DNA from: Streptantibioticus ferralitis
GTDB taxonomy: Bacteria > Actinomycetota > Actinomycetes > Streptomycetales > Streptomycetaceae
Length of the DNA: 64,000 nucleotides
Assembly (NCBI RefSeq): GCF_029223525.1
Contig: NZ_JARHTQ010000006.1
Location: forward strand, 62,001-126,000
Direction: 5' to 3'
Part shown: piece by piece, positions 1 through 64,000 of the stretch
Layout of the letters: every line of letters starts with the position of its first letter
Numbering within the stretch: position 1 is the first letter of the stretch
Notes under the pieces: generated by a model
The model's input: only the letters and a program-made list of their open reading frames with translations
Database searches by the model: none
Told to the model about the DNA's origin: nothing
Made by a program: the position numbers and the translations under genes

Positions 1-13
1 CGCTCGTGCTTAC

Positions 14-37
14 CTCGGAGATCCGGCGGTCTCCGAG
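14..37. terminator. Hairpin, terminator-like
   Basis: Perfect 8-bp inverted repeat CTCGGAGA / TCTCCGAG around an 8-nt loop. It sits at the left edge of the window, so the gene it might end is not visible. There is no T-tract. Confidence 0.4.
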
Positions 38-104
38 TGGGAAGGCGGATTATCGCTGGGCTCGCTCTGTTGTGGCGGCGGCGGTCCGTCTGGGCTGACG
101 TTCA

Positions 105-158
105 GGAAATTTCCCGCCCTCCCCCCGTTGCCGGGATCGTGATGGGTGCCGTTGCGCG
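105..158 (-). repeat. Repeat copy C (inverted, diverged)
   Basis: Read on the minus strand it shares GCGCAACGGCA, then GGCAACGGGGGGAG, then a GGGAAA..TTCC end with the direct copies at 396-464 and 503-570. It is the most diverged copy. Confidence 0.5.
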
Positions 159-300
159 CTGTTGGTTCGTGGGGCGGGGTCGCGGGCCGGTGGCCATCAC
201 GATTCGCAGGGGGTGCGATTCTTTTTGGTCCTCTTCTCCTTCGGGGTTCGCATCCCACCCACTCAGCCGCGAGCGCAGGAACTCACGGAAGGGGGTGGGC

Positions 301-372
301 CGGGGTGTCCCCGCAGCGACCCCAGGAAGCACCGCAACTGTGCGGTGATAGCCGGAGTGAGGAGACACCCCG
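301..372. repeat. Nested inverted repeat
   Basis: Outer arms CGGGGTGTC (301-309) and GACACCCCG (364-372) pair perfectly. Inside them, CACCGCA (330-336) and TGCGGTG (341-347) form a second perfect stem with a 4-nt loop. This could be an RNA structure or the remnant of a small mobile unit; nothing else identifies it. Confidence 0.45.
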
Positions 373-395
373 GACCGCCCCCGACCCCACAGCAG

Positions 396-464
396 CCCCG
401 CGCAACGGCAAGATGCGGGCACCGGCAACGGGTCGGAGGGAGGGAAATCTCCGTACCCGGAACC
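396..464 (+). repeat. Repeat copy A
   Basis: The first 29 bp (396-424) are identical to 503-531. After that the two copies share AACGGG, a G-rich run, an AAAT-type core and TACCCGGAACC at the end. Confidence 0.75.
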
Positions 465-502
465 GCCAAGCGCGAGCGGAACCGCAACCGGGCCGGAGGC
501 CG

Positions 503-570
503 CCCCGCGCAACGGCAAGATGCGGGCACCGCCAACGGGGGGAGCGGGGGAAAATTCCTTACCCGGAACC
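503..570 (+). repeat. Repeat copy B
   Basis: Second direct copy, 107 bp downstream of copy A, with the same 29-bp identical start and the same ACCCGGAACC end. Its last 12 bases overlap the 3' end of the acyl-CoA ligase gene, so the stop codon of that gene lies inside the repeat. Confidence 0.75.
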
Positions 571-2091
571 GTTGGGGCGCAGGCGCCGTTTGTAGAGTTT
601 GCCGTTGGGGTCTCGCGGCATCTCCGCGATGAATTCGACAGACCTGGGACACTTGTACCGCGCCAACACCCGCCCGCAGTGCGCCAAAATATCCGTGGCC
701 AGCGCCGCGTCACCCCGCAGGCCGGGAGCGGGCTCTATGAATGCCTTGACCTCTTCTCCCCAGTCGTCGTGCGGCACGCCGATGACTGCCGCGTCCGCCA
801 CGGCGGGGTGCTTGAGGAGTGCTGCCTCCACCTCGGCCGGATAGATGTTGACCCCGCCGGAAATGATGAGGTCGATCTTGCGATCGCGTAGGTAGAGATA
901 GCCGTCCTCGTCGAGGTAGCCGAGGTCGCCCACCGTGAAGTAGTCGCCGATGCGGTTCTTTCGGGTCTTCGTCTCGTCCTTGTGGTATCGGAAGCCCCCT
1001 GCGGTCATCGACATGTACACCGTGCCCAACTCCCCAGGCGGCAGCCGATTCCCCTCGTCGTCGAAGATGGCGATCTCGCTGATCGGCCAGGCCCTGCCGA
1101 CGGTGCCGGGTTTCTTCAGCCAGTCGGCGGCGGGAGCGAAGGTCCCACCGCCCTCGCTGGCGGCGTAGTACTCCTCGACGCACGGCCCCCACCATTCCAG
1201 CATCGCCCGCTTGATGTGCTCGGGGCAGGGCGCGGCGCCGTGGATGGCGTGCCGCATCGACGACACGTCATACCGCTGCCTGACCTCGCCGGGCAGTGCC
1301 AGGAGGCGGTGGAACTGCGTCGGGACCATGTGGGTGTGCGTGCATGCGTACTCGTCGATCAGCCGCAGCATTTCCTCGGGCATCCACTTGTCCATGAGGA
1401 CCACCGGGTGGCCGATGTGCAGTGCGGCGGCGGCGAATTGGAGTACTGCCGTGTGGTACAGGGGCGAGCACACCAGATGCACGTTGCCATCGAACGGCTT
1501 GATGCCGAAGAACCCGAGGAAGCCGCCGAGATGGGTCTCCTCCGGGGGTTTTCCGGAGAGCGGGCGGCGGATGCCGCGTGGCTTTCCGGTGGTTCCCGAG
1601 GTGTAGTTCATGACGACGCCGGAGGTCCGGTCCTGCGGCGGGTTCGTCGGCTGGCCGTCGAACAGTGCGGTGTAGGGCCGGAAGCCCGGTGCGCTGCCGA
1701 CCGCGAAGCGGTGGTCCGCCGGGAGCGCGGCCTCGTCGGCGGCGGCCTGCGCCTGCGGCGCGTACCGCTCGTGCGCGATCAGCGCCTTGGCGCCGGAGTC
1801 GGAGACGATCCACGCGATCTCCGGGCCGACCAGATGGTGGTTGACCGGTACCAGATAGAAACCGGCCTGGGCGGCGGCGAGATAGGCGGTGAAGAACTCA
1901 ACGCCGTTGGGCAGTACGACGGCGAAGGCGTCGCCGGGGCCGAGGCCCGCGGCCCGTAGGCCGTGGACGAGCTGGTTGGCGGTGGCGTGCAGCCGCGCCG
2001 CGCTCCACCTCTCGCCGTCCGGCGCGATGAGGATGTCGCGGTCCGGGTCCTGGGCCGCCTGCGTCCAGAATCCGTTGGCAGGTCGGGTCAT
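559..2091 (-). CDS. Acyl-CoA synthetase (AMP-binding)
   Basis: A 510-aa ANL-superfamily ligase that would activate a carboxylic or fatty acid as acyl-AMP and pass it to CoA. The ATP-binding loop YTSGTTGKPRG is at about residues 163-173, YYAASEGG is the A5-type motif, and the C-terminal domain has GDLGYLDEDGY, ISGGVNIYP and PNGKLYKR with the catalytic lysine. It resembles mycobacterial FadD4-type enzymes. It is 18 bp downstream of the nitronate monooxygenase gene and probably shares its transcript. The natural substrate cannot be told from sequence. The last codons run into repeat copy B. Confidence 0.9.
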   Translation of the reverse strand: MTRPANGFWTQAAQDPDRDILIAPDGERWSAARLHATANQLVHGLRAAGLGPGDAFAVVLPNGVEFFTAYLAAAQAGFYLVPVNHHLVGPEIAWIVSDSGAKALIAHERYAPQAQAAADEAALPADHRFAVGSAPGFRPYTALFDGQPTNPPQDRTSGVVMNYTSGTTGKPRGIRRPLSGKPPEETHLGGFLGFFGIKPFDGNVHLVCSPLYHTAVLQFAAAALHIGHPVVLMDKWMPEEMLRLIDEYACTHTHMVPTQFHRLLALPGEVRQRYDVSSMRHAIHGAAPCPEHIKRAMLEWWGPCVEEYYAASEGGGTFAPAADWLKKPGTVGRAWPISEIAIFDDEGNRLPPGELGTVYMSMTAGGFRYHKDETKTRKNRIGDYFTVGDLGYLDEDGYLYLRDRKIDLIISGGVNIYPAEVEAALLKHPAVADAAVIGVPHDDWGEEVKAFIEPAPGLRGDAALATDILAHCGRVLARYKCPRSVEFIAEMPRDPNGKLYKRRLRPNGSG

Positions 2092-2109
2092 CGGGGGACG
2101 ACCTCCTTG

Positions 2110-3213
2110 TCAGTCGCGACCGGCGATCCGGTTGACACGGGTGATGGCGCGCTCGAAGCCGCGGGTGAGATCGTCGAAGACGGCCTGGACGGGGCGTACG
2201 GCGTTCAGCTGGCCGACGATCTGGCCGACGGGTGTCCCGAGCAGCGGCTCGACCTCGTACTGCTGGATGCGTGAGACCGCCTCCGCGACCAGCAGCCCCT
2301 GCAGCGGCATCGGCAGCGGATCGGGGCTGGCCGGATCGTCCCAGGCCTCGGTCCAGCGGGTGCGCAGCTGGCGGGCGGGTTTGCCGGTGAGGGCGCGGGA
2401 GCGGACGGTGTCGCCGGAACCGGCGTCGAGCAGCTTGCGCAGCAGCGCGGGTGATCCCAGCTTGGCTTCGCGGGTGGTGAGCCAGATCGAGCCGAGCCAG
2501 ACGCCCTGCGCGCCGAGTGCGAGCCCGGCGGCGATCTGCTCGCCGGTGCCGATGCCGCCGGCCGCCAGCACCGGGAGGGGGTCGACGGCGCCGACCACCT
2601 CCGGGGTCAGCACCATGGTGGTGATCTCGCCGGTGTGGCCGCCCGCCTCGTAGCCCTGGGCGACGACGATGTCGATGCCCGCCTCCTGGTGGTGCCGGGC
2701 GTGCCGGGCGCTGCCCGCCAGTGCGGCGACCAACAAGCCCTTGTCGTGGGCGCGTTGGATGACATCGGCGGGCGGTGATCCCAGCGCGTTGGCGAGCAGC
2801 TTCAGCGGGTGGTCGAAGGCGACGTCGAGTTGGGCGCGGGCGACCTCTTCCAGCCAGCCGGTGATCCGCCAGCCGGACTCCTCGCCGGGGCCCAGCTCCG
2901 GCACTCGGTGCTGGGCCAGGGTGTCCTTGACGAACTGCCGGTGTCCTTCCGGGATCATCGCCTCGATCTCGGCCACGGAGACGCCCTCGACCTTCTTGGC
3001 GGGCATCACCACATCGAGGCCGTATGGACGGCCTTCGGTGTGCGCGTCCAGCCAGTCCAGGTCGCGGGCGAGGTCGTCGGCGGCCCCGTAGCGCACCGCG
3101 CCCAGCACGCCGAGACCGCCCGCTCTGCTGATGGCCGCGGCGACCGCGGGGAACGGCGTGAAGCCGAAGATGGCGTGCTCGATGCCCAGCCGTTGGCTCA
3201 GCTCCGTCTTCAT
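2110..3213 (-). CDS. Nitronate monooxygenase (2-nitropropane dioxygenase family)
   Basis: A 367-aa FMN-dependent TIM barrel that oxidises alkyl nitronates to a carbonyl compound and nitrite. The N-terminus (GFTPFPAVAAAISRAGGLGV) and the phosphate-binding part (VLAAGGIGTGEQIAAGLALG, then GVWLGS) are typical of the family, as is the length. It is the first gene of a two-gene unit with the acyl-CoA synthetase. A perfect 17-bp dyad lies 43-59 bp before the start codon and is a likely repressor site. Confidence 0.88.
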   Translation of the reverse strand: MKTELSQRLGIEHAIFGFTPFPAVAAAISRAGGLGVLGAVRYGAADDLARDLDWLDAHTEGRPYGLDVVMPAKKVEGVSVAEIEAMIPEGHRQFVKDTLAQHRVPELGPGEESGWRITGWLEEVARAQLDVAFDHPLKLLANALGSPPADVIQRAHDKGLLVAALAGSARHARHHQEAGIDIVVAQGYEAGGHTGEITTMVLTPEVVGAVDPLPVLAAGGIGTGEQIAAGLALGAQGVWLGSIWLTTREAKLGSPALLRKLLDAGSGDTVRSRALTGKPARQLRTRWTEAWDDPASPDPLPMPLQGLLVAEAVSRIQQYEVEPLLGTPVGQIVGQLNAVRPVQAVFDDLTRGFERAITRVNRIAGRD

Positions 3214-3255
3214 GGGGGCAGGATGCCGCAGCCCGACCTAGAGGGGAAGAGATTT

Positions 3256-3272
3256 TCTGACGTTACGTCAGA
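3256..3272. promoter_or_regulatory. Candidate TetR-type operator
   Basis: Perfect inverted repeat TCTGACG-TTA-CGTCAGA, 17 bp, in the short region between the nitronate monooxygenase start (3213) and the kinase stop (3364). Spacing and symmetry fit a TetR-family site controlling the leftward two-gene unit. The regulator is not obvious nearby. Confidence 0.65.
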
Positions 3273-3363
3273 TCCATGGGTTCGCTGTTGCGTTTCCCTT
3301 GCGATGTCGCATTCTCGGTCGAGGTGGCTTTGTGTGGCGGTTCCGGCGGGGGTTCCGGGCGGC

Positions 3364-5511
3364 TTAGGAGGCGTACTCCCGGCGGATGGCCGCCACCCGC
3401 CGGTACAGTTCCACCGCCTCCGCGCCGCGGCCCAGTTGTTCCAGGCAGTGGGCCTCGTCGTTGCGGCTGGTCAGAGTGTCGGGATGGTTGGCGCCGAGTA
3501 CCCGCTCGCGCCCCTCGGCGACCGTGCGGTAGGCGCCCAGGGCTTCGTCCCAGCAGCCGAGCCAGCCGAGCGCTACCGCGACCTCACGTCCGCTCACCAG
3601 GGTGTCCGGGTGGTCGGCGCCCAGCACCCGGGCGCGAATCTCGCACACGTGGCGCGCCTCGGCAAGCGCCTCCCTCCAGCGGCCGAGCCTGCCGAGGTTG
3701 ACGCCGAGGCCGTGCCGGGCCCGAAGCGTCTCGGCGTGCTCGGCCCCCTGGGTACGGGCGCGCACGGCGGCCAGTTCCCGGTAGAGCTTGAGTGCCTCCT
3801 CGCTGCGCCCGAGTCGGCCGAGGCAGATGCCGACCTCGTAGCGGGCGGCCAGGGTGTCCGGGTGGTCGGGCCCGAGGCTGGCGGTGCGGGCCGCGGCCAC
3901 GTCGCGGTACTCGGCGAGCGCGTCCTCCCAGCGGCCCAACTGCCCCAGGGCGTAGGCGACTTCGAAGCGGGTCACCAGGGTGTCCGGATGGCTGGCGCCC
4001 AGCACCCGGGAACGGGCCGCGGCCACCTCGCGGGCGGTCTCGTAGGACTCCTGGAGCCGCCCGAGGCGACCGAGGTTGAAGGCGAGGTTGTGGCGGCAGC
4101 GCAGGGTGTCGGGGTGCTCGGGTCCCATCGTGCGCTCCCGTGCGGCGAGAACGTCCGTGTAGACCCGGTGGGCGTCCTCGTGGCGGCCGAGCCTGCCGAG
4201 GGCGAAGGCGGTCTCCTGACGTGCGGCGAGCGTCTGCGGGTGGTCGGCGCCGAGCACCCTCGTGCGGGCCGCGACCACCTGCTCGTACTCGTTCAGCGCC
4301 TGCTGCGCCTGGCCGAGGCGGCTGAGGGCGAAGCCCAGTTCGTAGCGGCTGGCCAGGGTCTCGGGGTGCTCGGGGCCGAGTGCCTCCTCACGGGCCAGGG
4401 TGACGGCGCGGTGCACCTCCACCGCCTCGGCCCAGCGGCCGAGCCTGCCCAGGCTCAAAGCCGCGTTGTGCCGGCTGGCCAGGACGGCGAGCAGTTCGGG
4501 GTCGAGCGTGTGCCGCGGTCGGGCGGCCCAGGCGGCGTTGAACCAGGCGCCGGTGATCGAGGCGGCCTCGGCGTCCGGGCGCGACGGGCGTCGCCCGACG
4601 GCCTCGGCGCCGATGGTCATCCCACGGGCCCAGTAAGGCAGTTCGCCGTCGCGTTCCGCGGTGGCCTGGATGGCGGCCAGTCGTTTGCCGATCACCGAGG
4701 CGTCCTGCGGACGGTCGTCCGGCTCCTTGGCGAGCAGATCGAGGATCAGCCGCTCCAGCGGCTCGGACAGCTCGGGACGGCGCTGGCGCGGTGGTTCCGG
4801 TGCGGCGTCCCGGTGCCTTACCAGCACCGCCCAGGCGTCGTCCAGGTCGAACGGCGGGGCGCCGGTGGCCAGTTCGTAGAGCACGCAGCCGAAGGAGTAC
4901 AGGTCACTGCGGTGGTCGATCTCACCCCCGGCGATCTGCTCGGGCGACATGTAGTGCGGGGTGCCCATTGCCACGCCGGTGCCGGTCAGCCGGGAGGTGA
5001 AGCCGATGTCATGGCCGAGCCGCGCGATTCCGAAGTCGCAGATCTTCACCGTGCCCTCGGGGACGCGGATGATGTTGGCCGGTTTCAGGTCCCGGTGCAC
5101 CACTCCCTGGGCATGGGTGTACGCCAGCGCCGCGGAGACCTGCTCCGCGATGTCCATCAGATCGGGCACCGGCAGCGGGATGCGCTGCCCGTCGTCCAGT
5201 AGTTGCAGCAGGTTGCGGCCGTCCAGCAACTCCATGACCAGGTACAGGACCCCGTCGTCCTCGCCGAAGTCGTGCACGACGGTGATGCCGCGGTGCTGTA
5301 GCGAGGCGGCCACCCGTGCCTCGCGCCGGAACCGCATCTCCATGGCGCGTGTGTGCGCCGGATCGCTGGACGTGTTCCTGGGCTTGAGGCATTTGACCGC
5401 GACCTTGCGGCCCAGTGCCTCGTCCTGGGCGCGCCAGACCTCGCCCATGCCGCCGCGGCCGATCAGCTCGATCAGCCGGTATCGCTCCCGGATCAGCCTG
5501 TTCTCCCCCAT
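3364..5511 (-). CDS. Ser/Thr protein kinase with TPR tail
   Basis: A 715-aa Hanks-type kinase. Residues ~10-270 form the kinase domain, with the glycine loop GRGGMGEV, VAVKCLK carrying the ATP lysine, catalytic HRDLKPAN, DFGIARL and the MSPEQ activation segment. From about residue 345 to the end there are about eight ~42-residue kinesin-light-chain-type TPR units, each with a VLGADHPDTL-like core. There is no transmembrane helix, so unlike PknB-type kinases it is cytosolic and the TPR array probably docks a partner. It stands alone between metabolic genes. Confidence 0.93.
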   Translation of the reverse strand: MGENRLIRERYRLIELIGRGGMGEVWRAQDEALGRKVAVKCLKPRNTSSDPAHTRAMEMRFRREARVAASLQHRGITVVHDFGEDDGVLYLVMELLDGRNLLQLLDDGQRIPLPVPDLMDIAEQVSAALAYTHAQGVVHRDLKPANIIRVPEGTVKICDFGIARLGHDIGFTSRLTGTGVAMGTPHYMSPEQIAGGEIDHRSDLYSFGCVLYELATGAPPFDLDDAWAVLVRHRDAAPEPPRQRRPELSEPLERLILDLLAKEPDDRPQDASVIGKRLAAIQATAERDGELPYWARGMTIGAEAVGRRPSRPDAEAASITGAWFNAAWAARPRHTLDPELLAVLASRHNAALSLGRLGRWAEAVEVHRAVTLAREEALGPEHPETLASRYELGFALSRLGQAQQALNEYEQVVAARTRVLGADHPQTLAARQETAFALGRLGRHEDAHRVYTDVLAARERTMGPEHPDTLRCRHNLAFNLGRLGRLQESYETAREVAAARSRVLGASHPDTLVTRFEVAYALGQLGRWEDALAEYRDVAAARTASLGPDHPDTLAARYEVGICLGRLGRSEEALKLYRELAAVRARTQGAEHAETLRARHGLGVNLGRLGRWREALAEARHVCEIRARVLGADHPDTLVSGREVAVALGWLGCWDEALGAYRTVAEGRERVLGANHPDTLTSRNDEAHCLEQLGRGAEAVELYRRVAAIRREYAS

Positions 5512-5687
5512 CGCAAGCCGCCGCCCCCCGTTGTTTCGCGTCAGTCACCCGGCGGTTTCCAGTATGGCCGCGCCGTGCAGGGTACGGCACGGCGCATCAC
5601 GGCCGCGTTCGCGCTGGCGCACGCAACCGTTACGGGGACGGACGCGGACCGGGGTCTAGGCGCCGGGCCGCCCCCGGGTGGGGGCGG

Positions 5688-6866
5688 TCACCGGCGGACC
5701 CTCGGCATGCCCAGGCCGATCCACGAGATGATCTCCCGCTGGATCTCGTTGTTCCCACCGCCGAAGGTGAAGATCACCGCACTGCGGTATCCCCGCTCCA
5801 ACTCGCCGTGCAGCAGCGCCCCCGCCGAGCCCTCCTTCAGCGGACCGGCCGCCGCGGCCACCTCCATCAGCCAGGCGTAGGCGTCGCGGCGCGCCTCGGA
5901 GCCGTAGACCTTGACCGCGGAGGCGTCCTGCGGGGTGAGTGTGCCGCGCTGCAGGGCGTCCACCATCTGCCAGTTGAGCAGCTTCATCGCGTCGAGCCTG
6001 GCGTGGGTGCGGGCCAGCCGGGCGCTGACCCAGGCCAGGTCGATGACCCGGCGGCCGTCGCCGAGCTTGGTCTGCGCGGCCCAGCGCCGTACGTCGTGCA
6101 GCGCGCGGATGGCCATCGTGCCGTGCGCGGCGAGGGTGACGCGTTCGTGGTTGAGCTGGGTGGTGATCAGCCGCCAGCCCTTGTTCTCCTCGCCGACCCG
6201 GTTGGTGACGGGTACCCGGATGTTCTCGTAGTAGCTGGCGGTGGTGTCGTGTCCGGCGAGGGTGTTGATGACGGTGCAGGAGTAGCCGGGGTCGTCGGTG
6301 GGGACGAGCAGGATGCTGATGCCCTGGTGCGGTGGGGCGTCCGGGGCGGTACGGACGGCGAGCCACACCCAGTCGGCGGTGTCGCCGTTGGTGGTCCAGA
6401 TCTTCTGGCCGTTGACCAGGTATGCGTCGCCGTCGCGGACCGCGCGTGTCTTCAGCGCGGCCAGGTCGGTCCCCGCGTCGGGTTCGCTGTAGCCGATGGC
6501 GAAGTCGATCTCGCCCGCGAGGATCCTGGGCAGGAAGTACGCCTTCTGCTCGTCGGTGCCGAACTGCATGATCGTCGGCCCGACGGTGTTGAGCGCCATC
6601 AGCGGCAGTGGCACGCCGGCCTGCGCGGCCTCGTCGAAGAAGATGAACTGCGCCATGGGGGTCAGGCCCCGCCCGCCGTACTCCGAGGGCCAGCCGACGC
6701 CGAGCCAGCCGTCCGAGCCGAGGCGGCGGATGGTGTCGCGGTAGAACGCCTTCTGACCCGCCTGATCGCGGTGCCGGGCGTAGGCGTTGTCGGGCACCAA
6801 GGTGGCGAAGTAGGCGCGCAGTTCGTCGCGCAGGCTCTGCTGCTCGGGGGTGTAGTCCAGGTGCAC
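5688..6866 (-). CDS. Acyl-CoA dehydrogenase
   Basis: A 392-aa FAD flavoprotein of the acyl-CoA dehydrogenase family, which makes the alpha-beta double bond in acyl-CoA. Visible family motifs are GYSEPDAGTDLAALKTRA for FAD/acyl contacts, GQKIWTTNGDTADW, and a C-terminal FGGGNNEIQREII nucleotide-binding end. I chose the GTG at 6866 (VHLDYTPEQQ) because AGGAGG lies 4 nt before it; the frame runs 16 codons further but has no ribosome site there. With the acyl-CoA ligase at 559-2091 it suggests local fatty or aromatic acid catabolism. Confidence 0.92.
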   Translation of the reverse strand: MHLDYTPEQQSLRDELRAYFATLVPDNAYARHRDQAGQKAFYRDTIRRLGSDGWLGVGWPSEYGGRGLTPMAQFIFFDEAAQAGVPLPLMALNTVGPTIMQFGTDEQKAYFLPRILAGEIDFAIGYSEPDAGTDLAALKTRAVRDGDAYLVNGQKIWTTNGDTADWVWLAVRTAPDAPPHQGISILLVPTDDPGYSCTVINTLAGHDTTASYYENIRVPVTNRVGEENKGWRLITTQLNHERVTLAAHGTMAIRALHDVRRWAAQTKLGDGRRVIDLAWVSARLARTHARLDAMKLLNWQMVDALQRGTLTPQDASAVKVYGSEARRDAYAWLMEVAAAAGPLKEGSAGALLHGELERGYRSAVIFTFGGGNNEIQREIISWIGLGMPRVRR

Positions 6867-6961
6867 GGCTCCTCCTGAGGTCTCCGTCCCGGCGGTCCCG
6901 CAGTGTCGGCGCACACAGTAGAACGCGTTGCAGAAACCTGGAAGGGTCGTGAGCCGGTCAC

Positions 6962-7789
6962 TCAGGGTTTACGGGCTACCGCCGCATAGCAGGACACTTC
7001 GGCATCGGTGAACCGGCCGGCTCGCAGCGGGTCGTCGGGGCGCCATCGGTGGGACACCGTGATGCCCGGCTCCATCAGTTCCCAGCCGTCGAAGAACCGG
7101 GCGAACTCCGCCCGATCGCGCGGCCGCACGACGGTACCCGCGGCCCGGTAGATGGCGGTGACCTTGGCCAGCGCCTCCGGTGCGAAGTCGGCCGTGGCGT
7201 GCGAGACGGCCAGTGTACTGCCGGGCGGCAGCGCCCGCTTGAAGCACTCCACGATCGCGTGCGCGCCGCCGCCCTGCTCGTCGTCGACGAAGTGCAGCAG
7301 GGCGTTGAGGCTGAGGGCCACCGGCCGCGCCAGGTCGAGGGTGCGCCGGAGTTGTGGCGCCGACAGCACCGCCGACGGGTCGGTGACATCGGCCTGGACA
7401 TAGGCCGTTCGACCCTCGGGACGGCTGCACAGCAGGGCGGCGGCGTGGGCGAGGACGATGGGGTCGTTGTCGGTGTAGACCACCCGCGCCTCGGGCGCGA
7501 TGCCCTGGGCGACCTCGTGCAGGTTGGGCGGGGTGGGGATGCCGGTGCCGATGTCCAGCCACTGGCGCATACCGCCACTCGCCAGGGCGCGGGTGGCGCG
7601 GTGCATGAACTCGCGGTTGACCCGCGCCGCGAGTTGAGCCGCGGGGAAGACGCCGAGGACCTGCCCGGCGGCTTCCCGGTCGGCGGCGAAGTTCGTCCTG
7701 CCCCCCAGGAAGTAGTCGTAGATACGGGCCGAATGCGCCCGGTCCAGCCGCAAGTCCACGCCGGACGAGCCGTGTTCGTACTCGCTCAT
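6962..7789 (-). CDS. SAM-dependent methyltransferase, DUF574 type
   Basis: A 275-aa member of the actinomycete family PF04672 (Methyltransf_19). The signature HSARIYDYFLGGRTNF at the N-terminus is diagnostic, followed by WLDIGTGIPT (SAM motif I) and RVVYTDNDPIVL. These proteins are very numerous in Streptomyces and mostly have no known substrate. GGAGG lies about 10-15 nt before the ATG. It is divergent from the sigma factor gene. Confidence 0.9.
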   Translation of the reverse strand: MSEYEHGSSGVDLRLDRAHSARIYDYFLGGRTNFAADREAAGQVLGVFPAAQLAARVNREFMHRATRALASGGMRQWLDIGTGIPTPPNLHEVAQGIAPEARVVYTDNDPIVLAHAAALLCSRPEGRTAYVQADVTDPSAVLSAPQLRRTLDLARPVALSLNALLHFVDDEQGGGAHAIVECFKRALPPGSTLAVSHATADFAPEALAKVTAIYRAAGTVVRPRDRAEFARFFDGWELMEPGITVSHRWRPDDPLRAGRFTDAEVSCYAAVARKP

Positions 7790-7992
7790 GACCGTGCCGC
7801 TCCTCCCGTGCGAACCGTTGCGAAGCAGGAGTTGGAGTAGTCATACCATTACGCTGCGGAAGATTTTTTCGGGGCCGCGTTACACACCAGGGTCGTTTGT
7901 CCGATTGGCTGACAGGCGAGGGCACAACGCCTTCGCCCCGACGCCGCCGTCCGTCATCGACGGGCGCGGTGGTGATTCCCGCAGAGGACCGC

Positions 7993-8574
7993 GTGAAGAC
8001 CAACCCCCCGCACTCATCCGAGCCCGACAGTCCGTCCGGCCCTCCGCTGCGGCAGCCCGTGCGCCGCCTGGCCTTGACCTTCGAGGCCTTCCACGACACC
8101 CACCACCTGCTGTGGCTGCGCTACGCCCATCTGCACACCGGAAGTCGTGCCGCCGCCCTGCTGATAGAGGGATCCATATCGCGCCAACTCGCCGCCTGCT
8201 GGCCGCATGTGCTGCGCCAGGAGTCGGTGCCGTTCTACGCCTGGACCGTACTGAAGGAGCACGTGGCCGACTGGCTCAGCGCGCACAACCGCCCGGTGGC
8301 GCTCACCGAGACCGCCGCCTTCGACGCCGTGTCCCGGGCACTGCGTGAGGCACAGGAGCAGTTCGCGGTCCTGGAGAGCAGGATCGGCCTGTACTCGGCC
8401 ATCTCGGAGTTACCCGAGCGGCAGTGCGATGTGATCGTGCTGCGTTTCGCACTGGGCTACGACGACGCGTTCATCGCCGCACTGCTGGGTGTCGAGGAGA
8501 GCACCGTCCGGTCGCACGCGAGCATCGCGAGGAGGAAACTGGCCGCACAGCTGGGGATTCCGTGGCGGGAGTGA
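7993..8574 (+). CDS. RNA polymerase sigma factor, ECF-like
   Basis: A 193-aa protein with a region-2-like helical N-terminus (FEAFHDTHHLLWLRYAHLH) and a clear sigma-70 region 4: SELPERQCDVIVLRF, then LLGVEESTVRSHASIARRKL. I chose the GTG at 7993 (VKTNPPHSSE) with GAGG 5 nt upstream; the open frame extends back to 7897 without a ribosome site. Codon 140 is a TTA leucine (8410-8412), so translation probably needs the bldA tRNA. The downstream gene starts 13 nt after the stop. No anti-sigma factor is adjacent, which is unusual for the class. Confidence 0.85.
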   Translation: MKTNPPHSSEPDSPSGPPLRQPVRRLALTFEAFHDTHHLLWLRYAHLHTGSRAAALLIEGSISRQLAACWPHVLRQESVPFYAWTVLKEHVADWLSAHNRPVALTETAAFDAVSRALREAQEQFAVLESRIGLYSAISELPERQCDVIVLRFALGYDDAFIAALLGVEESTVRSHASIARRKLAAQLGIPWRE

Positions 8575-8587
8575 GGGGGACGCGCAG

Positions 8588-9304
8588 ATGCACCATAGCC
8601 GCGGCTGCGACGGCATCGAGACCCTGCTCGGCGGGGCCGAGGTGCTGGCGCACGAGTACGAGGACTACGACCCGGTCGCCGCCCGGGAGGCCGTGGCCCG
8701 CAGCCTGAGCGCCCCCGTCGGACCAGGACCGGTGGCCACCGGCGCCGCCGCGGGACCCGCGCCGTATCCCACCGCGCACGAACAGGCCCGCCATGAACTC
8801 GACCTGGCCTGCGCGCTGGTGCTCAACGCGGCCGAGGCCGCGGCCAGCCTGGACCGGCTGGTCGACGACGACCGGATCGACCCCGAGGGCGCCCTGGTGT
8901 TCGGCGTTCTGCTGCATCTGACCGGGCGCGGTGAAGCGGCCGAGTTCTGGTGGCGGTTCGCGGCCGGCGGCGGCAGCCGTACGGCGGCCTACTGCCTCTT
9001 CCTCGACCACCGCCGCCGCGGCGAGTTCCGCGACGCCGACCACTGGCGCGGACAGGCCACCCGGCCGCCAGCCGCCCCGCACACGTACGGCGCCCCCGCC
9101 CGCGCGAACGGGCCGCTGCTGCTGTCGGAGACGGCGCGGCGCGAACTGCTGGTGCAGTGGCACCGCGGGGTCACCCCGCAACTGCCCGCGGCCCTGGAGC
9201 GGGTCATCGACCGGCTCCATGTCGACTGCGGGGAGGGCGACTTCGGACCCATCCCCCGACCGTCCGCCGCGCTGAGCGGCCGCATCGCCCGCGCCTCGCC
9301 CTGA
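8588..9304 (+). CDS. Hypothetical helical protein next to sigma factor
   Basis: A 238-aa protein of unknown function. It starts with an acidic stretch (HEYEDYDPVAAREAV). The middle has two helix pairs resembling Sel1/TPR units (LVFGVLLHLTGRGEAAEFWW and a matching YCLFLDHRRRGEFRDADHW). No signal peptide or membrane helix is seen. It follows the sigma factor by 13 nt with a GAGGGGA-type site and is likely co-expressed, so a role in modulating that sigma factor is possible but only inferred. It ends 3 bp from the convergent Pr6Pr gene. Confidence 0.7.
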   Translation: MHHSRGCDGIETLLGGAEVLAHEYEDYDPVAAREAVARSLSAPVGPGPVATGAAAGPAPYPTAHEQARHELDLACALVLNAAEAAASLDRLVDDDRIDPEGALVFGVLLHLTGRGEAAEFWWRFAAGGGSRTAAYCLFLDHRRRGEFRDADHWRGQATRPPAAPHTYGAPARANGPLLLSETARRELLVQWHRGVTPQLPAALERVIDRLHVDCGEGDFGPIPRPSAALSGRIARASP

Positions 9305-9307
9305 CGT

Positions 9308-9952
9308 TCAGGAATCCGCGACCGGCACGGCCGTGCGGCCCAGCCGTCCGGCGAGCCGGTTGCCCAGAACAACGATCAGCAGCATGAAGAACACGAAGGC
9401 CGCCGTGACGACCAACGTCCAGGTCGTCACATGCAGGTAGCCGCCCGGCCGGCGCGGGTCGAGGAAGTCGTACGGGTACCAATGGACGAACGGGCCGCGC
9501 AGCAGTGAGTAGGCCAGAAAGGCCAACGGGAAGGTGAGCCACGGCAGTCCCCGCACCCAGCGGATGGGCCGGGCGGGCGGCCCCGCCAGCCAGTCGGCCA
9601 TCGCCGCGACCGGCATCACCGCGTGCACGACGTAGTTGGCCCAGACGATCACGTCCTGACCGCTCTGACCGGCCAGCAACGTCCAGTACACGAGTCCCGT
9701 CACGCCCAGGTACAGGGCCGCGGCGCCTCGCCATCCGTCGCTGATCGGCTTCCGGCCGCTCAACAGCGCGACGCCGCCGACCAACAGCACCGCGACGCCG
9801 AAGAGGTTGGACAGGTTGGTGAAGTAGGAGAACCAGTTGCCCGCACCCTCGTCGGTGTGCAGTGCCTGGTCGAAGGTCACGCCGAGGGCGCTCGCGGCGA
9901 GCACCGCGACCGCGACCCTGGCTGATCCGACGCTCTTCGTCATGGCCGACAT
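9308..9952 (-). CDS. Pr6Pr-family membrane protein
   Basis: A 214-aa integral membrane protein with about six hydrophobic helices. NWFSYFTNLSNLFGVAV near the N-terminus, an invariant-looking VVHAVMPVAAMADWL and YPYDFLDPRRPGGY are characteristic of the Pr6Pr/FAR-17a-like family. Biochemical function is not established. The ATG at 9952 and an in-frame ATG at 9943 are both possible. A TACTAC/GTAGTA dyad lies just upstream. Confidence 0.82.
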   Translation of the reverse strand: MSAMTKSVGSARVAVAVLAASALGVTFDQALHTDEGAGNWFSYFTNLSNLFGVAVLLVGGVALLSGRKPISDGWRGAAALYLGVTGLVYWTLLAGQSGQDVIVWANYVVHAVMPVAAMADWLAGPPARPIRWVRGLPWLTFPLAFLAYSLLRGPFVHWYPYDFLDPRRPGGYLHVTTWTLVVTAAFVFFMLLIVVLGNRLAGRLGRTAVPVADS

Positions 9953-9962
9953 GAGCGCACGC

Positions 9963-9979
9963 TACTACAAACAGTAGTA
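9963..9979. promoter_or_regulatory. Dyad upstream of Pr6Pr gene
   Basis: Perfect TACTAC-AAACA-GTAGTA inverted repeat, 11-27 bp before the Pr6Pr start codon. The TACTAC/GTAGTA arms recall BlaI/MecI-type operators, but no such regulator is encoded here. It overlaps the expected promoter. Confidence 0.5.
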
Positions 9980-10161
9980 CGAGAAGAGGGAGCAAACATT
10001 CCCGCCCGGAGCAGTTGGCGGTCCAGGCGGACAGCCCGGCCGATTGGCCCATCCATACACACGGCAATCGGCCCGGTCCGCAGGGGTGGTTCCGGTCTAG
10101 CCTGAGCCGAGTCCGTCCAGGACGGGCCCCGGAACCGAACTGTGAAAAGGAAATCCGCTCC

Positions 10162-11031
10162 ATGCGTGTCTTCGTCGCGGGCGCCACCGGCGCCGTCGGC
10201 CGCCTTCTCGTCCCACTGCTCCTGGCGGCCGGGCACGAGGTCACCGGGACCTCCCGCTCCCGGGCCGGGGTCGACCGGATACGGGCCCAGGGCGCGGCGG
10301 CCGTCCAGGTCAACGCGCTGGACGCGGACGGACTGCGGCGGGCGGTGGCCGAGGCGGCCCCGGAGGCGGTGGTGCACCAGCTGACCGACCTCGCGGACGC
10401 GAACGGGGCCGCCAACAGCCGCCTGCGCCGTGAGGGGACGCGGAACCTGGTGGACGCGTGCGAGGCCGCGGGGGTGGGCCGGGTCGTCGCGCAGTCCATC
10501 TGCTGGGCGTACCCGCCGGGAGACGGCCCGGCCGACGAGTCGGTGCCGCTGGACGCTACGGCTTCGCAGCCGCGCGCCGCGATGGTGGCCGCGGTGCGGG
10601 CCCTGGAGGAGACTGCGTCGGAGGCAGCGGTCGCCGTGCTGCTGCGCTACGGCATCCTGTACGGCCCGGGCACCTGGTACGCGCCGGGGGGTGCCGTCGC
10701 CGCCGCGCTCGAAGGCGACCCGGCGGCACGCTTCCTGGGCAGCGTCGAGGCGGACGACGCGGTGAGTTCGTTCGTCCATGTCGCGGACGCGGCCCAGGCC
10801 GCGGTCGCCGCACTCGGGTGGCCGGGCGGCCCGGTGAACATCGTGGACGACGAGCCGGCACCGGCGCACGAGTGGCTGCCGGTGCTGGCGAAGGCGCTCG
10901 GCGTGCCCGTGCCGAAGCCCTCTGCCGGTCGCCAGGGTTGGCAGCGGGGGGCGGTCAACTCCCTGGCCAGGGCGCGCGGTTGGCGCCCAGGTCATCCCAG
11001 CTGGCGTACCGGCTTCACCGCACGCTGGTGA
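10162..11031 (+). CDS. NAD-dependent epimerase/dehydratase family protein
   Basis: A 289-aa extended short-chain dehydrogenase. The Rossmann motif VFVAGATGAVGRLLVP is at residues 3-18. VVHQLTDL and SICWAYPPG follow in the usual places, although the catalytic Tyr-x-x-x-Lys pair is not clear. That argues for an atypical reductase or NmrA-like sensor. The ATG at 10162 follows AAGGA; the open frame extends upstream without support. The last 17 bp overlap the convergent gene at 11015-11551. Confidence 0.82.
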   Translation: MRVFVAGATGAVGRLLVPLLLAAGHEVTGTSRSRAGVDRIRAQGAAAVQVNALDADGLRRAVAEAAPEAVVHQLTDLADANGAANSRLRREGTRNLVDACEAAGVGRVVAQSICWAYPPGDGPADESVPLDATASQPRAAMVAAVRALEETASEAAVAVLLRYGILYGPGTWYAPGGAVAAALEGDPAARFLGSVEADDAVSSFVHVADAAQAAVAALGWPGGPVNIVDDEPAPAHEWLPVLAKALGVPVPKPSAGRQGWQRGAVNSLARARGWRPGHPSWRTGFTARW

Positions 11032-11551
11032 AGCACATATCGAGCAGCGCATGGATGGTCCCGAGCAGCGCGCCCGGTGCGCCCGCGCCGAAACCGATCA
11101 CCATGGCCTGGCCGACGGCGACGTCGGTGGGGTCGATCCCGCCGTGCCATACCAGTCTGGCGTCGTTGCCTGGGAGGTCACGCAGCGGCGAGTAGGCCGC
11201 GAGGGTGCCGAGTACGTCGGCGATGGGTACGCCGTCCCGCAGCAGCAGGGAAGTACGCAGCCCGGTCGGCGTCAGTGCGTAGCCGCGGTTGCCCACGGTG
11301 GCGTGCCGGGTGCGTGACTTCCGGCGCAGCCGCCAGCGCCCCGGGCTGGACAGCGGTGCCCGCTGCCCGTTGACGGTCATGGCTGCGTGCTCCCGGTCGG
11401 GGACGGCGACCCTGACCGTCGGCATACCCGCGCCCTGTACCTGTACGACGATGGCGGGCCAGGGGTCATGACGGATGTGCACCGGCCCGAAGGGGCCGTC
11501 CGTTGTGCGTGCTTCCATAGGTATCGGGGGGCGCTTGCTACGGACGGACAC
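11015..11551 (-). CDS. Hypothetical protein downstream of adenylation gene
   Basis: A 178-aa protein I do not recognise. It starts VSVRSKRPPIPMEART from a GTG with AGGAG 6 nt upstream. The middle is basic (RWRLRRKSRTRHATVGNRGY) and the C-terminus is a hydrophobic, glycine-rich helix (AMVIGFGAGAPGALLGTIHA) that may touch a membrane. It begins 68 bp after the adenylation gene on the same strand and is probably co-transcribed. An upstream extension to 11683 is open but would overlap that gene. Confidence 0.6.
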   Translation of the reverse strand: MSVRSKRPPIPMEARTTDGPFGPVHIRHDPWPAIVVQVQGAGMPTVRVAVPDREHAAMTVNGQRAPLSSPGRWRLRRKSRTRHATVGNRGYALTPTGLRTSLLLRDGVPIADVLGTLAAYSPLRDLPGNDARLVWHGGIDPTDVAVGQAMVIGFGAGAPGALLGTIHALLDMCFTSVR

Positions 11552-11619
11552 GGTCGGCTCCTGGGACGTCGAATGCGCGGCCCAGTCTGGCATGCCGCCC
11601 ACGCCGGGCGGATTCCGGT

Positions 11620-13305
11620 TCAGACGTTCCGGAAGGCCGGGACGGACCGGCGGGTCGGCGAGGTCACCGGCGCGTGCAGCCATGGCGGCACTTCCGAGAG
11701 CCCGGACGTTCGGGGGCGGTGGGGCGGCCTGGGCTGGACGGCTTCGGTGGGCGGCTGCCAGGCCGCCAGTGCCGTGCGATCGGTCCTGCCCGACGGGTCG
11801 ATCGGCAGTTCCGGAAGCCGCACGAACCGCCTCGGCAGCATGTGCGCGGGGAGTTCGGCGCGGGCGTGGGCGGACAGCCGCCTGCCGAGGTCCACCTGGG
11901 CGGAGCTCCTGACCGTGTAGAAGGCCGTCGTCATCGGCTCACCGGTACCGCTGAGGGTCCTGACGACCACGAGTTCCCGTACTCCCGGGGCCCGGCGGAG
12001 CACGGACTCCACCTCCCCCAGTCCGAAGCGGGGGCCGTTGGTCCGCACCTCGTCCGCGACGCGTCCGGCGTAGCACAGGCTGCCGTCGGATCGCATCCGG
12101 GCGAGGTCCCCGGTGCGGTGGTAGCGCTGGGCCGGGCGGCCGCCCAGTGGCGACAACGTGCAGCGCTCCGCGGTGAGTTGCGGCCGGTGGGGATAGCCGA
12201 CGGCCAGCCCGTCCCCGGCCACATGGATCTCGCCGATCTCTCCGGGACCTATCGGCTCACCGTCCTCGTCGAGCACGGCTAACTGCCAACCGTCAAGGGG
12301 CGTGCCGATGTCGGGGAGCGACTGCGATCCGGCGGCGCCCGCGGCACCGTCCAACTCCTCGTCGGTCAACGGGCGGTGGGTGGCGAAGACGGTCGCCTCG
12401 GTGAGGCCGTAGGTGTGGACGAACCGGCTGGCGGTTCCGAAAGCGCGCCGCCAGGTCCGGATGTCCCGCATGTCGATCGACTCGCCGCCGAAGATCACGT
12501 ACCGTGGCGCGGGTGCCTCACCGACCCTGACCGCCGCGGCGCGTACCAGGTGCCGGAAGACCGAGGGCACCACGCTGAAGACGGTCACGCGCTCGCGGAT
12601 CAGCAGGTCGAGGGTGGCGCGCGGTGAGGCCGCCACCTCCCGGGGCACCAGCACGAGGGTGCCGCCGCTCAGCAGGGCGCCCCAGATCTCCCAGACAGAG
12701 AGGTCGAACGCATAGGAGTGGAACGCCGTCCAGACATCGTCCCCGGTGAGCTGGTACTGCTCGCCGCAGGCGCGCACCAGTGCCAGCACGTTGCGGTGCG
12801 GCACCAGCACGCCCTTGGGCTGGCCGGTGGAGCCCGAGGTGTAGAGAAGGTAGGCGGGTGCGTCGGGGTCCACCGCCGGTTCCGGCGGCTGTCGCGTCGC
12901 CGCGGCCAACGGAACACCGAGGCGCAAGGCGGGCACATCGGCCGGTTCGGCAGCCGTGTCCCGGTCGGTCAGTACCAGTGACACCGCGGCGTCCCGGGCC
13001 ATGAACCGGAGTCGGTCGGCGGGGTACGCCGGGTCCAACGGCACGTAGGCGTGGCCGCACTTGAGGACGGCCAGCATCGCGACGACGGTCTGCACACCGC
13101 GGTCCAGCCGCAGCCCGATCCGCGCTCCGGGCCGGGGGCAGTGCTGGTGCAACCGCGCGGCGAGCGCGTCGGCGCGCCGCCGGGTCTCGGCGTACGTGAG
13201 GGATTCCCGTGCATCGCGCAGCGCCGTCCTGTCGGGGGTCCGGGCGGCCTGCTCGTCGAACAGGCCGTGGATGGTGCCGTGTTCGGTGCGGAGGGAGAAG
13301 CTCAT
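11620..13305 (-). CDS. Stand-alone amino-acid adenylation protein
   Basis: A 561-aa NRPS-type adenylation domain with no condensation or carrier domain attached. A3 is YTSGSTGQPKG (residues ~155-165), A4 FDLSVWE, A5 YGLTEAT and A7 YHRTGDLARM. The hinge motif A8 reads GRVADEVRTNG, losing the hinge Asp and the Q-V-K core. A10 reads PSGRTDR, with Arg replacing the catalytic Lys of NGKVDR. By eye the pocket is about D-L-W-S-I-G-T-V-F, with no match I can name. A proline/arginine-rich tail of ~45 residues follows A10. Codon 342 is TTA (12280-12282). Adenylation may be impaired or altered. Confidence 0.88.
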   Translation of the reverse strand: MSFSLRTEHGTIHGLFDEQAARTPDRTALRDARESLTYAETRRRADALAARLHQHCPRPGARIGLRLDRGVQTVVAMLAVLKCGHAYVPLDPAYPADRLRFMARDAAVSLVLTDRDTAAEPADVPALRLGVPLAAATRQPPEPAVDPDAPAYLLYTSGSTGQPKGVLVPHRNVLALVRACGEQYQLTGDDVWTAFHSYAFDLSVWEIWGALLSGGTLVLVPREVAASPRATLDLLIRERVTVFSVVPSVFRHLVRAAAVRVGEAPAPRYVIFGGESIDMRDIRTWRRAFGTASRFVHTYGLTEATVFATHRPLTDEELDGAAGAAGSQSLPDIGTPLDGWQLAVLDEDGEPIGPGEIGEIHVAGDGLAVGYPHRPQLTAERCTLSPLGGRPAQRYHRTGDLARMRSDGSLCYAGRVADEVRTNGPRFGLGEVESVLRRAPGVRELVVVRTLSGTGEPMTTAFYTVRSSAQVDLGRRLSAHARAELPAHMLPRRFVRLPELPIDPSGRTDRTALAAWQPPTEAVQPRPPHRPRTSGLSEVPPWLHAPVTSPTRRSVPAFRNV

Positions 13306-13404
13306 GGCTGGTGGCCTTCACGGAATCTAGGCGGCTGCTGGTAAAGCGGCCGGTGCGGAGGTGAAGCCGTTGCCATGACTGTGCCTGGTGCACCCTGCGG
13401 ACAG

Positions 13405-13440
13405 CTTGTCGTCCCGCTTGTCGTCCCGCTTGTCGTCCTC
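13405..13440 (+). repeat. Tandem repeat, 12 bp x 3
   Basis: Three head-to-tail copies of CTTGTCGTCCCG, the third ending in TC instead of CG. They lie about 100 bp upstream of the adenylation gene start, between it and the mosaic ORF. Confidence 0.85.
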
Positions 13441-13551
13441 TTGCGCGGTGACCGCTAACGGCGGCCAGTATGCCCGGCTTGCATCGCATATAGGCCCCCT
13501 TCAGGTTTGCGCCTTGCAGGATCATGACGCTTACCGACGGATGCTTCGGGA

Positions 13552-14133
13552 TTGCCCGCCGGGCAGGATGAGGCCAGGCAGGAAGAAGGACTGCTGCACG
13601 GCGCGGGGCGGGCGACGACCTGGCGCACCGGCCCGTACCTGGAGACCACCGCGGTACGCGCCGCGATGCGACTGGCGGACAAGGAGCGGCTGTTGGGCTT
13701 CCTGTACGTCGGGCGCCCGGACCCCGAAGGGCGACGCGGGCCGCGACCGCCGTACGACCCCGCCGACCACCTCAGCGTGCTTCCCTACGCGGTGTTCGGC
13801 ATCCCCTCGGGCGTGCTGCTGGACCGCATGGATCTGCGGCGCACGATGGCACGCATCGACTACTTCCGGTGCGCCGTCATGCTGGCCTTCGCCCTGCTGG
13901 TCGCCTCCACCGCGGGACCGGTGCGTTCGCTGGACTGGACGGCGCGGATCGAGGCGCTGCCCACCCTGGTCGCCCTCGCGCACGGCCTGCGGCCGGGGCA
14001 GTTGCTGGAGACCACGACGGATCTGGTCGGCTCCCCGGGGTACGTCTATCCGGCCGCTGAGGATCCGCGGGACGCCGAGCGGGACTACCGGGCGCTGCGC
14101 GCGATGGAAGCGGACGGGCTCTACACCCGCTGA
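13552..14133 (+). pseudogene. Mosaic of gene fragments (nitroreductase / MFS / ATP-grasp ends)
   Basis: A 193-codon open frame that looks like three unrelated scraps in a row. Residues ~18-60 (TTWRTGPYLETTAVRAAM, then LLGFLYVGRPD) match the C-terminal end of nitroreductases. Residues ~72-117 (LPYAVFGIPSGVLLDRMDLR and a hydrophobic helix) look like one MFS helix pair. The rest (ALAHGLRPGQLL, SPGYVYPAAEDPRDAERDY) resembles the C-terminal lobe of ATP-grasp amino-acid ligases. No ribosome site and no complete domain are seen. It is probably a decayed relic rather than a working gene; the family assignments are by eye. Confidence 0.5.
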
Positions 14134-14206
14134 CCGGCCGTGCGGAGCACACCGTGGCGGTTCCCGCGCGGCGTCACACCAACTCGGCCACTGGTAGCGT
14201 GAGTTG

Positions 14207-14935
14207 GTGATCACCTGCATGCTCGCGCGGGCGTTCGTCAACGCCGACGGCGCACACGGCAACCCCGCCCTGGTCGTGGTCGAACCGGCCGGCACATCCG
14301 TCACCGGTGAGGAGCGCCAAGCCCTCGCCACCCGGCTGGGCATCCCGGCCACGGTGTTCGTCCGTGATCCGGAACAGGGTCTGGTCAGCATCCACAGTTC
14401 GTACGGGCAGCCGATCCGGTTCGGCGGGCACCCGCTGCTGGCCACCGTCGAGGTGCTGCACCGGCTCGGCACACCGGTCCGGGAGCTGGTGCCGCAGGCC
14501 GGTGCCGTCGCCTGCCGCCGCGATGACGACGGCACGGTGTGGCTGACGGCTCCCGCGGCGTGGTCCAAGCCGTGGCGACACTACGAGATGTCCAGCCCCG
14601 AGGAGATCGACGCGTTGACCGGGCTTCCCGACGGGGAGGACTTCACCCAGGTCTGGTCGTGGCTGGATCGGGAGGCCGGCCATGTGCGGGCCAGGCTGTG
14701 GGCGCCGCGGATCGGCAAGGGGGAGGACGAGGCGTGCGGCAGCGCGTCCATGCTGCTGACGCTGAAGCTGGACCGCGCCTTGCGGGTGGTCCACGGCAGG
14801 CACCGGGCGGTCATCATGACCCGGCCCGTCGACGGCGTCCGGGTCGAACTCGGCGGACGCTGCGTCGTCGACCAGCCCGGCGCCGAGATCCTGGCCGCGG
14901 TCGCCGAGCTCTACGACCGGCCCCGGCAACCGTGA
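14207..14935 (+). CDS. PhzF-family isomerase/epimerase
   Basis: A 242-aa protein of the PhzF/diaminopimelate-epimerase fold. The N-terminus (ARAFVNADGAHGNPALVVV), RFGGHPLLATVEVLH and the C-terminal DEACGSASMLL match the two-lobe family pattern. The usual catalytic Glu after GNP.A is not obvious. In phenazine pathways PhzF isomerises a dihydroaromatic; many members are uncharacterised. The start is uncertain: TTG 14204, GTG 14207 or ATG 14219. A TAGCGT box at 14195-14200 just before the GTG suggests a leaderless transcript. It converges on the flavoenzyme gene. Confidence 0.75.
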   Translation: MITCMLARAFVNADGAHGNPALVVVEPAGTSVTGEERQALATRLGIPATVFVRDPEQGLVSIHSSYGQPIRFGGHPLLATVEVLHRLGTPVRELVPQAGAVACRRDDDGTVWLTAPAAWSKPWRHYEMSSPEEIDALTGLPDGEDFTQVWSWLDREAGHVRARLWAPRIGKGEDEACGSASMLLTLKLDRALRVVHGRHRAVIMTRPVDGVRVELGGRCVVDQPGAEILAAVAELYDRPRQP

Positions 14936-14964
14936 CGTAGAGCCGCATCGGCGTCAACCCGCCC

Positions 14965-16074
14965 TCATCGTGCGGCGGTTACCAGGTCCGGTGTCAGATC
15001 GTCCAGGGTCGCGGCGCCGACCAGGGCCATCGCGACTTCGGTCTCCCTGCGGAGCCCGCGGATGACGTCCCGTACTCCCCCCGCGCCGTCGACGGCCAGC
15101 CCCCAGATGTACGGGCGTCCGACGGCCACCGCGTCGGCGCCGAGGGCGAGCGCCTTGACCACGTCCGTTCCCCGGCGGACACCGCCGTCGATGATGACGG
15201 GCACCCGACCCGCCACCCGTTCGGCGATGGCGGGAAGGGCGGAGAGGGTCGAGGCGGCGGTGTCGAGGTTTCGGCCGCCGTGGTTGGAGATCCACACCCC
15301 GATACCGGCCTCGGCCGCCCGCTTCGCGTCCTCGGCCCGTAGGATGCCCTTGGCCAGCACCGGCAGTCCGGACACCTCGCCCAGCGCTGCCAGGTCGCTC
15401 CAGTCCACGGCGGGGTCGATGCGTGGATCGTGGATCGCGCCGTGCGCCGAAGTGCCCGGAGCGTGGGGGAGGTTGGCCGGACTGCCGTGCGAGGGCAGCG
15501 CGAAGCCGTTGCGCAGGTCCCGCTCCCGCAGTCCGGTGACCGGTGTGTCGACCGTGACGGCCAACGCCCGCGCGCTCGCCGCACGCGCCCTGCGCACCAG
15601 CTCCGCGGTGAGCCCGCGGTCCCGCTGCACATAGAGCTGGAACCACCAGGGGCCGCCCGCCGCAGCACCGATCTCCTCGACCGTCTGCGAGGAGAAGGTG
15701 CTCACTGTCATCAACGCACCGGCCTCGGCCGCACCGCGGGCGGTGGCGGCTTCGCCATCGGGGTGGAACAGGCGGTGCGAGGCAGCCGGGGCCAGCAGGA
15801 TCGGCGAGTCCAGGGCGGTGTCGAACACCGAGCAGCCGGTGTCCACACTTGCGTGGCCCGTCAACACACGGGGCAGCAGCGCCAGTTGCCGGTAGGTCTG
15901 CTGGTTCCACCGGACGGTGTGCTCGTCCGCCGCGCCGCCCTCCAGGTAGTCGAAGACCTCCGCCGGCAGGATCTCGCGTGCCGCCTCGCGGTAGTCGGCG
16001 AGGTTGACCAGCGCCGCACCGCTCGGGCCGTCCCCGGACGGCCGCGGGGTGCGTTCGACGGTGGTGTCACTCAC
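14965..16074 (-). CDS. FMN-dependent alpha-hydroxy acid oxidase
   Basis: A 369-aa enzyme that oxidises an L-2-hydroxy acid to the 2-keto acid. Motifs are FDYLEGGAADEHT, APAASHRLFHPDGE, FQLYVQRD with the active-site tyrosine, AVTVDTPVTGLRERD, and WISNHGGRNLD with the catalytic His and Arg. It resembles hydroxymandelate oxidase (HmO) of glycopeptide clusters and lactate oxidases. It is the last gene of the long leftward operon and overlaps the upstream ATP-grasp gene by 4 nt (GTGA). A likely job is making a keto acid for the operon's aminotransferase; this is inferred from context. Confidence 0.88.
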   Translation of the reverse strand: MSDTTVERTPRPSGDGPSGAALVNLADYREAAREILPAEVFDYLEGGAADEHTVRWNQQTYRQLALLPRVLTGHASVDTGCSVFDTALDSPILLAPAASHRLFHPDGEAATARGAAEAGALMTVSTFSSQTVEEIGAAAGGPWWFQLYVQRDRGLTAELVRRARAASARALAVTVDTPVTGLRERDLRNGFALPSHGSPANLPHAPGTSAHGAIHDPRIDPAVDWSDLAALGEVSGLPVLAKGILRAEDAKRAAEAGIGVWISNHGGRNLDTAASTLSALPAIAERVAGRVPVIIDGGVRRGTDVVKALALGADAVAVGRPYIWGLAVDGAGGVRDVIRGLRRETEVAMALVGAATLDDLTPDLVTAAR

Positions 16075-17327
16075 ACCGTCTCCTGGTCCACGGCGCGCAG
16101 CCGGACCTGGAACTCAAGCCGCGCGACGGCTTCGCGGGCGGCGGCCACCGCCTCGTCGGCCGTGTCCCCAAGGGCTCGCGCATAGGCGATGCGGGAGTCG
16201 GAGGACTCCAGCGGGCCGCAGTCGCCGCCGGGGCGGACCAGCAGCTCGACCTCGGTCACCCCCGCGGTACGCCTGGCCTCGTCGAGGCCGTCCACGTCCA
16301 CCAGTTCGCCCGCGGCGGGCGATGCCGCGAACCAGATCGCGGAGCTGCGGGCCGGGCGCCGGTCGGCGAGCGTCGCCTTGATCCCGGGGAGCACCCGATC
16401 CCCCACGGTCTGCCGCACCACGCACTCGGCGATGTCCACGCCGGTGGCGTCGAGCGCCAGGGCCGGAATCTCGTCGCCGCCCATCCGGACATGGGTCTCG
16501 ATCACCCGCGGGCCCGCCTCCCCGAGCACGATCTCGGTGTGGGTCGCACCGGTTTCCACACCGAGCGCGTCGAGCAACTGCTCCACGTAGGCCTGGACTT
16601 CCTTCTGCTGACCGGCCGTGAGCTCGGCGGGAGCCACATGGCCGAGTTCGACGAAGTTCACCGGATCGGAGAACTTCCGGGTGATCGCCACGACGCAGTG
16701 CTCGCCCTGCTCGGAGAACGCCTCCACGCTGAACTGCGGCCCCTCGTGGAACTGCTCGACCAGCACACCTGCGTCCGGCAGTCCTTCGAACCCGGCGTCC
16801 GCCCGCTCGAAGGCCGCGGTCAGCGCGCGTTCCTCGCGGACGACGGCGACTCCGGCGCTGCCCGCGCCGCGCACCGGCTTCACCACACACGGCAGTCCGT
16901 GTTCGGCCGCGAAGGCGCGCAGTTCGGCCACGTCGCTCACCAGGGCGGAAGCGGTGGCGTCCACCCCGGACTCCCGCAGCCTGGCCCGCATGGCCTGCTT
17001 GTCGTGCACCAGTGCCACCGTGCGGGGGGTGTGGGTGGGGATGCCCAGTGCCGCGCCGATCGCGGCGCAGCGGTCCTGGTCGCGCTCGCCGAAGGTGGCG
17101 ATCCTGGTGAACGGATGACGGGCGTGGACGACGGAGGCCAGCGCGATCCACTCGTCGTCGGGTGCGTCATGGCGCACCGCGATCACCCGGGTGTGCTCGG
17201 TCAACTCCCGTAGTCTGGCGACGTACTCCAGCCGGCAGATCACCGAGGTCTCGGTGCCCGGCAGGGCCCGGCGCACCCGGGTCGGCAGGTCGCGCCCGCT
17301 GCCTACGACGAGAACATGCTCACTCAT
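16071..17327 (-). CDS. ATP-grasp ligase, second copy
   Basis: A 418-aa carboxylate-amine ligase. The central ATP-grasp fold shows CVVKPVRGAGSAGVAVV (~150-165), EQFHEGPQFSVEAFS and RVIETHVRMGGDEIP, with the metal-binding E and N/R positions. The C-terminal lobe has VRPGGDCGPLESSDSRIAYA, the usual end of L-amino-acid ligases. Such enzymes join two amino acids through an acyl phosphate. It overlaps the MFS gene before it and the flavoenzyme gene after it by 4 nt each. With the ATP-grasp at 21616-22845 it gives the operon two peptide-bond-forming enzymes. Confidence 0.88.
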   Translation of the reverse strand: MSEHVLVVGSGRDLPTRVRRALPGTETSVICRLEYVARLRELTEHTRVIAVRHDAPDDEWIALASVVHARHPFTRIATFGERDQDRCAAIGAALGIPTHTPRTVALVHDKQAMRARLRESGVDATASALVSDVAELRAFAAEHGLPCVVKPVRGAGSAGVAVVREERALTAAFERADAGFEGLPDAGVLVEQFHEGPQFSVEAFSEQGEHCVVAITRKFSDPVNFVELGHVAPAELTAGQQKEVQAYVEQLLDALGVETGATHTEIVLGEAGPRVIETHVRMGGDEIPALALDATGVDIAECVVRQTVGDRVLPGIKATLADRRPARSSAIWFAASPAAGELVDVDGLDEARRTAGVTEVELLVRPGGDCGPLESSDSRIAYARALGDTADEAVAAAREAVARLEFQVRLRAVDQETV

Positions 17328-18637
17328 GGGGTCACCTCGGTGGTCGGGGAAACGGAGGGTAGGGACCGGGCACGGTCAGCCGTGTCCCCGGCCCGCTCGG
17401 CCAGGCTGCGGCGGGCCGCGGTACGGGAGACCAGCGCGGCGCAGCCGAAGGCTCCGGCCAGCACCGGCCAGGCGACCAGTCCGGTGGGGAGCAGCACGAC
17501 GACCAGCAAGGTGGGTCCGACCACCTTCTGACCGGTCAGGGAGAGGCTGAAGGCGCCCAGGTAGCGGGCGCGGGCGGCGGCGGGCGCCAACTCGGAGGAC
17601 AGTTCCCAGGCCGCCACGGAGTGCAGGTTCTCGGCGACGGAGAGCACCACCACCGCCATCAGCACCGCGGCCACGGCAAGCCCGGTCGGCGCCGCCTGGC
17701 CCAGGGCGAAGAACCCGCAGCAGGCCATCATCAGCACACCGGCCAGCACCAGCAGCCGGATCGCGGAGGCCGTGGTCTCGGCGAACCGCGCGACATAGAC
17801 CTGGAGCACCACCGTCAGCACGGTGTTGACGGCCATCAGCACCGGCACCCACGCGGAGGGCACCGAGGTGTGCTGGATCACCCACACCGGCAGCAGCACG
17901 ATCAGCACGGTGTCGTAGAGCGACAGCACGCCGCTGCCGATCGTGAAGAGCATGAACCACCGGTCACGGAACGGCGATCGGGTCACGGCGACCGGCTCCG
18001 CGCCGTCGGAGCCGGTGGACCGGCGCCGCACGGTGGTCCCGGTCCTGGCCAGCGCCAGCCGCACGGTGCCCGCGACCACCAGGAAGGAGACCCCGTTGAC
18101 GAGGAAGAGCGCGGTGAACGCACCCGGGCGGCTCGTCGCGAAGACCGCCCCCGCCAGCAGGAAGCCGACGGTCAGACCGACGTTGCGCACGGCCCGGATG
18201 GAGGCCATCGTCCGGGTCCGGTCGCTGCCGCCGATGGCGGCCGTCACCACGGCCTGCTGGATCGGTGTGCTGGACCGGTCCAAGGCGGTGAGCAGCACGG
18301 TCAGTACGAGGAAGTCGGGGTACCCGGTGACGAACGCGTACGCGCTGTAGCCCAGGCCGCGCAGCAGCAGGAGGGCCAGGTAGAACCCGCCCGTACCCCA
18401 CCGGTCGGCCAGCCGGCCCAGCGGTACCGGGGCGATCAGCGCCAGCGCCCCGGCGAGCGTGGTCGCGAACGCGACCTTGGTCGCGGGGATTGCGACCACG
18501 CCCACGAAGTACAGGGTGGACGACGCGAAGAACATGCCGGTGCCCAGCGAGTCGACGCAGGCGCCCAGGGCCAGCATCCGGCCCGCCGAGCCGTCCGGCA
18601 GCAGCAGCCCGCCGAGCCGCCGCAACCACCGGGTCAC
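17324..18637 (-). CDS. MFS transporter
   Basis: A 437-aa membrane protein with about 12 hydrophobic helices and a central basic loop (RTGTTVRRRSTGSDG). LGRLADRWGTGGFY is the A-type loop between helices 2 and 3. It starts with GTG, overlapping the upstream unknown by 4 nt, and ends overlapping the ATP-grasp gene by 4 nt. Being embedded in a biosynthetic operon, it most likely exports the product and gives self-resistance. Confidence 0.9.
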   Translation of the reverse strand: MTRWLRRLGGLLLPDGSAGRMLALGACVDSLGTGMFFASSTLYFVGVVAIPATKVAFATTLAGALALIAPVPLGRLADRWGTGGFYLALLLLRGLGYSAYAFVTGYPDFLVLTVLLTALDRSSTPIQQAVVTAAIGGSDRTRTMASIRAVRNVGLTVGFLLAGAVFATSRPGAFTALFLVNGVSFLVVAGTVRLALARTGTTVRRRSTGSDGAEPVAVTRSPFRDRWFMLFTIGSGVLSLYDTVLIVLLPVWVIQHTSVPSAWVPVLMAVNTVLTVVLQVYVARFAETTASAIRLLVLAGVLMMACCGFFALGQAAPTGLAVAAVLMAVVVLSVAENLHSVAAWELSSELAPAAARARYLGAFSLSLTGQKVVGPTLLVVVLLPTGLVAWPVLAGAFGCAALVSRTAARRSLAERAGDTADRARSLPSVSPTTEVTP

Positions 18638-19449
18638 GGCGAGCCCTTGTCACCGGCGGCCGGTGCCAGTGCGCGCACCAACTCCGTGGAACGCCGGATG
18701 TGGGTGGGCGTCGCGGCCTCCGGTGCCGGACCGCGCAGATGGTTCCAGGCGTACCGGCGGGCGGCGTTGACCAGCAGCTCGGCGGTGGCGGCCCGGGTGC
18801 CGTCCGCACTCTCCGGCGGGACGGCCTCGGCGTCGCGGGTCCGTTCGGCGGCCTGTGCGACCAGTGCGGCCCCGGTGAGCAGTCGGCCGACGCGGTCCAC
18901 CAGGACCCAACCGGCGGCCGCCACGACGCCCGGCTCGGCGCCCACCCACTCGTGGCGGGTGGTGGACAAGGTGAGCAGTGCCTGGTCCACCATGCGCCAG
19001 GCGGCCAGCAACCGGCCCTCGGGGATGGGGCCGAGCAGGTCCCTGGCTCTGAGGGTGGCCGCGTCGAAGTGCTCGGCCAAGGTGAGCAGCAGCAGCGCAT
19101 GAGCGGCCAGCCGGTGGGGCGTTGCCGGATCGGTGCCGCCGCCTTCGGCCGCCGACGCGGCGTCCTCGGCGAGGGTGTAGCTGACGCACCGCCGGGCGGC
19201 CACGTCGGCCTGGCCGTGCGAGGCGGTGGGCAGCGCGCGCCAGGCGCGGGCGGCCAGCAGGTCGACCGCGCGGTCGGCGGCTTCCTCCCGGCGGGAGACC
19301 GCCCAGGGGCTGGTGTCCTCCCGCAGTTCCAGCGCCGCGGCGGTCAGCCTGGCCACCGCGGCCTCCAGGGCCGCGAGGCTGCCGGGGGCTCCTTCCGCGC
19401 GGGCGTCGGCGGGTCGGATCCCGATCTCGGAGGTGATGCCTGAGCTCAC
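18634..19449 (-). CDS. Helical protein of unknown function in operon
   Basis: A 271-aa protein that I do not recognise. It is almost all alpha-helix and alanine/leucine rich (LAALEAAVARLTAAALELRE, HALLLLTLAEHFDAATLRAR), loosely recalling the helical C-domain of acyl-CoA dehydrogenases but with no flavin motif. The GTG at 19449 (VSSGITSEIG) overlaps the aminotransferase stop by 4 nt, and its own stop overlaps the MFS start. That coupling is the best evidence that it is real and acts in the pathway. Confidence 0.75.
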   Translation of the reverse strand: MSSGITSEIGIRPADARAEGAPGSLAALEAAVARLTAAALELREDTSPWAVSRREEAADRAVDLLAARAWRALPTASHGQADVAARRCVSYTLAEDAASAAEGGGTDPATPHRLAAHALLLLTLAEHFDAATLRARDLLGPIPEGRLLAAWRMVDQALLTLSTTRHEWVGAEPGVVAAAGWVLVDRVGRLLTGAALVAQAAERTRDAEAVPPESADGTRAATAELLVNAARRYAWNHLRGPAPEAATPTHIRRSTELVRALAPAAGDKGSP

Positions 19450-20366
19450 ACGTACTCCAGCCAGTGGCGGTAGGTGGGGTTGCGTCCGTGGACCACGTCG
19501 GTGAAGGCCTCGCGCAGCTGCTTGGTGATCGGTCCGCAGCCGCCTGCCGTCACCGCGCGGTCGTCCACCGAAGCGACCGGTACCAGCTCGGTGGCGGTGC
19601 CGGTCAGGAACGCCTCGTCCGCCACGTAGAGTTCGCCGCGGGTCAGGCTGCGCTCCTCGACCGCCAGACCCTGGTCCCGGGCGAGGGTGATGATGGACTG
19701 CCGGGTGATGCCGGGCAGGATGTTGTCGCTGACCGGCGGGGTGACCAGCACTCCGTCGCGGATCGCGAAGATGTTGGCGGCGGAGGCCTCGGCCACGTGC
19801 CCGGTCGGGGTGAGCATCAGTGCGTCGTCGTAGCCCGCGCGGATGGCGGCGACCTTGGCGAGCGCCGAGTTGACGTAGGCGCCGGTGGCTTTGGCAAGCG
19901 GCGGGACCGAGTGGATGCCGTTGCGCTGCCAGCTGCTGACAGCCAGCCGGCAGCCCTCCCGTTCCGCCTTCTCCCCCAGGTACGACCCCCAGGGCCAGGC
20001 GGCGATGGCCACCCGGGCGCTGTCCAACTGGGGGGCGACGCCCATCGTGCCGTATCCGAGGTAGACGATCGGGCGCAGATAGGCGGAGTCCAGACCGACG
20101 CGGCGCAGCAACTCCACCGAGGCGTCGATGAGTTGGTCCACGGTCCAGCCGGGGTCCATCAGGTAGACCCGGGCCGAGTCGTGCAGCCGCTCCAGGTGTT
20201 CCCGCAGCCGGAACACCGCGGGGCCGTCGGCCGTCGGATAAGCGCGGATGCCCTCGTAGACACCCCACCCGTAGTGCAGGCTCGGGGTCAGCACATGGAC
20301 CTGTGCCTGGTCCCAGGGAACGAACTCGCCGTCCATCCAGATGGTGCCGGTGGGTTCCAGTTTCAT
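19446..20366 (-). CDS. Fold-type IV aminotransferase (IlvE-like)
   Basis: A 306-aa PLP enzyme. HYGWGVYEGIRAY (~31-43) and ATGAYVNSALAK with Lys159 as PLP-binding lysine are textbook branched-chain aminotransferase motifs; EASAANIFAI and NILPGITRQSI follow in place. Length is normal. Located inside the natural-product operon with 4-nt overlaps on both sides, it probably transaminates a pathway keto acid, perhaps that made by the FMN oxidase, rather than serving general leucine/valine metabolism. Donor and chirality are not deducible. Confidence 0.9.
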   Translation of the reverse strand: MKLEPTGTIWMDGEFVPWDQAQVHVLTPSLHYGWGVYEGIRAYPTADGPAVFRLREHLERLHDSARVYLMDPGWTVDQLIDASVELLRRVGLDSAYLRPIVYLGYGTMGVAPQLDSARVAIAAWPWGSYLGEKAEREGCRLAVSSWQRNGIHSVPPLAKATGAYVNSALAKVAAIRAGYDDALMLTPTGHVAEASAANIFAIRDGVLVTPPVSDNILPGITRQSIITLARDQGLAVEERSLTRGELYVADEAFLTGTATELVPVASVDDRAVTAGGCGPITKQLREAFTDVVHGRNPTYRHWLEYV

Positions 20367-21619
20367 CGGTCAGCTCCCGGTGAGGGGGTACGGGACGGGA
20401 CAGCGGTGGCGGGTGCGCCGACCCGCTCCAACCGGCGCTCGATGCTCTGCGACTGCAGGGACAGCACCTCGCGGTAGGTGTCGGCGTCCGGGCCGTGGAA
20501 GGCGAACCAGCCCCAGCGCGGCTGGAGTTCGCAGCCCCGGGCGAACTTGGCCTCGTAGGCGGCCATTCCGTAGTGGATGCGGCGGATGCCGCCCTCCACC
20601 GCCCAGCGGATGGCCTCGTGGTAGGTGAGTGCCAGATAGCACCCCTGGGCCTCCGGAGCGAATCCCGCGGTACGGGCGAAGAGCGCCTCGCCGGTGCGCA
20701 GGCACAGCACGAAGCCCAGCAGTCGTCCGTCCCGTTCGGCGCCCAGCACCACACAGCTCTCGCCGAGCTCCTCCCGGATGCCGTCGAAGTCCCGGCGCAC
20801 CCGGTGATCGCCCCCGGGCAGGCCGTACTTGGCCCGGTGGGCGACCTGGAGGGCCACCACCTCGTCGTCGATCGCCTCCGGTCCTGACCGGACGACGGTG
20901 CGGAAGCCGGACTGTTCGTAGTCCCGCAGTTCTTTGCGCAGACGGGTGCGACGGCGGCTGCTGAGCCCGGCCAGGTACGCCTCCCAGCTGGACTCGGCCA
21001 GGTGGTACACGCCCTCGGCGCCCAGCAGGGCGGCGGCGTATCCGGCACCGGCGGCGGTCCGGTCGACCTCCGCCGCCGCGGGCTCGCCGACGTACAGCAA
21101 CGCGCTGCTGCGGCAGTCCAGTTCGGCGGCGGCGTCGGTGAGCAGGCCGGGCAGCGCGGCCATGACGGCGAGGCGCTGGGCGGGGGTGCGGTGCGGGGGG
21201 TGGGCCACACCGTGGTGCGTGCCGAACGTGGCGAGCGTCAGCGAGGGGTAGTGGTCCGCGCGGTCCGCGGGCAGTGCGCCGGTGAGCTTGCTCCAGCGTT
21301 CCTGGTCCGCCGGTTCGAGCAGTTCTGGTTCGGCCATCGCACCGGCGGTGCCGGCCAGCCGCGGCGGATCGTAGAACAGCAGGCCACCGGCCTTACGGGT
21401 GAGCAGCAACGGGGCGAGGGCGACGACCCGGTCGTTCTCGTGGATCTCCAGGTACCGCACCTCGTGCAGGTCGGTCCGTTCGGTGAACCGGCACCAGCGG
21501 GCGTCCTCCCAGATGACGTCGGGGCCGGCGAGGCCGGAGAAGTCCTCCGCGGTCGGCCGGGCGGTGGGGGGAAGGACTTGCGCGGTGTAGCCGGTGGCGT
21601 GCGTGCCGGCGTCGCTCAT
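20363..21619 (-). CDS. FemAB-like GNAT acyltransferase
   Basis: A 418-aa protein of the duplicated-GNAT type (PF13480/DUF482-like). Features are GLSSRRRTRLRKELRDYEQS, the acyl-CoA or aminoacyl binding stretch ESCVVLGAERDGRLLGFVLC, and the C-terminal RRIHYGMAAYEAKFARG. FemAB relatives use aminoacyl-tRNA as donor and form peptide bonds, so it may add a residue to the product. The ATG at 21619 overlaps the preceding ATP-grasp stop (ATGA), with GGAGGTG just upstream. Confidence 0.8.
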   Translation of the reverse strand: MSDAGTHATGYTAQVLPPTARPTAEDFSGLAGPDVIWEDARWCRFTERTDLHEVRYLEIHENDRVVALAPLLLTRKAGGLLFYDPPRLAGTAGAMAEPELLEPADQERWSKLTGALPADRADHYPSLTLATFGTHHGVAHPPHRTPAQRLAVMAALPGLLTDAAAELDCRSSALLYVGEPAAAEVDRTAAGAGYAAALLGAEGVYHLAESSWEAYLAGLSSRRRTRLRKELRDYEQSGFRTVVRSGPEAIDDEVVALQVAHRAKYGLPGGDHRVRRDFDGIREELGESCVVLGAERDGRLLGFVLCLRTGEALFARTAGFAPEAQGCYLALTYHEAIRWAVEGGIRRIHYGMAAYEAKFARGCELQPRWGWFAFHGPDADTYREVLSLQSQSIERRLERVGAPATAVPSRTPSPGADR

Positions 21620-22845
21620 CGGACACCTCCGGCGACTGCCTCCAACTCCCAGCCGAAGCCGGCCGACACCGCGGCGGTGGTGTCCCGCAGCTTCGCCCGC
21701 AACGCCGCGCCGTCCTGGTCGGTGACGACCCAACTGGCCAGGAAGTCGGCCGACTTGCGCTGTTCGTAGCGCTGCCCGCTCCAGTCGTCCCCGACATGGG
21801 TGTTGAGGGTGAAGTCGTGTGCGCCGACCGGTGCCTCTGGCAGCCGCACCACCCGGCCACGCTGCGGTGGGATACCGCAGAAGGCCGCGTGCGGCGCGGC
21901 TTCGGCCCGCTCCCGTACGGAGCGCAGCGCGACCGGCAACCCGCACTCCACCCGGGCCCACATCTGGCGCGGATCGATCCCCAGGACGTGCTGGAGCATC
22001 GTCGGTATGGGACCACCGCCGATTCGGGCGGCCACCTCGCACAGCACGATCTCGCCGCTCGCGGTGACGAAGAACTCGGCGTGCGCGCACACCGTCGGCG
22101 GGGACGGCAGCGCCTCGATCAGCCGCCAGGTCTCCGCCACCAGCCGGGCGCCCAGCGGATCGGTCAACGCCAGGGTGGTGGAGCCGAAGGGGGTGTCGGT
22201 CCAGTGCGCCAGACAGCCGTCGCTGGTGTACCGGGAGGGCACCGCCACCACGGGAACACCGGCGACCCGGAAGGCGTCCACATGGTGCAGCGCGCCGTCC
22301 ACGAACTCCTCGACCTCGTAGGGAACGGCCGTGACGGCGTCCGCGAGCCCGGTCGCCTGGGAGGGATGGTCGAGCAGGTGCACTCCCGTGGAGCCGGAGC
22401 CCCCGCGCGGTTTGGCCACCACCCGTCCGGGATGCCCGGCCATGAAGACGACGATGTCCGCGACCTCGCCAACCGGCGCGAAGTCGGGCACGGACAGCCC
22501 CGCGCCGCGTGCGTACCGCTTCATCAGCACCTTGTCGCGGAAGGCCGCGGCGGCCGCGGTGTCCAGGCCGTCGAGCCCCAACTCGCCGCGCAGTACGGCG
22601 GCTCGTTCGACGTCGACCTCGGCGAGCGCCAGGACCGAGGTGGGGTGGTGGCGGCGGGCGAGATCCCTGGCGGCCGCCAACACCGCTTCGTCATCGGTGT
22701 AGTCGGCCACGGTCACCGTTTCGGCGAAGCCGTCGCCGATGTCCGTGCCGTCCGCCGTGACCGCCAGCAGCCGACCGGCCTGCTCGGCCAGCCATGCGCT
22801 GAAGGGCAGTCCCGCGTTCCGCGGGCTGATCAGTATCAGGATCAC
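21616..22845 (-). CDS. ATP-grasp ligase, first copy
   Basis: A 409-aa ATP-grasp enzyme, only distantly similar to the one at 16071-17327. Motifs are DKVLMKRYARGAGLSVPDF, RVVAKPRGGSGSTGVHLL (ATP loop), EEFVDGALHHVDAF and EIVLCEVAARIGGGPIP with the metal ligands. The type activates a carboxylate as acyl phosphate for attack by an amine. GTG start, overlapping the Ldh-family gene by 4 nt. The C-terminal lobe (KSADFLASWVVTDQDG) differs from the other copy, suggesting a different acceptor. Confidence 0.88.
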   Translation of the reverse strand: MILILISPRNAGLPFSAWLAEQAGRLLAVTADGTDIGDGFAETVTVADYTDDEAVLAAARDLARRHHPTSVLALAEVDVERAAVLRGELGLDGLDTAAAAAFRDKVLMKRYARGAGLSVPDFAPVGEVADIVVFMAGHPGRVVAKPRGGSGSTGVHLLDHPSQATGLADAVTAVPYEVEEFVDGALHHVDAFRVAGVPVVAVPSRYTSDGCLAHWTDTPFGSTTLALTDPLGARLVAETWRLIEALPSPPTVCAHAEFFVTASGEIVLCEVAARIGGGPIPTMLQHVLGIDPRQMWARVECGLPVALRSVRERAEAAPHAAFCGIPPQRGRVVRLPEAPVGAHDFTLNTHVGDDWSGQRYEQRKSADFLASWVVTDQDGAALRAKLRDTTAAVSAGFGWELEAVAGGVR

Positions 22846-23948
22846 GTTCGTGCCTCCCTGGCCGTAGGACCGTCGATGCCCGTGCGGCGGGCCAGTTCGG
22901 CCAGCACGTCGGCGGTGCGGGCGTCCAGCGGAACACCATGGGCGCGCCGTTCGCGTTCATGGGCCCGCTGCGGGTCGCCGGGGGCGAGGACGGCCTGGTC
23001 CCCGGCGGGCGTGGCCGAGCGGACGGTGCCCAGCAGGTCGGCCAGGCCCGCGCCGAACCGCTCCTGTCCGCAGAACGCGCCGGGGTCCAGGGCCATCACG
23101 AGATGCCCCACCTGGCGGCCGCGCCCTGCCGTACCTTCGCCCACCTGGGAGAGCTGCCAGTCCGGCGGCGACCCGGTCAGCACCGCGCCGAGCAGGGTGA
23201 CCGCCATGGCGAGTCCCTGTCCCTTGTATCCGCCGAGTGGTGAGAGGGCGTACGCCTGGTCCGGTTCCTCGGTCGGCAGGCCGTCGGCGTCGGTCGTCCA
23301 GCCGCGGTCCAGTCGGCGGCCCTCGGCCCGGCGCTGCTTGATCTCGCCGAAGCAGACCTGGCTGGTGGCCATGTCCAGGGCGAACTCCTGGTCCCCGCCG
23401 CCCGCCGCCACGCTGATCGGGTTGGTGCCGAACAGCGGCTCGACCCCGTTGAACGGCGCGACCCGGGAGGCCGCCGAGGTGAGCGCGATCCCGACCAGCC
23501 CCTGCCGGGCCAGTTGACGGGTGTAGACGGACGCGGCACCGAAGTGGTTGGAGTCGCGTACGCTCACGGCGGCCACGCCGAACCGGCCGGCGCGCTCGGC
23601 GGCCAGTCGGGCCGCGGCCAGTCCGGCGAGCACACCGAGCGAGCCGTCGGCGTCCAGCAGCAGCCCTGCCCCGCGGTCCCGGGCGATGGTGACCCGCGCC
23701 GCCGCGTTGGCGACGCCGGTGGCGAGTTCGTCCAGGTACTGCGGGAGCAACCGCAGACCGTGGGTGTCGATGCCGCGCAGTGAGGTGTCCACCAGCGCGT
23801 CGGCCACCTGGCGGGCCTCCGCGTCGTCGACCCCCGCCTCGGCGAGCGCCACACGGGCGAGTCGGCGCGCCGACTCCTCCGCGATCACGGGCAGTTCGCC
23901 GGGCTGCGCCCGGTGCTGAACCGGAGGGGCTTGTGTTCCACTGGTCAT
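22842..23948 (-). CDS. Ldh2-family oxidoreductase (malate/lactate dehydrogenase-like)
   Basis: A 368-aa NAD(P)-dependent enzyme of PF02615. LRGIDTHGLRLLPQYLDEL, VSVRDSNHFGAASVYTRQLA and FGTNPISVAAG are the fingerprint; the His of DTHG and of NHFG are conserved. Members reduce 2-keto acids to 2-hydroxy acids or cyclic imines (delta1-piperideine-2-carboxylate) to pipecolate-like amino acids. Inside this operon either fits: a partner for the 2-hydroxy acid oxidase, or an imine reductase acting on a lysine-derived ring. Confidence 0.88.
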   Translation of the reverse strand: MTSGTQAPPVQHRAQPGELPVIAEESARRLARVALAEAGVDDAEARQVADALVDTSLRGIDTHGLRLLPQYLDELATGVANAAARVTIARDRGAGLLLDADGSLGVLAGLAAARLAAERAGRFGVAAVSVRDSNHFGAASVYTRQLARQGLVGIALTSAASRVAPFNGVEPLFGTNPISVAAGGGDQEFALDMATSQVCFGEIKQRRAEGRRLDRGWTTDADGLPTEEPDQAYALSPLGGYKGQGLAMAVTLLGAVLTGSPPDWQLSQVGEGTAGRGRQVGHLVMALDPGAFCGQERFGAGLADLLGTVRSATPAGDQAVLAPGDPQRAHERERRAHGVPLDARTADVLAELARRTGIDGPTAREART

Positions 23949-25435
23949 CGCGGGCTCCAGTACATGAACCGATGCGGTCCGATCGCCGGCATGTCGAACT
24001 CCTCGCCCAGGACCTGGAAACCGTGTCGTCGATAGAAATCAGCCGCGGAGCTACGGGCGTTGCACCAGACGGCACCCGCGCCGGCCAGCGCGGCATGGGT
24101 GAGCGCGGTCCGCAGCAGTGCGGCACCCGCGCCGGTGCCGCGTGCCGTCTCCAGGGTGGCCATGCCGCGCAGCCGCCAGCCGTGGCCCGGCAGCAGCCCC
24201 GGAACACTACGGTCCACGGGTGGATCCTCGGGGTAGAGCGAGGCGGCGCCGACCGGGCTGCCCGCGGCCAGTGCGGCGAAGTGCCGGACGCCGGGGTTGT
24301 CGTCCTCGGGGTAGGCGCAGGACGCGGCGGGTTGTCCGGGGCGCAGTACCTGGTGGCGGATCGGTCGGACGTCGTCGACCGGCACCGCCCGCACCCGCCA
24401 GCCGTGGGCCTCGGGATCGGGAAGATAGCCGGAGCCCGGCCGGTCGGGCAGTTGGACCCGGCCGACGCTGTCGAGGGTCAGCCCCTGGCCGGAGTCCACC
24501 GCGAGCAGGTCGACCACGTCGACGTCGAGGTGGTCGGCCAGGCCGCCGAGGTGCGCGGTGGCCGAGACACCCGCCGCGGACTCGAACATGCAGCCCAGCA
24601 TGGTGAGCAGACCGCGCTCCCTGGCGCTGTGCAGCATCGCCAGGGCGGGGGTGATGCCGCCCGCCTTCATCGGTTTGACGTTGATGCCGTGGAACGCCTC
24701 GGTGCAGGGGTCCAAGTCGGCGGGCGAGGTGATGGACTCGTCGGCGAGCACCGGCAGCGGACTGAGCCGCTTGAGCGTCCGCGCGTCCGCCCAGGCCTCC
24801 CGGGGGAAGGGCTGCTCGACCAGTCGCACACCGAGTTGCCGCATGTGCTCCAGCGCGGGCAGTGTCCTGGACAGCTCCCAGCCGCAGTTGCCGTCGACGT
24901 AGAACGGTGCGTCCGTGTGCTCGCGCAGTTCCTTGAGGATGGTCAGGTCCGCCGGGTCGGCGAGCTTGACCTTGTAGGCGTGCCAGCCCGGTCGCTCGTC
25001 CAGCTTGCGGGCCATCGCGTCGGGCTCGTCCAGCCCGATGCTGTAGCTGGAGCGCAGGCCGTGCGGCCGGTCCAGGCCGAGCGACCGCCACAGCGGCACG
25101 CCGAGCAGCCGGGCCCGCAGGTCGTGCACCGCGGTGTCGAGTGCGGCGAGCACGAAGGGGGATTCGGGAAGTTCGGCGACGAGGGTCCACCACACCGCCG
25201 AGGGGTCGTCCGGGCTGAGTCGGCCCAGCAGCGGGGCGATCCGGCGCAGGTCCGCGTGCATGCGGTCCAGGTCGGAGTTGTAGCGGTGGGTCATGAACGC
25301 CGACGCTTCGCCGAAGCCGCTGGTGCCGTCCTGCTCCAGCTCCACCACCACGGCGGGCTGCACCGGTATCGCCTCTCGGGCGGAGCGCCACACATGCCGC
25401 TGGGTGAGGCTGAGCTCGTGGACGGTGGCCCTCAT
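23945..25435 (-). CDS. Dipeptide epimerase-like enolase fused to GNAT
   Basis: A 496-aa two-domain protein. Residues 1-~340 are an enolase-superfamily barrel close to L-Ala-D/L-Glu epimerases. The Lys pair of YKVKL (155, 157), metal ligands in DGN (181), EQP (207) and ADES (232), and the opposite lysines of NVKPMKAGG (254, 257) are all present, so it should be active. Residues ~345-496 are a GNAT domain with RGMATLETARGTGAGAALLR (acetyl-CoA loop) and a YRRHGFQ end. Fusion of an epimerase to an N-acyltransferase is unusual and suggests epimerising and capping one amino acid or dipeptide. Confidence 0.88.
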   Translation of the reverse strand: MRATVHELSLTQRHVWRSAREAIPVQPAVVVELEQDGTSGFGEASAFMTHRYNSDLDRMHADLRRIAPLLGRLSPDDPSAVWWTLVAELPESPFVLAALDTAVHDLRARLLGVPLWRSLGLDRPHGLRSSYSIGLDEPDAMARKLDERPGWHAYKVKLADPADLTILKELREHTDAPFYVDGNCGWELSRTLPALEHMRQLGVRLVEQPFPREAWADARTLKRLSPLPVLADESITSPADLDPCTEAFHGINVKPMKAGGITPALAMLHSARERGLLTMLGCMFESAAGVSATAHLGGLADHLDVDVVDLLAVDSGQGLTLDSVGRVQLPDRPGSGYLPDPEAHGWRVRAVPVDDVRPIRHQVLRPGQPAASCAYPEDDNPGVRHFAALAAGSPVGAASLYPEDPPVDRSVPGLLPGHGWRLRGMATLETARGTGAGAALLRTALTHAALAGAGAVWCNARSSAADFYRRHGFQVLGEEFDMPAIGPHRFMYWSPR

Positions 25436-26742
25436 CGGGCGCCCGCCGACACCAACTCGGCTTCGCGGGAGAGGTGTTGGCCGGGGAACCAGGAGCCGAG
25501 GGCCGGGCGCAGGTCGTCGAACCATTCGGCGGTGGGATCGTAGGCGGCGAAGAACTGCCGTCCGACCAGTTCCGGGTCGCGGGCCTGGAGCAGCCGCAGC
25601 GCGAAGACGCGCTCCCCGGCGATCGTGCTGACGCCGTCGATCAGCACCTTGCCGGGAGCCGCGGACATCACCGGACCACGGGCGGTGCGGGCGAGCCCGG
25701 ACACCCCGCGGATGGCGTCGGTGTAGATCTGGAGCGCCTTGCCGAGCGGCACGCCGAAGTAACTGCGGGCACCGGTGTCGCGCTCGACGAACATGTAGTA
25801 CGGCAACACCCCCAGCTCGACCATGAGTTGCCACATCCGCGACCACACCGCGGCCTCGTCGTTCACATGCGCGACCAGCGGTGCCTGCGCGCGGATGACG
25901 GCTCCGGTGGCCCGGATACGGGCGATGGCCTCGCGCACGACCGGTGTCTCCAGCTCCCGGGGATGGGAGAAGTGCGCCATCACCGCGACATGGCGGCCCG
26001 CGGCGACACACCGCTCGAACAGGCGCAGCAGGTCGTCGGCGTCCGCGTCGGTGGTGAACCTGGCCGGCCAGTAGGAGAGGGCCTTGGTGCCGAACCGGAG
26101 TGTGCGGACTGTCTCCATGGCGGGGTCCAGCAGCGGTTCGATCCAGCGGCCCAGCACCTGGGTCTTCATGATCATCGGGTCGCCGCCGGTGAACAGGACG
26201 TCGGATGCCTCGGGGTGGTGGGCCAGGTAGGCCGTGAGCTGTGCGGGGTCGCGCAGCGCCTGGCGCAGTTCGGCGATGCCGACGAACTGCGCCCAGCGGA
26301 AGCAGTATCCGCAGTAGGAGTGGCAGGTCTGTCCCTGCGAGGGGAAGACCAGCACCGTCTCGGCGTACTTGTGCTGGAGTCCGTCGAGGCGGTGGCCGTC
26401 CAGCGTGGGGACGTTGGCCTCCAACTGGTCGCCCGGGTGCGGGTTGAGCAGTGCCTGGGCGTCGGCCGCGGCCTTGCGCAGCACCTCGCGCGGGGCATCG
26501 GTGTCGTGCAGGGCCGCGATGCCGTCGAAGACCTCCGGCGGCAGCATGTCGCGGTGCGGGAAGGTGAGCCGGAAGATCGCGTCGTCAGGGGCTGCCGACC
26601 AGTCGATGAGCTGGTCCGCGACGTACTCGTTCACCTTGAAGGGCAGTACGCAGGACACGACCCTGAGGTCACGCAGGTACTCGTCGGGCATCCCGCGGTC
26701 GCGGGCAAGGGCGGCCAGGCGTTCGTGGGAGAAGGTCTTCAT
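25432..26742 (-). CDS. KamA-family radical SAM enzyme
   Basis: A 436-aa relative of lysine 2,3-aminomutase. The [4Fe-4S] motif CHSYCGYC (Cys140, 144, 147) is intact, followed by VLFTGGDPMIMKT (SAM-binding) and RFGTKALSYWP. Where PLP-dependent aminomutases carry PGGGGK, this protein reads AAPGKVLID, so the glycine loop is missing though a lysine remains. It may be a PLP-less or altered aminomutase. I took the ATG at 26742; the frame extends to 26796. It overlaps the epimerase-GNAT gene by 4 nt and presumably makes a beta-amino acid or another rearranged residue. Confidence 0.87.
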   Translation of the reverse strand: MKTFSHERLAALARDRGMPDEYLRDLRVVSCVLPFKVNEYVADQLIDWSAAPDDAIFRLTFPHRDMLPPEVFDGIAALHDTDAPREVLRKAAADAQALLNPHPGDQLEANVPTLDGHRLDGLQHKYAETVLVFPSQGQTCHSYCGYCFRWAQFVGIAELRQALRDPAQLTAYLAHHPEASDVLFTGGDPMIMKTQVLGRWIEPLLDPAMETVRTLRFGTKALSYWPARFTTDADADDLLRLFERCVAAGRHVAVMAHFSHPRELETPVVREAIARIRATGAVIRAQAPLVAHVNDEAAVWSRMWQLMVELGVLPYYMFVERDTGARSYFGVPLGKALQIYTDAIRGVSGLARTARGPVMSAAPGKVLIDGVSTIAGERVFALRLLQARDPELVGRQFFAAYDPTAEWFDDLRPALGSWFPGQHLSREAELVSAGAR

Positions 26743-26820
26743 CCGAAGTCGCCTCAGATCGTTGATCACGGTCGTCGGTGACGGACACACCGCCACGTCG
26801 TGACCTTGGTGGGACGGTGC

Positions 26821-27855
26821 TCAGGCGGAGATGTGCGACCTGGACCAGTCGAAGTCCACCTGGTCGGTCACACCCATCTGTTCGACCAGCTTGTGCAGGC
26901 CGGTGTAGTCGCGGACCAGCCGCTTGCGTCCCGACTCGGCCTGGCAGTCGGCCAGCATCTCGTGTCCGCCGGCGACACCGGCCAGGTCCATGATCCGGTG
27001 CCAGGTGGTGTAGTCGTTGGTGACGAAGGCGTCGAGGCCCTCCATCAGCATGTCCAGGAAGTACCGGCGCCGGGTCTGGTCCAGCTTCTCGTACACCACC
27101 TCCGCGAGGACGGCCGAGATCGAGGCGTGGCAGTACTCGTCGCGGTTGTGCAGCTTGGCCGTTGTGCTGTTGATCGACTGGATCTCGGTGTCGTCCGCGA
27201 GCAGGTCAAGGTAGGCGTTGATGGAGATCTCGGAGACCGTGGCGAACGCCAGCGTGGTCAACGACCGCTGCCAGCGTTCCCCTGCGGCGTCCCGCAGTTG
27301 CTGATGCATACGGGCCGTGTGTGACATCGGCAGGTCGGTGTCCAGCATGGCCCGGCCGCGGCGTCGACGGGTCACCGCGCTGGCGTTGAGGTGCATCAGG
27401 GTGTGGTATTGCTCGTCGACCATCGCCTGTGCCAGGGACAGGTTGAGGGCCTCACCGCTCAGGGCGGGATACTCCCCCTCCATGACCAGTGCGAAGGCGG
27501 GGTTGGCCACCTTCTGCTCGGCCATCACGGTGTGCCGGTTGTACGCGATCCACGCCCAGCTGAGCACTTCGGAGCGCTTCTCCGGGTCGAGCGCCTGGTA
27601 CGTCGGGTGGTCGTGGAAAGGCAGGATGCCCTCGGGGTAGTCGGGGCGCTCCAGCTCGAACAGCTCGTCCAGGTCGGGCTCGTCCCGCTTGACCGTGGCG
27701 CGGCGGTGCCAGTTGCCCACCAGGCGCCGGATGACGGCGTGCTCTACCGGGTCGTCCGGGTCGTGGCGCGGCACACCGGGCGGAAACGTTGTTTCCGAAG
27801 AGTCCTCGGGCGAGATCTCGCTGGGGTTGTCGGTGGTCACAAGGTCACCGTTCAT
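26821..27855 (-). CDS. AurF-type diiron oxygenase
   Basis: A 344-aa member of the p-aminobenzoate N-oxygenase family (PF11583), which oxidises amines to hydroxylamine, nitroso or nitro groups. Diiron ligands are visible in order: Glu of AYNRHTVMAEQKV, Glu and His of VDEQYHTLMH, Glu of VSEISINAYLDLL, and His, Glu, His of HNRDEYCHASI. Family length is normal. It sits between the 2-oxoglutarate oxygenase gene (45 bp) and the radical SAM gene (78 bp). It suggests an N-O or N-N containing product, but some family members do other oxidations. Confidence 0.88.
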   Translation of the reverse strand: MNGDLVTTDNPSEISPEDSSETTFPPGVPRHDPDDPVEHAVIRRLVGNWHRRATVKRDEPDLDELFELERPDYPEGILPFHDHPTYQALDPEKRSEVLSWAWIAYNRHTVMAEQKVANPAFALVMEGEYPALSGEALNLSLAQAMVDEQYHTLMHLNASAVTRRRRGRAMLDTDLPMSHTARMHQQLRDAAGERWQRSLTTLAFATVSEISINAYLDLLADDTEIQSINSTTAKLHNRDEYCHASISAVLAEVVYEKLDQTRRRYFLDMLMEGLDAFVTNDYTTWHRIMDLAGVAGGHEMLADCQAESGRKRLVRDYTGLHKLVEQMGVTDQVDFDWSRSHISA

Positions 27856-27900
27856 GGCGTTCCTTCACGGGGGAGCTGGGTGGTCGGCGGTGCTCGTGGC

Positions 27901-28629
27901 TCAGCGGCCGTCTGCCAGCCAGTAGCGGGTGAGATGGCGCCGTACGTCGGTGTAGGACGAGCGGGCGTGCAGCATCCGCTGGTTGTCCCAGACCAGGACG
28001 GAGTCCTCGGGTATGAGGACCGACACCTTGTGCTCGCGGAAGAACGCCTCGGCCTGATGGGCCAATTCGATGCCCGCAGCGCCCAACGGCAGCTCTTCGG
28101 GCCGTACTTCGGCGTCCAACGACGGGTCGTAGTGGCCCGCGGTGAGCAGGTTGTAGCTGAACCTGACGATCTCCCGGCCCGCTGCGGTGCGTTCCACGGC
28201 GGGACGGCGTACGCCGGAGCTGCCGGTCCCGCCGGTGTTGTGGCCCACCCAGTCGACGGTCCGCTCGTACACCAGACGGCGGTCGGCCTCGCCCAGTTGT
28301 GCCACGAACGCGCGGGCGTCGGCGAGTTCGGTGTGGCCGCTGCCGCACTTCGCCTGGACCCGGCAGTGCAGGGCGAGGTAGCGCGGCGGCGGGTTCCAGC
28401 CTGGGGCCTCGGTGTGCACCAGGATGGTGTTGGTGCTCTTGGAGTACCTGCGTCCCTCGAAGCCCGGGGCGGCCTTCACCTGGTGGCGCAGTGCTCCGTC
28501 GTACTGCGGGATGGGCTCGCCGAGTTGCCGTAGCGCCTCGGCTGCCTGGTCGTCGGTGCTGATGCCGTCAAGGAGGGTGTAGCCCTGCTCGACGAGTTCC
28601 TTGATGTGCACGTCAACGGTGGTGCTCAT
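27901..28629 (-). CDS. TauD/TfdA-type Fe(II)/2-oxoglutarate oxygenase
   Basis: A 242-aa oxygenase. The metal triad is HTE (His72, Glu74) and the distal His221 in QRMLHARSSYTD; the 2-oxoglutarate arginine is in RRHLTRYWL (231 or 235). Glu instead of Asp in the HxD/E motif is found in the clavaminate-synthase branch. It is shorter than TauD (~280), with a trimmed N-terminus. ATG at 28629. A likely role is hydroxylation of a free or peptide-bound amino acid. A CGTGG x5 tandem repeat lies 39-63 bp upstream. Confidence 0.88.
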   Translation of the reverse strand: MSTTVDVHIKELVEQGYTLLDGISTDDQAAEALRQLGEPIPQYDGALRHQVKAAPGFEGRRYSKSTNTILVHTEAPGWNPPPRYLALHCRVQAKCGSGHTELADARAFVAQLGEADRRLVYERTVDWVGHNTGGTGSSGVRRPAVERTAAGREIVRFSYNLLTAGHYDPSLDAEVRPEELPLGAAGIELAHQAEAFFREHKVSVLIPEDSVLVWDNQRMLHARSSYTDVRRHLTRYWLADGR

Positions 28630-28667
28630 GGCGATACTCCGTTCTCCTCGCGCGGTTCCGGCGTCGC

Positions 28668-28692
28668 CGTGGCGTGGCGTGGCGTGGCGTGG
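28668..28692 (+). repeat. Tandem repeat CGTGG x5
   Basis: Five exact head-to-tail copies of CGTGG in the gap between the small peptide gene and the oxygenase gene, where a leader or secondary promoter would be. It could vary in copy number by slippage. Confidence 0.85.
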
Positions 28693-28781
28693 ACGGCCGG
28701 GCCGGAAGGGGGGTCGTGGAACGCGCCGCCCGCAGCGGGTGGCGCAGCCGGACAGGAGTTGCCGTACCGGGCCGCGGTGTC

Positions 28782-28985
28782 CTAGCCCCAGCCGGTGTCC
28801 CTGACCGTCACCTGGTGGGAGGCCGCTGACGGTGCCGTCGCCCCCCAGCCGGTGTCGGCGAGGGATCGGGATGAGCCGTGCCGCGCGGACAGGCCGGAGC
28901 CGGCCGGGCCGCCTGCCGTCTGTAAGCCGCCGACGACCACGGCCAGGAGGGGGAGTGCCGAGAGCCACAGCTTGGTGCTGTTCAT
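28782..28985 (-). CDS. Small secreted-looking peptide with repeated DTGWG
   Basis: A 67-aa protein. Residues 1-25 look like a signal peptide (MNSTKLWLSALPLLAVVVGG). The rest is small, polar and Gly/Ser/Ala rich, and contains the motif DTGWG twice: ADTGWGA at 43-49 and RDTGWG as the very C-terminus (62-67). There are no cysteines. It is first in the direction of the biosynthetic operon and divergent from the LuxR gene. A GGAGA lies 12 nt before the ATG; a longer frame back to 29102 is less likely. It may be a pheromone, RiPP precursor or secreted factor; none is proven. Confidence 0.65.
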   Translation of the reverse strand: MNSTKLWLSALPLLAVVVGGLQTAGGPAGSGLSARHGSSRSLADTGWGATAPSAASHQVTVRDTGWG

Positions 28986-29116
28986 GGATGCCCGTCTCTC
29001 CATCGGATGTGGGGTTGCGAAGTGGGGTCCGGCATCGACGGAGTCCAGCCGTCCGTATACCGGCCCGCTTGCGAGTCTGCCGCCGTCCGGGCCGTCGCTC
29101 ATTGATCTTCATGGGG

Positions 29117-29141
29117 CAGGATGGTGAAGTGCAGCATCCTG
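29117..29141. promoter_or_regulatory. Candidate regulator-binding dyad
   Basis: Inverted repeat CAGGAT-N13-ATCCTG in the 174-bp divergent gap, 19-43 bp before the LuxR gene's start codon. A flanking CTTCA...TGAAG adds symmetry. Position fits a site for the LuxR-type protein controlling itself and the peptide operon; inferred. Confidence 0.4.
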
Positions 29142-29159
29142 AACAGGGGACAGAAGGGT

Positions 29160-30197
29160 ATGGACCATCCCATAGACGAACAGCGTGAGTTGTCCGCGGC
29201 CCGCGAGGCGATGGCGGTGATCTACAAGGCCGTGCTGCTGAACGGCCCTGCGGCCGCCGAGGAGTTGTTACGACTGCCGGGAACGGCTCCCGCGGCGGCG
29301 AAGGCGGGGCTGGACCAACTGCGGGCTCTCCAGCTGCTGTACCCGCTGCCGGGCAAGCCCGACTTCCTCGGCGCCGCCAGTCCTCTGGTGGCCGAGTCAC
29401 GGGTCATCGCACCACTGCAGGACGAGGTCAGCGCGCTGCAGTACCGACTGCGCCAGGCCTACGCCCAACTGGAGCCGCTGCAGGCCATCCACGACCTGGT
29501 GCGGGACGCCCGTACCGACGCCCAGGGACTGGTTCCGCTGGAGGATCCGGCGGAGATCACCTCCGCCCTGGAGGCCGCCGCCCGCTCCTGCGAACACGAG
29601 GTGCTCACCGCGCAGCCCGGCGGCCCGCGTTCGGAGAAGGTGCTGGAGTCGGCGCTGCCCCGGGACATCGCGATGCTCTCCCGTGGCGTACGGATGCGGA
29701 CCATCTACCAGCACAGCGCACGGTTCAGCCTGCCCACCCAGGCATATGTGGAACGGGTGTCCGGCCTCGGCTGCCAGGTGCGGACACTCGACGAGTTCTT
29801 CCGCCGACTGCTCGTCTTCGACCGCCGAACGGCGTTCATCCCCGACGCCGACGACGACGCCAAGGCGGTCCTCATCCGCCAGCCGTCGGTGGTCGCCTTC
29901 CTGGCCGACTCCTTCCTACGGGCGTGGGACTCGGCGCTCCCGTTCACCTCCGCCTACGAGAACCGGGCGAACAAGGCGGTCTCCTCCGCCATGCAACGAT
30001 CCATCGCCCGACTGATGCTCTCCGAGGACAAGGACAGCGCCATCGCCCGGCGACTGGGCATCAGCGAACGCACCTGCCGAGCACACATCGCCAAGATCAT
30101 GAAACATCTGGGTGCCCGAAACCGCACACACCTGGGCTACCTACTGGCCACGGCGGAGCCGTACGTCCTGGAATCCATGACCGACGAGCCACTGTGA
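29160..30197 (+). CDS. LuxR-type regulator with TrmB-like N-terminus
   Basis: A 345-aa transcription factor. The N-terminal ~70 residues (AVIYKAVLLNGPAAAEELLR) look like a TrmB/winged-helix unit. The middle has a phospholipase-D-like TrmB sensor region (GGPRSEKVLESALPRDIAML), and the C-terminus is a LuxR helix-turn-helix (DSAIARRLGISERTCRAHIA, then KIMKHLGARNR). The start at 29160 has AGGGGA 9 nt upstream. Codon 37 is a TTA leucine (29268-29270), predicting bldA control. It is divergent from the DTGWG peptide gene and is the likely pathway-specific activator. Confidence 0.88.
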   Translation: MDHPIDEQRELSAAREAMAVIYKAVLLNGPAAAEELLRLPGTAPAAAKAGLDQLRALQLLYPLPGKPDFLGAASPLVAESRVIAPLQDEVSALQYRLRQAYAQLEPLQAIHDLVRDARTDAQGLVPLEDPAEITSALEAAARSCEHEVLTAQPGGPRSEKVLESALPRDIAMLSRGVRMRTIYQHSARFSLPTQAYVERVSGLGCQVRTLDEFFRRLLVFDRRTAFIPDADDDAKAVLIRQPSVVAFLADSFLRAWDSALPFTSAYENRANKAVSSAMQRSIARLMLSEDKDSAIARRLGISERTCRAHIAKIMKHLGARNRTHLGYLLATAEPYVLESMTDEPL

Positions 30198-30659
30198 GGC
30201 GGGCGCGCCCGCGGGCGCTGAAGAAGGCTCCTGGCCGCGCATGAACTGACCTGACGCTTGCCGGCGACGCCGGTACGGGCTGAGAGTCCGGGCGTCGGGA
30301 AGGGCGGTGGTGGCGCGGGCCGTCGCCGCCCTCGTTTTCGACAGGTGCCGCGGCCGCTACCCGCCCTCGCCGAAAATCCACTTCAGGAGCGACTCGTTGC
30401 CCGGCGGTGACGAACCGTACGTACTCTGGAGACACCCACACACCGCCGGCACACTCCGTACGCTTCAGACGCGAAGGTTCCTTGACTCGAACTCGGCAGC
30501 CTGATGGGTTGTCAGCTAGCCCGGCGAGGAGTCGGCAGCAGGCCCGTCAGCGGGCGCCCACAGACGCGCTGGACCACCGAGATCACGAACGCAGAACAGA
30601 CCACGACCTGCGAAGACGCAAGTCACGGCCGCGGTCCCCGAGCCAGGGTGGAGGCCCCC
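30198..30659. other. Intergenic region before dhaK
   Basis: No convincing gene. It contains a weak palindrome at 30199-30212, a CGACGCC/GGCGTCG dyad at 30265-30297, the terminator at 30302-30331, and presumably the dhaKLM promoter in the lower-GC part around 30370-30500, which I could not pin down. Confidence 0.5.
30302..30331 (+). terminator. Terminator after LuxR gene
   Basis: GGGCGG...CCGCCC stem extended by wobble pairs to about 12 bp with a ~6-nt loop, followed by TCGTTTTC. It lies 105 nt past the LuxR stop codon. Confidence 0.5.
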
Positions 30660-31652
30660 ATGAAGATGCTGATCAACGTGCCGGAGACGGTGGTCGCCGA
30701 CGGGTTGCGGGGGCTGGCCGCCGCGCACCCGGAGTTGACGGTGGATGTGGACAACCGCGTGGTGGTGCGGCGCGACGCGCCGGTCAACGGCAAGGTGGCG
30801 CTGGTCTCCGGCGGTGGCAGCGGGCACGAACCACTGCACTCCGGGTTCGTTGGCCGCGGGATGCTGGACGCCGCGTGCCCGGGCGAGGTCTTCACCTCGC
30901 CCGTACCCGACCAGATGGCGCGTGCCGCGGCCGCCGTGGACAGCGGGGCCGGGGTGCTGTTCGTGGTCAAGAACTACACCGGCGACGTCCTCAACTTCGA
31001 CATGGCCGAGGAGCTCGCCGAGGACGAGGGCATCCAGGTCACCAAGGTCATCGTCAACGACGATGTCGCGGTCACCGACAGCCTCTACACGGCAGGCAGG
31101 CGCGGCACCGGCGGCACACTGTTCGTCGAGCGGCTGGCGGGCGCCGCCGCCGAGGAGGGCGCACCGCTCGACCGGGTCGCCGCCCTCGCCCGCCGGGTCA
31201 ATGACCGCTGCCGCAGCTTCGGCGTGGCGCTGAGCGCCTGCTCCACCCCGGCCAAGGGCAGCCCCACCTTCGATCTGCCGCCCGGTGAGCTGGAGTTGGG
31301 CATCGGCATCCATGGCGAGCCGGGCCGTGAGCGCCGCGCGATGATGACCTCCGGGGAGATCGCGGATGCCGCCGTCGAGGCCGTGGTGGCCGACCTGAAT
31401 CCGGACGGTCCGGTGTTCGTGCTGGTCAACGGAATGGGCGGCACCCCACTGCTTGAGCTGTACGGCTTCAACGCCGAGGTGCAGCGGGCGCTGGGTGAGC
31501 GCGGAGTGCCGGTGGTGCGCACCCTCGTCGGCAACTACGTCACCTCGCTCGACATGGCAGGCGCCTCGGTCACGCTGTGTCTGGCCGACGACGAACTGCT
31601 GCGACTGTGGGACACACCGGTGCGTACGCCCGCGCTGCGCTGGGGCTGCTGA
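30660..31652 (+). CDS. dhaK: Dihydroxyacetone kinase subunit DhaK
   Basis: A 330-aa substrate-binding subunit of PEP-dependent dihydroxyacetone kinase. GGGSGHEPLHSGFVGRG (51-67) and His218 in GIGIHGEPG, which binds dihydroxyacetone covalently as a hemiaminal, fall exactly at the residue numbers known from E. coli. I chose the ATG at 30660 with GGAGG 5 nt before it. First gene of dhaKLM; the product is dihydroxyacetone phosphate, feeding glycolysis. Confidence 0.96.
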   Translation: MKMLINVPETVVADGLRGLAAAHPELTVDVDNRVVVRRDAPVNGKVALVSGGGSGHEPLHSGFVGRGMLDAACPGEVFTSPVPDQMARAAAAVDSGAGVLFVVKNYTGDVLNFDMAEELAEDEGIQVTKVIVNDDVAVTDSLYTAGRRGTGGTLFVERLAGAAAEEGAPLDRVAALARRVNDRCRSFGVALSACSTPAKGSPTFDLPPGELELGIGIHGEPGRERRAMMTSGEIADAAVEAVVADLNPDGPVFVLVNGMGGTPLLELYGFNAEVQRALGERGVPVVRTLVGNYVTSLDMAGASVTLCLADDELLRLWDTPVRTPALRWGC

Positions 31653-31721
31653 CGGACCACCGTTCACCGCCGCTGAGTCACCATCCCGAGCAGACCGCCC
31701 ATCAGGAGGAACGCACCCGGA

Positions 31722-32393
31722 ATGAACGCATCCGCATCTAGCACCCCCGATCCGGTGATCGACACCGAATTCGTCCGGCGCTGGCTCAGCCTCGCCACGT
31801 CGGCGATCGAGCACAAGTCCGGCTGGCTCACCGAACTGGACTCCGCGATCGGCGACGCCGACCACGGCATCAACATGCACCGCGGGTTCACGGCCGCGTC
31901 CGCCGCCGTCGAGAAGGAGCCCTCCGACACCCCCGGCGAGATCCTCACCCATGTGGGACGCCAGCTGATCAGCTCGGTGGGCGGCGCCGCCGGTCCGCTG
32001 TACGGCACCTTGCTGCGCCGGGCAGGCAAGGCACTGGGTGACCAACCGACCGTCAGCGCCGAGGAGTTGCGCGTGGCCCTGCGGTCCGGGATCGACGCGG
32101 TGGCGCAGCTCGGCCGCTCCGAGCGCGGTGACAAGACGATGCTGGACTCGCTGTATCCCGCGGTCGAGGCGATGGGGCTCGCCCTCGGCTCCGGCTCCGG
32201 GCTGGTGGCGGCGCTGACCGCGGCCCGTACCGCGGCCGACGAGGGCGCCGCGGCGACCGTGCCGATGCTGGCGCGCAAGGGCCGGGCGAGTTATCTGGGC
32301 GAGCGGAGCATCGGCCACCAGGACCCCGGAGCGACGTCGGCCGCGCTGCTCATCGCCGCGTTCGCGGAGGCGGCGGGAGCGGATACCGCATGA
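31722..32393 (+). CDS. dhaL: Dihydroxyacetone kinase subunit DhaL
   Basis: A 223-aa nucleotide-holding subunit that keeps ADP/ATP as a cofactor and transfers phosphate from DhaM to dihydroxyacetone. LTELDSAIGDADHGINMHRG carries the conserved aspartates binding Mg-ADP; SVGGAAGPLYGTLLRRAG and DKTMLDSLYPA are standard. It starts 69 bp after dhaK and overlaps dhaM by 4 nt (ATGA). Confidence 0.95.
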   Translation: MNASASSTPDPVIDTEFVRRWLSLATSAIEHKSGWLTELDSAIGDADHGINMHRGFTAASAAVEKEPSDTPGEILTHVGRQLISSVGGAAGPLYGTLLRRAGKALGDQPTVSAEELRVALRSGIDAVAQLGRSERGDKTMLDSLYPAVEAMGLALGSGSGLVAALTAARTAADEGAAATVPMLARKGRASYLGERSIGHQDPGATSAALLIAAFAEAAGADTA

Positions 32394-32794
32394 CGGGTCA
32401 GCGAGTCGGTGTGGTCCTGGTGTCGCACAGCGCTGATGTCGCCACGTCGGTGGCGGAGATGGCCAGGGCTCTGGCGGCGGGTGGCGCCACAGCGGCGGTG
32501 GCCGCGGCCGGGGGCACCGAGGACGGCCGTATCGGTACCAGCGCGGAACTGATCAAGCGTGCGGTGCGCGGGGTCGACGACGGTGCGGGTGTCGTGGTCA
32601 TCGCCGACCTGGGCAGCGCCGTGCTGACCGTCAAGGCGCTGCTGGAGGACAAGGAACTGCCGGACGGGACCCGGCAGGCGGACGCGCCGTTCCTGGAGGG
32701 CGCGGTGGCCGCCGTGGTCACCGCCTCGGCGGGGGGCGATGCCGCGGCGGTGGCCGCCGCGGCCGAGGAGGCGTACGCCTACCGCAAGACGTGA
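32390..32794 (+). CDS. dhaM: Dihydroxyacetone kinase phosphoryl donor DhaM
   Basis: A 134-aa EIIA-mannose-type domain that takes phosphate from PTS HPr and rephosphorylates DhaL-bound ADP. The phospho-histidine is His13 in VGVVLVSHSADVA, and GTEDGRIGTSA and VVIADLGSAVLTV follow. It has only the EIIA domain, without the HPr and EI-like extensions of E. coli DhaM, as usual in actinobacteria. It implies a working general PTS in the host. Confidence 0.94.
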   Translation: MTGQRVGVVLVSHSADVATSVAEMARALAAGGATAAVAAAGGTEDGRIGTSAELIKRAVRGVDDGAGVVVIADLGSAVLTVKALLEDKELPDGTRQADAPFLEGAVAAVVTASAGGDAAAVAAAAEEAYAYRKT

Positions 32795-32800
32795 TCGGGC

Positions 32801-33300
32801 TCAGTGGGCCGTCCAGCCGCCGTCCATGGTCAGGGACGAGCCGGTGATGAAGGAGGCCTGCGGGGTGCGCAGATAGGCAACCGCTTCCGCCCTCTCTTCC
32901 GGCTCGACCAGCCGCTTCACCGCGGCGTCGGCGAGGAGGACGTCGCTGATGACCTCATCCTCGGTGATGCCGTGGACCGCGGCGATCGGCTGTCTGGCGC
33001 TGCACCCGTGGCGTGCGCACATAGCCGGGGCTGACCCAGTTGGAGGTGACGCCGTGCGCGGCACCCTCCAGTGCGGTGACCTTGGAGAACCCTTCGAGGC
33101 CGTGTTTGGCCGCGACATACGCCGACTTGTACGCGGAAGCGCGCAGTCCGTGTGCGGAGGAGACGTTGACGATCCGTCCCCACCGCTGCGCGTACATGTG
33201 CGGCAGCGCGCCGCGCACCAGGCGGAACGGCGCCTCCAGCATGATGCGCAGCACGGTCGAGAAGACGTCGGGCGGGACCTCCTCGATGGGCCGCGCTCGG
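32801..33300 (-). pseudogene. 3-Hydroxybutyrate dehydrogenase remnant
   Basis: Short-chain dehydrogenase pieces in two frames. About 33000-33290 reads FSTVLRIMLEAPFRLVRGA, NVSSAHGLRASAYKSAYVAA (Ser, Tyr, Lys catalytic set) and VSPGYVRTP. At about 32982-32986 the frame shifts (net -2 or +1) and the sequence continues as VHGITEDEVISDVLL through TMDGGWTAH. The N-terminal ~95 residues with the Rossmann GxxxGIG are missing; sequence identity ends near 33290, next to a large hairpin. So both a 5' deletion and a frameshift have killed it. Confidence 0.82.
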
Positions 33301-33307
33301 CTGGGTT

Positions 33308-33385
33308 GCGGTGGTTGGGCGACCGCCGGTCCGCGTCGCGGCGGGTACCCCCCAACGCGGACCGGCGGCCAAGCGCCACCACCGC
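33308..33385. repeat. Large imperfect hairpin at the pseudogene break
   Basis: Inner arms 33323-33335 and 33356-33368 are a perfect 13-bp inverted repeat (CCGCCGGTCCGCG and its complement). Outer arms GCGGTGGT (33308-33315) and ACCACCGC (33378-33385) also pair. It lies just downstream of the NUDIX gene and just where the dehydrogenase sequence is cut. It could be a terminator for the NUDIX gene or an element linked to the deletion. Confidence 0.6.
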
Positions 33386-33415
33386 CACCGGCGCCAAAAC
33401 CCCGGCCGGGCAGGC

Positions 33416-33892
33416 CTACCGCAGTGGCTGTTCGAACCATGTCGGCTCGTCATCCAGCGCCATGCGGATGCGCGCCAAGCAGCCGTCGCCGAGCGGCGGC
33501 AGCTCGTCCAGCGCGAACCAGCCGACGTCGATGGACTCGTCGTCGTTGACCCTCGCCTCACCGCCCACCGCACGGCAGCGGAACGTGATCGTCATGAACT
33601 GCACCTGGTCGCCGTGCGGGTAGACGGTGGGTTCCTCGGAGTAGACGCTGATCACCCGCTCGGGCACCGCGTGCACCGCCGTCTCCTCGTACACCTCGCG
33701 CACCGCCGCCTGGGCGGGCTGCTCACCGGGTTCGGGGATGCCGCCGACGATCGTCCACTGGCCGTTGTCGGAGCGGCGCACCAGCAGGACCCGCCGCCGC
33801 TCGTCCAGGACGACGGCGGAGACTCCGGGCAGGAAGACCAACTGCTGGCCGATGCTGGTCCGTAGTTCGCGCAGGAATTCAGGTATCGCCAT
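33416..33892 (-). CDS. NUDIX hydrolase
   Basis: A 158-aa NUDIX protein. The Nudix box GGIPEPGEQPAQAAVREVYE followed by ETAV carries the REVxEE metal site. PGVSAVVLDERRRVLLVRRS and the WFALDELPPL end resemble the NADH-pyrophosphatase/MutT-like group common in Streptomyces. I started at the ATG 33892 (MAIPEFLREL), the usual family start. Substrate unknown. Confidence 0.92.
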   Translation of the reverse strand: MAIPEFLRELRTSIGQQLVFLPGVSAVVLDERRRVLLVRRSDNGQWTIVGGIPEPGEQPAQAAVREVYEETAVHAVPERVISVYSEEPTVYPHGDQVQFMTITFRCRAVGGEARVNDDESIDVGWFALDELPPLGDGCLARIRMALDDEPTWFEQPLR

Positions 33893-33959
33893 TCGCCGAG
33901 CATACGAGGGACAGCTGACAGAGAAGTGACGCTCAGTCGGCGGGCTCGGACCCGACGTC

Positions 33960-34517
33960 TCAGGCGTCGCCGAGCGCGCGGGTGGGCCGGGTCCGCAACC
34001 GGGTGCGGATCGCACGCACCGCGTCCTCCGCGTCATCGACCGTCACGGTGAACCGGCGGCCGTCGCCGAGGTCGAGCACCAGGCCCGGCCCGCGCCGCAC
34101 CACCACGGCGGTGCCCATCTCGGGGCGCCAGCGGTATCCCCAGCCGCCCCAGTGGCGCGGGCTGATCCACGGCACGAGGTGGGCGGAGTCCACCTGGTCC
34201 AGCGGAATGCGGCGACGTGGCAGGCCGATGTGGCCGCACCGCACCTCAAGGCATTCGCGGTCCACCCGTACCCGCACATGCGTGAAGGCGATGGTCCCGA
34301 AGAGCACCAGCAGCCCGGCCGCGAGGCAGCCGACCACCGACATGACCAGCGGGGCGATCCCCGAGGTCCAGGGCGATTCGACGGCCAGCTCAATACCGAG
34401 CGCCACGCATCCGGCGCCCGCGGCAGCCAGCACCCACTGGGCCCGGTTGGTGGCGTGCCCGGTCCAGACCTCAGGCACGGGCTTGTTCGCGGCCCCGGCA
34501 CTGCGGGAGTCGTCCAT
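33960..34517 (-). CDS. Membrane protein with PH-like/DUF3093-type domain
   Basis: A 185-aa protein with two adjacent transmembrane helices (~25-75) followed by a beta-rich domain: RVDRECLEVRCGHIGLPRRR, IPLDQVDSAHLVP, WGYRWRPEMGTAVVVRRG. This arrangement is the conserved actinobacterial DUF3093 type. Function unknown. Start taken at MDDSRSAGAA; 12 more codons are open upstream. Confidence 0.78.
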   Translation of the reverse strand: MDDSRSAGAANKPVPEVWTGHATNRAQWVLAAAGAGCVALGIELAVESPWTSGIAPLVMSVVGCLAAGLLVLFGTIAFTHVRVRVDRECLEVRCGHIGLPRRRIPLDQVDSAHLVPWISPRHWGGWGYRWRPEMGTAVVVRRGPGLVLDLGDGRRFTVTVDDAEDAVRAIRTRLRTRPTRALGDA

Positions 34518-34572
34518 GTCTCGGAGCGTACTCGGAGTAAGCCGGGTCGGCACTCAGTGTGCGGAACCGCAC

Positions 34573-35358
34573 TCAGTGTGTGGCGGCCGCCCCGGTCAGG
34601 TCCCGGCCCTCGGCGTAGGCGAGCGCCGCGGCGGGAAGCGCCTGCGGGCGGCCACCGTGGATGACGGTGAGGCTGCCGCTGGGCTCGGCGTCGGGCGCGG
34701 GGACAGCGCCGATCCGGCGCAGCGCCTGCGCGGCGACCGCGTCGGCCGACGCGTACATGGCGATCTCGGGGGCGCCCGGCGGCTGCGCGGCCGCGCGGAT
34801 GCGGTCGGCGACCAGCTCGTAGTGGGTGCAACCGAGCACGACGGAGCGCACATCGCGGGGGGTGCGCTGGGCGGCGGCGGCGATGGCGGCGTCGATCGCG
34901 GTCTCGTCGGCGTGCTCCAGGGCGTCCGCGAGGCCCGGGCACGGCACCTCCGTGACCCGCACCCCGTCGGCGAACTCGGCGATCAGGTCGCGCTGGTAGT
35001 CACTGCCGGTGGTCGCCGGGGTCGCCCAGATCGCCAGCGGGCCGCCGGCCGCCGCGGCGGGCTTGACGGCCGGGACGGTGCCGATCACCGGAATCTCTGG
35101 CTCCAGCCGCTGCCGCAGGGTGGGCAGGGCATGCACGGAAGCGGTGTTGCAGGCCACGATCAGCGCGTCGGGCCGCTCCGCGGCGGCGGCGTTCACGCAA
35201 GCCAGCGCGAGCTGGGCGACCTCCTGTGGGGTGCGCGGCCCCCAGGGCATGCTGTCCGGGTCGGAGGAGAGTACGAGATCGGCGTCGGGGCGCAGTCGGC
35301 GCAGCGCGGCAGCCGCCGCGAGCAGACCGATACCGGAGTCCATGAGCGCGATCTTCAC
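34573..35358 (-). CDS. Aspartate/glutamate racemase family (MurI-like)
   Basis: A 261-aa cofactor-free racemase. MKIALMDSGIGLLAAAAALR replaces the usual DSGxGGL start; the two catalytic cysteines are in VACNTASVHA and VLGCTHYELV. In MurI these interconvert L- and D-glutamate for peptidoglycan. The length and both cysteine motifs fit MurI, so it may be the house enzyme, but another amino-acid racemase is possible. Confidence 0.87.
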   Translation of the reverse strand: MKIALMDSGIGLLAAAAALRRLRPDADLVLSSDPDSMPWGPRTPQEVAQLALACVNAAAAERPDALIVACNTASVHALPTLRQRLEPEIPVIGTVPAVKPAAAAGGPLAIWATPATTGSDYQRDLIAEFADGVRVTEVPCPGLADALEHADETAIDAAIAAAAQRTPRDVRSVVLGCTHYELVADRIRAAAQPPGAPEIAMYASADAVAAQALRRIGAVPAPDAEPSGSLTVIHGGRPQALPAAALAYAEGRDLTGAAATH

Positions 35359-35549
35359 TGCGGCGTGCCTTCCGGTGTCGTGTTGTCGCTGCGGTCCGAC
35401 CTGACCATCAGGGGCGCCCGGCCGGACACCGCCCGGGCAACTCTAATAGATCGCCTTATCGGCTCATGGCCCGCCTCGCGTGTGCGGCCCTCGCGCCCGT
35501 CCTCGCCAAAGGCGGGCGAGGCGGGCCCGGGGTGCGACAGACTGCGCCG

Positions 35550-36761
35550 GTGACCTTGTGGACCGTGATCGCCGTTGTCTCGCTGCTCTGCTGGCTGTGG
35601 CTGCTGCTCGCACAGGGGTTCTTCTGGCGCACCGACGTACGCCTGCCACCACGCGCCGAACCGGACACCTGGCCGACGGTGGCCGTGGTGGTGCCCGCGC
35701 GGGACGAGGCCCATGTGCTGCCGGTGGGCCTGCCCTCGCTGCTCGCGCAGGAGTATCCGGGCCGGGCGGAGGTGTTCCTGGTGGACGACGGCAGCTCGGA
35801 CGGCACGGGCGCGCTGGGCCGCGCGATCGCCGACGAGCACGGCGGGCTGCCGCTGACCGTGACCTCGCCGGGCGAGCCGCCTGCGGGCTGGACCGGCAAG
35901 TTGTGGGCGGTACGGCACGGGATGGCGGTCGCGTCCGCCGCGTACCAGGCGGAGTACCTGCTGCTCACCGATGCCGACATCGCCCATGAGCCGTCCTCGC
36001 TGCGGGAGTTGGTGGCGTCGGCGGTCGGCTCGGACCTCGATCTGGTCTCGCAGATGGCGCGGCTGCGGGTGGAGACGGTCTGGGAGCGGCTGATCGTTCC
36101 GGCCTTCGTGTACTTCTTCGCACAGCTCTACCCGTTCCGGTGGATCAACCGGCCCGGCCGCACCGCCGCGGCGGCCGGGGGCTGCGTACTGATCCGGCGC
36201 GCCGCCGCGGAACGGGCGCGGATCCCGGAGGCGATCCGGCACGCGGTGATCGACGATGTGTCGCTGGCACGGACGGTCAAGCGGTCGGGCGGCCGCATCT
36301 GGCTGGGGCTCGCCGACCGGGTGGACAGTGTGCGCCCGTATCCGCGGCTGTCAGAGCTGTGGCGGATGGTGTCGCGCAGCGCGTACGCCCAACTGCGGCA
36401 CAGTCCCCCGCTGCTGATGGCCACTCTTGCCGGTCTGCTGCTGGTCTACGTGGTGCCGCCGGTCGCCGCGGTCGGCGGCGCGGTGGCGGGGGACGCAGTG
36501 CTGTGCGCCACGGGCGCCGCGGGGTGGGTGGTGATGACGGGCACCTATCTGCCGATGCTGCGGTACTACCGGCAACCGCTGTGGCTCGCGCCGCTGCTGC
36601 CGTTCACGGCGCTGCTCTACGCGGCGATGACGGCCGACTCCGCGGTGCAGCACTACCGGGGGCGGGGTGCGGCGTGGAAGGGCCGTACCTACCCGCGTCC
36701 CGATCAGGAGGCCGCGGCTTTCCCCACCGCCGCTGCGCCGGGGGACGATCGGCCCGAGTGA
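35550..36761 (+). CDS. Family 2 glycosyltransferase, HpnB-like
   Basis: A 403-aa membrane glycosyltransferase. An N-terminal helix (TLWTVIAVVSLLCWLWLLLA) precedes a GT2 domain: VAVVVPARDEAHVLP, EVFLVDDGSSDGTG, LLLTDADIAH (DxD) and a HAVIDDVSLARTVK acceptor region. Three C-terminal helices follow. It resembles the hopene-associated glycosyltransferase HpnB, although no other hopanoid gene is in the window. I prefer GTG 35550; the frame is open to an ATG at 35466 but that extension (GRGGPGVRQTAP) looks non-native. Confidence 0.84.
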   Translation: MTLWTVIAVVSLLCWLWLLLAQGFFWRTDVRLPPRAEPDTWPTVAVVVPARDEAHVLPVGLPSLLAQEYPGRAEVFLVDDGSSDGTGALGRAIADEHGGLPLTVTSPGEPPAGWTGKLWAVRHGMAVASAAYQAEYLLLTDADIAHEPSSLRELVASAVGSDLDLVSQMARLRVETVWERLIVPAFVYFFAQLYPFRWINRPGRTAAAAGGCVLIRRAAAERARIPEAIRHAVIDDVSLARTVKRSGGRIWLGLADRVDSVRPYPRLSELWRMVSRSAYAQLRHSPPLLMATLAGLLLVYVVPPVAAVGGAVAGDAVLCATGAAGWVVMTGTYLPMLRYYRQPLWLAPLLPFTALLYAAMTADSAVQHYRGRGAAWKGRTYPRPDQEAAAFPTAAAPGDDRPE

Positions 36762-36778
36762 GCTCGGCCGGTACACGG

Positions 36779-36820
36779 CACGTGGCCGTCCGCGGACCCT
36801 GGGTCCGGGACGGCCACGTG
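36779..36820. terminator. Bidirectional terminator hairpin
   Basis: Perfect 13-bp stem CACGTGGCCGTCC / GGACGGCCACGTG with a further inner CGGACCC-TG-GGTCCG stem. It lies between the convergent glycosyltransferase (ends 36761) and surface-protein (ends 36878) genes. Confidence 0.85.
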
Positions 36821-36877
36821 TTAGGGATGCCGGAGGAAACGGTTCGTCAGGCGTCTGGCCCTGTTGCTACCCAGGCC

Positions 36878-37669
36878 TTACTCGCCCGTGCGACGACGGC
36901 GCAGCGCCCAGGCGCCACCACCGACGGCCGCTGCGGCGAGGGCACCGCCCGCACCGGTCTCCAGCGCGTTGCCGTTGTTCACCGAGCCACCCTCACCGGC
37001 GCGGACACTGCCGCTGGGGTAGCTGCGGTTGCGGCCGCTACCGGTGGAGCCGGTGGAGCCGCTGGTCCCGCTGGTGCTGGTGGTGCCACCGCCGTTGTAG
37101 CCCCCACCGTTGAAGCCGCCACCGTTGTAGAAGCCACCCCCGGAACCGTGGTGGCGGTGGTGGTGACGACGGTGACGACGCTCGATTACCTGGATGTGGG
37201 TCCGGAAGAAGCCGTCACGCGGGCAGCGCCCGGTGATCAGGAAGTGCCTGCGGTGACGACGGTGGTGACGGTGGTGGTGGTGGCGACGGGGGCCGACCCA
37301 GCCGCCCCAGCGGTCGTCGCGGTCGGCCTCACGACGGTGGCCCCAGTGCTTGTACTCGACCTTGCCGGAGCCCACGTACAGGCGCTTGCCGTTGAAGACG
37401 CCGTCGCGGTGGAGCGTGATGTGGTCGCGACGGAACGCCTCGGAGAAGGCGCGGATGGTGCGGACGTCGTCCGCCTGGGCCCGGGGGCAGCGGACCCTGA
37501 CGTGGACCCGCTCACCCGACCACGCGACCTTGGGGTGGACACGGATGTGGGCGCGCCGGTGTTCCCGGCGTTGGTCGACGCCGTCCTGCGCGGACGCCGC
37601 CGGAACGGTGAGGCTGATGACAGAGGCCGCACCCACGAGGGCTGCGGTTGCCAGGCGCATAGTGCGCAT
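36878..37669 (-). CDS. Secreted His/Arg-rich surface protein
   Basis: A 263-aa exported protein. Signal peptide MRTMRLATAALVGAASVISL with cleavage near SAQ. A domain of ~100 residues with two cysteines (VRCPRAQADD, TGRCPRDGFF) is interrupted and followed by clusters of His and Arg (HHHHRHHRRHRRH). Next comes a Gly/Asn/Ser/Thr-rich spacer (NGGGFNGGGYNGGGT), then a hydrophobic helix ending RRRRTGE, which is a membrane-anchor arrangement without a clear sortase LPXTG. The histidines could bind metal ions. Confidence 0.75.
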   Translation of the reverse strand: MRTMRLATAALVGAASVISLTVPAASAQDGVDQRREHRRAHIRVHPKVAWSGERVHVRVRCPRAQADDVRTIRAFSEAFRRDHITLHRDGVFNGKRLYVGSGKVEYKHWGHRREADRDDRWGGWVGPRRHHHHRHHRRHRRHFLITGRCPRDGFFRTHIQVIERRHRRHHHRHHGSGGGFYNGGGFNGGGYNGGGTTSTSGTSGSTGSTGSGRNRSYPSGSVRAGEGGSVNNGNALETGAGGALAAAAVGGGAWALRRRRTGE

Positions 37670-37859
37670 ATGCGATCTCCGATTCCCGGGCGCAGCCGCA
37701 GACCCATACCGTCTACGTAGTCACATAACTACGCCCCGTCACATCTGACGATATGTAGGGTCCTGACGCCCCGCCACTTAAGATCGGCATAAGGGTGAAG
37801 AAGATCGCATCTAATGCCCCATTTCCTGACATTTCACCTGGTCAGAGGCATCCTAAAGG

Positions 37860-37883
37860 GCCATCAGAAATTTTTCTGACGGC
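37860..37883 (-). terminator. Terminator after TerD gene
   Basis: GCCATCAGAAA-TT-TTTCTGACGGC: an 11-bp stem with one wobble, A/T-rich in the centre, 13-36 bp past the TerD stop. It lies in an unusually AT-rich intergenic stretch (37680-37890) that also must hold the promoter of the surface-protein gene. Confidence 0.6.
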
Positions 37884-37895
37884 ACACCAGATGGA

Positions 37896-39155
37896 CTAGT
37901 ACTTACGCCCCGGTGTCCAGTTCATGCCCCATCCGTAGGCCTGGTCGACGGTGCGCTGCGGGCTCACACCCGGCCGCGGGACGAGGTAGCGGGCCTCCCG
38001 CCGCACCACCAGTTCCCCGCCTTCGTTGCTGATCAGGGCCAGTGCGCAGACGGTGGACGGCACCGTGCACTCGTCCAGGAAGAACTCGACCGGCGCGCCG
38101 TTCTGCGGCCGCAGCGTGGTCATGGCGTGCAGCCCAGCGAAGCTCCGGGCGCCCTCGTAGATGGTGACGAAGACGAGGATGCGTCGGAAGAAGCGTCCGT
38201 GGTCGAGGTTGATGGTGAGGTTCTCACCGCTGTCGACCGCGCCGGTGCGGTCGTCGCCGTCCAGGTGGATGTACGGAGGCCGGTCCACCGCCCCGAAGGC
38301 GTTGCCCAGCGCCTGCACAACACCCTTGGTTCCGTCGGTGAGTTCGTACAGCGCGCACAGGTCGAGGTCGATCGCGGAGGAGTGCGAACCCGTGATCCCC
38401 GCCTTGCGCAGCCAGCCCTTGCCCTGCTGGCGCATCTGCCAGTTGAGATTGACCCGCATGGCCCCCGACGTGCCACCCTGCTTCGTCAACGAGACCGAGG
38501 GCGCGTCCTTCGTCAGGGTGACTTTCGTCAGCCGCACGGTGGGCGCGGGTGGCGTCAAGGGCGGCGCGGGGGCGAGCGGCCGCGCGGCGGGCACGGGAGG
38601 CTCGGGAGGAGCCGGATACGCGGGCGCCAGCAGCGCGTCCGCCGCGATCCCGAAGTCCGCCGCCAGTCCGGCGAGCCCGGTGCCGTACCCCTGGCCGACG
38701 GCCCGGAACCGCCACTGTCCGGAGCGCCGGTACAACTCCCCCAGCACCAGCGTGGACTCCACGGTGGCACCCGCGCTCTCGAAGTGCGCGATCTCCCCGC
38801 CGTCCACCGCGTCCGTCACGCGGATGTTCAGCCCCGGCACCTGGCCGAACGTTCCGCCTTCGACACAGGCGGCCAGCACGATGGCCTCGACGGCCGGTTC
38901 GACGCCCGCCAGGTCCACCAGCAGGCTGTCCACCAACTGCCCGCCGACCTGGCGCCCGCCCTCATGGCGCACCGCCCCGGACGGGTGCCGCGGCCGGTCG
39001 AACGAGACGACATCCGCCGCCGAACCCGCCCCTGCGCCGGTAAGCAGCAGCGCGCAGGCACTGGCCCGCGGTGCTCCGGGGCTCGCCAGCCGACCCAGCT
39101 CCACCCGCACCACGTGCGCGGGCACGGGCACATTGGCCCCCTTGACCATCGACAT
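37896..39155 (-). CDS. TerD-family protein (two TerD-like domains)
   Basis: A 419-aa protein. The N-terminal ~170 residues form one diverged TerD-like domain (MVKGANVPVPAHVVRVELG, FGQVPGLNIRVTDAVDGGEI). A proline-rich linker (APAPPLTPPAPTVRLTKVTL) precedes a canonical TerD domain: MRVNLNW, SSAIDLDLCALYELTDG, YIHLDGDDRTGAVDSGENL with Ca2+-binding aspartates, and RILVFVTIYEGA. TerD proteins take part in tellurite and stress responses and in Streptomyces development. Starts ATG 39155 (GGGGGAG upstream); ATG 39149 is an alternative. Confidence 0.88.
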   Translation of the reverse strand: MSMVKGANVPVPAHVVRVELGRLASPGAPRASACALLLTGAGAGSAADVVSFDRPRHPSGAVRHEGGRQVGGQLVDSLLVDLAGVEPAVEAIVLAACVEGGTFGQVPGLNIRVTDAVDGGEIAHFESAGATVESTLVLGELYRRSGQWRFRAVGQGYGTGLAGLAADFGIAADALLAPAYPAPPEPPVPAARPLAPAPPLTPPAPTVRLTKVTLTKDAPSVSLTKQGGTSGAMRVNLNWQMRQQGKGWLRKAGITGSHSSAIDLDLCALYELTDGTKGVVQALGNAFGAVDRPPYIHLDGDDRTGAVDSGENLTINLDHGRFFRRILVFVTIYEGARSFAGLHAMTTLRPQNGAPVEFFLDECTVPSTVCALALISNEGGELVVRREARYLVPRPGVSPQRTVDQAYGWGMNWTPGRKY

Positions 39156-39351
39156 GGACTCCCCCTTCGTACAGCCCGGGACACCCCCGGCAACTCCCCT
39201 TAAAGGCTGGCTTTTACACGATCAAAACACCGCCCGGCGACCGATTTTCACGGATTCGCTCGCATTGGGGATCAACGTTCACTCACAACGCCTCAAACAA
39301 CCCTCTTACCGGACTCCCCTTCCAGCACATCGTGGGCTTAACTTATGGAGC

Positions 39352-39843
39352 ATGACCACCCCCCGCGGCACCTACGGCGGCGGCTACTACGCCTCGTCGT
39401 CCTTCCCGGACACCCCCATCTACGACAGCCTGGTCGCAGAGCGGGGCACCCCGCAGATCGCTCCCATCCGGGTCCCTTCGCCGTATGACACCGGCAGCAG
39501 CCATCTGCCCGCGCTCCCGGCACTCCCGGCCCTTCCCTCGGGGCCGTCCTCCTATACGCCCCAGCAGGGCACGTACACCGGCTACCTGCCGAACACGCAG
39601 CCCGCTGCCTACCAACCCCAGCCGGCGCCCGCGCCGTACATCCCGCAGCAGGCCACCGCCCCGCGCGGCTACCCCGGCGGGTATCCGGCACAGGGCCCCG
39701 GCCCGCAGCAGGGCGTCGGCCCGAACGGGTACGAGGCGGTACGGCCCGTCGTACCGCGCCCGGTGCCCCCGCGCCAGGTCCCCGGCGGCTTCGGGGACGA
39801 CCAGTACCAGTACCGCCGTCCGTACAACGGCCAGGGGTACTGA
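39352..39843 (+). CDS. Pro/Tyr/Gln-rich protein, DUF6643-like
   Basis: A 163-aa low-complexity protein. The first ~50 residues are conserved-looking (GGGYYASSSFPDTPIYDSLV, then AERGTPQIAP). The rest is Pro/Gln/Tyr/Gly rich with (LPA)-type repeats and no hydrophobic helix. I match it from memory to the Streptomyces DUF6643 family, of unknown function. The ATG at 39352 has TAACTT/TTATGG just upstream rather than a spaced ribosome site, so the mRNA may be leaderless. The gap to the divergent TerD gene is AT-rich. Confidence 0.72.
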   Translation: MTTPRGTYGGGYYASSSFPDTPIYDSLVAERGTPQIAPIRVPSPYDTGSSHLPALPALPALPSGPSSYTPQQGTYTGYLPNTQPAAYQPQPAPAPYIPQQATAPRGYPGGYPAQGPGPQQGVGPNGYEAVRPVVPRPVPPRQVPGGFGDDQYQYRRPYNGQGY

Positions 39844-39908
39844 GCACGGCCGGGCACCGGCGCTCGGACCGCGTCCGTACTGTCAGGGGCTGCTGGCACC
39901 ATGGCCGT

Positions 39909-40733
39909 ATGAGGACTCCACGCCTGAGCGCGCTCCACATCTATCCCGTCAAGTCCGTCCGCGGGCTGAACCCCGGCGAGGCGGCCGTCGAGCCGTGGGG
40001 GCTCGCCGGGGACCGCCGGTGGCTGGTGGTGGACGGCACGGGCCGGTTCCTCACCCAGCGGCAGTCGTCGCGCCTGGCGCTGATCCACGCCGAAACACTG
40101 CAGGACGGCGGGATACGGGTGAGCGCACCCGGCATGCCGCCGCTGTCGGTCGCCGTACCCGAACCGGTCGGCACCACCACGGTGCAGATCTGGCGCGACA
40201 AGGTGGAGGCGGTGCCTGCCGGGCGAGAGGCGGGCGCATGGTTCAGCGCGTTCCTGGACGACGAGGCGGCGCTGGTGCACCTCGACGATCCGGCGCGCCG
40301 CCGCCCGATCGATCCCGAGTACGCGCTGCCCGGTGAGACGGTGAGCTTCGCGGACGGCTATCCGCTGCTGCTTACTTCCACCGCGTCCCTGGACGCCCTC
40401 AACACCCTCATAGCCGAGGGCGGGTACCCCGAGGAGGGGCCGCTGCCGATGAACCGGTTCCGGCCGAACGCCGTCGTGACCGGGACCGAGGCCTGGGCGG
40501 AGGACGGCTGGCGCCGGGTCCGGATCGGCGAGGTCTCCTTCCGCGTCGTCAAGCCGTGCTCCCGCTGCATCATCACCACCACCGACCAGCAGACCACGGA
40601 GCGGGGCCGGGAACCGCTGCGCACGCTGGCCAAACACCGCCGGTTCGGCGACAAGTTGGTCTTCGGACAGAACCTCATTCCGGAGAACCGCGGAACCGTT
40701 CGGGTCGATGACCCGTTCTCGGTGCTGGAGTAG
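39909..40733 (+). CDS. MOSC domain-containing protein
   Basis: A 274-aa protein with the N-terminal MOSC_N beta barrel (LHIYPVKSVRGLNPGEAAVE) and a MOSC domain with FRPNAVVTG and KPCSRCIITTTDQ. The conserved cysteine there is the molybdenum ligand in mARC-type amidoxime reductases. Such proteins reduce N-hydroxylated compounds or transfer sulfur to molybdenum cofactor. It is single and starts at ATG 39909. Confidence 0.9.
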   Translation: MRTPRLSALHIYPVKSVRGLNPGEAAVEPWGLAGDRRWLVVDGTGRFLTQRQSSRLALIHAETLQDGGIRVSAPGMPPLSVAVPEPVGTTTVQIWRDKVEAVPAGREAGAWFSAFLDDEAALVHLDDPARRRPIDPEYALPGETVSFADGYPLLLTSTASLDALNTLIAEGGYPEEGPLPMNRFRPNAVVTGTEAWAEDGWRRVRIGEVSFRVVKPCSRCIITTTDQQTTERGREPLRTLAKHRRFGDKLVFGQNLIPENRGTVRVDDPFSVLE

Positions 40734-40853
40734 CGCGTCAAGGCGGCGCTGTGGCCACGCCCCTTAGTGGGGTGTTTCGGCTGACTTCCGGCCCGCCCCG
40801 CGCGTACGCCGTGCCGTGTGCGGTACTTGGACGTGCGAAGGGGGTGTGGTGCG

Positions 40854-41456
40854 ATGCGACCGATTCCGGGATTGTGGCGTTGGCGGCGCAACCAGCTGCG
40901 GCGCCGCAGCGATGTGATCGAGGCGTGGGCGAGCCTCGTCACCGTGGGTCTGGTGGTGATCGGGGCGCCCGTGGCCGGGTTGGCGGCGGGCAAGAGCGTC
41001 GGCTCGGACCTTCAGCGGACCATGCAGCGGCAGCGGGCCGAACGGCACCGGACGACCGCGCGTGTGATCAACATCGACCGGCACCCCGCTCCGGTGGCCG
41101 ACTCCGAGGCCGCGCACGGCCAGGACGGCACCCGCGTCGCGCTGGTGCGCTGGCGGACCCCGGACGGATCGTCGCGCACCGGAGTGGTGAGGATCGAGGC
41201 ACGGCATGCGGTGGGCGATCCGCTGGCGGTGTGGACCGACCGGCGCGGTCGGCTCACCGAGCGGCCGCTGGACGCGTCGACGGCGACCACCAACGCGGTG
41301 GCCGCGGGCTTCGGCGTGGGCGGCGCGGCGGCGGCACTCGCCTGCGGGGCCCGGCAGTTGCTGGGCTGGCGGATCATGCGCCGGCGGCTGGCGGACTGGG
41401 CACGTGAGTGGGCCCGGGTGAGCGAGGACTGGGGACGGGCGGGTGCGGGCGGCTGA
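40854..41456 (+). CDS. Rv1733c-like membrane protein
   Basis: A 200-aa protein with two transmembrane helices, one at ~25-50 (ASLVTVGLVVIGAPVAGLAA) and one at ~155-175, flanking an extracytoplasmic domain (RVALVRWRTPDGSSRTGVVR, GDPLAVWTDRRGRLTERPL). This is the pattern of the mycobacterial Rv1733c family, of unknown function and very frequent in Streptomyces. Start at ATG 40854 with AAGGGGG upstream. Confidence 0.83.
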   Translation: MRPIPGLWRWRRNQLRRRSDVIEAWASLVTVGLVVIGAPVAGLAAGKSVGSDLQRTMQRQRAERHRTTARVINIDRHPAPVADSEAAHGQDGTRVALVRWRTPDGSSRTGVVRIEARHAVGDPLAVWTDRRGRLTERPLDASTATTNAVAAGFGVGGAAAALACGARQLLGWRIMRRRLADWAREWARVSEDWGRAGAGG

Positions 41457-41659
41457 CCCGGCGGCGAACGTCGGCATCATCACACCTGTCGCGACAGCGG
41501 CGGCGGCCGATCGGGCAGGGGTGATTGTCCGCCCGAACTCCCCCAACTGTGCTTATTCCCAAGCCTCTCACGTGCGTTGGTCCGCTTGGCGCACGCTACG
41601 GTGGAGCACCGGTCGCAGGGACGGGTCCCAAGGCAAGAGGTGGGGGGCAGAACAGCACC

Positions 41660-44116
41660 ATGGCACAGGGCGTGGCTCAGGTGACGCACACCAGCACGTC
41701 GCGGTGGCGGCGCCGCACCGGCGAGTACGAAACCCTCGCCGCGGCCCTGGAGGCGGCGGGCGACGGCGATGTCGTCGCGATCACTCCGGGCACCTACCGG
41801 GAGAACCTGGTCGTCCAGCGGGCGGTGACGCTGCGCGGCGCCGAGGGCCCCGGCTCGGTGCGGATCGCTCCACCCGGTGGTGTCGCGCTGACCGTTCGTG
41901 CTTCCGCCACCGTGCAGGACCTGCACATCGAGGGCCAGGACACCTCCGCCCCCGCGCTGCTCGTCGAGGGGTCTGCCCCCGAACTGCAGAGCCTGCGGGT
42001 GATCACCCGCTCCGCGGTCGGGATAGAGGTGCGCGACAGCGCGCGCCCGACCGTACGCCGCTGCACGGTCGACAACCCGGCCGGGCTCGGAGTGAGCGTG
42101 CTCGACGGCTCCGGCGGGGTGTTCGAGGAGTGCGAGGTCATAGCGGCGGGGCAGTCGGGGTTCGCGGTACGCGGCGGTGCCGCACCGCGCCTGGAGCGGT
42201 GCCGCATCCACCACGCGACCGGCGCGGGCCTGACCGTGACCGGTGACGGCACCAGCGCGGAGGCCGTCGGCTGCGAGGTCTACGAGATCAAGGGCACCGG
42301 AGTCCAGGTCGCCTCGCGCGCCACCGGGCACCTCACCGACTGCCAGGTGCACCGCACCACCGGCGACGGGGTGACCCTGGACACCGACGCGGTACTGACC
42401 ATGTCCGACTGCGACGTCCACGACGTGCCGGAGAACGCGATCGACCTGCGCTCCCGTTCGGTCCTCACGCTGACCCGTTCCACCGTGCGGCAGTTCGGCC
42501 GCAACGGCCTGTCGGTCTGGGACCCGGGCACCCGGGCCGACGCCAACCGGTGCGAGATCCACGACAGCACCGGCGACTATCCGGCCGTCTGGATCAGCGA
42601 CGGAGCCGCTGCCGTCTTCGAGTCCTGCCGGGTGCGCGAGGTACCGGACGCGCTGTTCGTCCTGGACCGCGGTTCACGCGCCGATGTTGTCGACAGTGAC
42701 ATCTCACAGGTCCGCAACACCGCGGTGTCGGTGAGCGACGGCGCGACGGTCCAGCTCGACGACTGCCGGATCCGCGATGCCGCCACCGGCGCCTGGTTCC
42801 GTGACCACGGCAGCGGGGGCACACTCGCCGCGTGCACCATCGACGCGACCGCGACCGGTGTCATCGTCACCAAGGGCGCCGATCCCGCCATCGAGCGGTG
42901 CACGGTGGAGAACCCCACCGAGTCCGGGTTCTACGTCTCGGCGGGCGGCCGCGGCACCTTCACCGGCTGCACCGTCACCGGCAGCCGGGGCTACGGGTTC
43001 CACATCATCGACGGCTGCCGGTCCACCGTGAGCCGGTGCCGCACCGAGCGCTGCGCCCGAGGCGGGTACGAGTTCTCCGAGGCGGGCCCCATCGTCGAGG
43101 GATGCACCAGCGACGAGAGCGCGGAGCGCCGCGCGGCCCCGGACGCCGCCGCGGGCAACGCCGACGGCCTCCCCCCGCACCCCGCCACACCCCCGACCAC
43201 CGCGCGTGCCACGACCGTACGCAGCTACGGCCTGCTCGGCGGCGTGCCCGAACCGCGTGCGGCGGAACCAGCCACAACGCCGCCGCCCGTGCAGCCGACG
43301 ACCAGCCGCTCCTCGGACGACGTCCTCGGTGAACTCGACGCGCTGGTCGGCCTGGAGAACGTCAAACGGGAGGTGCGGGCGCTCATCGACCTGATCGCGG
43401 TCGGCCGCCGCCGCCAGGAGGCCGGGCTCAAGGCCCCCTCGCTCCGCCGCCATCTGGTCTTCACCGGCTCCCCCGGCACCGGCAAGACCACGGTCGCCCG
43501 GTTGTACGGAGAGATCCTCGCCGCGCTCGGGGTGCTGGACACCGGTCATCTCGTGGAGGTCTCCCGGGTCGATCTGGTCGGCGAGCACATCGGGTCGACC
43601 GCCATCCGCACCCAGGAGGCATTCGAGCGGGCGCGCGGCGGTGTGCTGTTCATCGACGAGGCGTACGCCCTCGCGCCGGAGGACTCCGGACGCGACTTCG
43701 GCCGCGAGGCGATCGACACCCTGGTGAAGCTGATGGAGGACCACCGTGACGCGGTGGTGGTGATCGTCGCGGGGTACACCGCGGAGATGGAGCGATTCAT
43801 GGCCTCCAACCCCGGCGTGGCGTCGCGCTTCTCGCGCACCATCGCCTTCGGTGACTACACCCCCGAGGAACTGCTGCAAATCGTCGGATCGCAGGCGGAC
43901 GAGCACGAGTACCGGCTCGGCGGGGGTACCGACGAGGCACTGCTGAAGTACTTCACCGCACTGCCCAAGGGGCCGACGTTCGGCAACGGCCGCACCGCCC
44001 GGCTGACCTTCGAGGCGATGGTCGAGCGGCACGCCGGACGTGTGGCGCAGCTCGCCGCCCCGACCCATGACGACCTGCAGCTCCTCTACGCGGAAGATCT
44101 CCCGGAACTGCCCTGA
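41660..44116 (+). CDS. Right-handed beta-helix / AAA+ ATPase fusion
   Basis: An 818-aa protein. Residues ~20-475 are about 18 turns of a parallel beta-helix of the pectate-lyase type; each ~22-residue turn has a CxV / DxG pattern, starting with [21 protein letters not shown] Pro/Thr linker follows. Residues ~530-818 are an AAA+ domain of the CbbX/SpoVK/EccA class: [11 protein letters not shown], Walker [10 protein letters not shown], Walker [12 protein letters not shown], and RFSRTIAF as arginine finger. EccA-type ATPases act on ESX type VII secretion, so a role with an ESX-like substrate is possible. ATG 41660. Confidence 0.9.
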
Positions 44117-44194
44117 GCCCGGTACCGGCCACGTGCGAAGATGGCCCTGGCAGGGCGGCGGAACAGCAGGTCAAGGAAAGGGACGGGGGAACAG

Positions 44195-45064
44195 GTGGGC
44201 GACAATCAGAACCTCCTGGCCGAGCAGCGGCGCGCCCTGATCCTCGACGAGGTCAGGCGGCGCGGCGGCGTCCGGGTCAATGAGCTGACCCGGAAACTCA
44301 ACGTCTCGGACATGACCGTGCGCCGTGATCTCGACGCGCTGGCCCACCAGGGCGTGGTGGAGAAGGTGCACGGAGGCGCGGTCCCGGTCGCCGAGGCGAG
44401 CACCCATGAACCGGGTTTCGAGGCGAAGTCCAGCCTGGAGCAGGGTGCCAAAGAGGCCATCGCCCGAGCGGCGGCCGCCATGGTGGTGCCGGGCAGCGCG
44501 ATCGCCCTGTCCGGCGGCACGACCACGTACGCGCTGGCGCACCATCTGCTGGACGTGCCGGATCTGACCGTGGTGACGAATTCGGTGCGGGTGGCGGATG
44601 TCTTCCACGCCGGTCAGCGCCGCGGCGGGGTGAGCGCCCAGTCCGCCGCGCGGGCCGGTGCCGCGACGGTGGTCCTGACCGGCGGGGTCCGCACACCGTC
44701 GGACTCGCTGGTGGGGCCGGTCGCGGACCGGGCGATCCGCTCGCTCCACTTCGACGTGCTGTTCCTGGGTGTGCACGGTTTGTCGGTGGAGGCGGGCCTG
44801 TCCACGCCCAATCTGGCGGAGGCCGAGACCAACCGGCAGTTCGTACGCTCGGCGCGCCGGGTCGTGGTGATCGCGGACCACACCAAGTGGGGCACGGTGG
44901 GACTGAGTTCGTTCGCCACCTTGGAGGAGGTCGACACCCTGGTGACGGACGCCGGTATACCGCAGGTGCTGCGCGCGGAGATCTCCGAGCATCTGGCGGA
45001 CCTGGTGGTCGCGGGCGAACCGGACGCACCGGGTCCGGCACCGGACGAGCCCGCAGACATGTAA
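44195..45064 (+). CDS. DeoR/GlpR-family transcriptional regulator
   Basis: A 289-aa repressor. The N-terminal helix-turn-helix is VRVNELTRKLNVSDMTVRRD, with HGGAV ending the DNA-binding unit. The sugar-phosphate sensing domain follows: IALSGGTTTYALAHHL, VVTNSVRVAD, GVHGLSVEAGLSTPN and VIADHTKWG. GTG at 44195 with GGGGGA 5 nt before. No sugar catabolic gene is adjacent, so the target is elsewhere. Confidence 0.92.
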   Translation: MGDNQNLLAEQRRALILDEVRRRGGVRVNELTRKLNVSDMTVRRDLDALAHQGVVEKVHGGAVPVAEASTHEPGFEAKSSLEQGAKEAIARAAAAMVVPGSAIALSGGTTTYALAHHLLDVPDLTVVTNSVRVADVFHAGQRRGGVSAQSAARAGAATVVLTGGVRTPSDSLVGPVADRAIRSLHFDVLFLGVHGLSVEAGLSTPNLAEAETNRQFVRSARRVVVIADHTKWGTVGLSSFATLEEVDTLVTDAGIPQVLRAEISEHLADLVVAGEPDAPGPAPDEPADM

Positions 45065-45119
45065 TTGTGCGTCAGGTATCGTACGGCGCCAACGCCCGCT
45101 TCCCTCCCGGAGGTACCGC

Positions 45120-45602
45120 ATGGCGCGCCGACTCCGCCCCGTCGGGCTCGACTTCATCACCTCGGCTCAGGTGCGACAGGTCTTCGCAGCCGGTATCGCC
45201 GCCGAACCCCCGGCGGTTTACCAGGCGTTGGCGGCCGACACCGAGGGCTGGACGGCCTGGTACCGGGCGGTGGTCTCCGCCCGGCCCACCGACGGCGGGC
45301 GCGAGATCGGGCTGATGGGCGGCGTCCGCTTCACCGAGACCGTGCTGGCGGCGGAACAGGACGAGCGGTACGTGTACCGCGTCGACGAGACGAATGTGCC
45401 TGGCGTCGACGCCCTGGCCGAGGAGTGGCGGATCACACCGCTGTCCTCCGGCGGCACCCGCGTCCAGTGGACCTTCGCCGCAGACGCACCCGCGTCGGTA
45501 CGCGTCCTGCTGCGGTACGCGCGCCCCGGACTCGGCCATGCCTTCCGGGACGCCGTGCACACCCTCGACCGGAGGCTGACCACCATGCGCAGCACGGCCT
45601 GA
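45120..45602 (+). CDS. SRPBCC (START-like) family protein
   Basis: A 160-aa polyketide-cyclase/START-like fold protein. VRQVFAAGIAAEPPAVYQAL and TEGWTAWYRAV form the first helix and strand, EEWRITPLSSGGTRVQWTF the central sheet and LDRRLTTMRSTA the end of the long C-terminal helix. These bind small lipophilic ligands; no catalytic role can be assigned. GGAGG lies 6 nt before ATG 45120. Confidence 0.85.
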   Translation: MARRLRPVGLDFITSAQVRQVFAAGIAAEPPAVYQALAADTEGWTAWYRAVVSARPTDGGREIGLMGGVRFTETVLAAEQDERYVYRVDETNVPGVDALAEEWRITPLSSGGTRVQWTFAADAPASVRVLLRYARPGLGHAFRDAVHTLDRRLTTMRSTA

Positions 45603-45624
45603 ACCCCTTCGCGGGCCTGCCGCC

Positions 45625-46944
45625 CTACCGGTATTCGGCGAGACGTGGCCGTACTCCCGCCAGCACCAGCACCGCCGCGCCGACCAGCGTCCCGACCGGG
45701 ATCGCGGGCCAGCCGTCCAGTGCACGGCCCGCGGCGGCCATCCGTGCCTCGAAGTCGGCGCGCCGGGTCTGCTCCAGCGCGTCAAGGCGGGTCGCGAAGT
45801 CCCAGTAGTCGAAGGCGACATGATCGCGTCCCACCTCGGTGAGGACCACCGCCGCGTCATCGAGCCGCCCGGCGGCGAGGAGTCCGCGCAGGGTCTGGTC
45901 ATCGGCGCGGAAGGCCGCCAGCGGCTTCAACACCGCCGCGTACTGTGGCAGTTCGGCCGCGCTGGTGCCGGGACCCGCGGTGAGCAGCCCGTCGAGGCGC
46001 CCCATCTGGGTGTTGTAGTCGTCGCGGTAGGCAGCGGCTGCACCGGGGGCCTGGACGAACCAGCGGCTCTGCGCGGCGGCCGCGTCAGCGGCGGTCGTAC
46101 GGGCCTCGGCCAGCCTCGACCACGGTCCAAGCCCCTCGGCGCCCGCGCGGTCGACCTCGCCCGCGCCCGCCAGCAGACCGGCCGTCCCGACCACCATGAC
46201 GGCCAGCACGGTCAGTGTGGCCACGGCGAGTGCCGGATTGACGCGTCGCCGGTACCGCAGGGCGAGATCGCGCTGCCACCACACCAGCACGCCCAGCGCA
46301 AGGACACCGAGGGCGCCCAGCACGACGGCGTCACGCCGCTCCCCGTCGCGGACCGAGCCGCGCAGATCGGCCGCCTGCCGTTGGTAGGTCTGGTTCAACG
46401 CATCCACTGCGGGGAGCAGTTGGTCGTGCATCACCGCGCCCGCCTGCGCGGAGAGGTTGACCGCCGAGGTCGGCGGATGACCCGCCGCCCGGTCGGCGTC
46501 CTGGTCGTCGGCGTACTCCGCCTGTCCGCTCAGCTCGTCGTACCGGCCCAGCGCGTCGAACACCTCCCGCACCCGTGCGCCCTGCGCGGGGTCGCCGCCG
46601 AGCTGCCGCACCAGCCCGCTGATCTCGGTGCGCCGCTGGTTGGCGGTGATCAGCGCCAACAGCCGGTTGCCGACCGGTACTTCGGGCTGGTCCACGGCGT
46701 GGCCCGGAATGAGTTCGTCGGCGCGCTCGGCGTCCAGGTCGGCCAGGGCGAAGTGGAGTTCCGCGGCGACGGCGGCCCGGCCCTCCACCGCTTCGCGCAG
46801 CGCGGCGGTACCGGTGCGCGCCGTGGAGAAGCCGAGCACGGCGGCGGCGCACAGGGCGCCGATGGCGAGCAGCGCTGCCACGGCCTGGACGATCAGTCGC
46901 ACCGGCCCGGTCAGCCGGGACGCGCGTCGTCGGCCATAGTTCAT
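45625..46944 (-). CDS. Four-helix membrane protein with periplasmic sensor-like domains
   Basis: A 439-aa protein with hydrophobic helices near residues 15-40, 205-225, 238-262 and 415-433, and two extracellular helical bundles between them (ELHFALADLDAERADELIPG; EARTTAADAAAAQSRWFVQA). The layout resembles the input half of bacterial sensor kinases or chemoreceptors, but no kinase or HAMP domain follows. Similar stand-alone proteins occur widely in Streptomyces; function unknown. Confidence 0.72.
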   Translation of the reverse strand: MNYGRRRASRLTGPVRLIVQAVAALLAIGALCAAAVLGFSTARTGTAALREAVEGRAAVAAELHFALADLDAERADELIPGHAVDQPEVPVGNRLLALITANQRRTEISGLVRQLGGDPAQGARVREVFDALGRYDELSGQAEYADDQDADRAAGHPPTSAVNLSAQAGAVMHDQLLPAVDALNQTYQRQAADLRGSVRDGERRDAVVLGALGVLALGVLVWWQRDLALRYRRRVNPALAVATLTVLAVMVVGTAGLLAGAGEVDRAGAEGLGPWSRLAEARTTAADAAAAQSRWFVQAPGAAAAYRDDYNTQMGRLDGLLTAGPGTSAAELPQYAAVLKPLAAFRADDQTLRGLLAAGRLDDAAVVLTEVGRDHVAFDYWDFATRLDALEQTRRADFEARMAAAGRALDGWPAIPVGTLVGAAVLVLAGVRPRLAEYR

Positions 46945-47040
46945 GCCGGGACGGTAGGAGCGCTTTCCGTACGGAGGGTGACGTTCCTGGGAGTTCCAGG
47001 TGACTCACCCGTCACGAAAGCGCTCCGAACCAGCGGGGGT

Positions 47041-48192
47041 TCAGCTCGGCCAGGCGCCGGTGGCCAGGAAGGTGTCGATCGCCGCCGCGTACGGGGTGAT
47101 GTCGAGGCTTTCGTTCGCCAGCCATTCGTCCGAGTAGTACTTGTCGAGGTAGCGGTCACCAGGATCGCACAGCAGCGTGACCACGCTTCCGGTGCGCCCC
47201 TCGGCCAGCATCTCGGCGACGATCCGCAGCGCGCCCCACAGTCCGGTACCGGTCGAACCGCCCGCCTTCCGGCCGATCGCCCGCTCCAGTGCCCGTACCG
47301 CCGCGATGGAGGCGGCGTCGGGCACCTTCATCATCCGGTCGATCGCGCCCGGTACGAAGCTCGGCTCCATCCGGGGACGGCCGATGCCCTCGATCCGGGA
47401 GCCGCGTTCACACGAGACGTCCGGGTCGCCGCTCAACCAGCCGTCGAAGAAGCAGGAGTTCTCCGGATCGGCGACGCACACTCTGGTGTCGTACTGCATG
47501 TAGTGGACATAGCGGGCGATGGTCGCCGAGGTGCCACCGGTGCCCGCGGTGGCCACGATCCAGACGGGTTCCGGATAGCGCTCCTTGCGCAGTTGCTGGT
47601 ACATCGATTCGGCGATGTTGTTGTTGCCGCGCCAGTCGGTGGCGCGCTCGGCGTAGGTGAACTGGTCCATGTAGTGGCCGCCGGTCTCCTTCGCGAGCCG
47701 CGCGGAGACCTCGTACATCGTGCGCGGGTCGTCCACCAGATGGCACCGGCCGCCATGGAACTCGATGAGCCGTTGCTTCTCACGGCTGGTGCTACGCGGC
47801 ATCACCGCGATGAACGGCACACCGGTCAGCTTGGCGAAGTACGCCTCGGACACCGCGGTGGATCCGCTGGACGCCTCGATGACCGGGCGGCCGGGCCGGA
47901 TCCAGCCGTTGCAGAGCCCGTACAGGAAGAGCGATCGCGCCAACCGGTGCTTCAGGCTGCCGGTGGGATGGGTGGACTCGTCCTTCAAGTACAGGTCGAT
48001 TCCCCAGTGTTCAGGGAGCGGGAAGCGCAGCAGATGAGTGTCGGCGCTGCGGTTGGCGTCGGCTTGGACTTGGCGGACGGCTTCTTTGAGCCAGATGCGG
48101 TATTGCTGATCGGAGCGGTCCACGTCCATCGTGGGAAGGGGCTGGTGGCTGCCGCTGGCACCACCGCTGTCGGCGTGTTCGACGGTGTCCAC
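47041..48192 (-). CDS. PLP-dependent cysteine synthase-fold protein (Cds1-like)
   Basis: A 383-aa beta-family PLP enzyme. The PLP lysine is Lys81 in [30 protein letters not shown] binds the substrate carboxylate and [15 protein letters not shown] the phosphate. Length and sequence fit the actinobacterial L-cysteine desulfhydrase/Cds1 group rather than CysK (~310 aa); the insert [19 protein letters not shown] is typical. GTG 48192 is preceded by GGAGG; the frame extends upstream without a better start. Confidence 0.85.
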
Positions 48193-48518
48193 TGGCGTCC
48201 GCCTCCCGCTGATAGCCGTCCCCGGCCGCACTGCCGGGCACTTGACGATCATAGGCAGCCGTCGGCCGACGAGCGCGCCACCGCTCATCGGCGCGGTGGC
48301 GCGGGACTGTCCGTGGCAAGTGCCATTTGAGGCGTACGGCGGCGAAATGGCGAGGGTCCGCACAGCGGGAGTTGCGGAATGCGCCCCCCGGGGCGAACCT
48401 GGTCACGCACACGGAGTACAGAATCAGTCACTCTGAGTGCTCCCGCACAGGCTTTCCCAATCGAGCGGGACGGGGCACGGTCCCGGAGGTCGGCCCCGCC
48501 GCGGAGGGAGTCGCAGCC
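48193..48518. promoter_or_regulatory. Divergent intergenic region
   Basis: 326 bp between the cysteine-synthase-like gene (leftward) and the ATPase gene (rightward), so it must carry promoters for both. A CACTC-T-GAGTG palindrome at 48429-48439 lies 80 bp before the ATPase start, just after TCAGT. I see no gene in it. Confidence 0.45.
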
Positions 48519-49058
48519 GTGATCACCACCCAGCACAGCCGGCAGTGCGCAGTACGGCTGGAAGCACTGCCCCATCGGATCGGACAGGTCCGCCGAATCG
48601 TTTCTGCACAGCTTCGGTACTGGGACCTGGAACCGCTCCTCGACACCACCCTGCTCGGCATCACCGAGCTACTTGCGAATGTGCACCGCCATGCCCAGCC
48701 CGATAAGCACTGCACCGTCGAGCTCTCCTTTGACCGGGACCGGCTGACCGTATCGGTCACTGACAACGATCCGCGCCCGCCGCTGATCGCCCTGCGGCGG
48801 GACGCGCTGGACACCTCGGGTCGCGGGCTGGTCATGCTCGCCGCGCTCAGCGACGGCTGGGGCACCCGCCCGAACGGCAACGGCGGCGGCAAGGTGGTGT
48901 GGTTCTCGCTCAGCAGAACCGACCCCCCGCCCAAGCCCGTGGCGGTCGCCGTCCGGGAGCCCGTCGCGGCACCGGTGCGCGCCGCGGTCGGCGTTCCCAC
49001 GCCGACGGTGATCTCGCTCGGCAAGCGAACGCTGCCGATCGCGGCCTCCCTCGCGTAG
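48519..49058 (+). CDS. Anti-sigma-type ATP-binding protein (HATPase)
   Basis: A 179-aa GHKL ATPase of the SpoIIAB/RsbW type. VRRIVSAQLRYWDLEPLLDT, the N box GITELLANVHRHAQ, DNDPRPP (G1) and GRGLVMLAALSDGWG (G2) are in order. Such proteins bind sigma factors or anti-sigma antagonists and phosphorylate the latter. A proline/valine-rich tail of ~45 residues (PPPKPVAVAVREPVAAPV) is extra. GTG at 48519 with GGAGGGAG 9 nt upstream; the frame extends back to 48327. Confidence 0.9.
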   Translation: MITTQHSRQCAVRLEALPHRIGQVRRIVSAQLRYWDLEPLLDTTLLGITELLANVHRHAQPDKHCTVELSFDRDRLTVSVTDNDPRPPLIALRRDALDTSGRGLVMLAALSDGWGTRPNGNGGGKVVWFSLSRTDPPPKPVAVAVREPVAAPVRAAVGVPTPTVISLGKRTLPIAASLA

Positions 49059-49633
49059 GCCTGCCCGGCGGATCTTGGTCCTCGGGGCGGTTGATCGTGC
49101 GACCGCCGCTGTGCGGCATCGTGGTCGCCCCGGATGCTCTGGTCGCTCTGGTCGCTCACCATCGCGGTGGCCTCGTTGCCGCCGCGACGGCGAAGGGGTC
49201 CACGGCGCGGGCCGGCGGTGCCGAACCGGCCTCACGGGCCCATCCGCCCGCCCCCGGGACGACGCAGCCACCACCGCGACTCCCGGCGCATCGACGGCAA
49301 ACACCGCAGCTCGCGACGCCGCGATCGCAAAGCCCGCCGGACAGGCCCTCGGCCCCGACATGTCGTGCAACCACCAGCTCGCTCCACCGCGGCACCACCC
49401 GCCATACCGGCGAGAAGCCCTACGGCGCGGACCGACGGTGCACAGCACCGCGGACGGCAGTGCGCGGCGTGAACCGGCGCTGCCGAACCGCCCGCGGCCC
49501 GGCGGAGAGCCTCGGACCGGCCCTGCGCCCCGAGCAGCACTCCCCCGGCCAGGACACCCGGCGTACCCGGCGGAAACCGCCGGGTACGCCGGCACGGCCG
49601 GGCCGGGGGATCCAGGGGGCAGCGGACCGCAGG
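49059..49633. other. Gene-free stretch before FtsX gene end
   Basis: About 575 bp of very GC-rich sequence with open frames on both strands but no ribosome site, domain or sensible codon bias. It could be eroded coding sequence. The only clear element is the terminator at 49558-49592. Confidence 0.5.
49558..49592 (-). terminator. Strong hairpin terminator of ABC operon
   Basis: Perfect 16-bp inverted repeat CCGGCGTACCCGGCGG with an AAA loop, starting 42 bp past the permease stop codon on the minus strand. No T-tract, as is common in Streptomyces. Confidence 0.85.
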
Positions 49634-52207
49634 TCACTCGGTGGCGACGGCGCGCAGTACATCGAGGCGCGCCGCCCGCCGAGCCGGACGCAACCCGGCG
49701 ACCACACCGGCCACCAGCCCGACCAGCAGCACGACCACGAGCTGGACCGGCGGAATCGCGAAGGCGGTGGCTCCCGTGGCGTCCGCGGCGCGCACCAGTG
49801 CCCAGCCGAGGAAGGCGCCGAGCCCCAGCCCGCCGACCGTGCCGAACGCGGCGACCAGCACCGACTCCCACCGCACCATGGCCCGCAGTTGCGCCCGGGT
49901 CTGTCCGACCGCGCGCAGCAGTCCCAGTTCACGCGTCCGCTCGTACACCGCGAGGGTGAGCGTGTTGGTGATGCCGAGCAGGGCGATGACGACGGCGAGC
50001 GCCAGCAGCGCGTAGACCAGGGTGAGCATCGTGTTGATGCCGGACGCCGAGGACTTGGCGTACTCGGCCCGGGTCTGGACCGTGGGGTTCCCGTACGAGG
50101 CGGCCGTGTGCTCGACGGCGGCCTTGCCGTCCGCCGCCGACACCCCGGGCCGGAAGGAGACCGCGACGAGCGTGTCGGTGTCCTGGGTCCGGTGTGGCTC
50201 CCATGCCTGACGCGCGATCACGTAGTCCCCGGCCAGATCGCCCTGCTGGTAGACAGCACCGACCGTGAACCGCTGTGCGCTGCCGTCGGTGAAGCGCAGC
50301 GTCGTGGTGGATCCCACCCGCCAGCGGTGTTTGGCGGCTTGGCCGCTGGAGACCGCGATGGCCTGGGTACCCAGCCCGTTAAGTGAGCCGTCGACCTTCC
50401 CGAGGTCCAGGACGCGCCCGAGCGCGCCCGGGTCCGCGACAGTCAGCTGGCGACCGGCCCCATCGACCCGGGCCACCCCCTTGCCGAGTCCGACGGCGGT
50501 GTTCACCTGCGGGAGTTTCGCGAGGGCGGGGGCGAGCTTCGGACTCAGTCCGCTGCCGCCCGCGCCGAACGCCGGAGCGCTGACCGCCACATCCCCGGCG
50601 AAGGACCGGGAGACGGTCTGGTTCAAGGTGGCCTTGAGCGAGGCGCCGAACACCGTGAAGAGGGTCACCACGGCGACACCGATCATCAGCGCGGTCGCGG
50701 TGGCTGCCGTCCGCTTGGCACCGCGCAGCGCGTTACGCCTGGCAAGCGCTCCCGTAACACCCCGCAGCCGGGCGAGCGGCGCACCGAGCACCCGAATGGC
50801 GTAACCCGCCGCGACCGGTCCGAGGACGATGAAGGCGGCAGCCGTGAGCGCCGCCCCCGCCGCGGTCACCAGCACCGACGGGGTGCCGGAGGCACCGAGC
50901 GCGGTCAGCGCGACGCCCGCGGCGATTCCGGAGACGCCCGCCACCGCCCGTAGCCGGGAGGTCCCCGACTCGTCCACGGCCGTCTCCCGCAGCGCGGCGA
51001 GCGGCGCGGTGCGCCCGGCCCGTACGGCGGGCAGCAGCGCGGAACCCACGCACACCAGCACGCCGACCGCGAGCGGAAGCACCAGCGAGGTTGTGGAGAT
51101 CACCAAGTTCCCTGAGGGGAAGGGGAATCCGACGGCCGGGAAGAGCGCCTGCAGCCCGGCCGCGATCCCCATGCCGCCGAACAGCCCAGCGGTTGACGCG
51201 ATCACGGCCACCGCCAGCGCCTCCACCAGCGTCGAGCCGAGGACCTGGCGCCGGGACGCGCCGAGCGCCCGCAGCAGCGCGTTGTCACGGGTGCGCTGAG
51301 CGAGCACGATCGCGAAGGTGTTGTGGATGGAGAACGTGGCCACCAGCAGTGCGATACCGGCGAACACCAGCAGCAAGGTGGTGAACAGGGACAGGAACTG
51401 GCCGGATACGTCCCGTTGGCTCTCGGCCGTGGCACGCTCGCCGGTGATCACCTCAACGCCCTTGGGCAGCACCGGGGCGATCCGGTCGACGAGTTGCCGC
51501 TGGCTGACGCCGGAGTCGGCGCGCACCGGAATGCTGGAGGCATCGCCGGGCCGCGGCATGAGGTACTTCTCCGCGTCGCCGAGCGTCATCCCGGTGTAGG
51601 TGGCCTGCGCCATGCCGTCCTGTCCGCCGAAGGTGGCAAGGCCGACGATGGTGACCCGCACCGGATCGGGGGTGCGCAGCACGGTGGTGTCGCCGATGCG
51701 CAGGTTCCCCCTGGTCGCGGTGCCACGGCTGACGACCACCTGCCCGGGCGCCTGCGGGGCGTGGCCCTGGGCGATCTGGTACGGGTTGAGCTTGCTGTCG
51801 GCGATCCAGTTGCCCGCGATGGTGGGCGGGCCCTTGCCGCCGATGGGCTGGCCGTCCTTGCCGATGAGCTGCCCGGCGCCCTCGATGTCGGGCGCGGCGG
51901 CGGCGACGCCCGGCACCTTCTGGATCTGCCGCACAAGCGTGGCGTCCACCGGCTGCCGTACGCCCTGGCCCTTGCCGGACACGGAGATGACGTCCGAACT
52001 GCGCACCACGGCGTCCCGGCCGCCTCCCGCGTTGGCGAACAGCGTGTTGAAACTGGCTCGCAGCGTGTCGCCCATCATCATCGTCCCGGCCAGGAACGAC
52101 ACGCCGAGCAGGACCGCGAGAAACGTTCCGGCGAAGCGACGCCGGTGCGCGCGCAGCGAGGCGACGCTCAGTCGCAGGCTCGCTCGGCCACCGTTGATGG
52201 CCATCAT
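49634..52207 (-). CDS. ABC transporter permease, FtsX/MacB type
   Basis: An 857-aa membrane protein with the double FtsX layout: helix at ~25-45, a large extracellular domain (residues ~50-270), three helices, another at ~490, a second extracellular domain and three C-terminal helices. Motifs include VATFSIHNTFAIVLAQRTRD and the duplicate LALAVVIALLGITNTLTLAV, then RELGLLRAVGQTRAQLRAMV. It pairs with the ATPase at 52204-52980 (4-nt overlap). Such mechanotransmission transporters export lipoproteins, peptides or antibiotics, or move signals. Confidence 0.92.
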   Translation of the reverse strand: MMAINGGRASLRLSVASLRAHRRRFAGTFLAVLLGVSFLAGTMMMGDTLRASFNTLFANAGGGRDAVVRSSDVISVSGKGQGVRQPVDATLVRQIQKVPGVAAAAPDIEGAGQLIGKDGQPIGGKGPPTIAGNWIADSKLNPYQIAQGHAPQAPGQVVVSRGTATRGNLRIGDTTVLRTPDPVRVTIVGLATFGGQDGMAQATYTGMTLGDAEKYLMPRPGDASSIPVRADSGVSQRQLVDRIAPVLPKGVEVITGERATAESQRDVSGQFLSLFTTLLLVFAGIALLVATFSIHNTFAIVLAQRTRDNALLRALGASRRQVLGSTLVEALAVAVIASTAGLFGGMGIAAGLQALFPAVGFPFPSGNLVISTTSLVLPLAVGVLVCVGSALLPAVRAGRTAPLAALRETAVDESGTSRLRAVAGVSGIAAGVALTALGASGTPSVLVTAAGAALTAAAFIVLGPVAAGYAIRVLGAPLARLRGVTGALARRNALRGAKRTAATATALMIGVAVVTLFTVFGASLKATLNQTVSRSFAGDVAVSAPAFGAGGSGLSPKLAPALAKLPQVNTAVGLGKGVARVDGAGRQLTVADPGALGRVLDLGKVDGSLNGLGTQAIAVSSGQAAKHRWRVGSTTTLRFTDGSAQRFTVGAVYQQGDLAGDYVIARQAWEPHRTQDTDTLVAVSFRPGVSAADGKAAVEHTAASYGNPTVQTRAEYAKSSASGINTMLTLVYALLALAVVIALLGITNTLTLAVYERTRELGLLRAVGQTRAQLRAMVRWESVLVAAFGTVGGLGLGAFLGWALVRAADATGATAFAIPPVQLVVVLLVGLVAGVVAGLRPARRAARLDVLRAVATE

Positions 52208-52980
52208 GACCGGGCCTCCTGTCGCGACGGCCCGTCAAACTCCTTCATTCGGTCCAGAACCCGGTCGGCGGTGGGACGTTCCATCCGGTCGACCAATCGG
52301 CCGTCGGCCAGGAACAGCACCTCGTCGGCGTGGCTCGCGGCCACCGGGTCGTGGGTGACCATCACCACGGTGCGCCCCATGCCATGGGCGGCGTCGCCGA
52401 GCAGTTCGAGGACCTCCGCGCCGGAGCGCGAGTCGAGGTTCCCGGTCGGCTCGTCGGCGAAGACCACATCGGGCCGTCCGGCCAGCGCTCGGGCCACGGC
52501 GACCCGCTGCTGCTGGCCTCCGGACAACTGGCTGGGCCGGTGCCTCAGCCGGTCGCGTAGCCCGATGACATCGATCAACTCGTCGATCAGGCCGGGTTCC
52601 GGGCGGGTACCGGCGAGATCGAGCGGGAGGGTGATGTTCTCGGCGACCGTGAGGGTCGGCACCAGGTTGAACGACTGGAAGACGAAGCCGATCCGTTCCC
52701 GGCGCAGCAGTGTCAGCTGGCGGTCGCCCAGCGTCCCGAGCTCGGTGTCGCCGATGTACGCCGAGCCGGAGGTGAGGGTGTCAAGCCCGGCCACGCAGTG
52801 CATCAGCGTGGACTTGCCTGAGCCCGAGGGGCCCATGATCGCGGTGAAGCGTCCTGCGGGGAAGTCCACGGTAACCCCGTCGAGTGCCCGCACTTCTGTG
52901 TCACCGCTGCCGTAAACCTTGACGGCGTCGCGCACTTGGGCGGCGGGCGCGATGGTCCGTACGGTGTCCGCGGCGGTCAT
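52204..52980 (-). CDS. ABC transporter ATP-binding protein, MacB/LolD type
   Basis: A 258-aa ATPase. Walker A GPSGSGKST, signature LSGGQQQRVAVARAL, Walker B VVFADEPTGNLDS and the H-loop VMVTHDP are all intact; the Q-loop FVFQSFNLVPTLT is typical of the MacB/LolD group. It starts overlapping the SHOCT gene (4 nt) and ends overlapping the permease gene (4 nt), so the three are one operon. Confidence 0.95.
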   Translation of the reverse strand: MTAADTVRTIAPAAQVRDAVKVYGSGDTEVRALDGVTVDFPAGRFTAIMGPSGSGKSTLMHCVAGLDTLTSGSAYIGDTELGTLGDRQLTLLRRERIGFVFQSFNLVPTLTVAENITLPLDLAGTRPEPGLIDELIDVIGLRDRLRHRPSQLSGGQQQRVAVARALAGRPDVVFADEPTGNLDSRSGAEVLELLGDAAHGMGRTVVMVTHDPVAASHADEVLFLADGRLVDRMERPTADRVLDRMKEFDGPSRQEARS

Positions 52981-53270
52981 CGCGTACCGCCGTGCTGGCC
53001 GCCGAACTGCTCGTCGAGGACGGAGAGCCTGCGCCAGTACTCGTCCTCGTCGATCTCACCGGCCGCGAACCGGCGTCCCAGCACGGTCAGCGGCGACTGC
53101 TCGTCGGGTCGCGCGGGGAACCGCCGCGCCCAGGGGCCGCCTCGGCCGCGCCACACGGTGCGGCGCAAGACGGTCACCACACCGATGACGACCGCCGCCC
53201 ACACCAGCGGGAAGAAAAGGATCCATGGTCCGGGTCCACCGTCGTGCCAGGGGCCTGCCAGGACGTTCAT
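52977..53270 (-). CDS. SHOCT-domain membrane protein
   Basis: A 97-aa protein with one transmembrane helix (WILFFPLVWAAVVIGVVTVL) and a C-terminal SHOCT motif (GRRFAAGEIDEDEYWRRLSV). First gene of the ABC operon, with the ATPase gene overlapping its stop. The ATG at 53270 has GAGGAG 8 nt upstream; the frame is open to 53330. It may help oligomerise or regulate the transporter. Confidence 0.82.
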   Translation of the reverse strand: MNVLAGPWHDGGPGPWILFFPLVWAAVVIGVVTVLRRTVWRGRGGPWARRFPARPDEQSPLTVLGRRFAAGEIDEDEYWRRLSVLDEQFGGQHGGTR

Positions 53271-53438
53271 GACGTTCAACTCCTCGATGACGCCGGTCGG
53301 GTTGGTGACCGGTCTCCGGTCCGCGGCCATGTCTGGTCGCGGACACCATCGAGCGTCGTCTGCCGAGCGGTCCTGGTCGTCGTACGGCCGACGCCACTGT
53401 GCCTACCTTGCGGGGAGTACGGGCACCGGCCGGGCGTG

Positions 53439-54662
53439 CTACCCGGCGAGTGCCTCCAGCGGGTCGTCGAGTACCGGCTGCCAGGCCATTTCGGCCGCGC
53501 CGACCAGGCTGTTGTGGTCGAGCGAGCAGCTCAGGATCGGCACCGAGCCGCTGCGTCCCCACAGACTGCGGTCGGCGACCACGGCGCGCAGCCGCTCCGG
53601 ATCGGCCTCGAACAGGTAGCGGTGCAGGCCGCCGAGGGCGATGCGGTCGGGGTTCAGTACGTTGACGAGTCCGGCGAGTCCCAGGCCGAGCCGGTCGATG
53701 AGTGCATCGGCGGCGGCCCGCACCAGTGGATCGTCGTACTCCTCGCGAAGCAGCCGGACGGAGCTGTCCAGCAGCGACACCTCCGGGCCCGCCGGCCGGC
53801 CCGCGGCCTCCAGGAAGGCGACCGGGTCGACCTCCACGTCCAGGCAGCCACGGCTGCCGCAGTGGCAGGGGCGGCCTTCGGGGTTGACCGTGAGGTGGCC
53901 GACTTCGAGGGCGAGGCCCGAACTGCCGGTGTGCAGACGGCCGTCGAGCACCAGGGCGCCGCCCACACCACGGTGCCCGGTGGCGACCACGAGCAGGTGC
54001 TGGGCACCGCGTCCCGCGCCGTGCCGGTGCTCGGCGAGGGCGGCGACGTTGACGTCGTTGCCCACGAAGGACGCCACTGGCGCACCGCTGGGAGCGGTGA
54101 CTCCGTGCGCCGTGATCTGCTGTGCGAAGACGTCGCGCACCGGCGCACCGGCGGGCCAGGCGAGGTGGAGCGGGTTGAGCGCGGTGCCCTCGGGCTCGGC
54201 CACCGCGGACGGCACCGCCAGTCCGGCGCCCACGCAGTCGCGGCCGGTGGACTTGAGCAGTTCCGCGCCGGCCTCGACCACCAGTCCGAGGACGTGCGCC
54301 GGGTCTGCGGGCACCGTCATACAGCCGGGTGTGGTGGCGACGATCCGCCCGCCGAGGCCGACGAGGGCGGCGCGGAAGCCGTCCGCGTGCACCTGTGCGG
54401 CGAGTACCACCGGTCCGTCGGGGTCGACCTGGAGCCGGTGCGAGGGGCGGCCCTGCGAACCGGCCTCGACGGTGGGGCGGGTGTCCACCCGGATCAGCCC
54501 GAGGGTTTCGAGTTCCGCGGCGACGGCACCGGCGGTGGCCCTGGTCACCCCGAGTTCCGCGGTGAGCACCGCACGGGTGGGCGCGCGTCCGGTGTGTACG
54601 AGCGCCAGCGCGGGGCCCAGCGCCGCGCGCCCCCTCTCAAGCCTTGTCCGAGTCTGCGTCAC
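53439..54662 (-). CDS. ROK-family transcriptional regulator
   Basis: A 407-aa protein with an N-terminal winged helix (TAELGVTRATAGAVAAELET) and a ROK sugar-kinase-like domain. The zinc motif CHCGSRGCLD and SFVGNDVNVAALAEHRHG are present, but the sugar-phosphorylating DxGxT/ED pattern is degenerate, as in repressors of the NagC type. GTG start at 54662, only 17 bp from the divergent MFS start, so the two probably form a regulated pair. Confidence 0.9.
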   Translation of the reverse strand: MTQTRTRLERGRAALGPALALVHTGRAPTRAVLTAELGVTRATAGAVAAELETLGLIRVDTRPTVEAGSQGRPSHRLQVDPDGPVVLAAQVHADGFRAALVGLGGRIVATTPGCMTVPADPAHVLGLVVEAGAELLKSTGRDCVGAGLAVPSAVAEPEGTALNPLHLAWPAGAPVRDVFAQQITAHGVTAPSGAPVASFVGNDVNVAALAEHRHGAGRGAQHLLVVATGHRGVGGALVLDGRLHTGSSGLALEVGHLTVNPEGRPCHCGSRGCLDVEVDPVAFLEAAGRPAGPEVSLLDSSVRLLREEYDDPLVRAAADALIDRLGLGLAGLVNVLNPDRIALGGLHRYLFEADPERLRAVVADRSLWGRSGSVPILSCSLDHNSLVGAAEMAWQPVLDDPLEALAG

Positions 54663-54676
54663 GGTCCTATTCTTAC

Positions 54677-54697
54677 TTTGTGCCGACGCTAAACAAA
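54677..54697. promoter_or_regulatory. Candidate ROK operator
   Basis: TTTGT-N11-ACAAA dyad across the divergent ROK/MFS starts, in the only AT-rich patch there. It overlaps the proposed MFS start codon. Inferred autoregulatory site. Confidence 0.4.
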
Positions 54698-55897
54698 ATA
54701 CGGACGGCCCTGACCGGAACCGACCACAGCCCGTCCACTACCCCGTTGACCGCACTACGCATCGCGCTTACCGCCTTCTTCGCCGTGGACGGATTCGTCT
54801 TCGCCGGGTGGGTGGTCCGCATCCCCGCCATCAAGGCCCAAGTCGGCGCCTCTTCCGGCGCGTTGGGCCTGGCACTGCTCGGTGTGTCCGCCGGGGCGGT
54901 CGCCACGATGGTCTTCACCGGGCGGCTGTGCCACCGGTTCGGCAGCCATCCTGTCACCGTGGGGTGTGCGGCGCTGCTGGCGCTCAGCGTAGCGCTGCCG
55001 CCGCTCACCCACTCCGCGATGGCCCTCGGACTGGTGCTGCTGGTCTTCGGCGCCGCCTACGGCGGTCTGAACGTCGCCATGAACAGTGCCGCCGTCGACC
55101 TGGTCGCGGCTCTGCGACGCCCTGTCATGCCGGGGTTCCACGCAGCGTTCAGCTTTGGCGGGCTGGTGGGCGCCGGACTCGGCGGACTCGTCGCTCCGCA
55201 TCTGTCCCCCACCCGGCATCTGCTGCTGCTCACCCCGATCGCCCTGGTGGCAACCGCACTGGCGGGGCGGGTACTGCTACGGCACCCGGTGCCGCACGTC
55301 AACACGCCGGACCCGGCGTCGCCGCGACCGCGCTCCCACCCGGGCGCCCGCTGGCTGGTCGTGGTCTTCGGCCTGATCGCGCTGTGCACGGCCTACGGCG
55401 AGGGGGCGCTCGCCGACTGGAGCGCGCTGCACCTGACTCAGGACCTGGGCAGCGGGCCCGGACTCGCGGCGGCGGCATATGCCCCGTTCGCGCTGGCCAT
55501 GGCGGTGGGGCGGCTGTCCGGGACCACGCTGCTGGAGCGTTTCGGCCAGACCCGCACCCTGGTCTTCGGCGGGTTGACCGCCACGGTCGGCATGCTGCTG
55601 GGCGCGCTCGCCCCGCTGCCGTGGCTGGTGCTGGCGGGCTTCGCGGTGACCGGCCTGGGGCTGGCCAACGTCTTCCCGGTGGCGATCGCCCGGGCCGGGG
55701 CGCTGGCCGGACCGGGCGGCGTCGCCACCGCGTCGACGCTCGGCTACGGCGGAATGCTGCTGGGACCACCCTCGATCGGCTTCCTCGCCGACGCGGTGGG
55801 GTTGCCGGTGGCGCTGACCACGGTGGCGCTGCTGGCGGCGATCGCCGCGCTGATCGCCTTCGCGGTACGCAACGCGGAGCCGCGCGCTTCGCGTTGA
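54680..55897 (+). CDS. MFS transporter (divergent from ROK regulator)
   Basis: A 405-aa transporter with 12 predicted helices. Its first cytoplasmic loop and helices 4-5 (GAAYGGLNVAMNSAAVDLVA) resemble the fucose-permease/YbjJ-like branch. A GTG at 54680 is assumed; TATTCTTACTTT immediately upstream could be a -10 region giving a leaderless message, and a TTG at 54644 is possible. Pairing with a ROK protein suggests a sugar or sugar derivative as substrate. Confidence 0.85.
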   Translation: MPTLNKIRTALTGTDHSPSTTPLTALRIALTAFFAVDGFVFAGWVVRIPAIKAQVGASSGALGLALLGVSAGAVATMVFTGRLCHRFGSHPVTVGCAALLALSVALPPLTHSAMALGLVLLVFGAAYGGLNVAMNSAAVDLVAALRRPVMPGFHAAFSFGGLVGAGLGGLVAPHLSPTRHLLLLTPIALVATALAGRVLLRHPVPHVNTPDPASPRPRSHPGARWLVVVFGLIALCTAYGEGALADWSALHLTQDLGSGPGLAAAAYAPFALAMAVGRLSGTTLLERFGQTRTLVFGGLTATVGMLLGALAPLPWLVLAGFAVTGLGLANVFPVAIARAGALAGPGGVATASTLGYGGMLLGPPSIGFLADAVGLPVALTTVALLAAIAALIAFAVRNAEPRASR

Positions 55898-55943
55898 CGC
55901 CGCCGCGCGGGCGGTTGTCAGACCCTGATGGCACGATGTGGTC

Positions 55944-56702
55944 ATGGAGACGACCGAGTTCATCGAATCCCTGCGCCGGGACGGCGAGTTGATGGCGGAT
56001 GCGGCGGAACGAGCCGGGTGGGACGCGCCCGTGCCGACGTGCCCCGACTGGCGGGTGCGTGACCTGGTCGTGCACATGGGCGCCGTGCACCGGTGGGCGG
56101 CCGGTTTCGTCGCCGGGGCGACCGAGCCGGCGCGCATGACGGTCAACGCGCCGGAGGACGAAGCGCTGGCCTCCTGGTTCCGGGACGGCCACCGCCAGTT
56201 GGTGGACGGGCTCCTAGCGGCCCCGGCCGACCTGGACTGCTGGGCCTTTCTGCCCGCTCCGTCGCCACTGGCGTTCTGGGCCCGGCGGCAGGCGCATGAG
56301 ACGGCGATGCACCGTTTCGACGCGGAGGCCGCGCTGGGCAAGGACCACTCCCCGTACCGGACGGACTTCGCCGTGGACGGCATCGACGAGCTGCTGACCG
56401 GGTTCCAGGCTCGACCGCGAAGCAGGGTCCGCACCGAGGCACCGCGCGTTCTGCGGATACGAGCGGTGGACGGCGCCGCCGGCCCGGTCGACTGGTGGCT
56501 GCGGCTGTCCCAGGACCCGCCGCGGGTGGAACGTACGGCCGACGATTCGCCCCCCGGCGCCGGGGCGGCCGACTGCACCATCAGCGGCCCGGCCACCGCG
56601 CTCTACCTCGCGCTGTGGAACCGGGAAGGGTACGAGGGCATCGACGTGACCGGCGACGGCTCACTGGCCGAGCTGTGGCGGGACACCTCGGCGGTCATCT
56701 GA
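55944..56702 (+). CDS. Maleylpyruvate isomerase family mycothiol-dependent enzyme
   Basis: A 252-aa protein with a DinB-like N-terminal helical bundle (RDGELMADAAERAGWDAPVP, TCPDWRVRDLVVHMGAVHRW). Metal-binding histidines are visible in HMGAVHRW and QAHETAMHRFDAE. The C-terminal alpha/beta SCP2-like part (CTISGPATALYLALWNREG) is standard. Such enzymes use mycothiol, the actinobacterial thiol, in detoxification or isomerisation. ATG 55944 preferred over GTG 55938. Confidence 0.9.
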   Translation: METTEFIESLRRDGELMADAAERAGWDAPVPTCPDWRVRDLVVHMGAVHRWAAGFVAGATEPARMTVNAPEDEALASWFRDGHRQLVDGLLAAPADLDCWAFLPAPSPLAFWARRQAHETAMHRFDAEAALGKDHSPYRTDFAVDGIDELLTGFQARPRSRVRTEAPRVLRIRAVDGAAGPVDWWLRLSQDPPRVERTADDSPPGAGAADCTISGPATALYLALWNREGYEGIDVTGDGSLAELWRDTSAVI

Positions 56703-56745
56703 GCCGCCCCGGAGAATCGGGACTGTGGCGCGCCCGGCCGACTCG

Positions 56746-56792
56746 CCCCGCGATACGGGTACGGGCTGACGCGGTTACCCGGGCTCGCGGGG
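56746..56792. terminator. Hairpin between convergent genes
   Basis: CCCCGCGA (56746-56753) pairs perfectly with TCGCGGGG (56785-56792), with an inner CGGGTA/TACCCG stem. It sits between the isomerase-family and response-regulator stops and could end both transcripts. Confidence 0.65.
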
Positions 56793-56810
56793 AACACGAC
56801 CGCCGCCGGG

Positions 56811-57476
56811 TCAGCCGAGCCAGCCGGGCCGCACCAGTCCCGACTCGTATGCCAGCACGACGAGTTGGGCGCGATCACGGGCACCGAGCTTGACCATGGC
56901 TCGGCTCACATGGGTCTTGGCGGTGAGTGGGCTGACCACCAGGCGGCGGGCGATCTCGTCATTGGACAAGCCGATGCCGACCAGCGCCATCACCTCCCGC
57001 TCGCGTTCGGTGAGCTGCTCCATGCCCTCGGCCACGGCGGGCTCCTTGGAACGAGCGGCGAACTCGGCGATCAGCCGCCGCGTCACACCGGGCGACAGCA
57101 GCGCGTCCCCGGCCACCGCCGCCCGTACGGCACGCAGCAGTTCGTCCGGTTCGGTGTCCTTGACCAGGAATCCGGAGGCACCGGAGCGGATCGCCTCGAA
57201 GACGTACTCATCAAGCTCGAAGGTGGTGAGGATGACGACCTTGACGTCGGCCAGCGCCGGATCACCGGTGATCCGGCGAGTCGCGGCAAGCCCGTCCAGC
57301 ACCGGCATGCGGATGTCCATCAGTACGACATCGGGTCTGAGCTGGACGACCTGGCGCAACGCCTGCTCCCCGTCCGCGGCCTCGCCGACCACCTCGATAT
57401 CGGGCTGCGCGTCCAGCAGTGCGCGGAAACCCGCACGCACCAGCACCTGGTCATCCGCCAGGACCACCCGGGTCAT
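56811..57476 (-). CDS. NarL/FixJ-family response regulator
   Basis: A 221-aa regulator. Receiver: VVLADDQVLVRAGFRALLDA with acidic pocket, phospho-Asp in DVVLMDIRMPVLDG, Lys in FLVKDTEPDELL. DNA-binding LuxR domain: LTEREREVMALVGIGLSNDE through VKLGARDRAQLV. Overlaps the histidine kinase gene by 4 nt and forms a two-component system with it. Confidence 0.95.
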   Translation of the reverse strand: MTRVVLADDQVLVRAGFRALLDAQPDIEVVGEAADGEQALRQVVQLRPDVVLMDIRMPVLDGLAATRRITGDPALADVKVVILTTFELDEYVFEAIRSGASGFLVKDTEPDELLRAVRAAVAGDALLSPGVTRRLIAEFAARSKEPAVAEGMEQLTEREREVMALVGIGLSNDEIARRLVVSPLTAKTHVSRAMVKLGARDRAQLVVLAYESGLVRPGWLG

Positions 57477-58753
57477 GGACCCTCCTCCTCCGCGACCGGG
57501 CCCACGCTATCCCTGCCGGTCACCGGAAGGGTTGCGACGACCCGGAATCCACCGTCGCCGCGCGGACCCGCTTCGACGGTGCCGCCGAGGGCCGCCGCCC
57601 GCTCACGCATCCCGATCAGACCGTTTCCTCCCCCGGTGTCCCCGCTCGCGGTCGCGGGTCCGTCGTCATCGATCCGCAGCTCCAACACCTGCGGCCGGTA
57701 GCCGATGCGGACCCGGGCGGTACGAGCGCCCGAGTGCCGGACGATGTTCGTCAGCGCCTCCTGAACGATCCGGAACGCGGCGAGTTCGGCTCCCGGAGGG
57801 AGCGGCCGTGCGGTCCCGTCGATGTCTACGGTGACCTGAAGTCCGGCCGCGGCGGCCTGACCGGCCAGTTCCGGAATCCGGTCAAGCCCGGGTGCGGGAG
57901 CACGGGGGGCCGAGCCCGGCGAGCGCAGCGTCCCGAGCACCTGCCGCACCTCGCCGAGCGCCTCCTTGCTCGCGGCCTTGATGGTGGTCAGCGCGATACG
58001 TGCCTGCTCCGGGCGCTCGTCGATCAACGCAAGCCCCACGCCCGCCTGGACGTTGATGACCGACAAGCTGTGCGCGATCACATCGTGCAGTTCGCGGGCG
58101 ATCCGCAGCCGCTCCTCGTCGGCCCGGTGCCGTTCGGCCTCGGCACGCTCGCGGCGGGCGCGGACGAACTGCTCACGGCGCACCCTGATCAGTTCGGCGG
58201 CGGCGCCCAACGCCGGCAGCCATGCGGCGATCCCGAACTCCTCAGCCCAGCCCTGGGCGGGCTGGCCCGCGGGCGGCAGCCAGCGGTAGAGCCAGTGGCC
58301 CACCAGGAGATGGCCGATGTAGATCCCGGCCGCAGCGGCCCAGGCGTCCCGGCGATGGCCGTGTACGACGGCGGAGCAGAAGGCGACCAGGAAACTGAGG
58401 AAGAACGGACCCCAGGCATAGCCACCGGCCAGATAGCCGAGGGTCACCGCCATCGTGCCGTACACGGCGACTCGCGGCAGGCGCAGCCGCAACACGAGCA
58501 GCGCCGGACCGGCGAGCAGCAGCGCGTATGCGAAGGCGTCGAGGTGGACGCGGTCGACGGCATGGCGGCTCGCAAATGTCGAGCCCATCACCTGGATGAA
58601 GGCGACGACGAGCGAGGACCGCACGGGCCAGCGGATCGCCGAGCCGCCCCCGCGCCACAACCATGGGGGCCCGCCCCACGGTGCCCCACCCCACGGTGGA
58701 CCGCCCTCCCACTCGCGCGCCCCGCTCCGCCCAGGCGCCTGATCGTCGCTCAT
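57473..58753 (-). CDS. Two-component sensor histidine kinase
   Basis: A 426-aa kinase with about five transmembrane helices in residues ~30-190 and a short Gly/Trp/Pro-rich N-terminus (WEGGPPWGGAPWGGPPWLWR). The HisKA_3 box is RELHDVIAHSLSVINVQAGV, with the phosphorylated His; the ATPase part has ALTNIVRHSGARTA, DDDGPA and GNGLIGMRERAAALGG. It has no large extracellular loop, so it likely senses a membrane signal, like DesK/LiaS-type kinases. Confidence 0.94.
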   Translation of the reverse strand: MSDDQAPGRSGAREWEGGPPWGGAPWGGPPWLWRGGGSAIRWPVRSSLVVAFIQVMGSTFASRHAVDRVHLDAFAYALLLAGPALLVLRLRLPRVAVYGTMAVTLGYLAGGYAWGPFFLSFLVAFCSAVVHGHRRDAWAAAAGIYIGHLLVGHWLYRWLPPAGQPAQGWAEEFGIAAWLPALGAAAELIRVRREQFVRARRERAEAERHRADEERLRIARELHDVIAHSLSVINVQAGVGLALIDERPEQARIALTTIKAASKEALGEVRQVLGTLRSPGSAPRAPAPGLDRIPELAGQAAAAGLQVTVDIDGTARPLPPGAELAAFRIVQEALTNIVRHSGARTARVRIGYRPQVLELRIDDDGPATASGDTGGGNGLIGMRERAAALGGTVEAGPRGDGGFRVVATLPVTGRDSVGPVAEEEGP

Positions 58754-58853
58754 ACCGCAACGCTAGACCGGGCGGGGCCGCACCGGCGTCACTCGCACGC
58801 AGTGATCGTCCGTACTCCCAGGGAAGTAGGGACCTGCGCACAGCCGCGGCGTC

Positions 58854-59546
58854 CTACAACCCCACCTGCCGGGCGAGCGCCGCGCAGGAGTGGTCGAAGA
58901 AGGCGTCACGGGCTTCCACGACGCGATGGAAGTGGCCGAACACCTCGAAGCCGATCAGCCCGAACAGCTGCGACCAGGCGGCGGTCAGCCCGGCCAGCGT
59001 GGGCTTGGGGAGATCGGACGCCCACTCGGCCGCGAACCGCTCGACGTCGGTGCCCACCTCGTCGGGCAGTGGTCCGTTGGCAGGCGCGGTCAACTCGCCT
59101 GCGGCGTGAGCGTCGCGAGCGATGGCCACCAGGGCCAGACCGACTCTGGAGGCGGGAGCGATGGTGTCCTGCGGGGCGGTGTAGCCGGGTACGGGCGAGC
59201 CGTACAGCAGGGCGTACTCGTGCGGATGCGCCAGCGCCCAGGTACGCGTCGCACGGCACACCGCGATCCAGCGCTCGCCGGACCTGTCCCCCGCCGTTGC
59301 GGCCAAGGCGGCCTCCGCGGCCTCGCCGAGGGCGTCGTAGGCGTCGATGATGAGGGCGGTCAGCAGCTCGTCGCGGCTCGGGAAGTAGCGGTAGAGCGCG
59401 GAGGAGACCATGCCGAGCTCTCGGGCGACGGCGCGCAGTGACAGCCGGGCGGCTCCCTCGGCGGCCAGCTGGCGCCTTGCCTCCTCCTTGATGGCGCCGG
59501 TCACCTCGATGCGGGCGCGCTCCCTGGCTCCTCGGATCACACTCAT
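58854..59546 (-). CDS. TetR-family regulator
   Basis: A 230-aa repressor. Helix-turn-helix: ARLSLRAVARELGMVSSALY then RYFPSRDELLTALI. The C-terminal domain (WIAVCRATRTWALAHPHEYA, LLYGSPVPGYTAP) belongs to the TetR_C_13/WHG type. Divergent from the F420-type reductase at 59695 with two matching dyads between them, so it most likely represses that gene and itself. Start taken at MSVIRGARER (59546). Confidence 0.92.
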   Translation of the reverse strand: MSVIRGARERARIEVTGAIKEEARRQLAAEGAARLSLRAVARELGMVSSALYRYFPSRDELLTALIIDAYDALGEAAEAALAATAGDRSGERWIAVCRATRTWALAHPHEYALLYGSPVPGYTAPQDTIAPASRVGLALVAIARDAHAAGELTAPANGPLPDEVGTDVERFAAEWASDLPKPTLAGLTAAWSQLFGLIGFEVFGHFHRVVEARDAFFDHSCAALARQVGL

Positions 59547-59605
59547 GACACCCAGTCTGCCAGTTACCGGAGCGACAGCCAACAACTGGATCGCAAGTCA
59601 AAAAC

Positions 59606-59620
59606 GAGAGCGCTGCTCTT
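59606..59620. promoter_or_regulatory. TetR operator site 1
   Basis: GAGAGC-GCT-GCTCTT, an almost perfect dyad of the same pattern as site 2 (GAGAGC-N3-GCTCTC consensus). 60-74 bp upstream of the TetR start. Confidence 0.7.
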
Positions 59621-59657
59621 GCATCGGGTCGCGGACAGTGCCACACTGATCTGGAAC

Positions 59658-59672
59658 GAAAGCAACGCTCTC
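59658..59672. promoter_or_regulatory. TetR operator site 2
   Basis: GAAAGC-AAC-GCTCTC, matching site 1 in both half-sites, 23-37 bp before the reductase start codon. Centres of the two sites are 52 bp apart, about five helix turns. Confidence 0.7.
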
Positions 59673-59694
59673 ATCACTTCGGGGGGGCACCACC

Positions 59695-60147
59695 ATGGCA
59701 GAGCAGCGCTATCTCAAGCCCGGCCGGATCGAGGTCCGGCTCCTGCACAACACCGTCGGCTGGCTGACGCGACACGGCGTCAGCGTCGCGGGCTCCCGCG
59801 AACTGGCCGTGCGCGGACGCAAGAGCGGTGAGTGGCGGCGCAATCCCGTCAACCCGCTGACCGTCGGATCAGAGCGCTTCCTGGTCGCACCCCGCGGCCA
59901 CACCCAGTGGGTACGCAACCTGCGCGCGGCCGGTGACGGCCAACTCCGGGTGGGCAAGCGCATTGAGCAGTTCACCGCGGTGGAGGTCCCCGACGCCGAG
60001 AAGCCCGCGCTGCTTCGCGCCTACCTCAGCCGATGGAAGTGGGAGGTCGGAGCGTTCTTCGACGGAGTCGGCCCCGACTCCTCGGATGGGGAGCTACTGC
60101 GAATAGCCCCTGACCACCCGGTCTTCCGTATCACCGAACACAACTGA
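59695..60147 (+). CDS. Deazaflavin (F420)-dependent nitroreductase family protein
   Basis: A 150-aa Ddn-like split-barrel protein. LAVRGRKSGEWRRNPVNPL (40-58) is the F420-contacting stretch with the usual R-x-S-G, and RFLVAPRGHTQWVRNLRAAG follows. Such enzymes use reduced F420 to reduce nitro or quinone compounds. GGGGGGCACCACC precedes ATG 59695. Regulated by the divergent TetR protein through two operators (inferred). Confidence 0.9.
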   Translation: MAEQRYLKPGRIEVRLLHNTVGWLTRHGVSVAGSRELAVRGRKSGEWRRNPVNPLTVGSERFLVAPRGHTQWVRNLRAAGDGQLRVGKRIEQFTAVEVPDAEKPALLRAYLSRWKWEVGAFFDGVGPDSSDGELLRIAPDHPVFRITEHN

Positions 60148-60170
60148 CCACGGCAGCGCCGCGGCCCACG

Positions 60171-61397
60171 CTACGGGCGGCCCAGGCCGGACAACACCCG
60201 TCCAGCCATCGGGTGGTTGCGCACGATCTCGGCCAGCGACGTCGAGCCGTTGGTGATCCCCGTGAAGGCGTTCCACGCGGGCGGCAGTGAGATCAGCGCC
60301 GAGTGCAGCAGCCCGGGGCGGCGTTCGAAGACCGACAGCATCCGACGGCCCACGGCCATCTCCACACCGAGACCGGCCTTCACGGCGAACGCGTAGTTGA
60401 GAGCCTGACGGCGAGCGTCCACCCCGTCCTGCGCCTCCGCGATGCGTACCGCCCACTCGCCGGCCATCCGCCCCGAGCGCAGGGCGTACGAGATGCCCTC
60501 TCGGGTCCATGGCTCCAGCAGCCCCGCCGCGTCACCGCACACCAGGACGCGGCCGCGGGAGAGCGGCGAGTCATCGGCTCGGCAACGCGTCAAGTGACCC
60601 GAGGACACGCTGGGTTCGAACCCCGCCAGGCCGAGCCGGGCGATGAAGTCCTCGAAGTAGCGCTTGGTCGCCTCACCCTGGCCGCGGGCGGAAATCACCC
60701 CGACCGTAAGGGAGTCGCCCTTGGGAAAGACCCAACCGTAACTACCGGGCAGCGGGCCCCAGTCGATGAGCACCCGCCCCGCCCAGTCCTCCGCGACGGA
60801 CGCGGGTACCGGAATCTCCGCCTCCAGACCAAGGTCGACCTGGTCGAGTTTGACCCCCACATGAGCGCCTATCCGGCTGGCGCTGCCGTCGGCGCCGACA
60901 ACAGCACGGGCCAGGAGCGTCTCACCGGTACTGAGGACAACGGCCACGGTCCGGCGATCGGGTACGGCGGGACCGTGCTGCTCAACGCGGGAGACCTGGG
61001 TGCCGGTGCGCAGTTCGGCACCTGCGCGCTGGGCGGCCTCGGTCAGCCGGGCGTCGAACTCGGGCCGGTTGATCAGCCCGAACAGGGTTCGGCGGGAGCG
61101 GCGGGTACGCGCCATCCGTCCGTTGAGGCTGAAGGTGACCGCGCGCACCCGGTCGCGCAGCGGAAGTTCGAAGCCGGGCGGCAGCGCGTCCCGGGACGGG
61201 CCGATGATGCCACCGCCGCAGGTCTTGTAGCGCGGCAGCTCGGCCTTCTCCAGCAGAAGCACCCGTCGTCCGGCGGAGGCTGCGGCGTGCGCGGCGCTGG
61301 CCCCCGCGGGCCCGGCGCCGACCACGACGACATCCCACACCTCCGAGTGCTCGCCGTCCGCCGTCTCCCCGCCCCGCGCTGCGTAGTCGCTGCTCAC
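60171..61397 (-). CDS. Geranylgeranyl reductase family flavoprotein
   Basis: A 408-aa FAD enzyme. VVVVGAGPAGASAAHAAASA is the dinucleotide fold, ELPRYKTCGGGIIG the characteristic family motif after the FAD segment, and VLVCGDAAGLLEPWTREGIS the second FAD contact. Members hydrogenate isoprenoid chains, for example of menaquinone (MenJ) or archaeal-type lipids. In actinomycetes menaquinone side-chain saturation is a plausible role. GTG/ATG start at 61397 near the divergent dipeptidase gene. Confidence 0.9.
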   Translation of the reverse strand: MSSDYAARGGETADGEHSEVWDVVVVGAGPAGASAAHAAASAGRRVLLLEKAELPRYKTCGGGIIGPSRDALPPGFELPLRDRVRAVTFSLNGRMARTRRSRRTLFGLINRPEFDARLTEAAQRAGAELRTGTQVSRVEQHGPAVPDRRTVAVVLSTGETLLARAVVGADGSASRIGAHVGVKLDQVDLGLEAEIPVPASVAEDWAGRVLIDWGPLPGSYGWVFPKGDSLTVGVISARGQGEATKRYFEDFIARLGLAGFEPSVSSGHLTRCRADDSPLSRGRVLVCGDAAGLLEPWTREGISYALRSGRMAGEWAVRIAEAQDGVDARRQALNYAFAVKAGLGVEMAVGRRMLSVFERRPGLLHSALISLPPAWNAFTGITNGSTSLAEIVRNHPMAGRVLSGLGRP

Positions 61398-61528
61398 GTG
61401 TGTTCCCGCTCCCGCTTCGTACTGCCGGTCTCCCGCATCCTATGGCGCGGCACGGATTGGCCCGCTATGGGACTATCGGCTGCGCGGTCACCCGTACCCA
61501 CCAACACCCGCACCCACGAGGAGCGCCC

Positions 61529-62902
61529 ATGTCGCAGGCCCCGCACGCCCCCCTGGCCGAGACGGTCGCCGGGCTGATGCCCCGCGCCAGGACCGAGCTC
61601 GCCGAGCTGGTCTCGCACCGTTCGGTCGCCGATCCGCGCCAGTTCCCGAAGAGCGAGTGCGAGAAGGCCGCTCGCTGGGTGGCCGACGCGCTGCGCACGG
61701 AGGGCTTCAAGGATGTGGCGCTGCTCGACACCCCGGACGGCACCCAGTCCGTCTACGGCTACCTGCCGGGGCCCGAGGGAGCACGCACGGTGCTGCTGTA
61801 CGCGCACTACGACGTGCAGCCGCCGCTGGACGAATCGGCGTGGATCACCCCGCCGTTCGAGCTCACCGAGCGCGAGGGCCGCTGGTACGGACGCGGTGCC
61901 GCCGACTGCAAGGGCGGTCTGGTGATGCACCTGACCGCGCTGCGGGCGCTGCGTGAGCACGGCGGCGTCCCGGTGTCGGTCAAGGTGATCGTCGAGGGCT
62001 CCGAGGAGCAGGGCACCGGCGGTCTTCAGCGGTACGCCGAGGCGCACCCCGACCTGCTCAGCGCGGACGCCATCGTGATCGGCGACACCGGGAACTTCCG
62101 GGTCGGGCTGCCCACCGTCACCGCGACGCTGCGCGGTATGACGCTGGTCGAGGTCGCCGTCGACACGCTGGAAGGCAATCTGCACTCCGGCCAGTTCGGC
62201 GGCGCCGCGCCCGACGCGCTCGCCGCGCTGATCCGGATACTCGACTCGCTGCGTGACGAGTCCGGCACCACGACGGTGGACGGCCTGACCGCCGACGCGA
62301 GTTGGCAGGGGCTCCAGTACGGCGAGGAGGAGTTCCGCGCCGACGCCAAGGTGCTTGACGGTGTGAGCCTGATCGGGACGGGCAGCATCGCCGACCGCCT
62401 GTGGGCACGCCCCGCGGTGACCGTCCTGGGGATCGACTGCCCGCCGGTAGTGGGCGCCACCCCGTCGGTGCACGCGAGCGCCCGAGCCCTGATCAGCCTG
62501 CGGGTGCCGCCGGGCACGGAGGCCGCACAGGCCGAGAAGGCGCTCAGCGCGCACCTGCGGTCGGCCGCGCCGTGGGGTGCGCGGGTCGAGGTCACACCGC
62601 GCGGCGAGGGCGAGCCGTTCCGCGCGGACACCTCCAGCCCGGCCTACACCGCGATGGCGGAGGCGATGCGCGCGGCCTACGACGGAGCGGAGATGGAGGT
62701 CGCCGGGCAGGGCGGCTCCATTCCGCTGTGCAACACCCTCGCCGCGCTCTACCCGCAGGCCGAGATCCTGCTCATCGGGTTGAGCGAGCCGGAAGCGCAG
62801 ATCCACGCGGTGAACGAGAGTGTCTCGCCGCAGGAGTTGGAGCGGATGTCGCTCGCCGAGGCACTGTTCCTGGCCAACTACGCACAGAGCAAGAACGGAT
62901 GA
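61529..62902 (+). CDS. M20-family dipeptidase
   Basis: A 457-aa zinc metallopeptidase. Metal ligands: His and Asp of YAHYDVQPP, Asp of GAADCKGG, catalytic EE of EGSEEQG, Asp of DTGN, and the distal His of AQIHAVNE. The lid domain (NLHSGQFGGAAPDALAALIR) is normal. These cleave dipeptides or N-acyl amino acids. ATG 61529 has GAGGAG 6 nt before; the frame is open upstream to 61400. Confidence 0.94.
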   Translation: MSQAPHAPLAETVAGLMPRARTELAELVSHRSVADPRQFPKSECEKAARWVADALRTEGFKDVALLDTPDGTQSVYGYLPGPEGARTVLLYAHYDVQPPLDESAWITPPFELTEREGRWYGRGAADCKGGLVMHLTALRALREHGGVPVSVKVIVEGSEEQGTGGLQRYAEAHPDLLSADAIVIGDTGNFRVGLPTVTATLRGMTLVEVAVDTLEGNLHSGQFGGAAPDALAALIRILDSLRDESGTTTVDGLTADASWQGLQYGEEEFRADAKVLDGVSLIGTGSIADRLWARPAVTVLGIDCPPVVGATPSVHASARALISLRVPPGTEAAQAEKALSAHLRSAAPWGARVEVTPRGEGEPFRADTSSPAYTAMAEAMRAAYDGAEMEVAGQGGSIPLCNTLAALYPQAEILLIGLSEPEAQIHAVNESVSPQELERMSLAEALFLANYAQSKNG

Positions 62903-62945
62903 AGCACATAGCGGCCAAAAAACAGTGAATCACGGCGATTGGGAA

Positions 62946-63995
62946 TCAGTCAGCCGCTGAGACCGGTTCGCCCGCTTCGAGGTCGATCGCCCTGCCCTGG
63001 GCGCGAGCCCGCAGCGCCCAGTGCAGGCGGGCGAACCGTTCGGCCGGTAGCAGTACTGACGCCTCGTCCTCGGTGACGAAGCGCCAGCCGCGCAACTCGG
63101 CCGCGGGCAACAGCAGCCGCCCTGCGTCGGTGGCGGGCAGTGCGCCACCGTCGAACAGCAGACGCAGCCCACCGAAGCCCGGCGGCCGCGGTGGCTCCCA
63201 GTCGACCACCAGCAGTCGCAAGCCTCCGGCGGCGCCGAGGTCGACGCCGAGTTCCTCGGCGACCTCGCGCAGTGCCGCTCGGGTGGGCGGCTCACCACTC
63301 TCGACCACTCCACCGGGGAACTCCCAACCCGGCTTGTAGGTCGGGTCGACGAGCAGCACACGGTCCCGTTCGTCGAACAGCAGCACCCCGGCGGCCACCG
63401 TCTCCCGGGTCGGCTCGGGCGTCTGCACGATGCCACAGGCGCCAGCGCCCTCCCCCACGGCCGCGGCGACGCGCTCCGCGACCTCGCGCGGGGGCGCGTT
63501 GCCGATGTCCAGAACGTGGGCGTCCCGGGTGAGCCAGGGCAGCGCCGCACGGTAGGCGGCGAGGTGGTCCAGGCACCAGCGGCGCACCAAGGCGCTGGCC
63601 TCGGGGTCGCCGGGCACCTCCTCGCGGTGCTCGATGCGCTCCCGCAGGATCGTTTCCTCAACGCTCAGCAGCACATGTCTCACCGGAATTCCGCGGGCGG
63701 CCAGCGCGCCGAAGATCTCGTCACGATAGTCCTGGCGCAGCAGCGTCATGGGGGTCACCAGCGGTCCGCCGGTCTCCATGAGCAAAGCGGCGGCGGTGTC
63801 CACGACGAGTCGCCGCCAGGAGGGCAGTTCCTGGTAGTCGGTGATCTCGCCGAGCCGTTTCTCCGGCAGCAGCAACCTCAACGTGCCGCCGATCAGTTCG
63901 GGGTCGTACAGGGTGCTTCCGGGTATCAGGTCGATCAGTTCGCGCGCGGCGCTGGTCTTCCCCGCGCCGAACGCGCCGTTCAGCCAGACGATCAC
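62946..63995 (-). CDS. P-loop kinase-like / NUDIX fusion protein
   Basis: A 349-aa protein. Residues 1-~175: P-loop GAFGAGKTS (8-16), a shikimate/zeta-toxin-like ATPase (LPSWRRLVVDTAAALLMETG, LRERIEHREEVPGDPEA). Residues ~195-349: NUDIX domain with VLLFDERDRVLLVDPTYKPG and box GGVVESGEPPTRAALREVAE then ELGV. The start GTG (63995) is 6 bp from the window edge, so a longer start cannot be excluded. The kinase half resembles Tmk/AAA_33-type enzymes. Function unknown. Confidence 0.85.
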   Translation of the reverse strand: MIVWLNGAFGAGKTSAARELIDLIPGSTLYDPELIGGTLRLLLPEKRLGEITDYQELPSWRRLVVDTAAALLMETGGPLVTPMTLLRQDYRDEIFGALAARGIPVRHVLLSVEETILRERIEHREEVPGDPEASALVRRWCLDHLAAYRAALPWLTRDAHVLDIGNAPPREVAERVAAAVGEGAGACGIVQTPEPTRETVAAGVLLFDERDRVLLVDPTYKPGWEFPGGVVESGEPPTRAALREVAEELGVDLGAAGGLRLLVVDWEPPRPPGFGGLRLLFDGGALPATDAGRLLLPAAELRGWRFVTEDEASVLLPAERFARLHWALRARAQGRAIDLEAGEPVSAAD

Positions 63996-64000
63996 GGTGC

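Follow-up and report, generated by a model that had tools for sequence, protein, structure and literature searches.

A Conserved NRPS-Free Gene Cluster from Streptantibioticus ferralitis as a Candidate for the Biosynthesis of a Small Nitro-Amino-Acid Peptide

Introduction

Small peptides assembled without NRPS machinery are known from the bacilysin and dapdiamide clusters, which combine an L-amino acid ligase (BacD and DdaF, respectively) with an MFS exporter and a non-proteinogenic amino acid, while negamycin derives from lysine. Nitrogen-oxygen bonds can be introduced by diiron N-oxygenases, which act stepwise; the p-aminobenzoate N-oxygenase AurF (PDB 3chh) makes a nitro group and enzymes of this type can also stop at the nitroso or hydroxylamine stage. 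To our knowledge, aliphatic C-nitro amino acids have few described biosynthetic routes.

Two further systems are close to the locus presented here. Nitropeptin is a nitro dipeptide antibiotic from Streptomyces xanthochromogenes (Ohba et al. 1987, J. Antibiot. 40:709, as cited in an excerpt of PMC5138215), for which no structure was found in the literature searched. In incednine biosynthesis, conversion of Glu to beta-Glu is attributed to IdnL4, a radical SAM enzyme, and the ensuing decarboxylation to IdnL3; according to the same excerpt (PMC11284099), IdnL4 showed no activity in vitro.

Results and Discussion

The window analysed here is a stretch of 64,000 nucleotides of the S. ferralitis genome (contig NZ_JARHTQ010000006.1). 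A preliminary description placed about thirteen genes for an NRPS-free small-peptide pathway on one of its strands, reaching to position 28985. All enzyme types it named were recovered on the minus strand by Pfam and NCBIfam profiles and the single strand holds, whereas the count becomes twelve leftward genes (14965-28629) plus a divergent LuxR-type gene, and the limit moves inwards, the TauD gene most likely starting at 28629, where a GGAG lies upstream and near which most aligned orthologs begin. The genes are as follows.

14965..16074, minus strand, FMN-dependent 2-hydroxyacid (lactate/glycolate) oxidase family (Pfam FMN_dh; PDB lactate/glycolate oxidases)
16071..17327, minus strand, ATP-grasp ligase 1, L-amino acid ligase type with LAL_C2 (Pfam ATP-grasp_4 and LAL_C2; PDB L-amino acid ligases 3vot, 30vh)
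17324..18637, minus strand, predicted MFS exporter (Pfam MFS_1)
18634..19449, minus strand, unk271, a helical accessory protein resembling the C-terminal half of acyl-CoA dehydrogenase (structure model)
19446..20366, minus strand, IlvE-type (class IV) aminotransferase, proposed C2 re-amination (TIGR01122)
20363..21619, minus strand, FemX-fold transferase (FemAB), probably aminoacyl-tRNA dependent (Pfam FemAB_like; structure model)
21616..22845, minus strand, ATP-grasp ligase 2 (NCBIfam ATP-grasp models, below cut-off; PDB 4wd3)
22842..23948, minus strand, Ldh2-type NAD(P) 2-hydroxyacid dehydrogenase, proposed oxidation of 2-hydroxy to 2-oxo (Pfam Ldh_2, 322 bits)
23945..25435, minus strand, MR_MLE dipeptide-epimerase-like domain fused to a GNAT domain (MLE; Pfam MR_MLE_N/C, Acetyltransf_1)
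25432..26796, minus strand, KamA-like radical SAM/PLP aminomutase, proposed L-glutamate 2,3-aminomutase (TIGR00238, 2a5h)
26821..27855, minus strand, AurF-type diiron N-oxygenase, proposed oxidation of amine to nitro (Pfam AurF, 185 bits)
27901..28629, minus strand, Fe(II)/2-oxoglutarate oxygenase (TauD/TfdA), proposed C2 hydroxylase (Pfam TauD)
29121..30197, plus strand, divergent LuxR-type regulator, probably of the cluster (Pfam GerE)

Among 80 AurF loci retrieved from other species, 16 keep eight of these genes (TauD, AurF, MLE, Ldh2, ATP-grasp2, FemAB, IlvE and ATP-grasp1) in the same order, which argues against a chance assembly; such loci were found in Streptomyces, Streptantibioticus, Kutzneria, Nocardiopsis, Rhodococcus and mycobacteria. 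KamA stands between AurF and MLE in 15 of the 16, and Nocardiopsis alkaliphila has a cluster without KamA, but carries a KamA of the same clade elsewhere in its genome (616 bits). The FMN oxidase gene adjoins ATP-grasp1 only in the Streptomycetaceae versions. For the divergent LuxR-type gene, a counterpart in L006 is 85 % identical and sits in the same place, and the GNAT was scanned in one of the two Kutzneria genomes (L118).

The earlier assignment to an NRPS-free small-peptide cluster is supported. Several of its enzymes are candidates for peptide bond formation. ATP-grasp1 reaches 68 bits against LAL_C2 (cut-off 29) and falls within the L-amino acid ligase fold. It also matches the DdaF and BacD models, but at 57.9 of 840 and 52.5 of 850 bits, well below equivalog level, and the bacilysin and dapdiamide clusters differ in their warhead genes, while the window adds the FemX-fold enzyme, the epimerase-GNAT fusion and a second ligase. 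This second ligase, ATP-grasp2, has no Pfam match at E 0.001 and is a putative L-amino acid ligase by its similarity to the PDB L-amino acid ligase 4wd3 (E 2.7e-10) and to NCBIfam models. The structure model of the FemAB protein (pLDDT 88.5) superimposes on FemX 7z5y with Z 20.9 and an rmsd of 3.9 over 305 aligned residues and on the aminoacyl-tRNA peptide synthase Sba18 with Z 19.8, while GNATs reach 15.2 or less; judged by this model, the transferase probably uses aminoacyl-tRNA. At Z 16.0, 2hqy, a protein of unknown function, ranks below the tRNA-dependent enzymes and above the GNATs in this comparison. Alignment A4 of the FemAB proteins holds 13 of 17 sequences, and FemAB relatives in L192 lie near an arginyl-tRNA synthetase gene.

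The epimerase domain aligns with PDB 3iji and 3rit, its GNAT part with 2bsw. The domain stays below the cut-offs of the models for both DgcA and L-Ala-D/L-Glu epimerase, and it carries the motifs KVK, KPMKAGG, VDGN/VEQP/LADES and DVD of a dipeptide epimerase. We take the KxK and K bases, the D/E/D metal site and a DxD for the free amino end to be the marks of this enzyme type.

Part of the kit recurs with other chemistry. Clusters on Rhodococcus plasmid pDK3 and in genome G518 (L182 and L193) share KamA (56 and 61 %) and the MFS protein (40 and 45 %) with the window, L182 also ATP-grasp1 (48 %) and L193 also FemAB (39 %). In place of AurF, TauD, Ldh2 and IlvE, however, they have nitrogen genes of the hydrazine-forming type, including MetRS-like and saccharopine-dehydrogenase-like genes, whose family names we read as hydrazine-forming nitrogen chemistry.

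The remaining enzymes would supply an unusual amino acid. All five Streptomyces loci of a second kind (L053, L057, L059, L071 and L073) hold TauD, KamA, AurF, Ldh2 and IlvE, accompanied by an EamA transporter and a regulator of the AraC type; families were scanned in L057, which comes from S. alboflavus, and relatives identified in the other four. No ATP-grasp or FemAB relative was detected in these five loci at E 1e-4; in L057 and L073, a gene for an AMP-binding enzyme is located some 5 kb from the unit. Because the unit stands alone with an exporter, the five enzymes probably make one free, exported amino acid.

We propose that KamA would shift the amino group of Glu to C3, giving beta-glutamate, whose beta-amine AurF would oxidise to a nitro group; TauD would then hydroxylate the vacated C2, Ldh2 would convert the 2-hydroxy to a 2-oxo acid and IlvE would place a new amino group on C2, resulting in a beta-nitro-alpha-amino acid of the 3-nitroglutamate type. 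ATP-grasp1, ATP-grasp2 and the FemX-fold enzyme would add ordinary amino acids, the dipeptide epimerase would set a stereocentre, the GNAT domain would probably protect or cap the product and the MFS protein would export it. Our proposal extends to glutamate as substrate, to the order of the oxidations and their regiochemistry, to nitro over hydroxylamine and to the sequence of the peptide; it builds on the gene content, its conservation, the intact metal-binding and catalytic motifs, the folds and the five-enzyme unit. The explanation we favour, at not quite an even chance, is that the cluster makes, without NRPS, a small peptide that contains a nitro-amino acid and is of the same type as nitropeptin. 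The more general idea is held tentatively: the five enzymes may form a portable relay that puts a nitro group on the beta-carbon of an alpha-amino acid by shifting its own amino group, oxidising it and re-aminating the vacated carbon. In Streptomyces it would work alone beside an EamA exporter; as part of peptide clusters it would serve in Streptomyces, Kutzneria, Rhodococcus and mycobacteria, and hydrazine-type clusters would draw again on the kit of aminomutase, ligase and exporter.

A narrower form of this explanation, compatible with it, is that the product is exactly nitropeptin. The genome of S. xanthochromogenes JCM 4612 (L007) carries the cluster, with TauD, AurF and KamA 77-88 % and the other shared genes 66-82 % identical to the window, and the nitro group and dipeptide nature cited for this species (excerpt of PMC5138215) agree with the gene content, a likeness of compound class rather than of compared structures. 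Five AurF matches lie at four places in this genome, which holds 12 ATP-grasp_4 and 6 LAL_C2 matches in total, and only the cluster AurF has ATP-grasp_4 or LAL_C2 within 10 kb. This neighbourhood comparison rests on Pfam profiles; tblastn with the window proteins missed the other AurF proteins of that genome. On the other side, the JCM 4612 genome contains further LAL-type ligases remote from any AurF, L007 has no match to unk271 and its MFS gene is outside the leftward run, other congeners may be the products of the clusters in Rhodococcus and Kutzneria, and a dipeptide would not require two ATP-grasp enzymes plus the FemX-fold enzyme all together. The link hangs on compound class and on the name of the species, and the strain that was sequenced is not known to be the reported producer. 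Our best guess is a relative of nitropeptin; exact identity is rather doubtful. The preliminary description held that the exact enzyme set fits none of the bacilysin-, dapdiamide- or negamycin-like peptides it considered. As a claim of novelty, this stands insofar as no paper linking nitropeptin to a gene cluster was found, in a search that left most subscription journals outside its scope, so that a published cluster is possible; nor was any paper found that joins AurF, ATP-grasp, aminomutase and gene cluster, none of the other titles and abstracts being recognised as this cluster. It is qualified by nitropeptin, a known metabolite in keeping with the gene content, and by the presence of the cluster in the species cited as its producer.

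The AurF protein scores far above the Pfam cut-off (29.6 bits) and retains all seven residues that we take as diiron ligands, in line with the N-O bond suggested before, making an N-O function likely. It shares fold family and diiron ligands with AurF proper, but belongs to another subgroup, with a proposed aliphatic substrate: its nearest PDB entry is the uncharacterised 5hyg (387 bits against 205 bits for 3chh) and the 4-aminobenzoate N-oxygenase model NF045603 is matched with 231.9 of 620 bits. Since the protein is closer to 5hyg than to AurF, its oxidation may end elsewhere than at nitro. The same cluster could act through an AurF that halts before nitro, a beta-hydroxylamine or nitroso group either closing onto the carboxylate or staying as hydroxamate, to give an N-O heterocycle or a hydroxamate peptide. 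This is compatible with the stepwise action of such enzymes and with later oxidising enzymes that could work on such an intermediate, whereas the nearest characterised relative found, 3chh, goes on to nitro. In favour of this reading, a nitroso product is reported for the diiron N-oxygenase AzoC (excerpt of PMC6783550); against it, the dipeptide from the cited producer species carries a nitro group (excerpt of PMC5138215). On balance, we regard a product short of nitro as unlikely.

The later oxidations and the re-amination might also serve a second building block. The TauD triad H72-x-E74 ... H221 is invariant in 16 of 16 aligned sequences (alignment A2, 16 of 22), and TauD lies above its Pfam cut-off. 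In Ldh2, THG.R and Asp192, to which we ascribe catalytic roles, are kept in 11 of 11 (alignment A5, 11 of 22). IlvE exceeds the cut-off of the branched-chain aminotransferase model TIGR01122 (392 against 246 bits), by which score a branched-chain product could be made; a second IlvE, of type II, lies separately at G000:C22. The unk271 protein, fused to IlvE in L018, has no Pfam match and its model (pLDDT 84) no Foldseek hit at E 0.001 or better (best 0.10), and its likeness to acyl-CoA dehydrogenase comes from a second aligner, VIA, with Z 17.3 for 6ijc and 17.0 for FadE5 6kpt (alignment A3, 11 of 13, with L019 and L020 left out). Furthermore, the trees of the front genes (TauD-AurF-KamA) and the rear genes (MLE, Ldh2, ATP-grasp2, FemAB, IlvE) conflict with 100/100 support (window and 15 of 17 loci, leaving out L014, without KamA, and L011, on a 3.4-kb contig; rooted by choice on Kutzneria). 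By these trees the cluster is a mosaic, and front genes of different groups may consequently make different amino acids. Since the history of Ldh2 and IlvE differs from that of KamA and AurF, two building blocks may be pictured: KamA and AurF would supply an N-oxidised beta-amino acid, and TauD, Ldh2 and IlvE a second, branched-chain amino acid that is hydroxylated or keto-derived. TauD, however, which was assigned to the front genes for the trees, resembles them more in its identity pattern, contrary to such a split. A single product is also the simpler reading of the five-enzyme unit, which has one transporter and lacks any ATP-grasp or FemAB relative. We consider two building blocks quite improbable.

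The KamA-like protein has no Pfam match, scores 119 bits against TIGR00238 (cut-off 199) and has a lysine 2,3-aminomutase, 2a5h, as its only PDB match (E 2e-24). Cys140/144/147 of its CxxxCxxC motif and Lys365, presumably the PLP lysine, are invariant in the aligned KamAs (alignment A1, 17 of 21 rows; numbered from 26742, where translation may start), which places it in the superfamily. We take Asp293 and Asp330 (C. subterminale numbering) to bind the lysine side-chain amine in lysine 2,3-aminomutase. The Asp293 position is Arg in all 17 aligned cluster and five-gene KamAs (Arg321 in the window protein) and in 11 of 11 strong members of its clade, the window's own included, and the Asp330 column is Val in the window protein. 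None of the NCBIfam KamA models, the glutamate one included, is reached: the lysine 2,3-aminomutase model TIGR03820 gives 87.6 of 525.4 bits and the glutamate 2,3-aminomutase model TIGR04368 83.3 of 650 bits. A lysine mutase above cut-off (L142, 787 bits) has Asp at position 293 and a near-cut-off glutamate 2,3-aminomutase (L141, 637.7 of 650 bits) has Lys rather than Arg. As Arg also occurs there among distant KamA relatives (L132-L138), this residue is not specific to acidic substrates.

Genomic context, by analogy, lends fair support to glutamate as the substrate. Clade members in L156 and L157 adjoin an Aminotran_1_2 PLP enzyme (64 % mutual identity) and an AMP ligase (62 %), in L157 also a VinK-like acyltransferase and a modular PKS, similar to the incednine cassette of IdnL4, IdnL3 and IdnL1 (excerpt of PMC11284099); the IdnL4 sequence itself lay outside the comparison. 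There beta-Glu is decarboxylated and loaded onto a PKS, whereas in the window it would be N-oxidised and re-aminated. If it is a glutamate 2,3-aminomutase in function, the window enzyme may represent a lineage separate from those of TIGR04368. The KamA tree comprised 37 rows, leaving out relatives such as L135, L137, L138, L140, L143, L144 and L146-L150. Nine neighbours of KamA-clade genes lying outside clusters of the present kind (L152, L153, L154, L158 and L160) indicated no clear pathway; in L154, a class IV aminotransferase lies two genes from the clade KamA. Leucine or isoleucine, suggested by IlvE, was set aside on Arg 293 and the macrolactam cassettes.

A lysine-derived, negamycin-like peptide, in which KamA would form beta-lysine, TauD hydroxylate it and AurF form the N-O bond, has in its favour the superfamily membership and the match to 2a5h, but is highly improbable given Arg at 293, Val at 330, the far-off lysine-mutase cut-off and a clade context indicating glutamate. 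The lysine precursor of the preliminary description is thereby abandoned and its analogy to negamycin falls with it, while its logic of a beta-residue persists, a beta-amino intermediate being likely.

Conclusion

If the proposed relay holds true, it would represent an enzymatic way to beta-nitro-alpha-amino acids and would provide candidate genes for an antibiotic known since 1987. It would likewise define a KamA clade with glutamate as its likely substrate, and give a function to a cluster conserved from Streptomyces to mycobacteria, of which no description was found in the literature searched.

Gene organization and conservation

The preliminary description had placed an NRPS-free peptide cluster here, and its gene set is confirmed in the window, which spans positions 62001–126000 of one contig of the 8.8 Mb, 110-contig host assembly, as a leftward run of twelve genes.

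28629 to 14965, leftward: TauD (Fe/2OG oxygenase), AurF (diiron N-oxygenase), KamA-like (radical SAM/PLP aminomutase), MR_MLE-GNAT (dipeptide-epimerase-like), Ldh2 (2-hydroxyacid dehydrogenase), ATP-grasp2, FemAB-like (FemX-fold transferase), IlvE (class IV aminotransferase), unk271, MFS, ATP-grasp1, FMN_dh
18634–19449, − strand: unk271
29121–30197, divergent from the cluster: LuxR-type gene

Nine of the eleven junctions are four-base overlaps and the other two are gaps of 24 and 45 bases (the first would be 78 rather than 24 bases if KamA starts at 26742), an arrangement that fits a single operon. At the cluster flank, a small ORF (13552–14133, + strand) of mosaic look combines a stretch judged MFS-like by eye with a sub-threshold LAL_C2 stretch and adjoins a PhzF-like gene (14204–14935) and an A-domain gene (11620–13305), possibly the remains of another cluster; PhzF and A-domain relatives likewise flank the cluster of S. 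rubrisoli (L106).

An AurF protein scan with one genome per species gave 123 loci, and among the best 80 of these the order of TauD, AurF, MLE, Ldh2, ATP-grasp2, FemAB, IlvE and ATP-grasp1 is kept in 16. KamA is present in 15 of the 16, as is an MFS match, and unk271 in 12; S. xanthochromogenes (L007) has an MFS gene outside the leftward run. An FMN_dh gene comes after ATP-grasp1 in each of the six Streptomycetaceae loci (identity to the window 80 % in the S. rubrisoli genome, 70 % in S. xanthochromogenes and 42–45 % in the remaining four) and is absent from this place in the other ten (Rhodococcus, mycobacteria, Kutzneria, Nocardiopsis), one of whose contigs ends about 1 kb on. A FemAB profile search of 394 Streptomycetaceae genomes detected the cluster-type protein (>600 bits) in five, counting that of the window; two of the other carriers (L194, L195) were inspected and have the whole gene set. 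Seven other AurF loci (L027, L028, L029, L032, L037, L039 and L051; 55–60 % identity), with AMP-binding and/or ATP-grasp relatives nearby, are a different AurF cluster family.

Precursor and proposed nitro amino acid pathway

The chemistry first proposed, non-NRPS peptide formation by ATP-grasp enzymes, is supported, while its lysine precursor probably gives way to glutamate. Arg321 of KamA, which is invariant, aligns on Asp293 of lysine 2,3-aminomutase (2a5h), and all eleven strong members of the KamA clade, the window's own included, carry Arg at this position. In one alignment of KamA relatives, the rows with Asp here include a lysine mutase that scores above its cut-off (L142), and those with Lys a glutamate mutase that scores near its own (L141). 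Arg also occurs in more distant relatives without an assigned substrate (L132–L138), so Arg321 should not be over-read. Members of the clade are few (11 of 396 Actinomycetota genomes, below which scores drop from 555 to 198 bits), and in two loci (L156, L157) its gene adjoins an Aminotran_1_2 PLP enzyme and an AMP ligase, in L157 additionally a VinK-like acyltransferase and a modular PKS. These neighbourhoods resemble the starter logic described for incednine, in which the radical SAM enzyme IdnL4 converts L-Glu to β-Glu (from gene disruption; in vitro activity was not seen), followed by decarboxylation by IdnL3 and loading by IdnL1 (PMC11284099). Taken together, the aligned residues, these neighbourhoods and the incednine logic make glutamate the probable substrate of the window's KamA.

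Two further clade members lie in genomes of the same bacterial family as the window. One (L155) sits beside an NRPS with two A domains and a thioesterase, a TauD oxygenase and a carbamoyltransferase, possibly another β-amino-acid pathway. The other (locus L154, 6807–10492) has a class IV aminotransferase two genes away and no AurF or TauD relatives near it.

We propose that KamA would shift the Glu amino group to C3, where AurF would oxidize it, that TauD would hydroxylate C2 and Ldh2 oxidize it to a ketone, and that IlvE would re-aminate C2, yielding a β-nitro-α-amino acid with each enzyme used once; step order and regiochemistry are part of this inference. The N−O bond suggested earlier as a possibility would then most likely be a nitro group. 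Catalytic residues are intact in AurF (7/7 diiron ligands), TauD (HTE...H triad, 16/16 aligned), Ldh2 (THG.R and Asp) and KamA (CxxxCxxC and PLP lysine). The best NCBIfam model for Ldh2 is sulfolactate dehydrogenase at 207 bits, below the cut-off of 500. The IlvE family uses the Glu/2-oxoglutarate pair. As a type II IlvE is encoded elsewhere in the host genome, the cluster's copy is probably a dedicated enzyme.

The same five enzymes occur together in five Streptomyces loci (L053, L057, L059, L071, L073; including S. alboflavus and S. flavofungini). In each, the genes for KamA and AurF flank one for an EamA transporter, and a gene of AraC type lies upstream; both families were identified in L057, and their relatives in the other four loci are 75–86 % and 78–93 % identical, respectively. 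No ATP-grasp or FemAB relatives were found in the five loci (E 1e-4); two of the loci have a gene for an AMP-binding enzyme at a distance of about 5 kb. The make-up of this unit, five enzymes and one transporter, suggests a single exported amino acid as its product.

Predicted peptide formation and unk271

ATP-grasp1 is of the L-amino acid ligase type and ATP-grasp2 of a diverged version of it. The FemAB-like model (pLDDT 88.5) matches FemX at Z 20.9 and aminoacyl-tRNA-dependent peptide synthases at 19.8, against at most 15.2 for GNATs, and two FemAB relatives lie near an arginyl-tRNA synthetase gene in another locus (L192, 2302–15024). Also encoded at that locus are a relative of ATP-grasp1 (51 %), two MFS proteins and a protein of 754 residues that has no Pfam match.

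The MR_MLE domain keeps, as read in its sequence, the motifs of dipeptide epimerases, and its PDB relatives include 3iji and 3rit. In Kutzneria the epimerase has no GNAT domain; in both genomes ATP-grasp1 is followed by a separate gene, which encodes a GNAT in the scanned one (L118), as expected if both activities cooperate.

In three mycobacterial loci (L018, L022, L023) the gene caller treated IlvE and unk271 as a single reading frame, which in L018 reads through without a stop. The modelled unk271 is helical and resembles large acyl-CoA dehydrogenases in their C-terminal half (Z 17.3 and 17.0; first matches outside that family at about 8), with weak Foldseek E-values, and lacks their flavin half; it may be a structural remnant or partner.

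Modular history and relation to nitropeptin

The front genes (TauD, AurF, KamA) and the rear genes (MLE, Ldh2, ATP-grasp2, FemAB, IlvE) give conflicting trees. In the front-gene tree the window, S. rubrisoli (L006) and S. xanthochromogenes group with Streptomyces loci L008–L010 and L012 (100/100); in the rear-gene tree the three join Rhodococcus and mycobacteria (100/100). Recombination inside the cluster, close to the KamA/MLE border, is the probable explanation. In the KamA tree, which has some long branches, peptide-cluster KamAs fall in two places, those of Rhodococcus, mycobacteria and Kutzneria branching next to the KamAs of the five-gene unit; the two front-gene types may differ in product.

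The same KamA clade recurs on Rhodococcus plasmid pDK3 (L182, NZ_CP118316.1, 1–11266; 56 % identity) with a related MFS and an ATP-grasp1 relative, and in genome G518 (L193; 61 %) with a related MFS, a FemAB relative and another ATP-grasp, so that a KamA/MFS/ligase tool kit is predicted to be re-used in both. In place of AurF they carry N-hydroxylase, MetRS-like and saccharopine-dehydrogenase-like genes, presumably of hydrazine type, and apparently form a sister cluster family with a different nitrogen function.

The cluster is present in the genome of S. xanthochromogenes, cited as producer of the nitro dipeptide antibiotic nitropeptin (PMC5138215). AurF matches in this genome number five and fall at four places, two of them forming an adjacent pair, and among its 12 ATP-grasp_4 and 6 LAL_C2 matches only the cluster's own lie within 10 kb of any AurF. 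The link to nitropeptin should be taken as a strong lead rather than as proof. The cluster belongs to a known kind, the NRPS-free ATP-grasp peptide clusters, to which its nitro-amino-acid relay would possibly be new.
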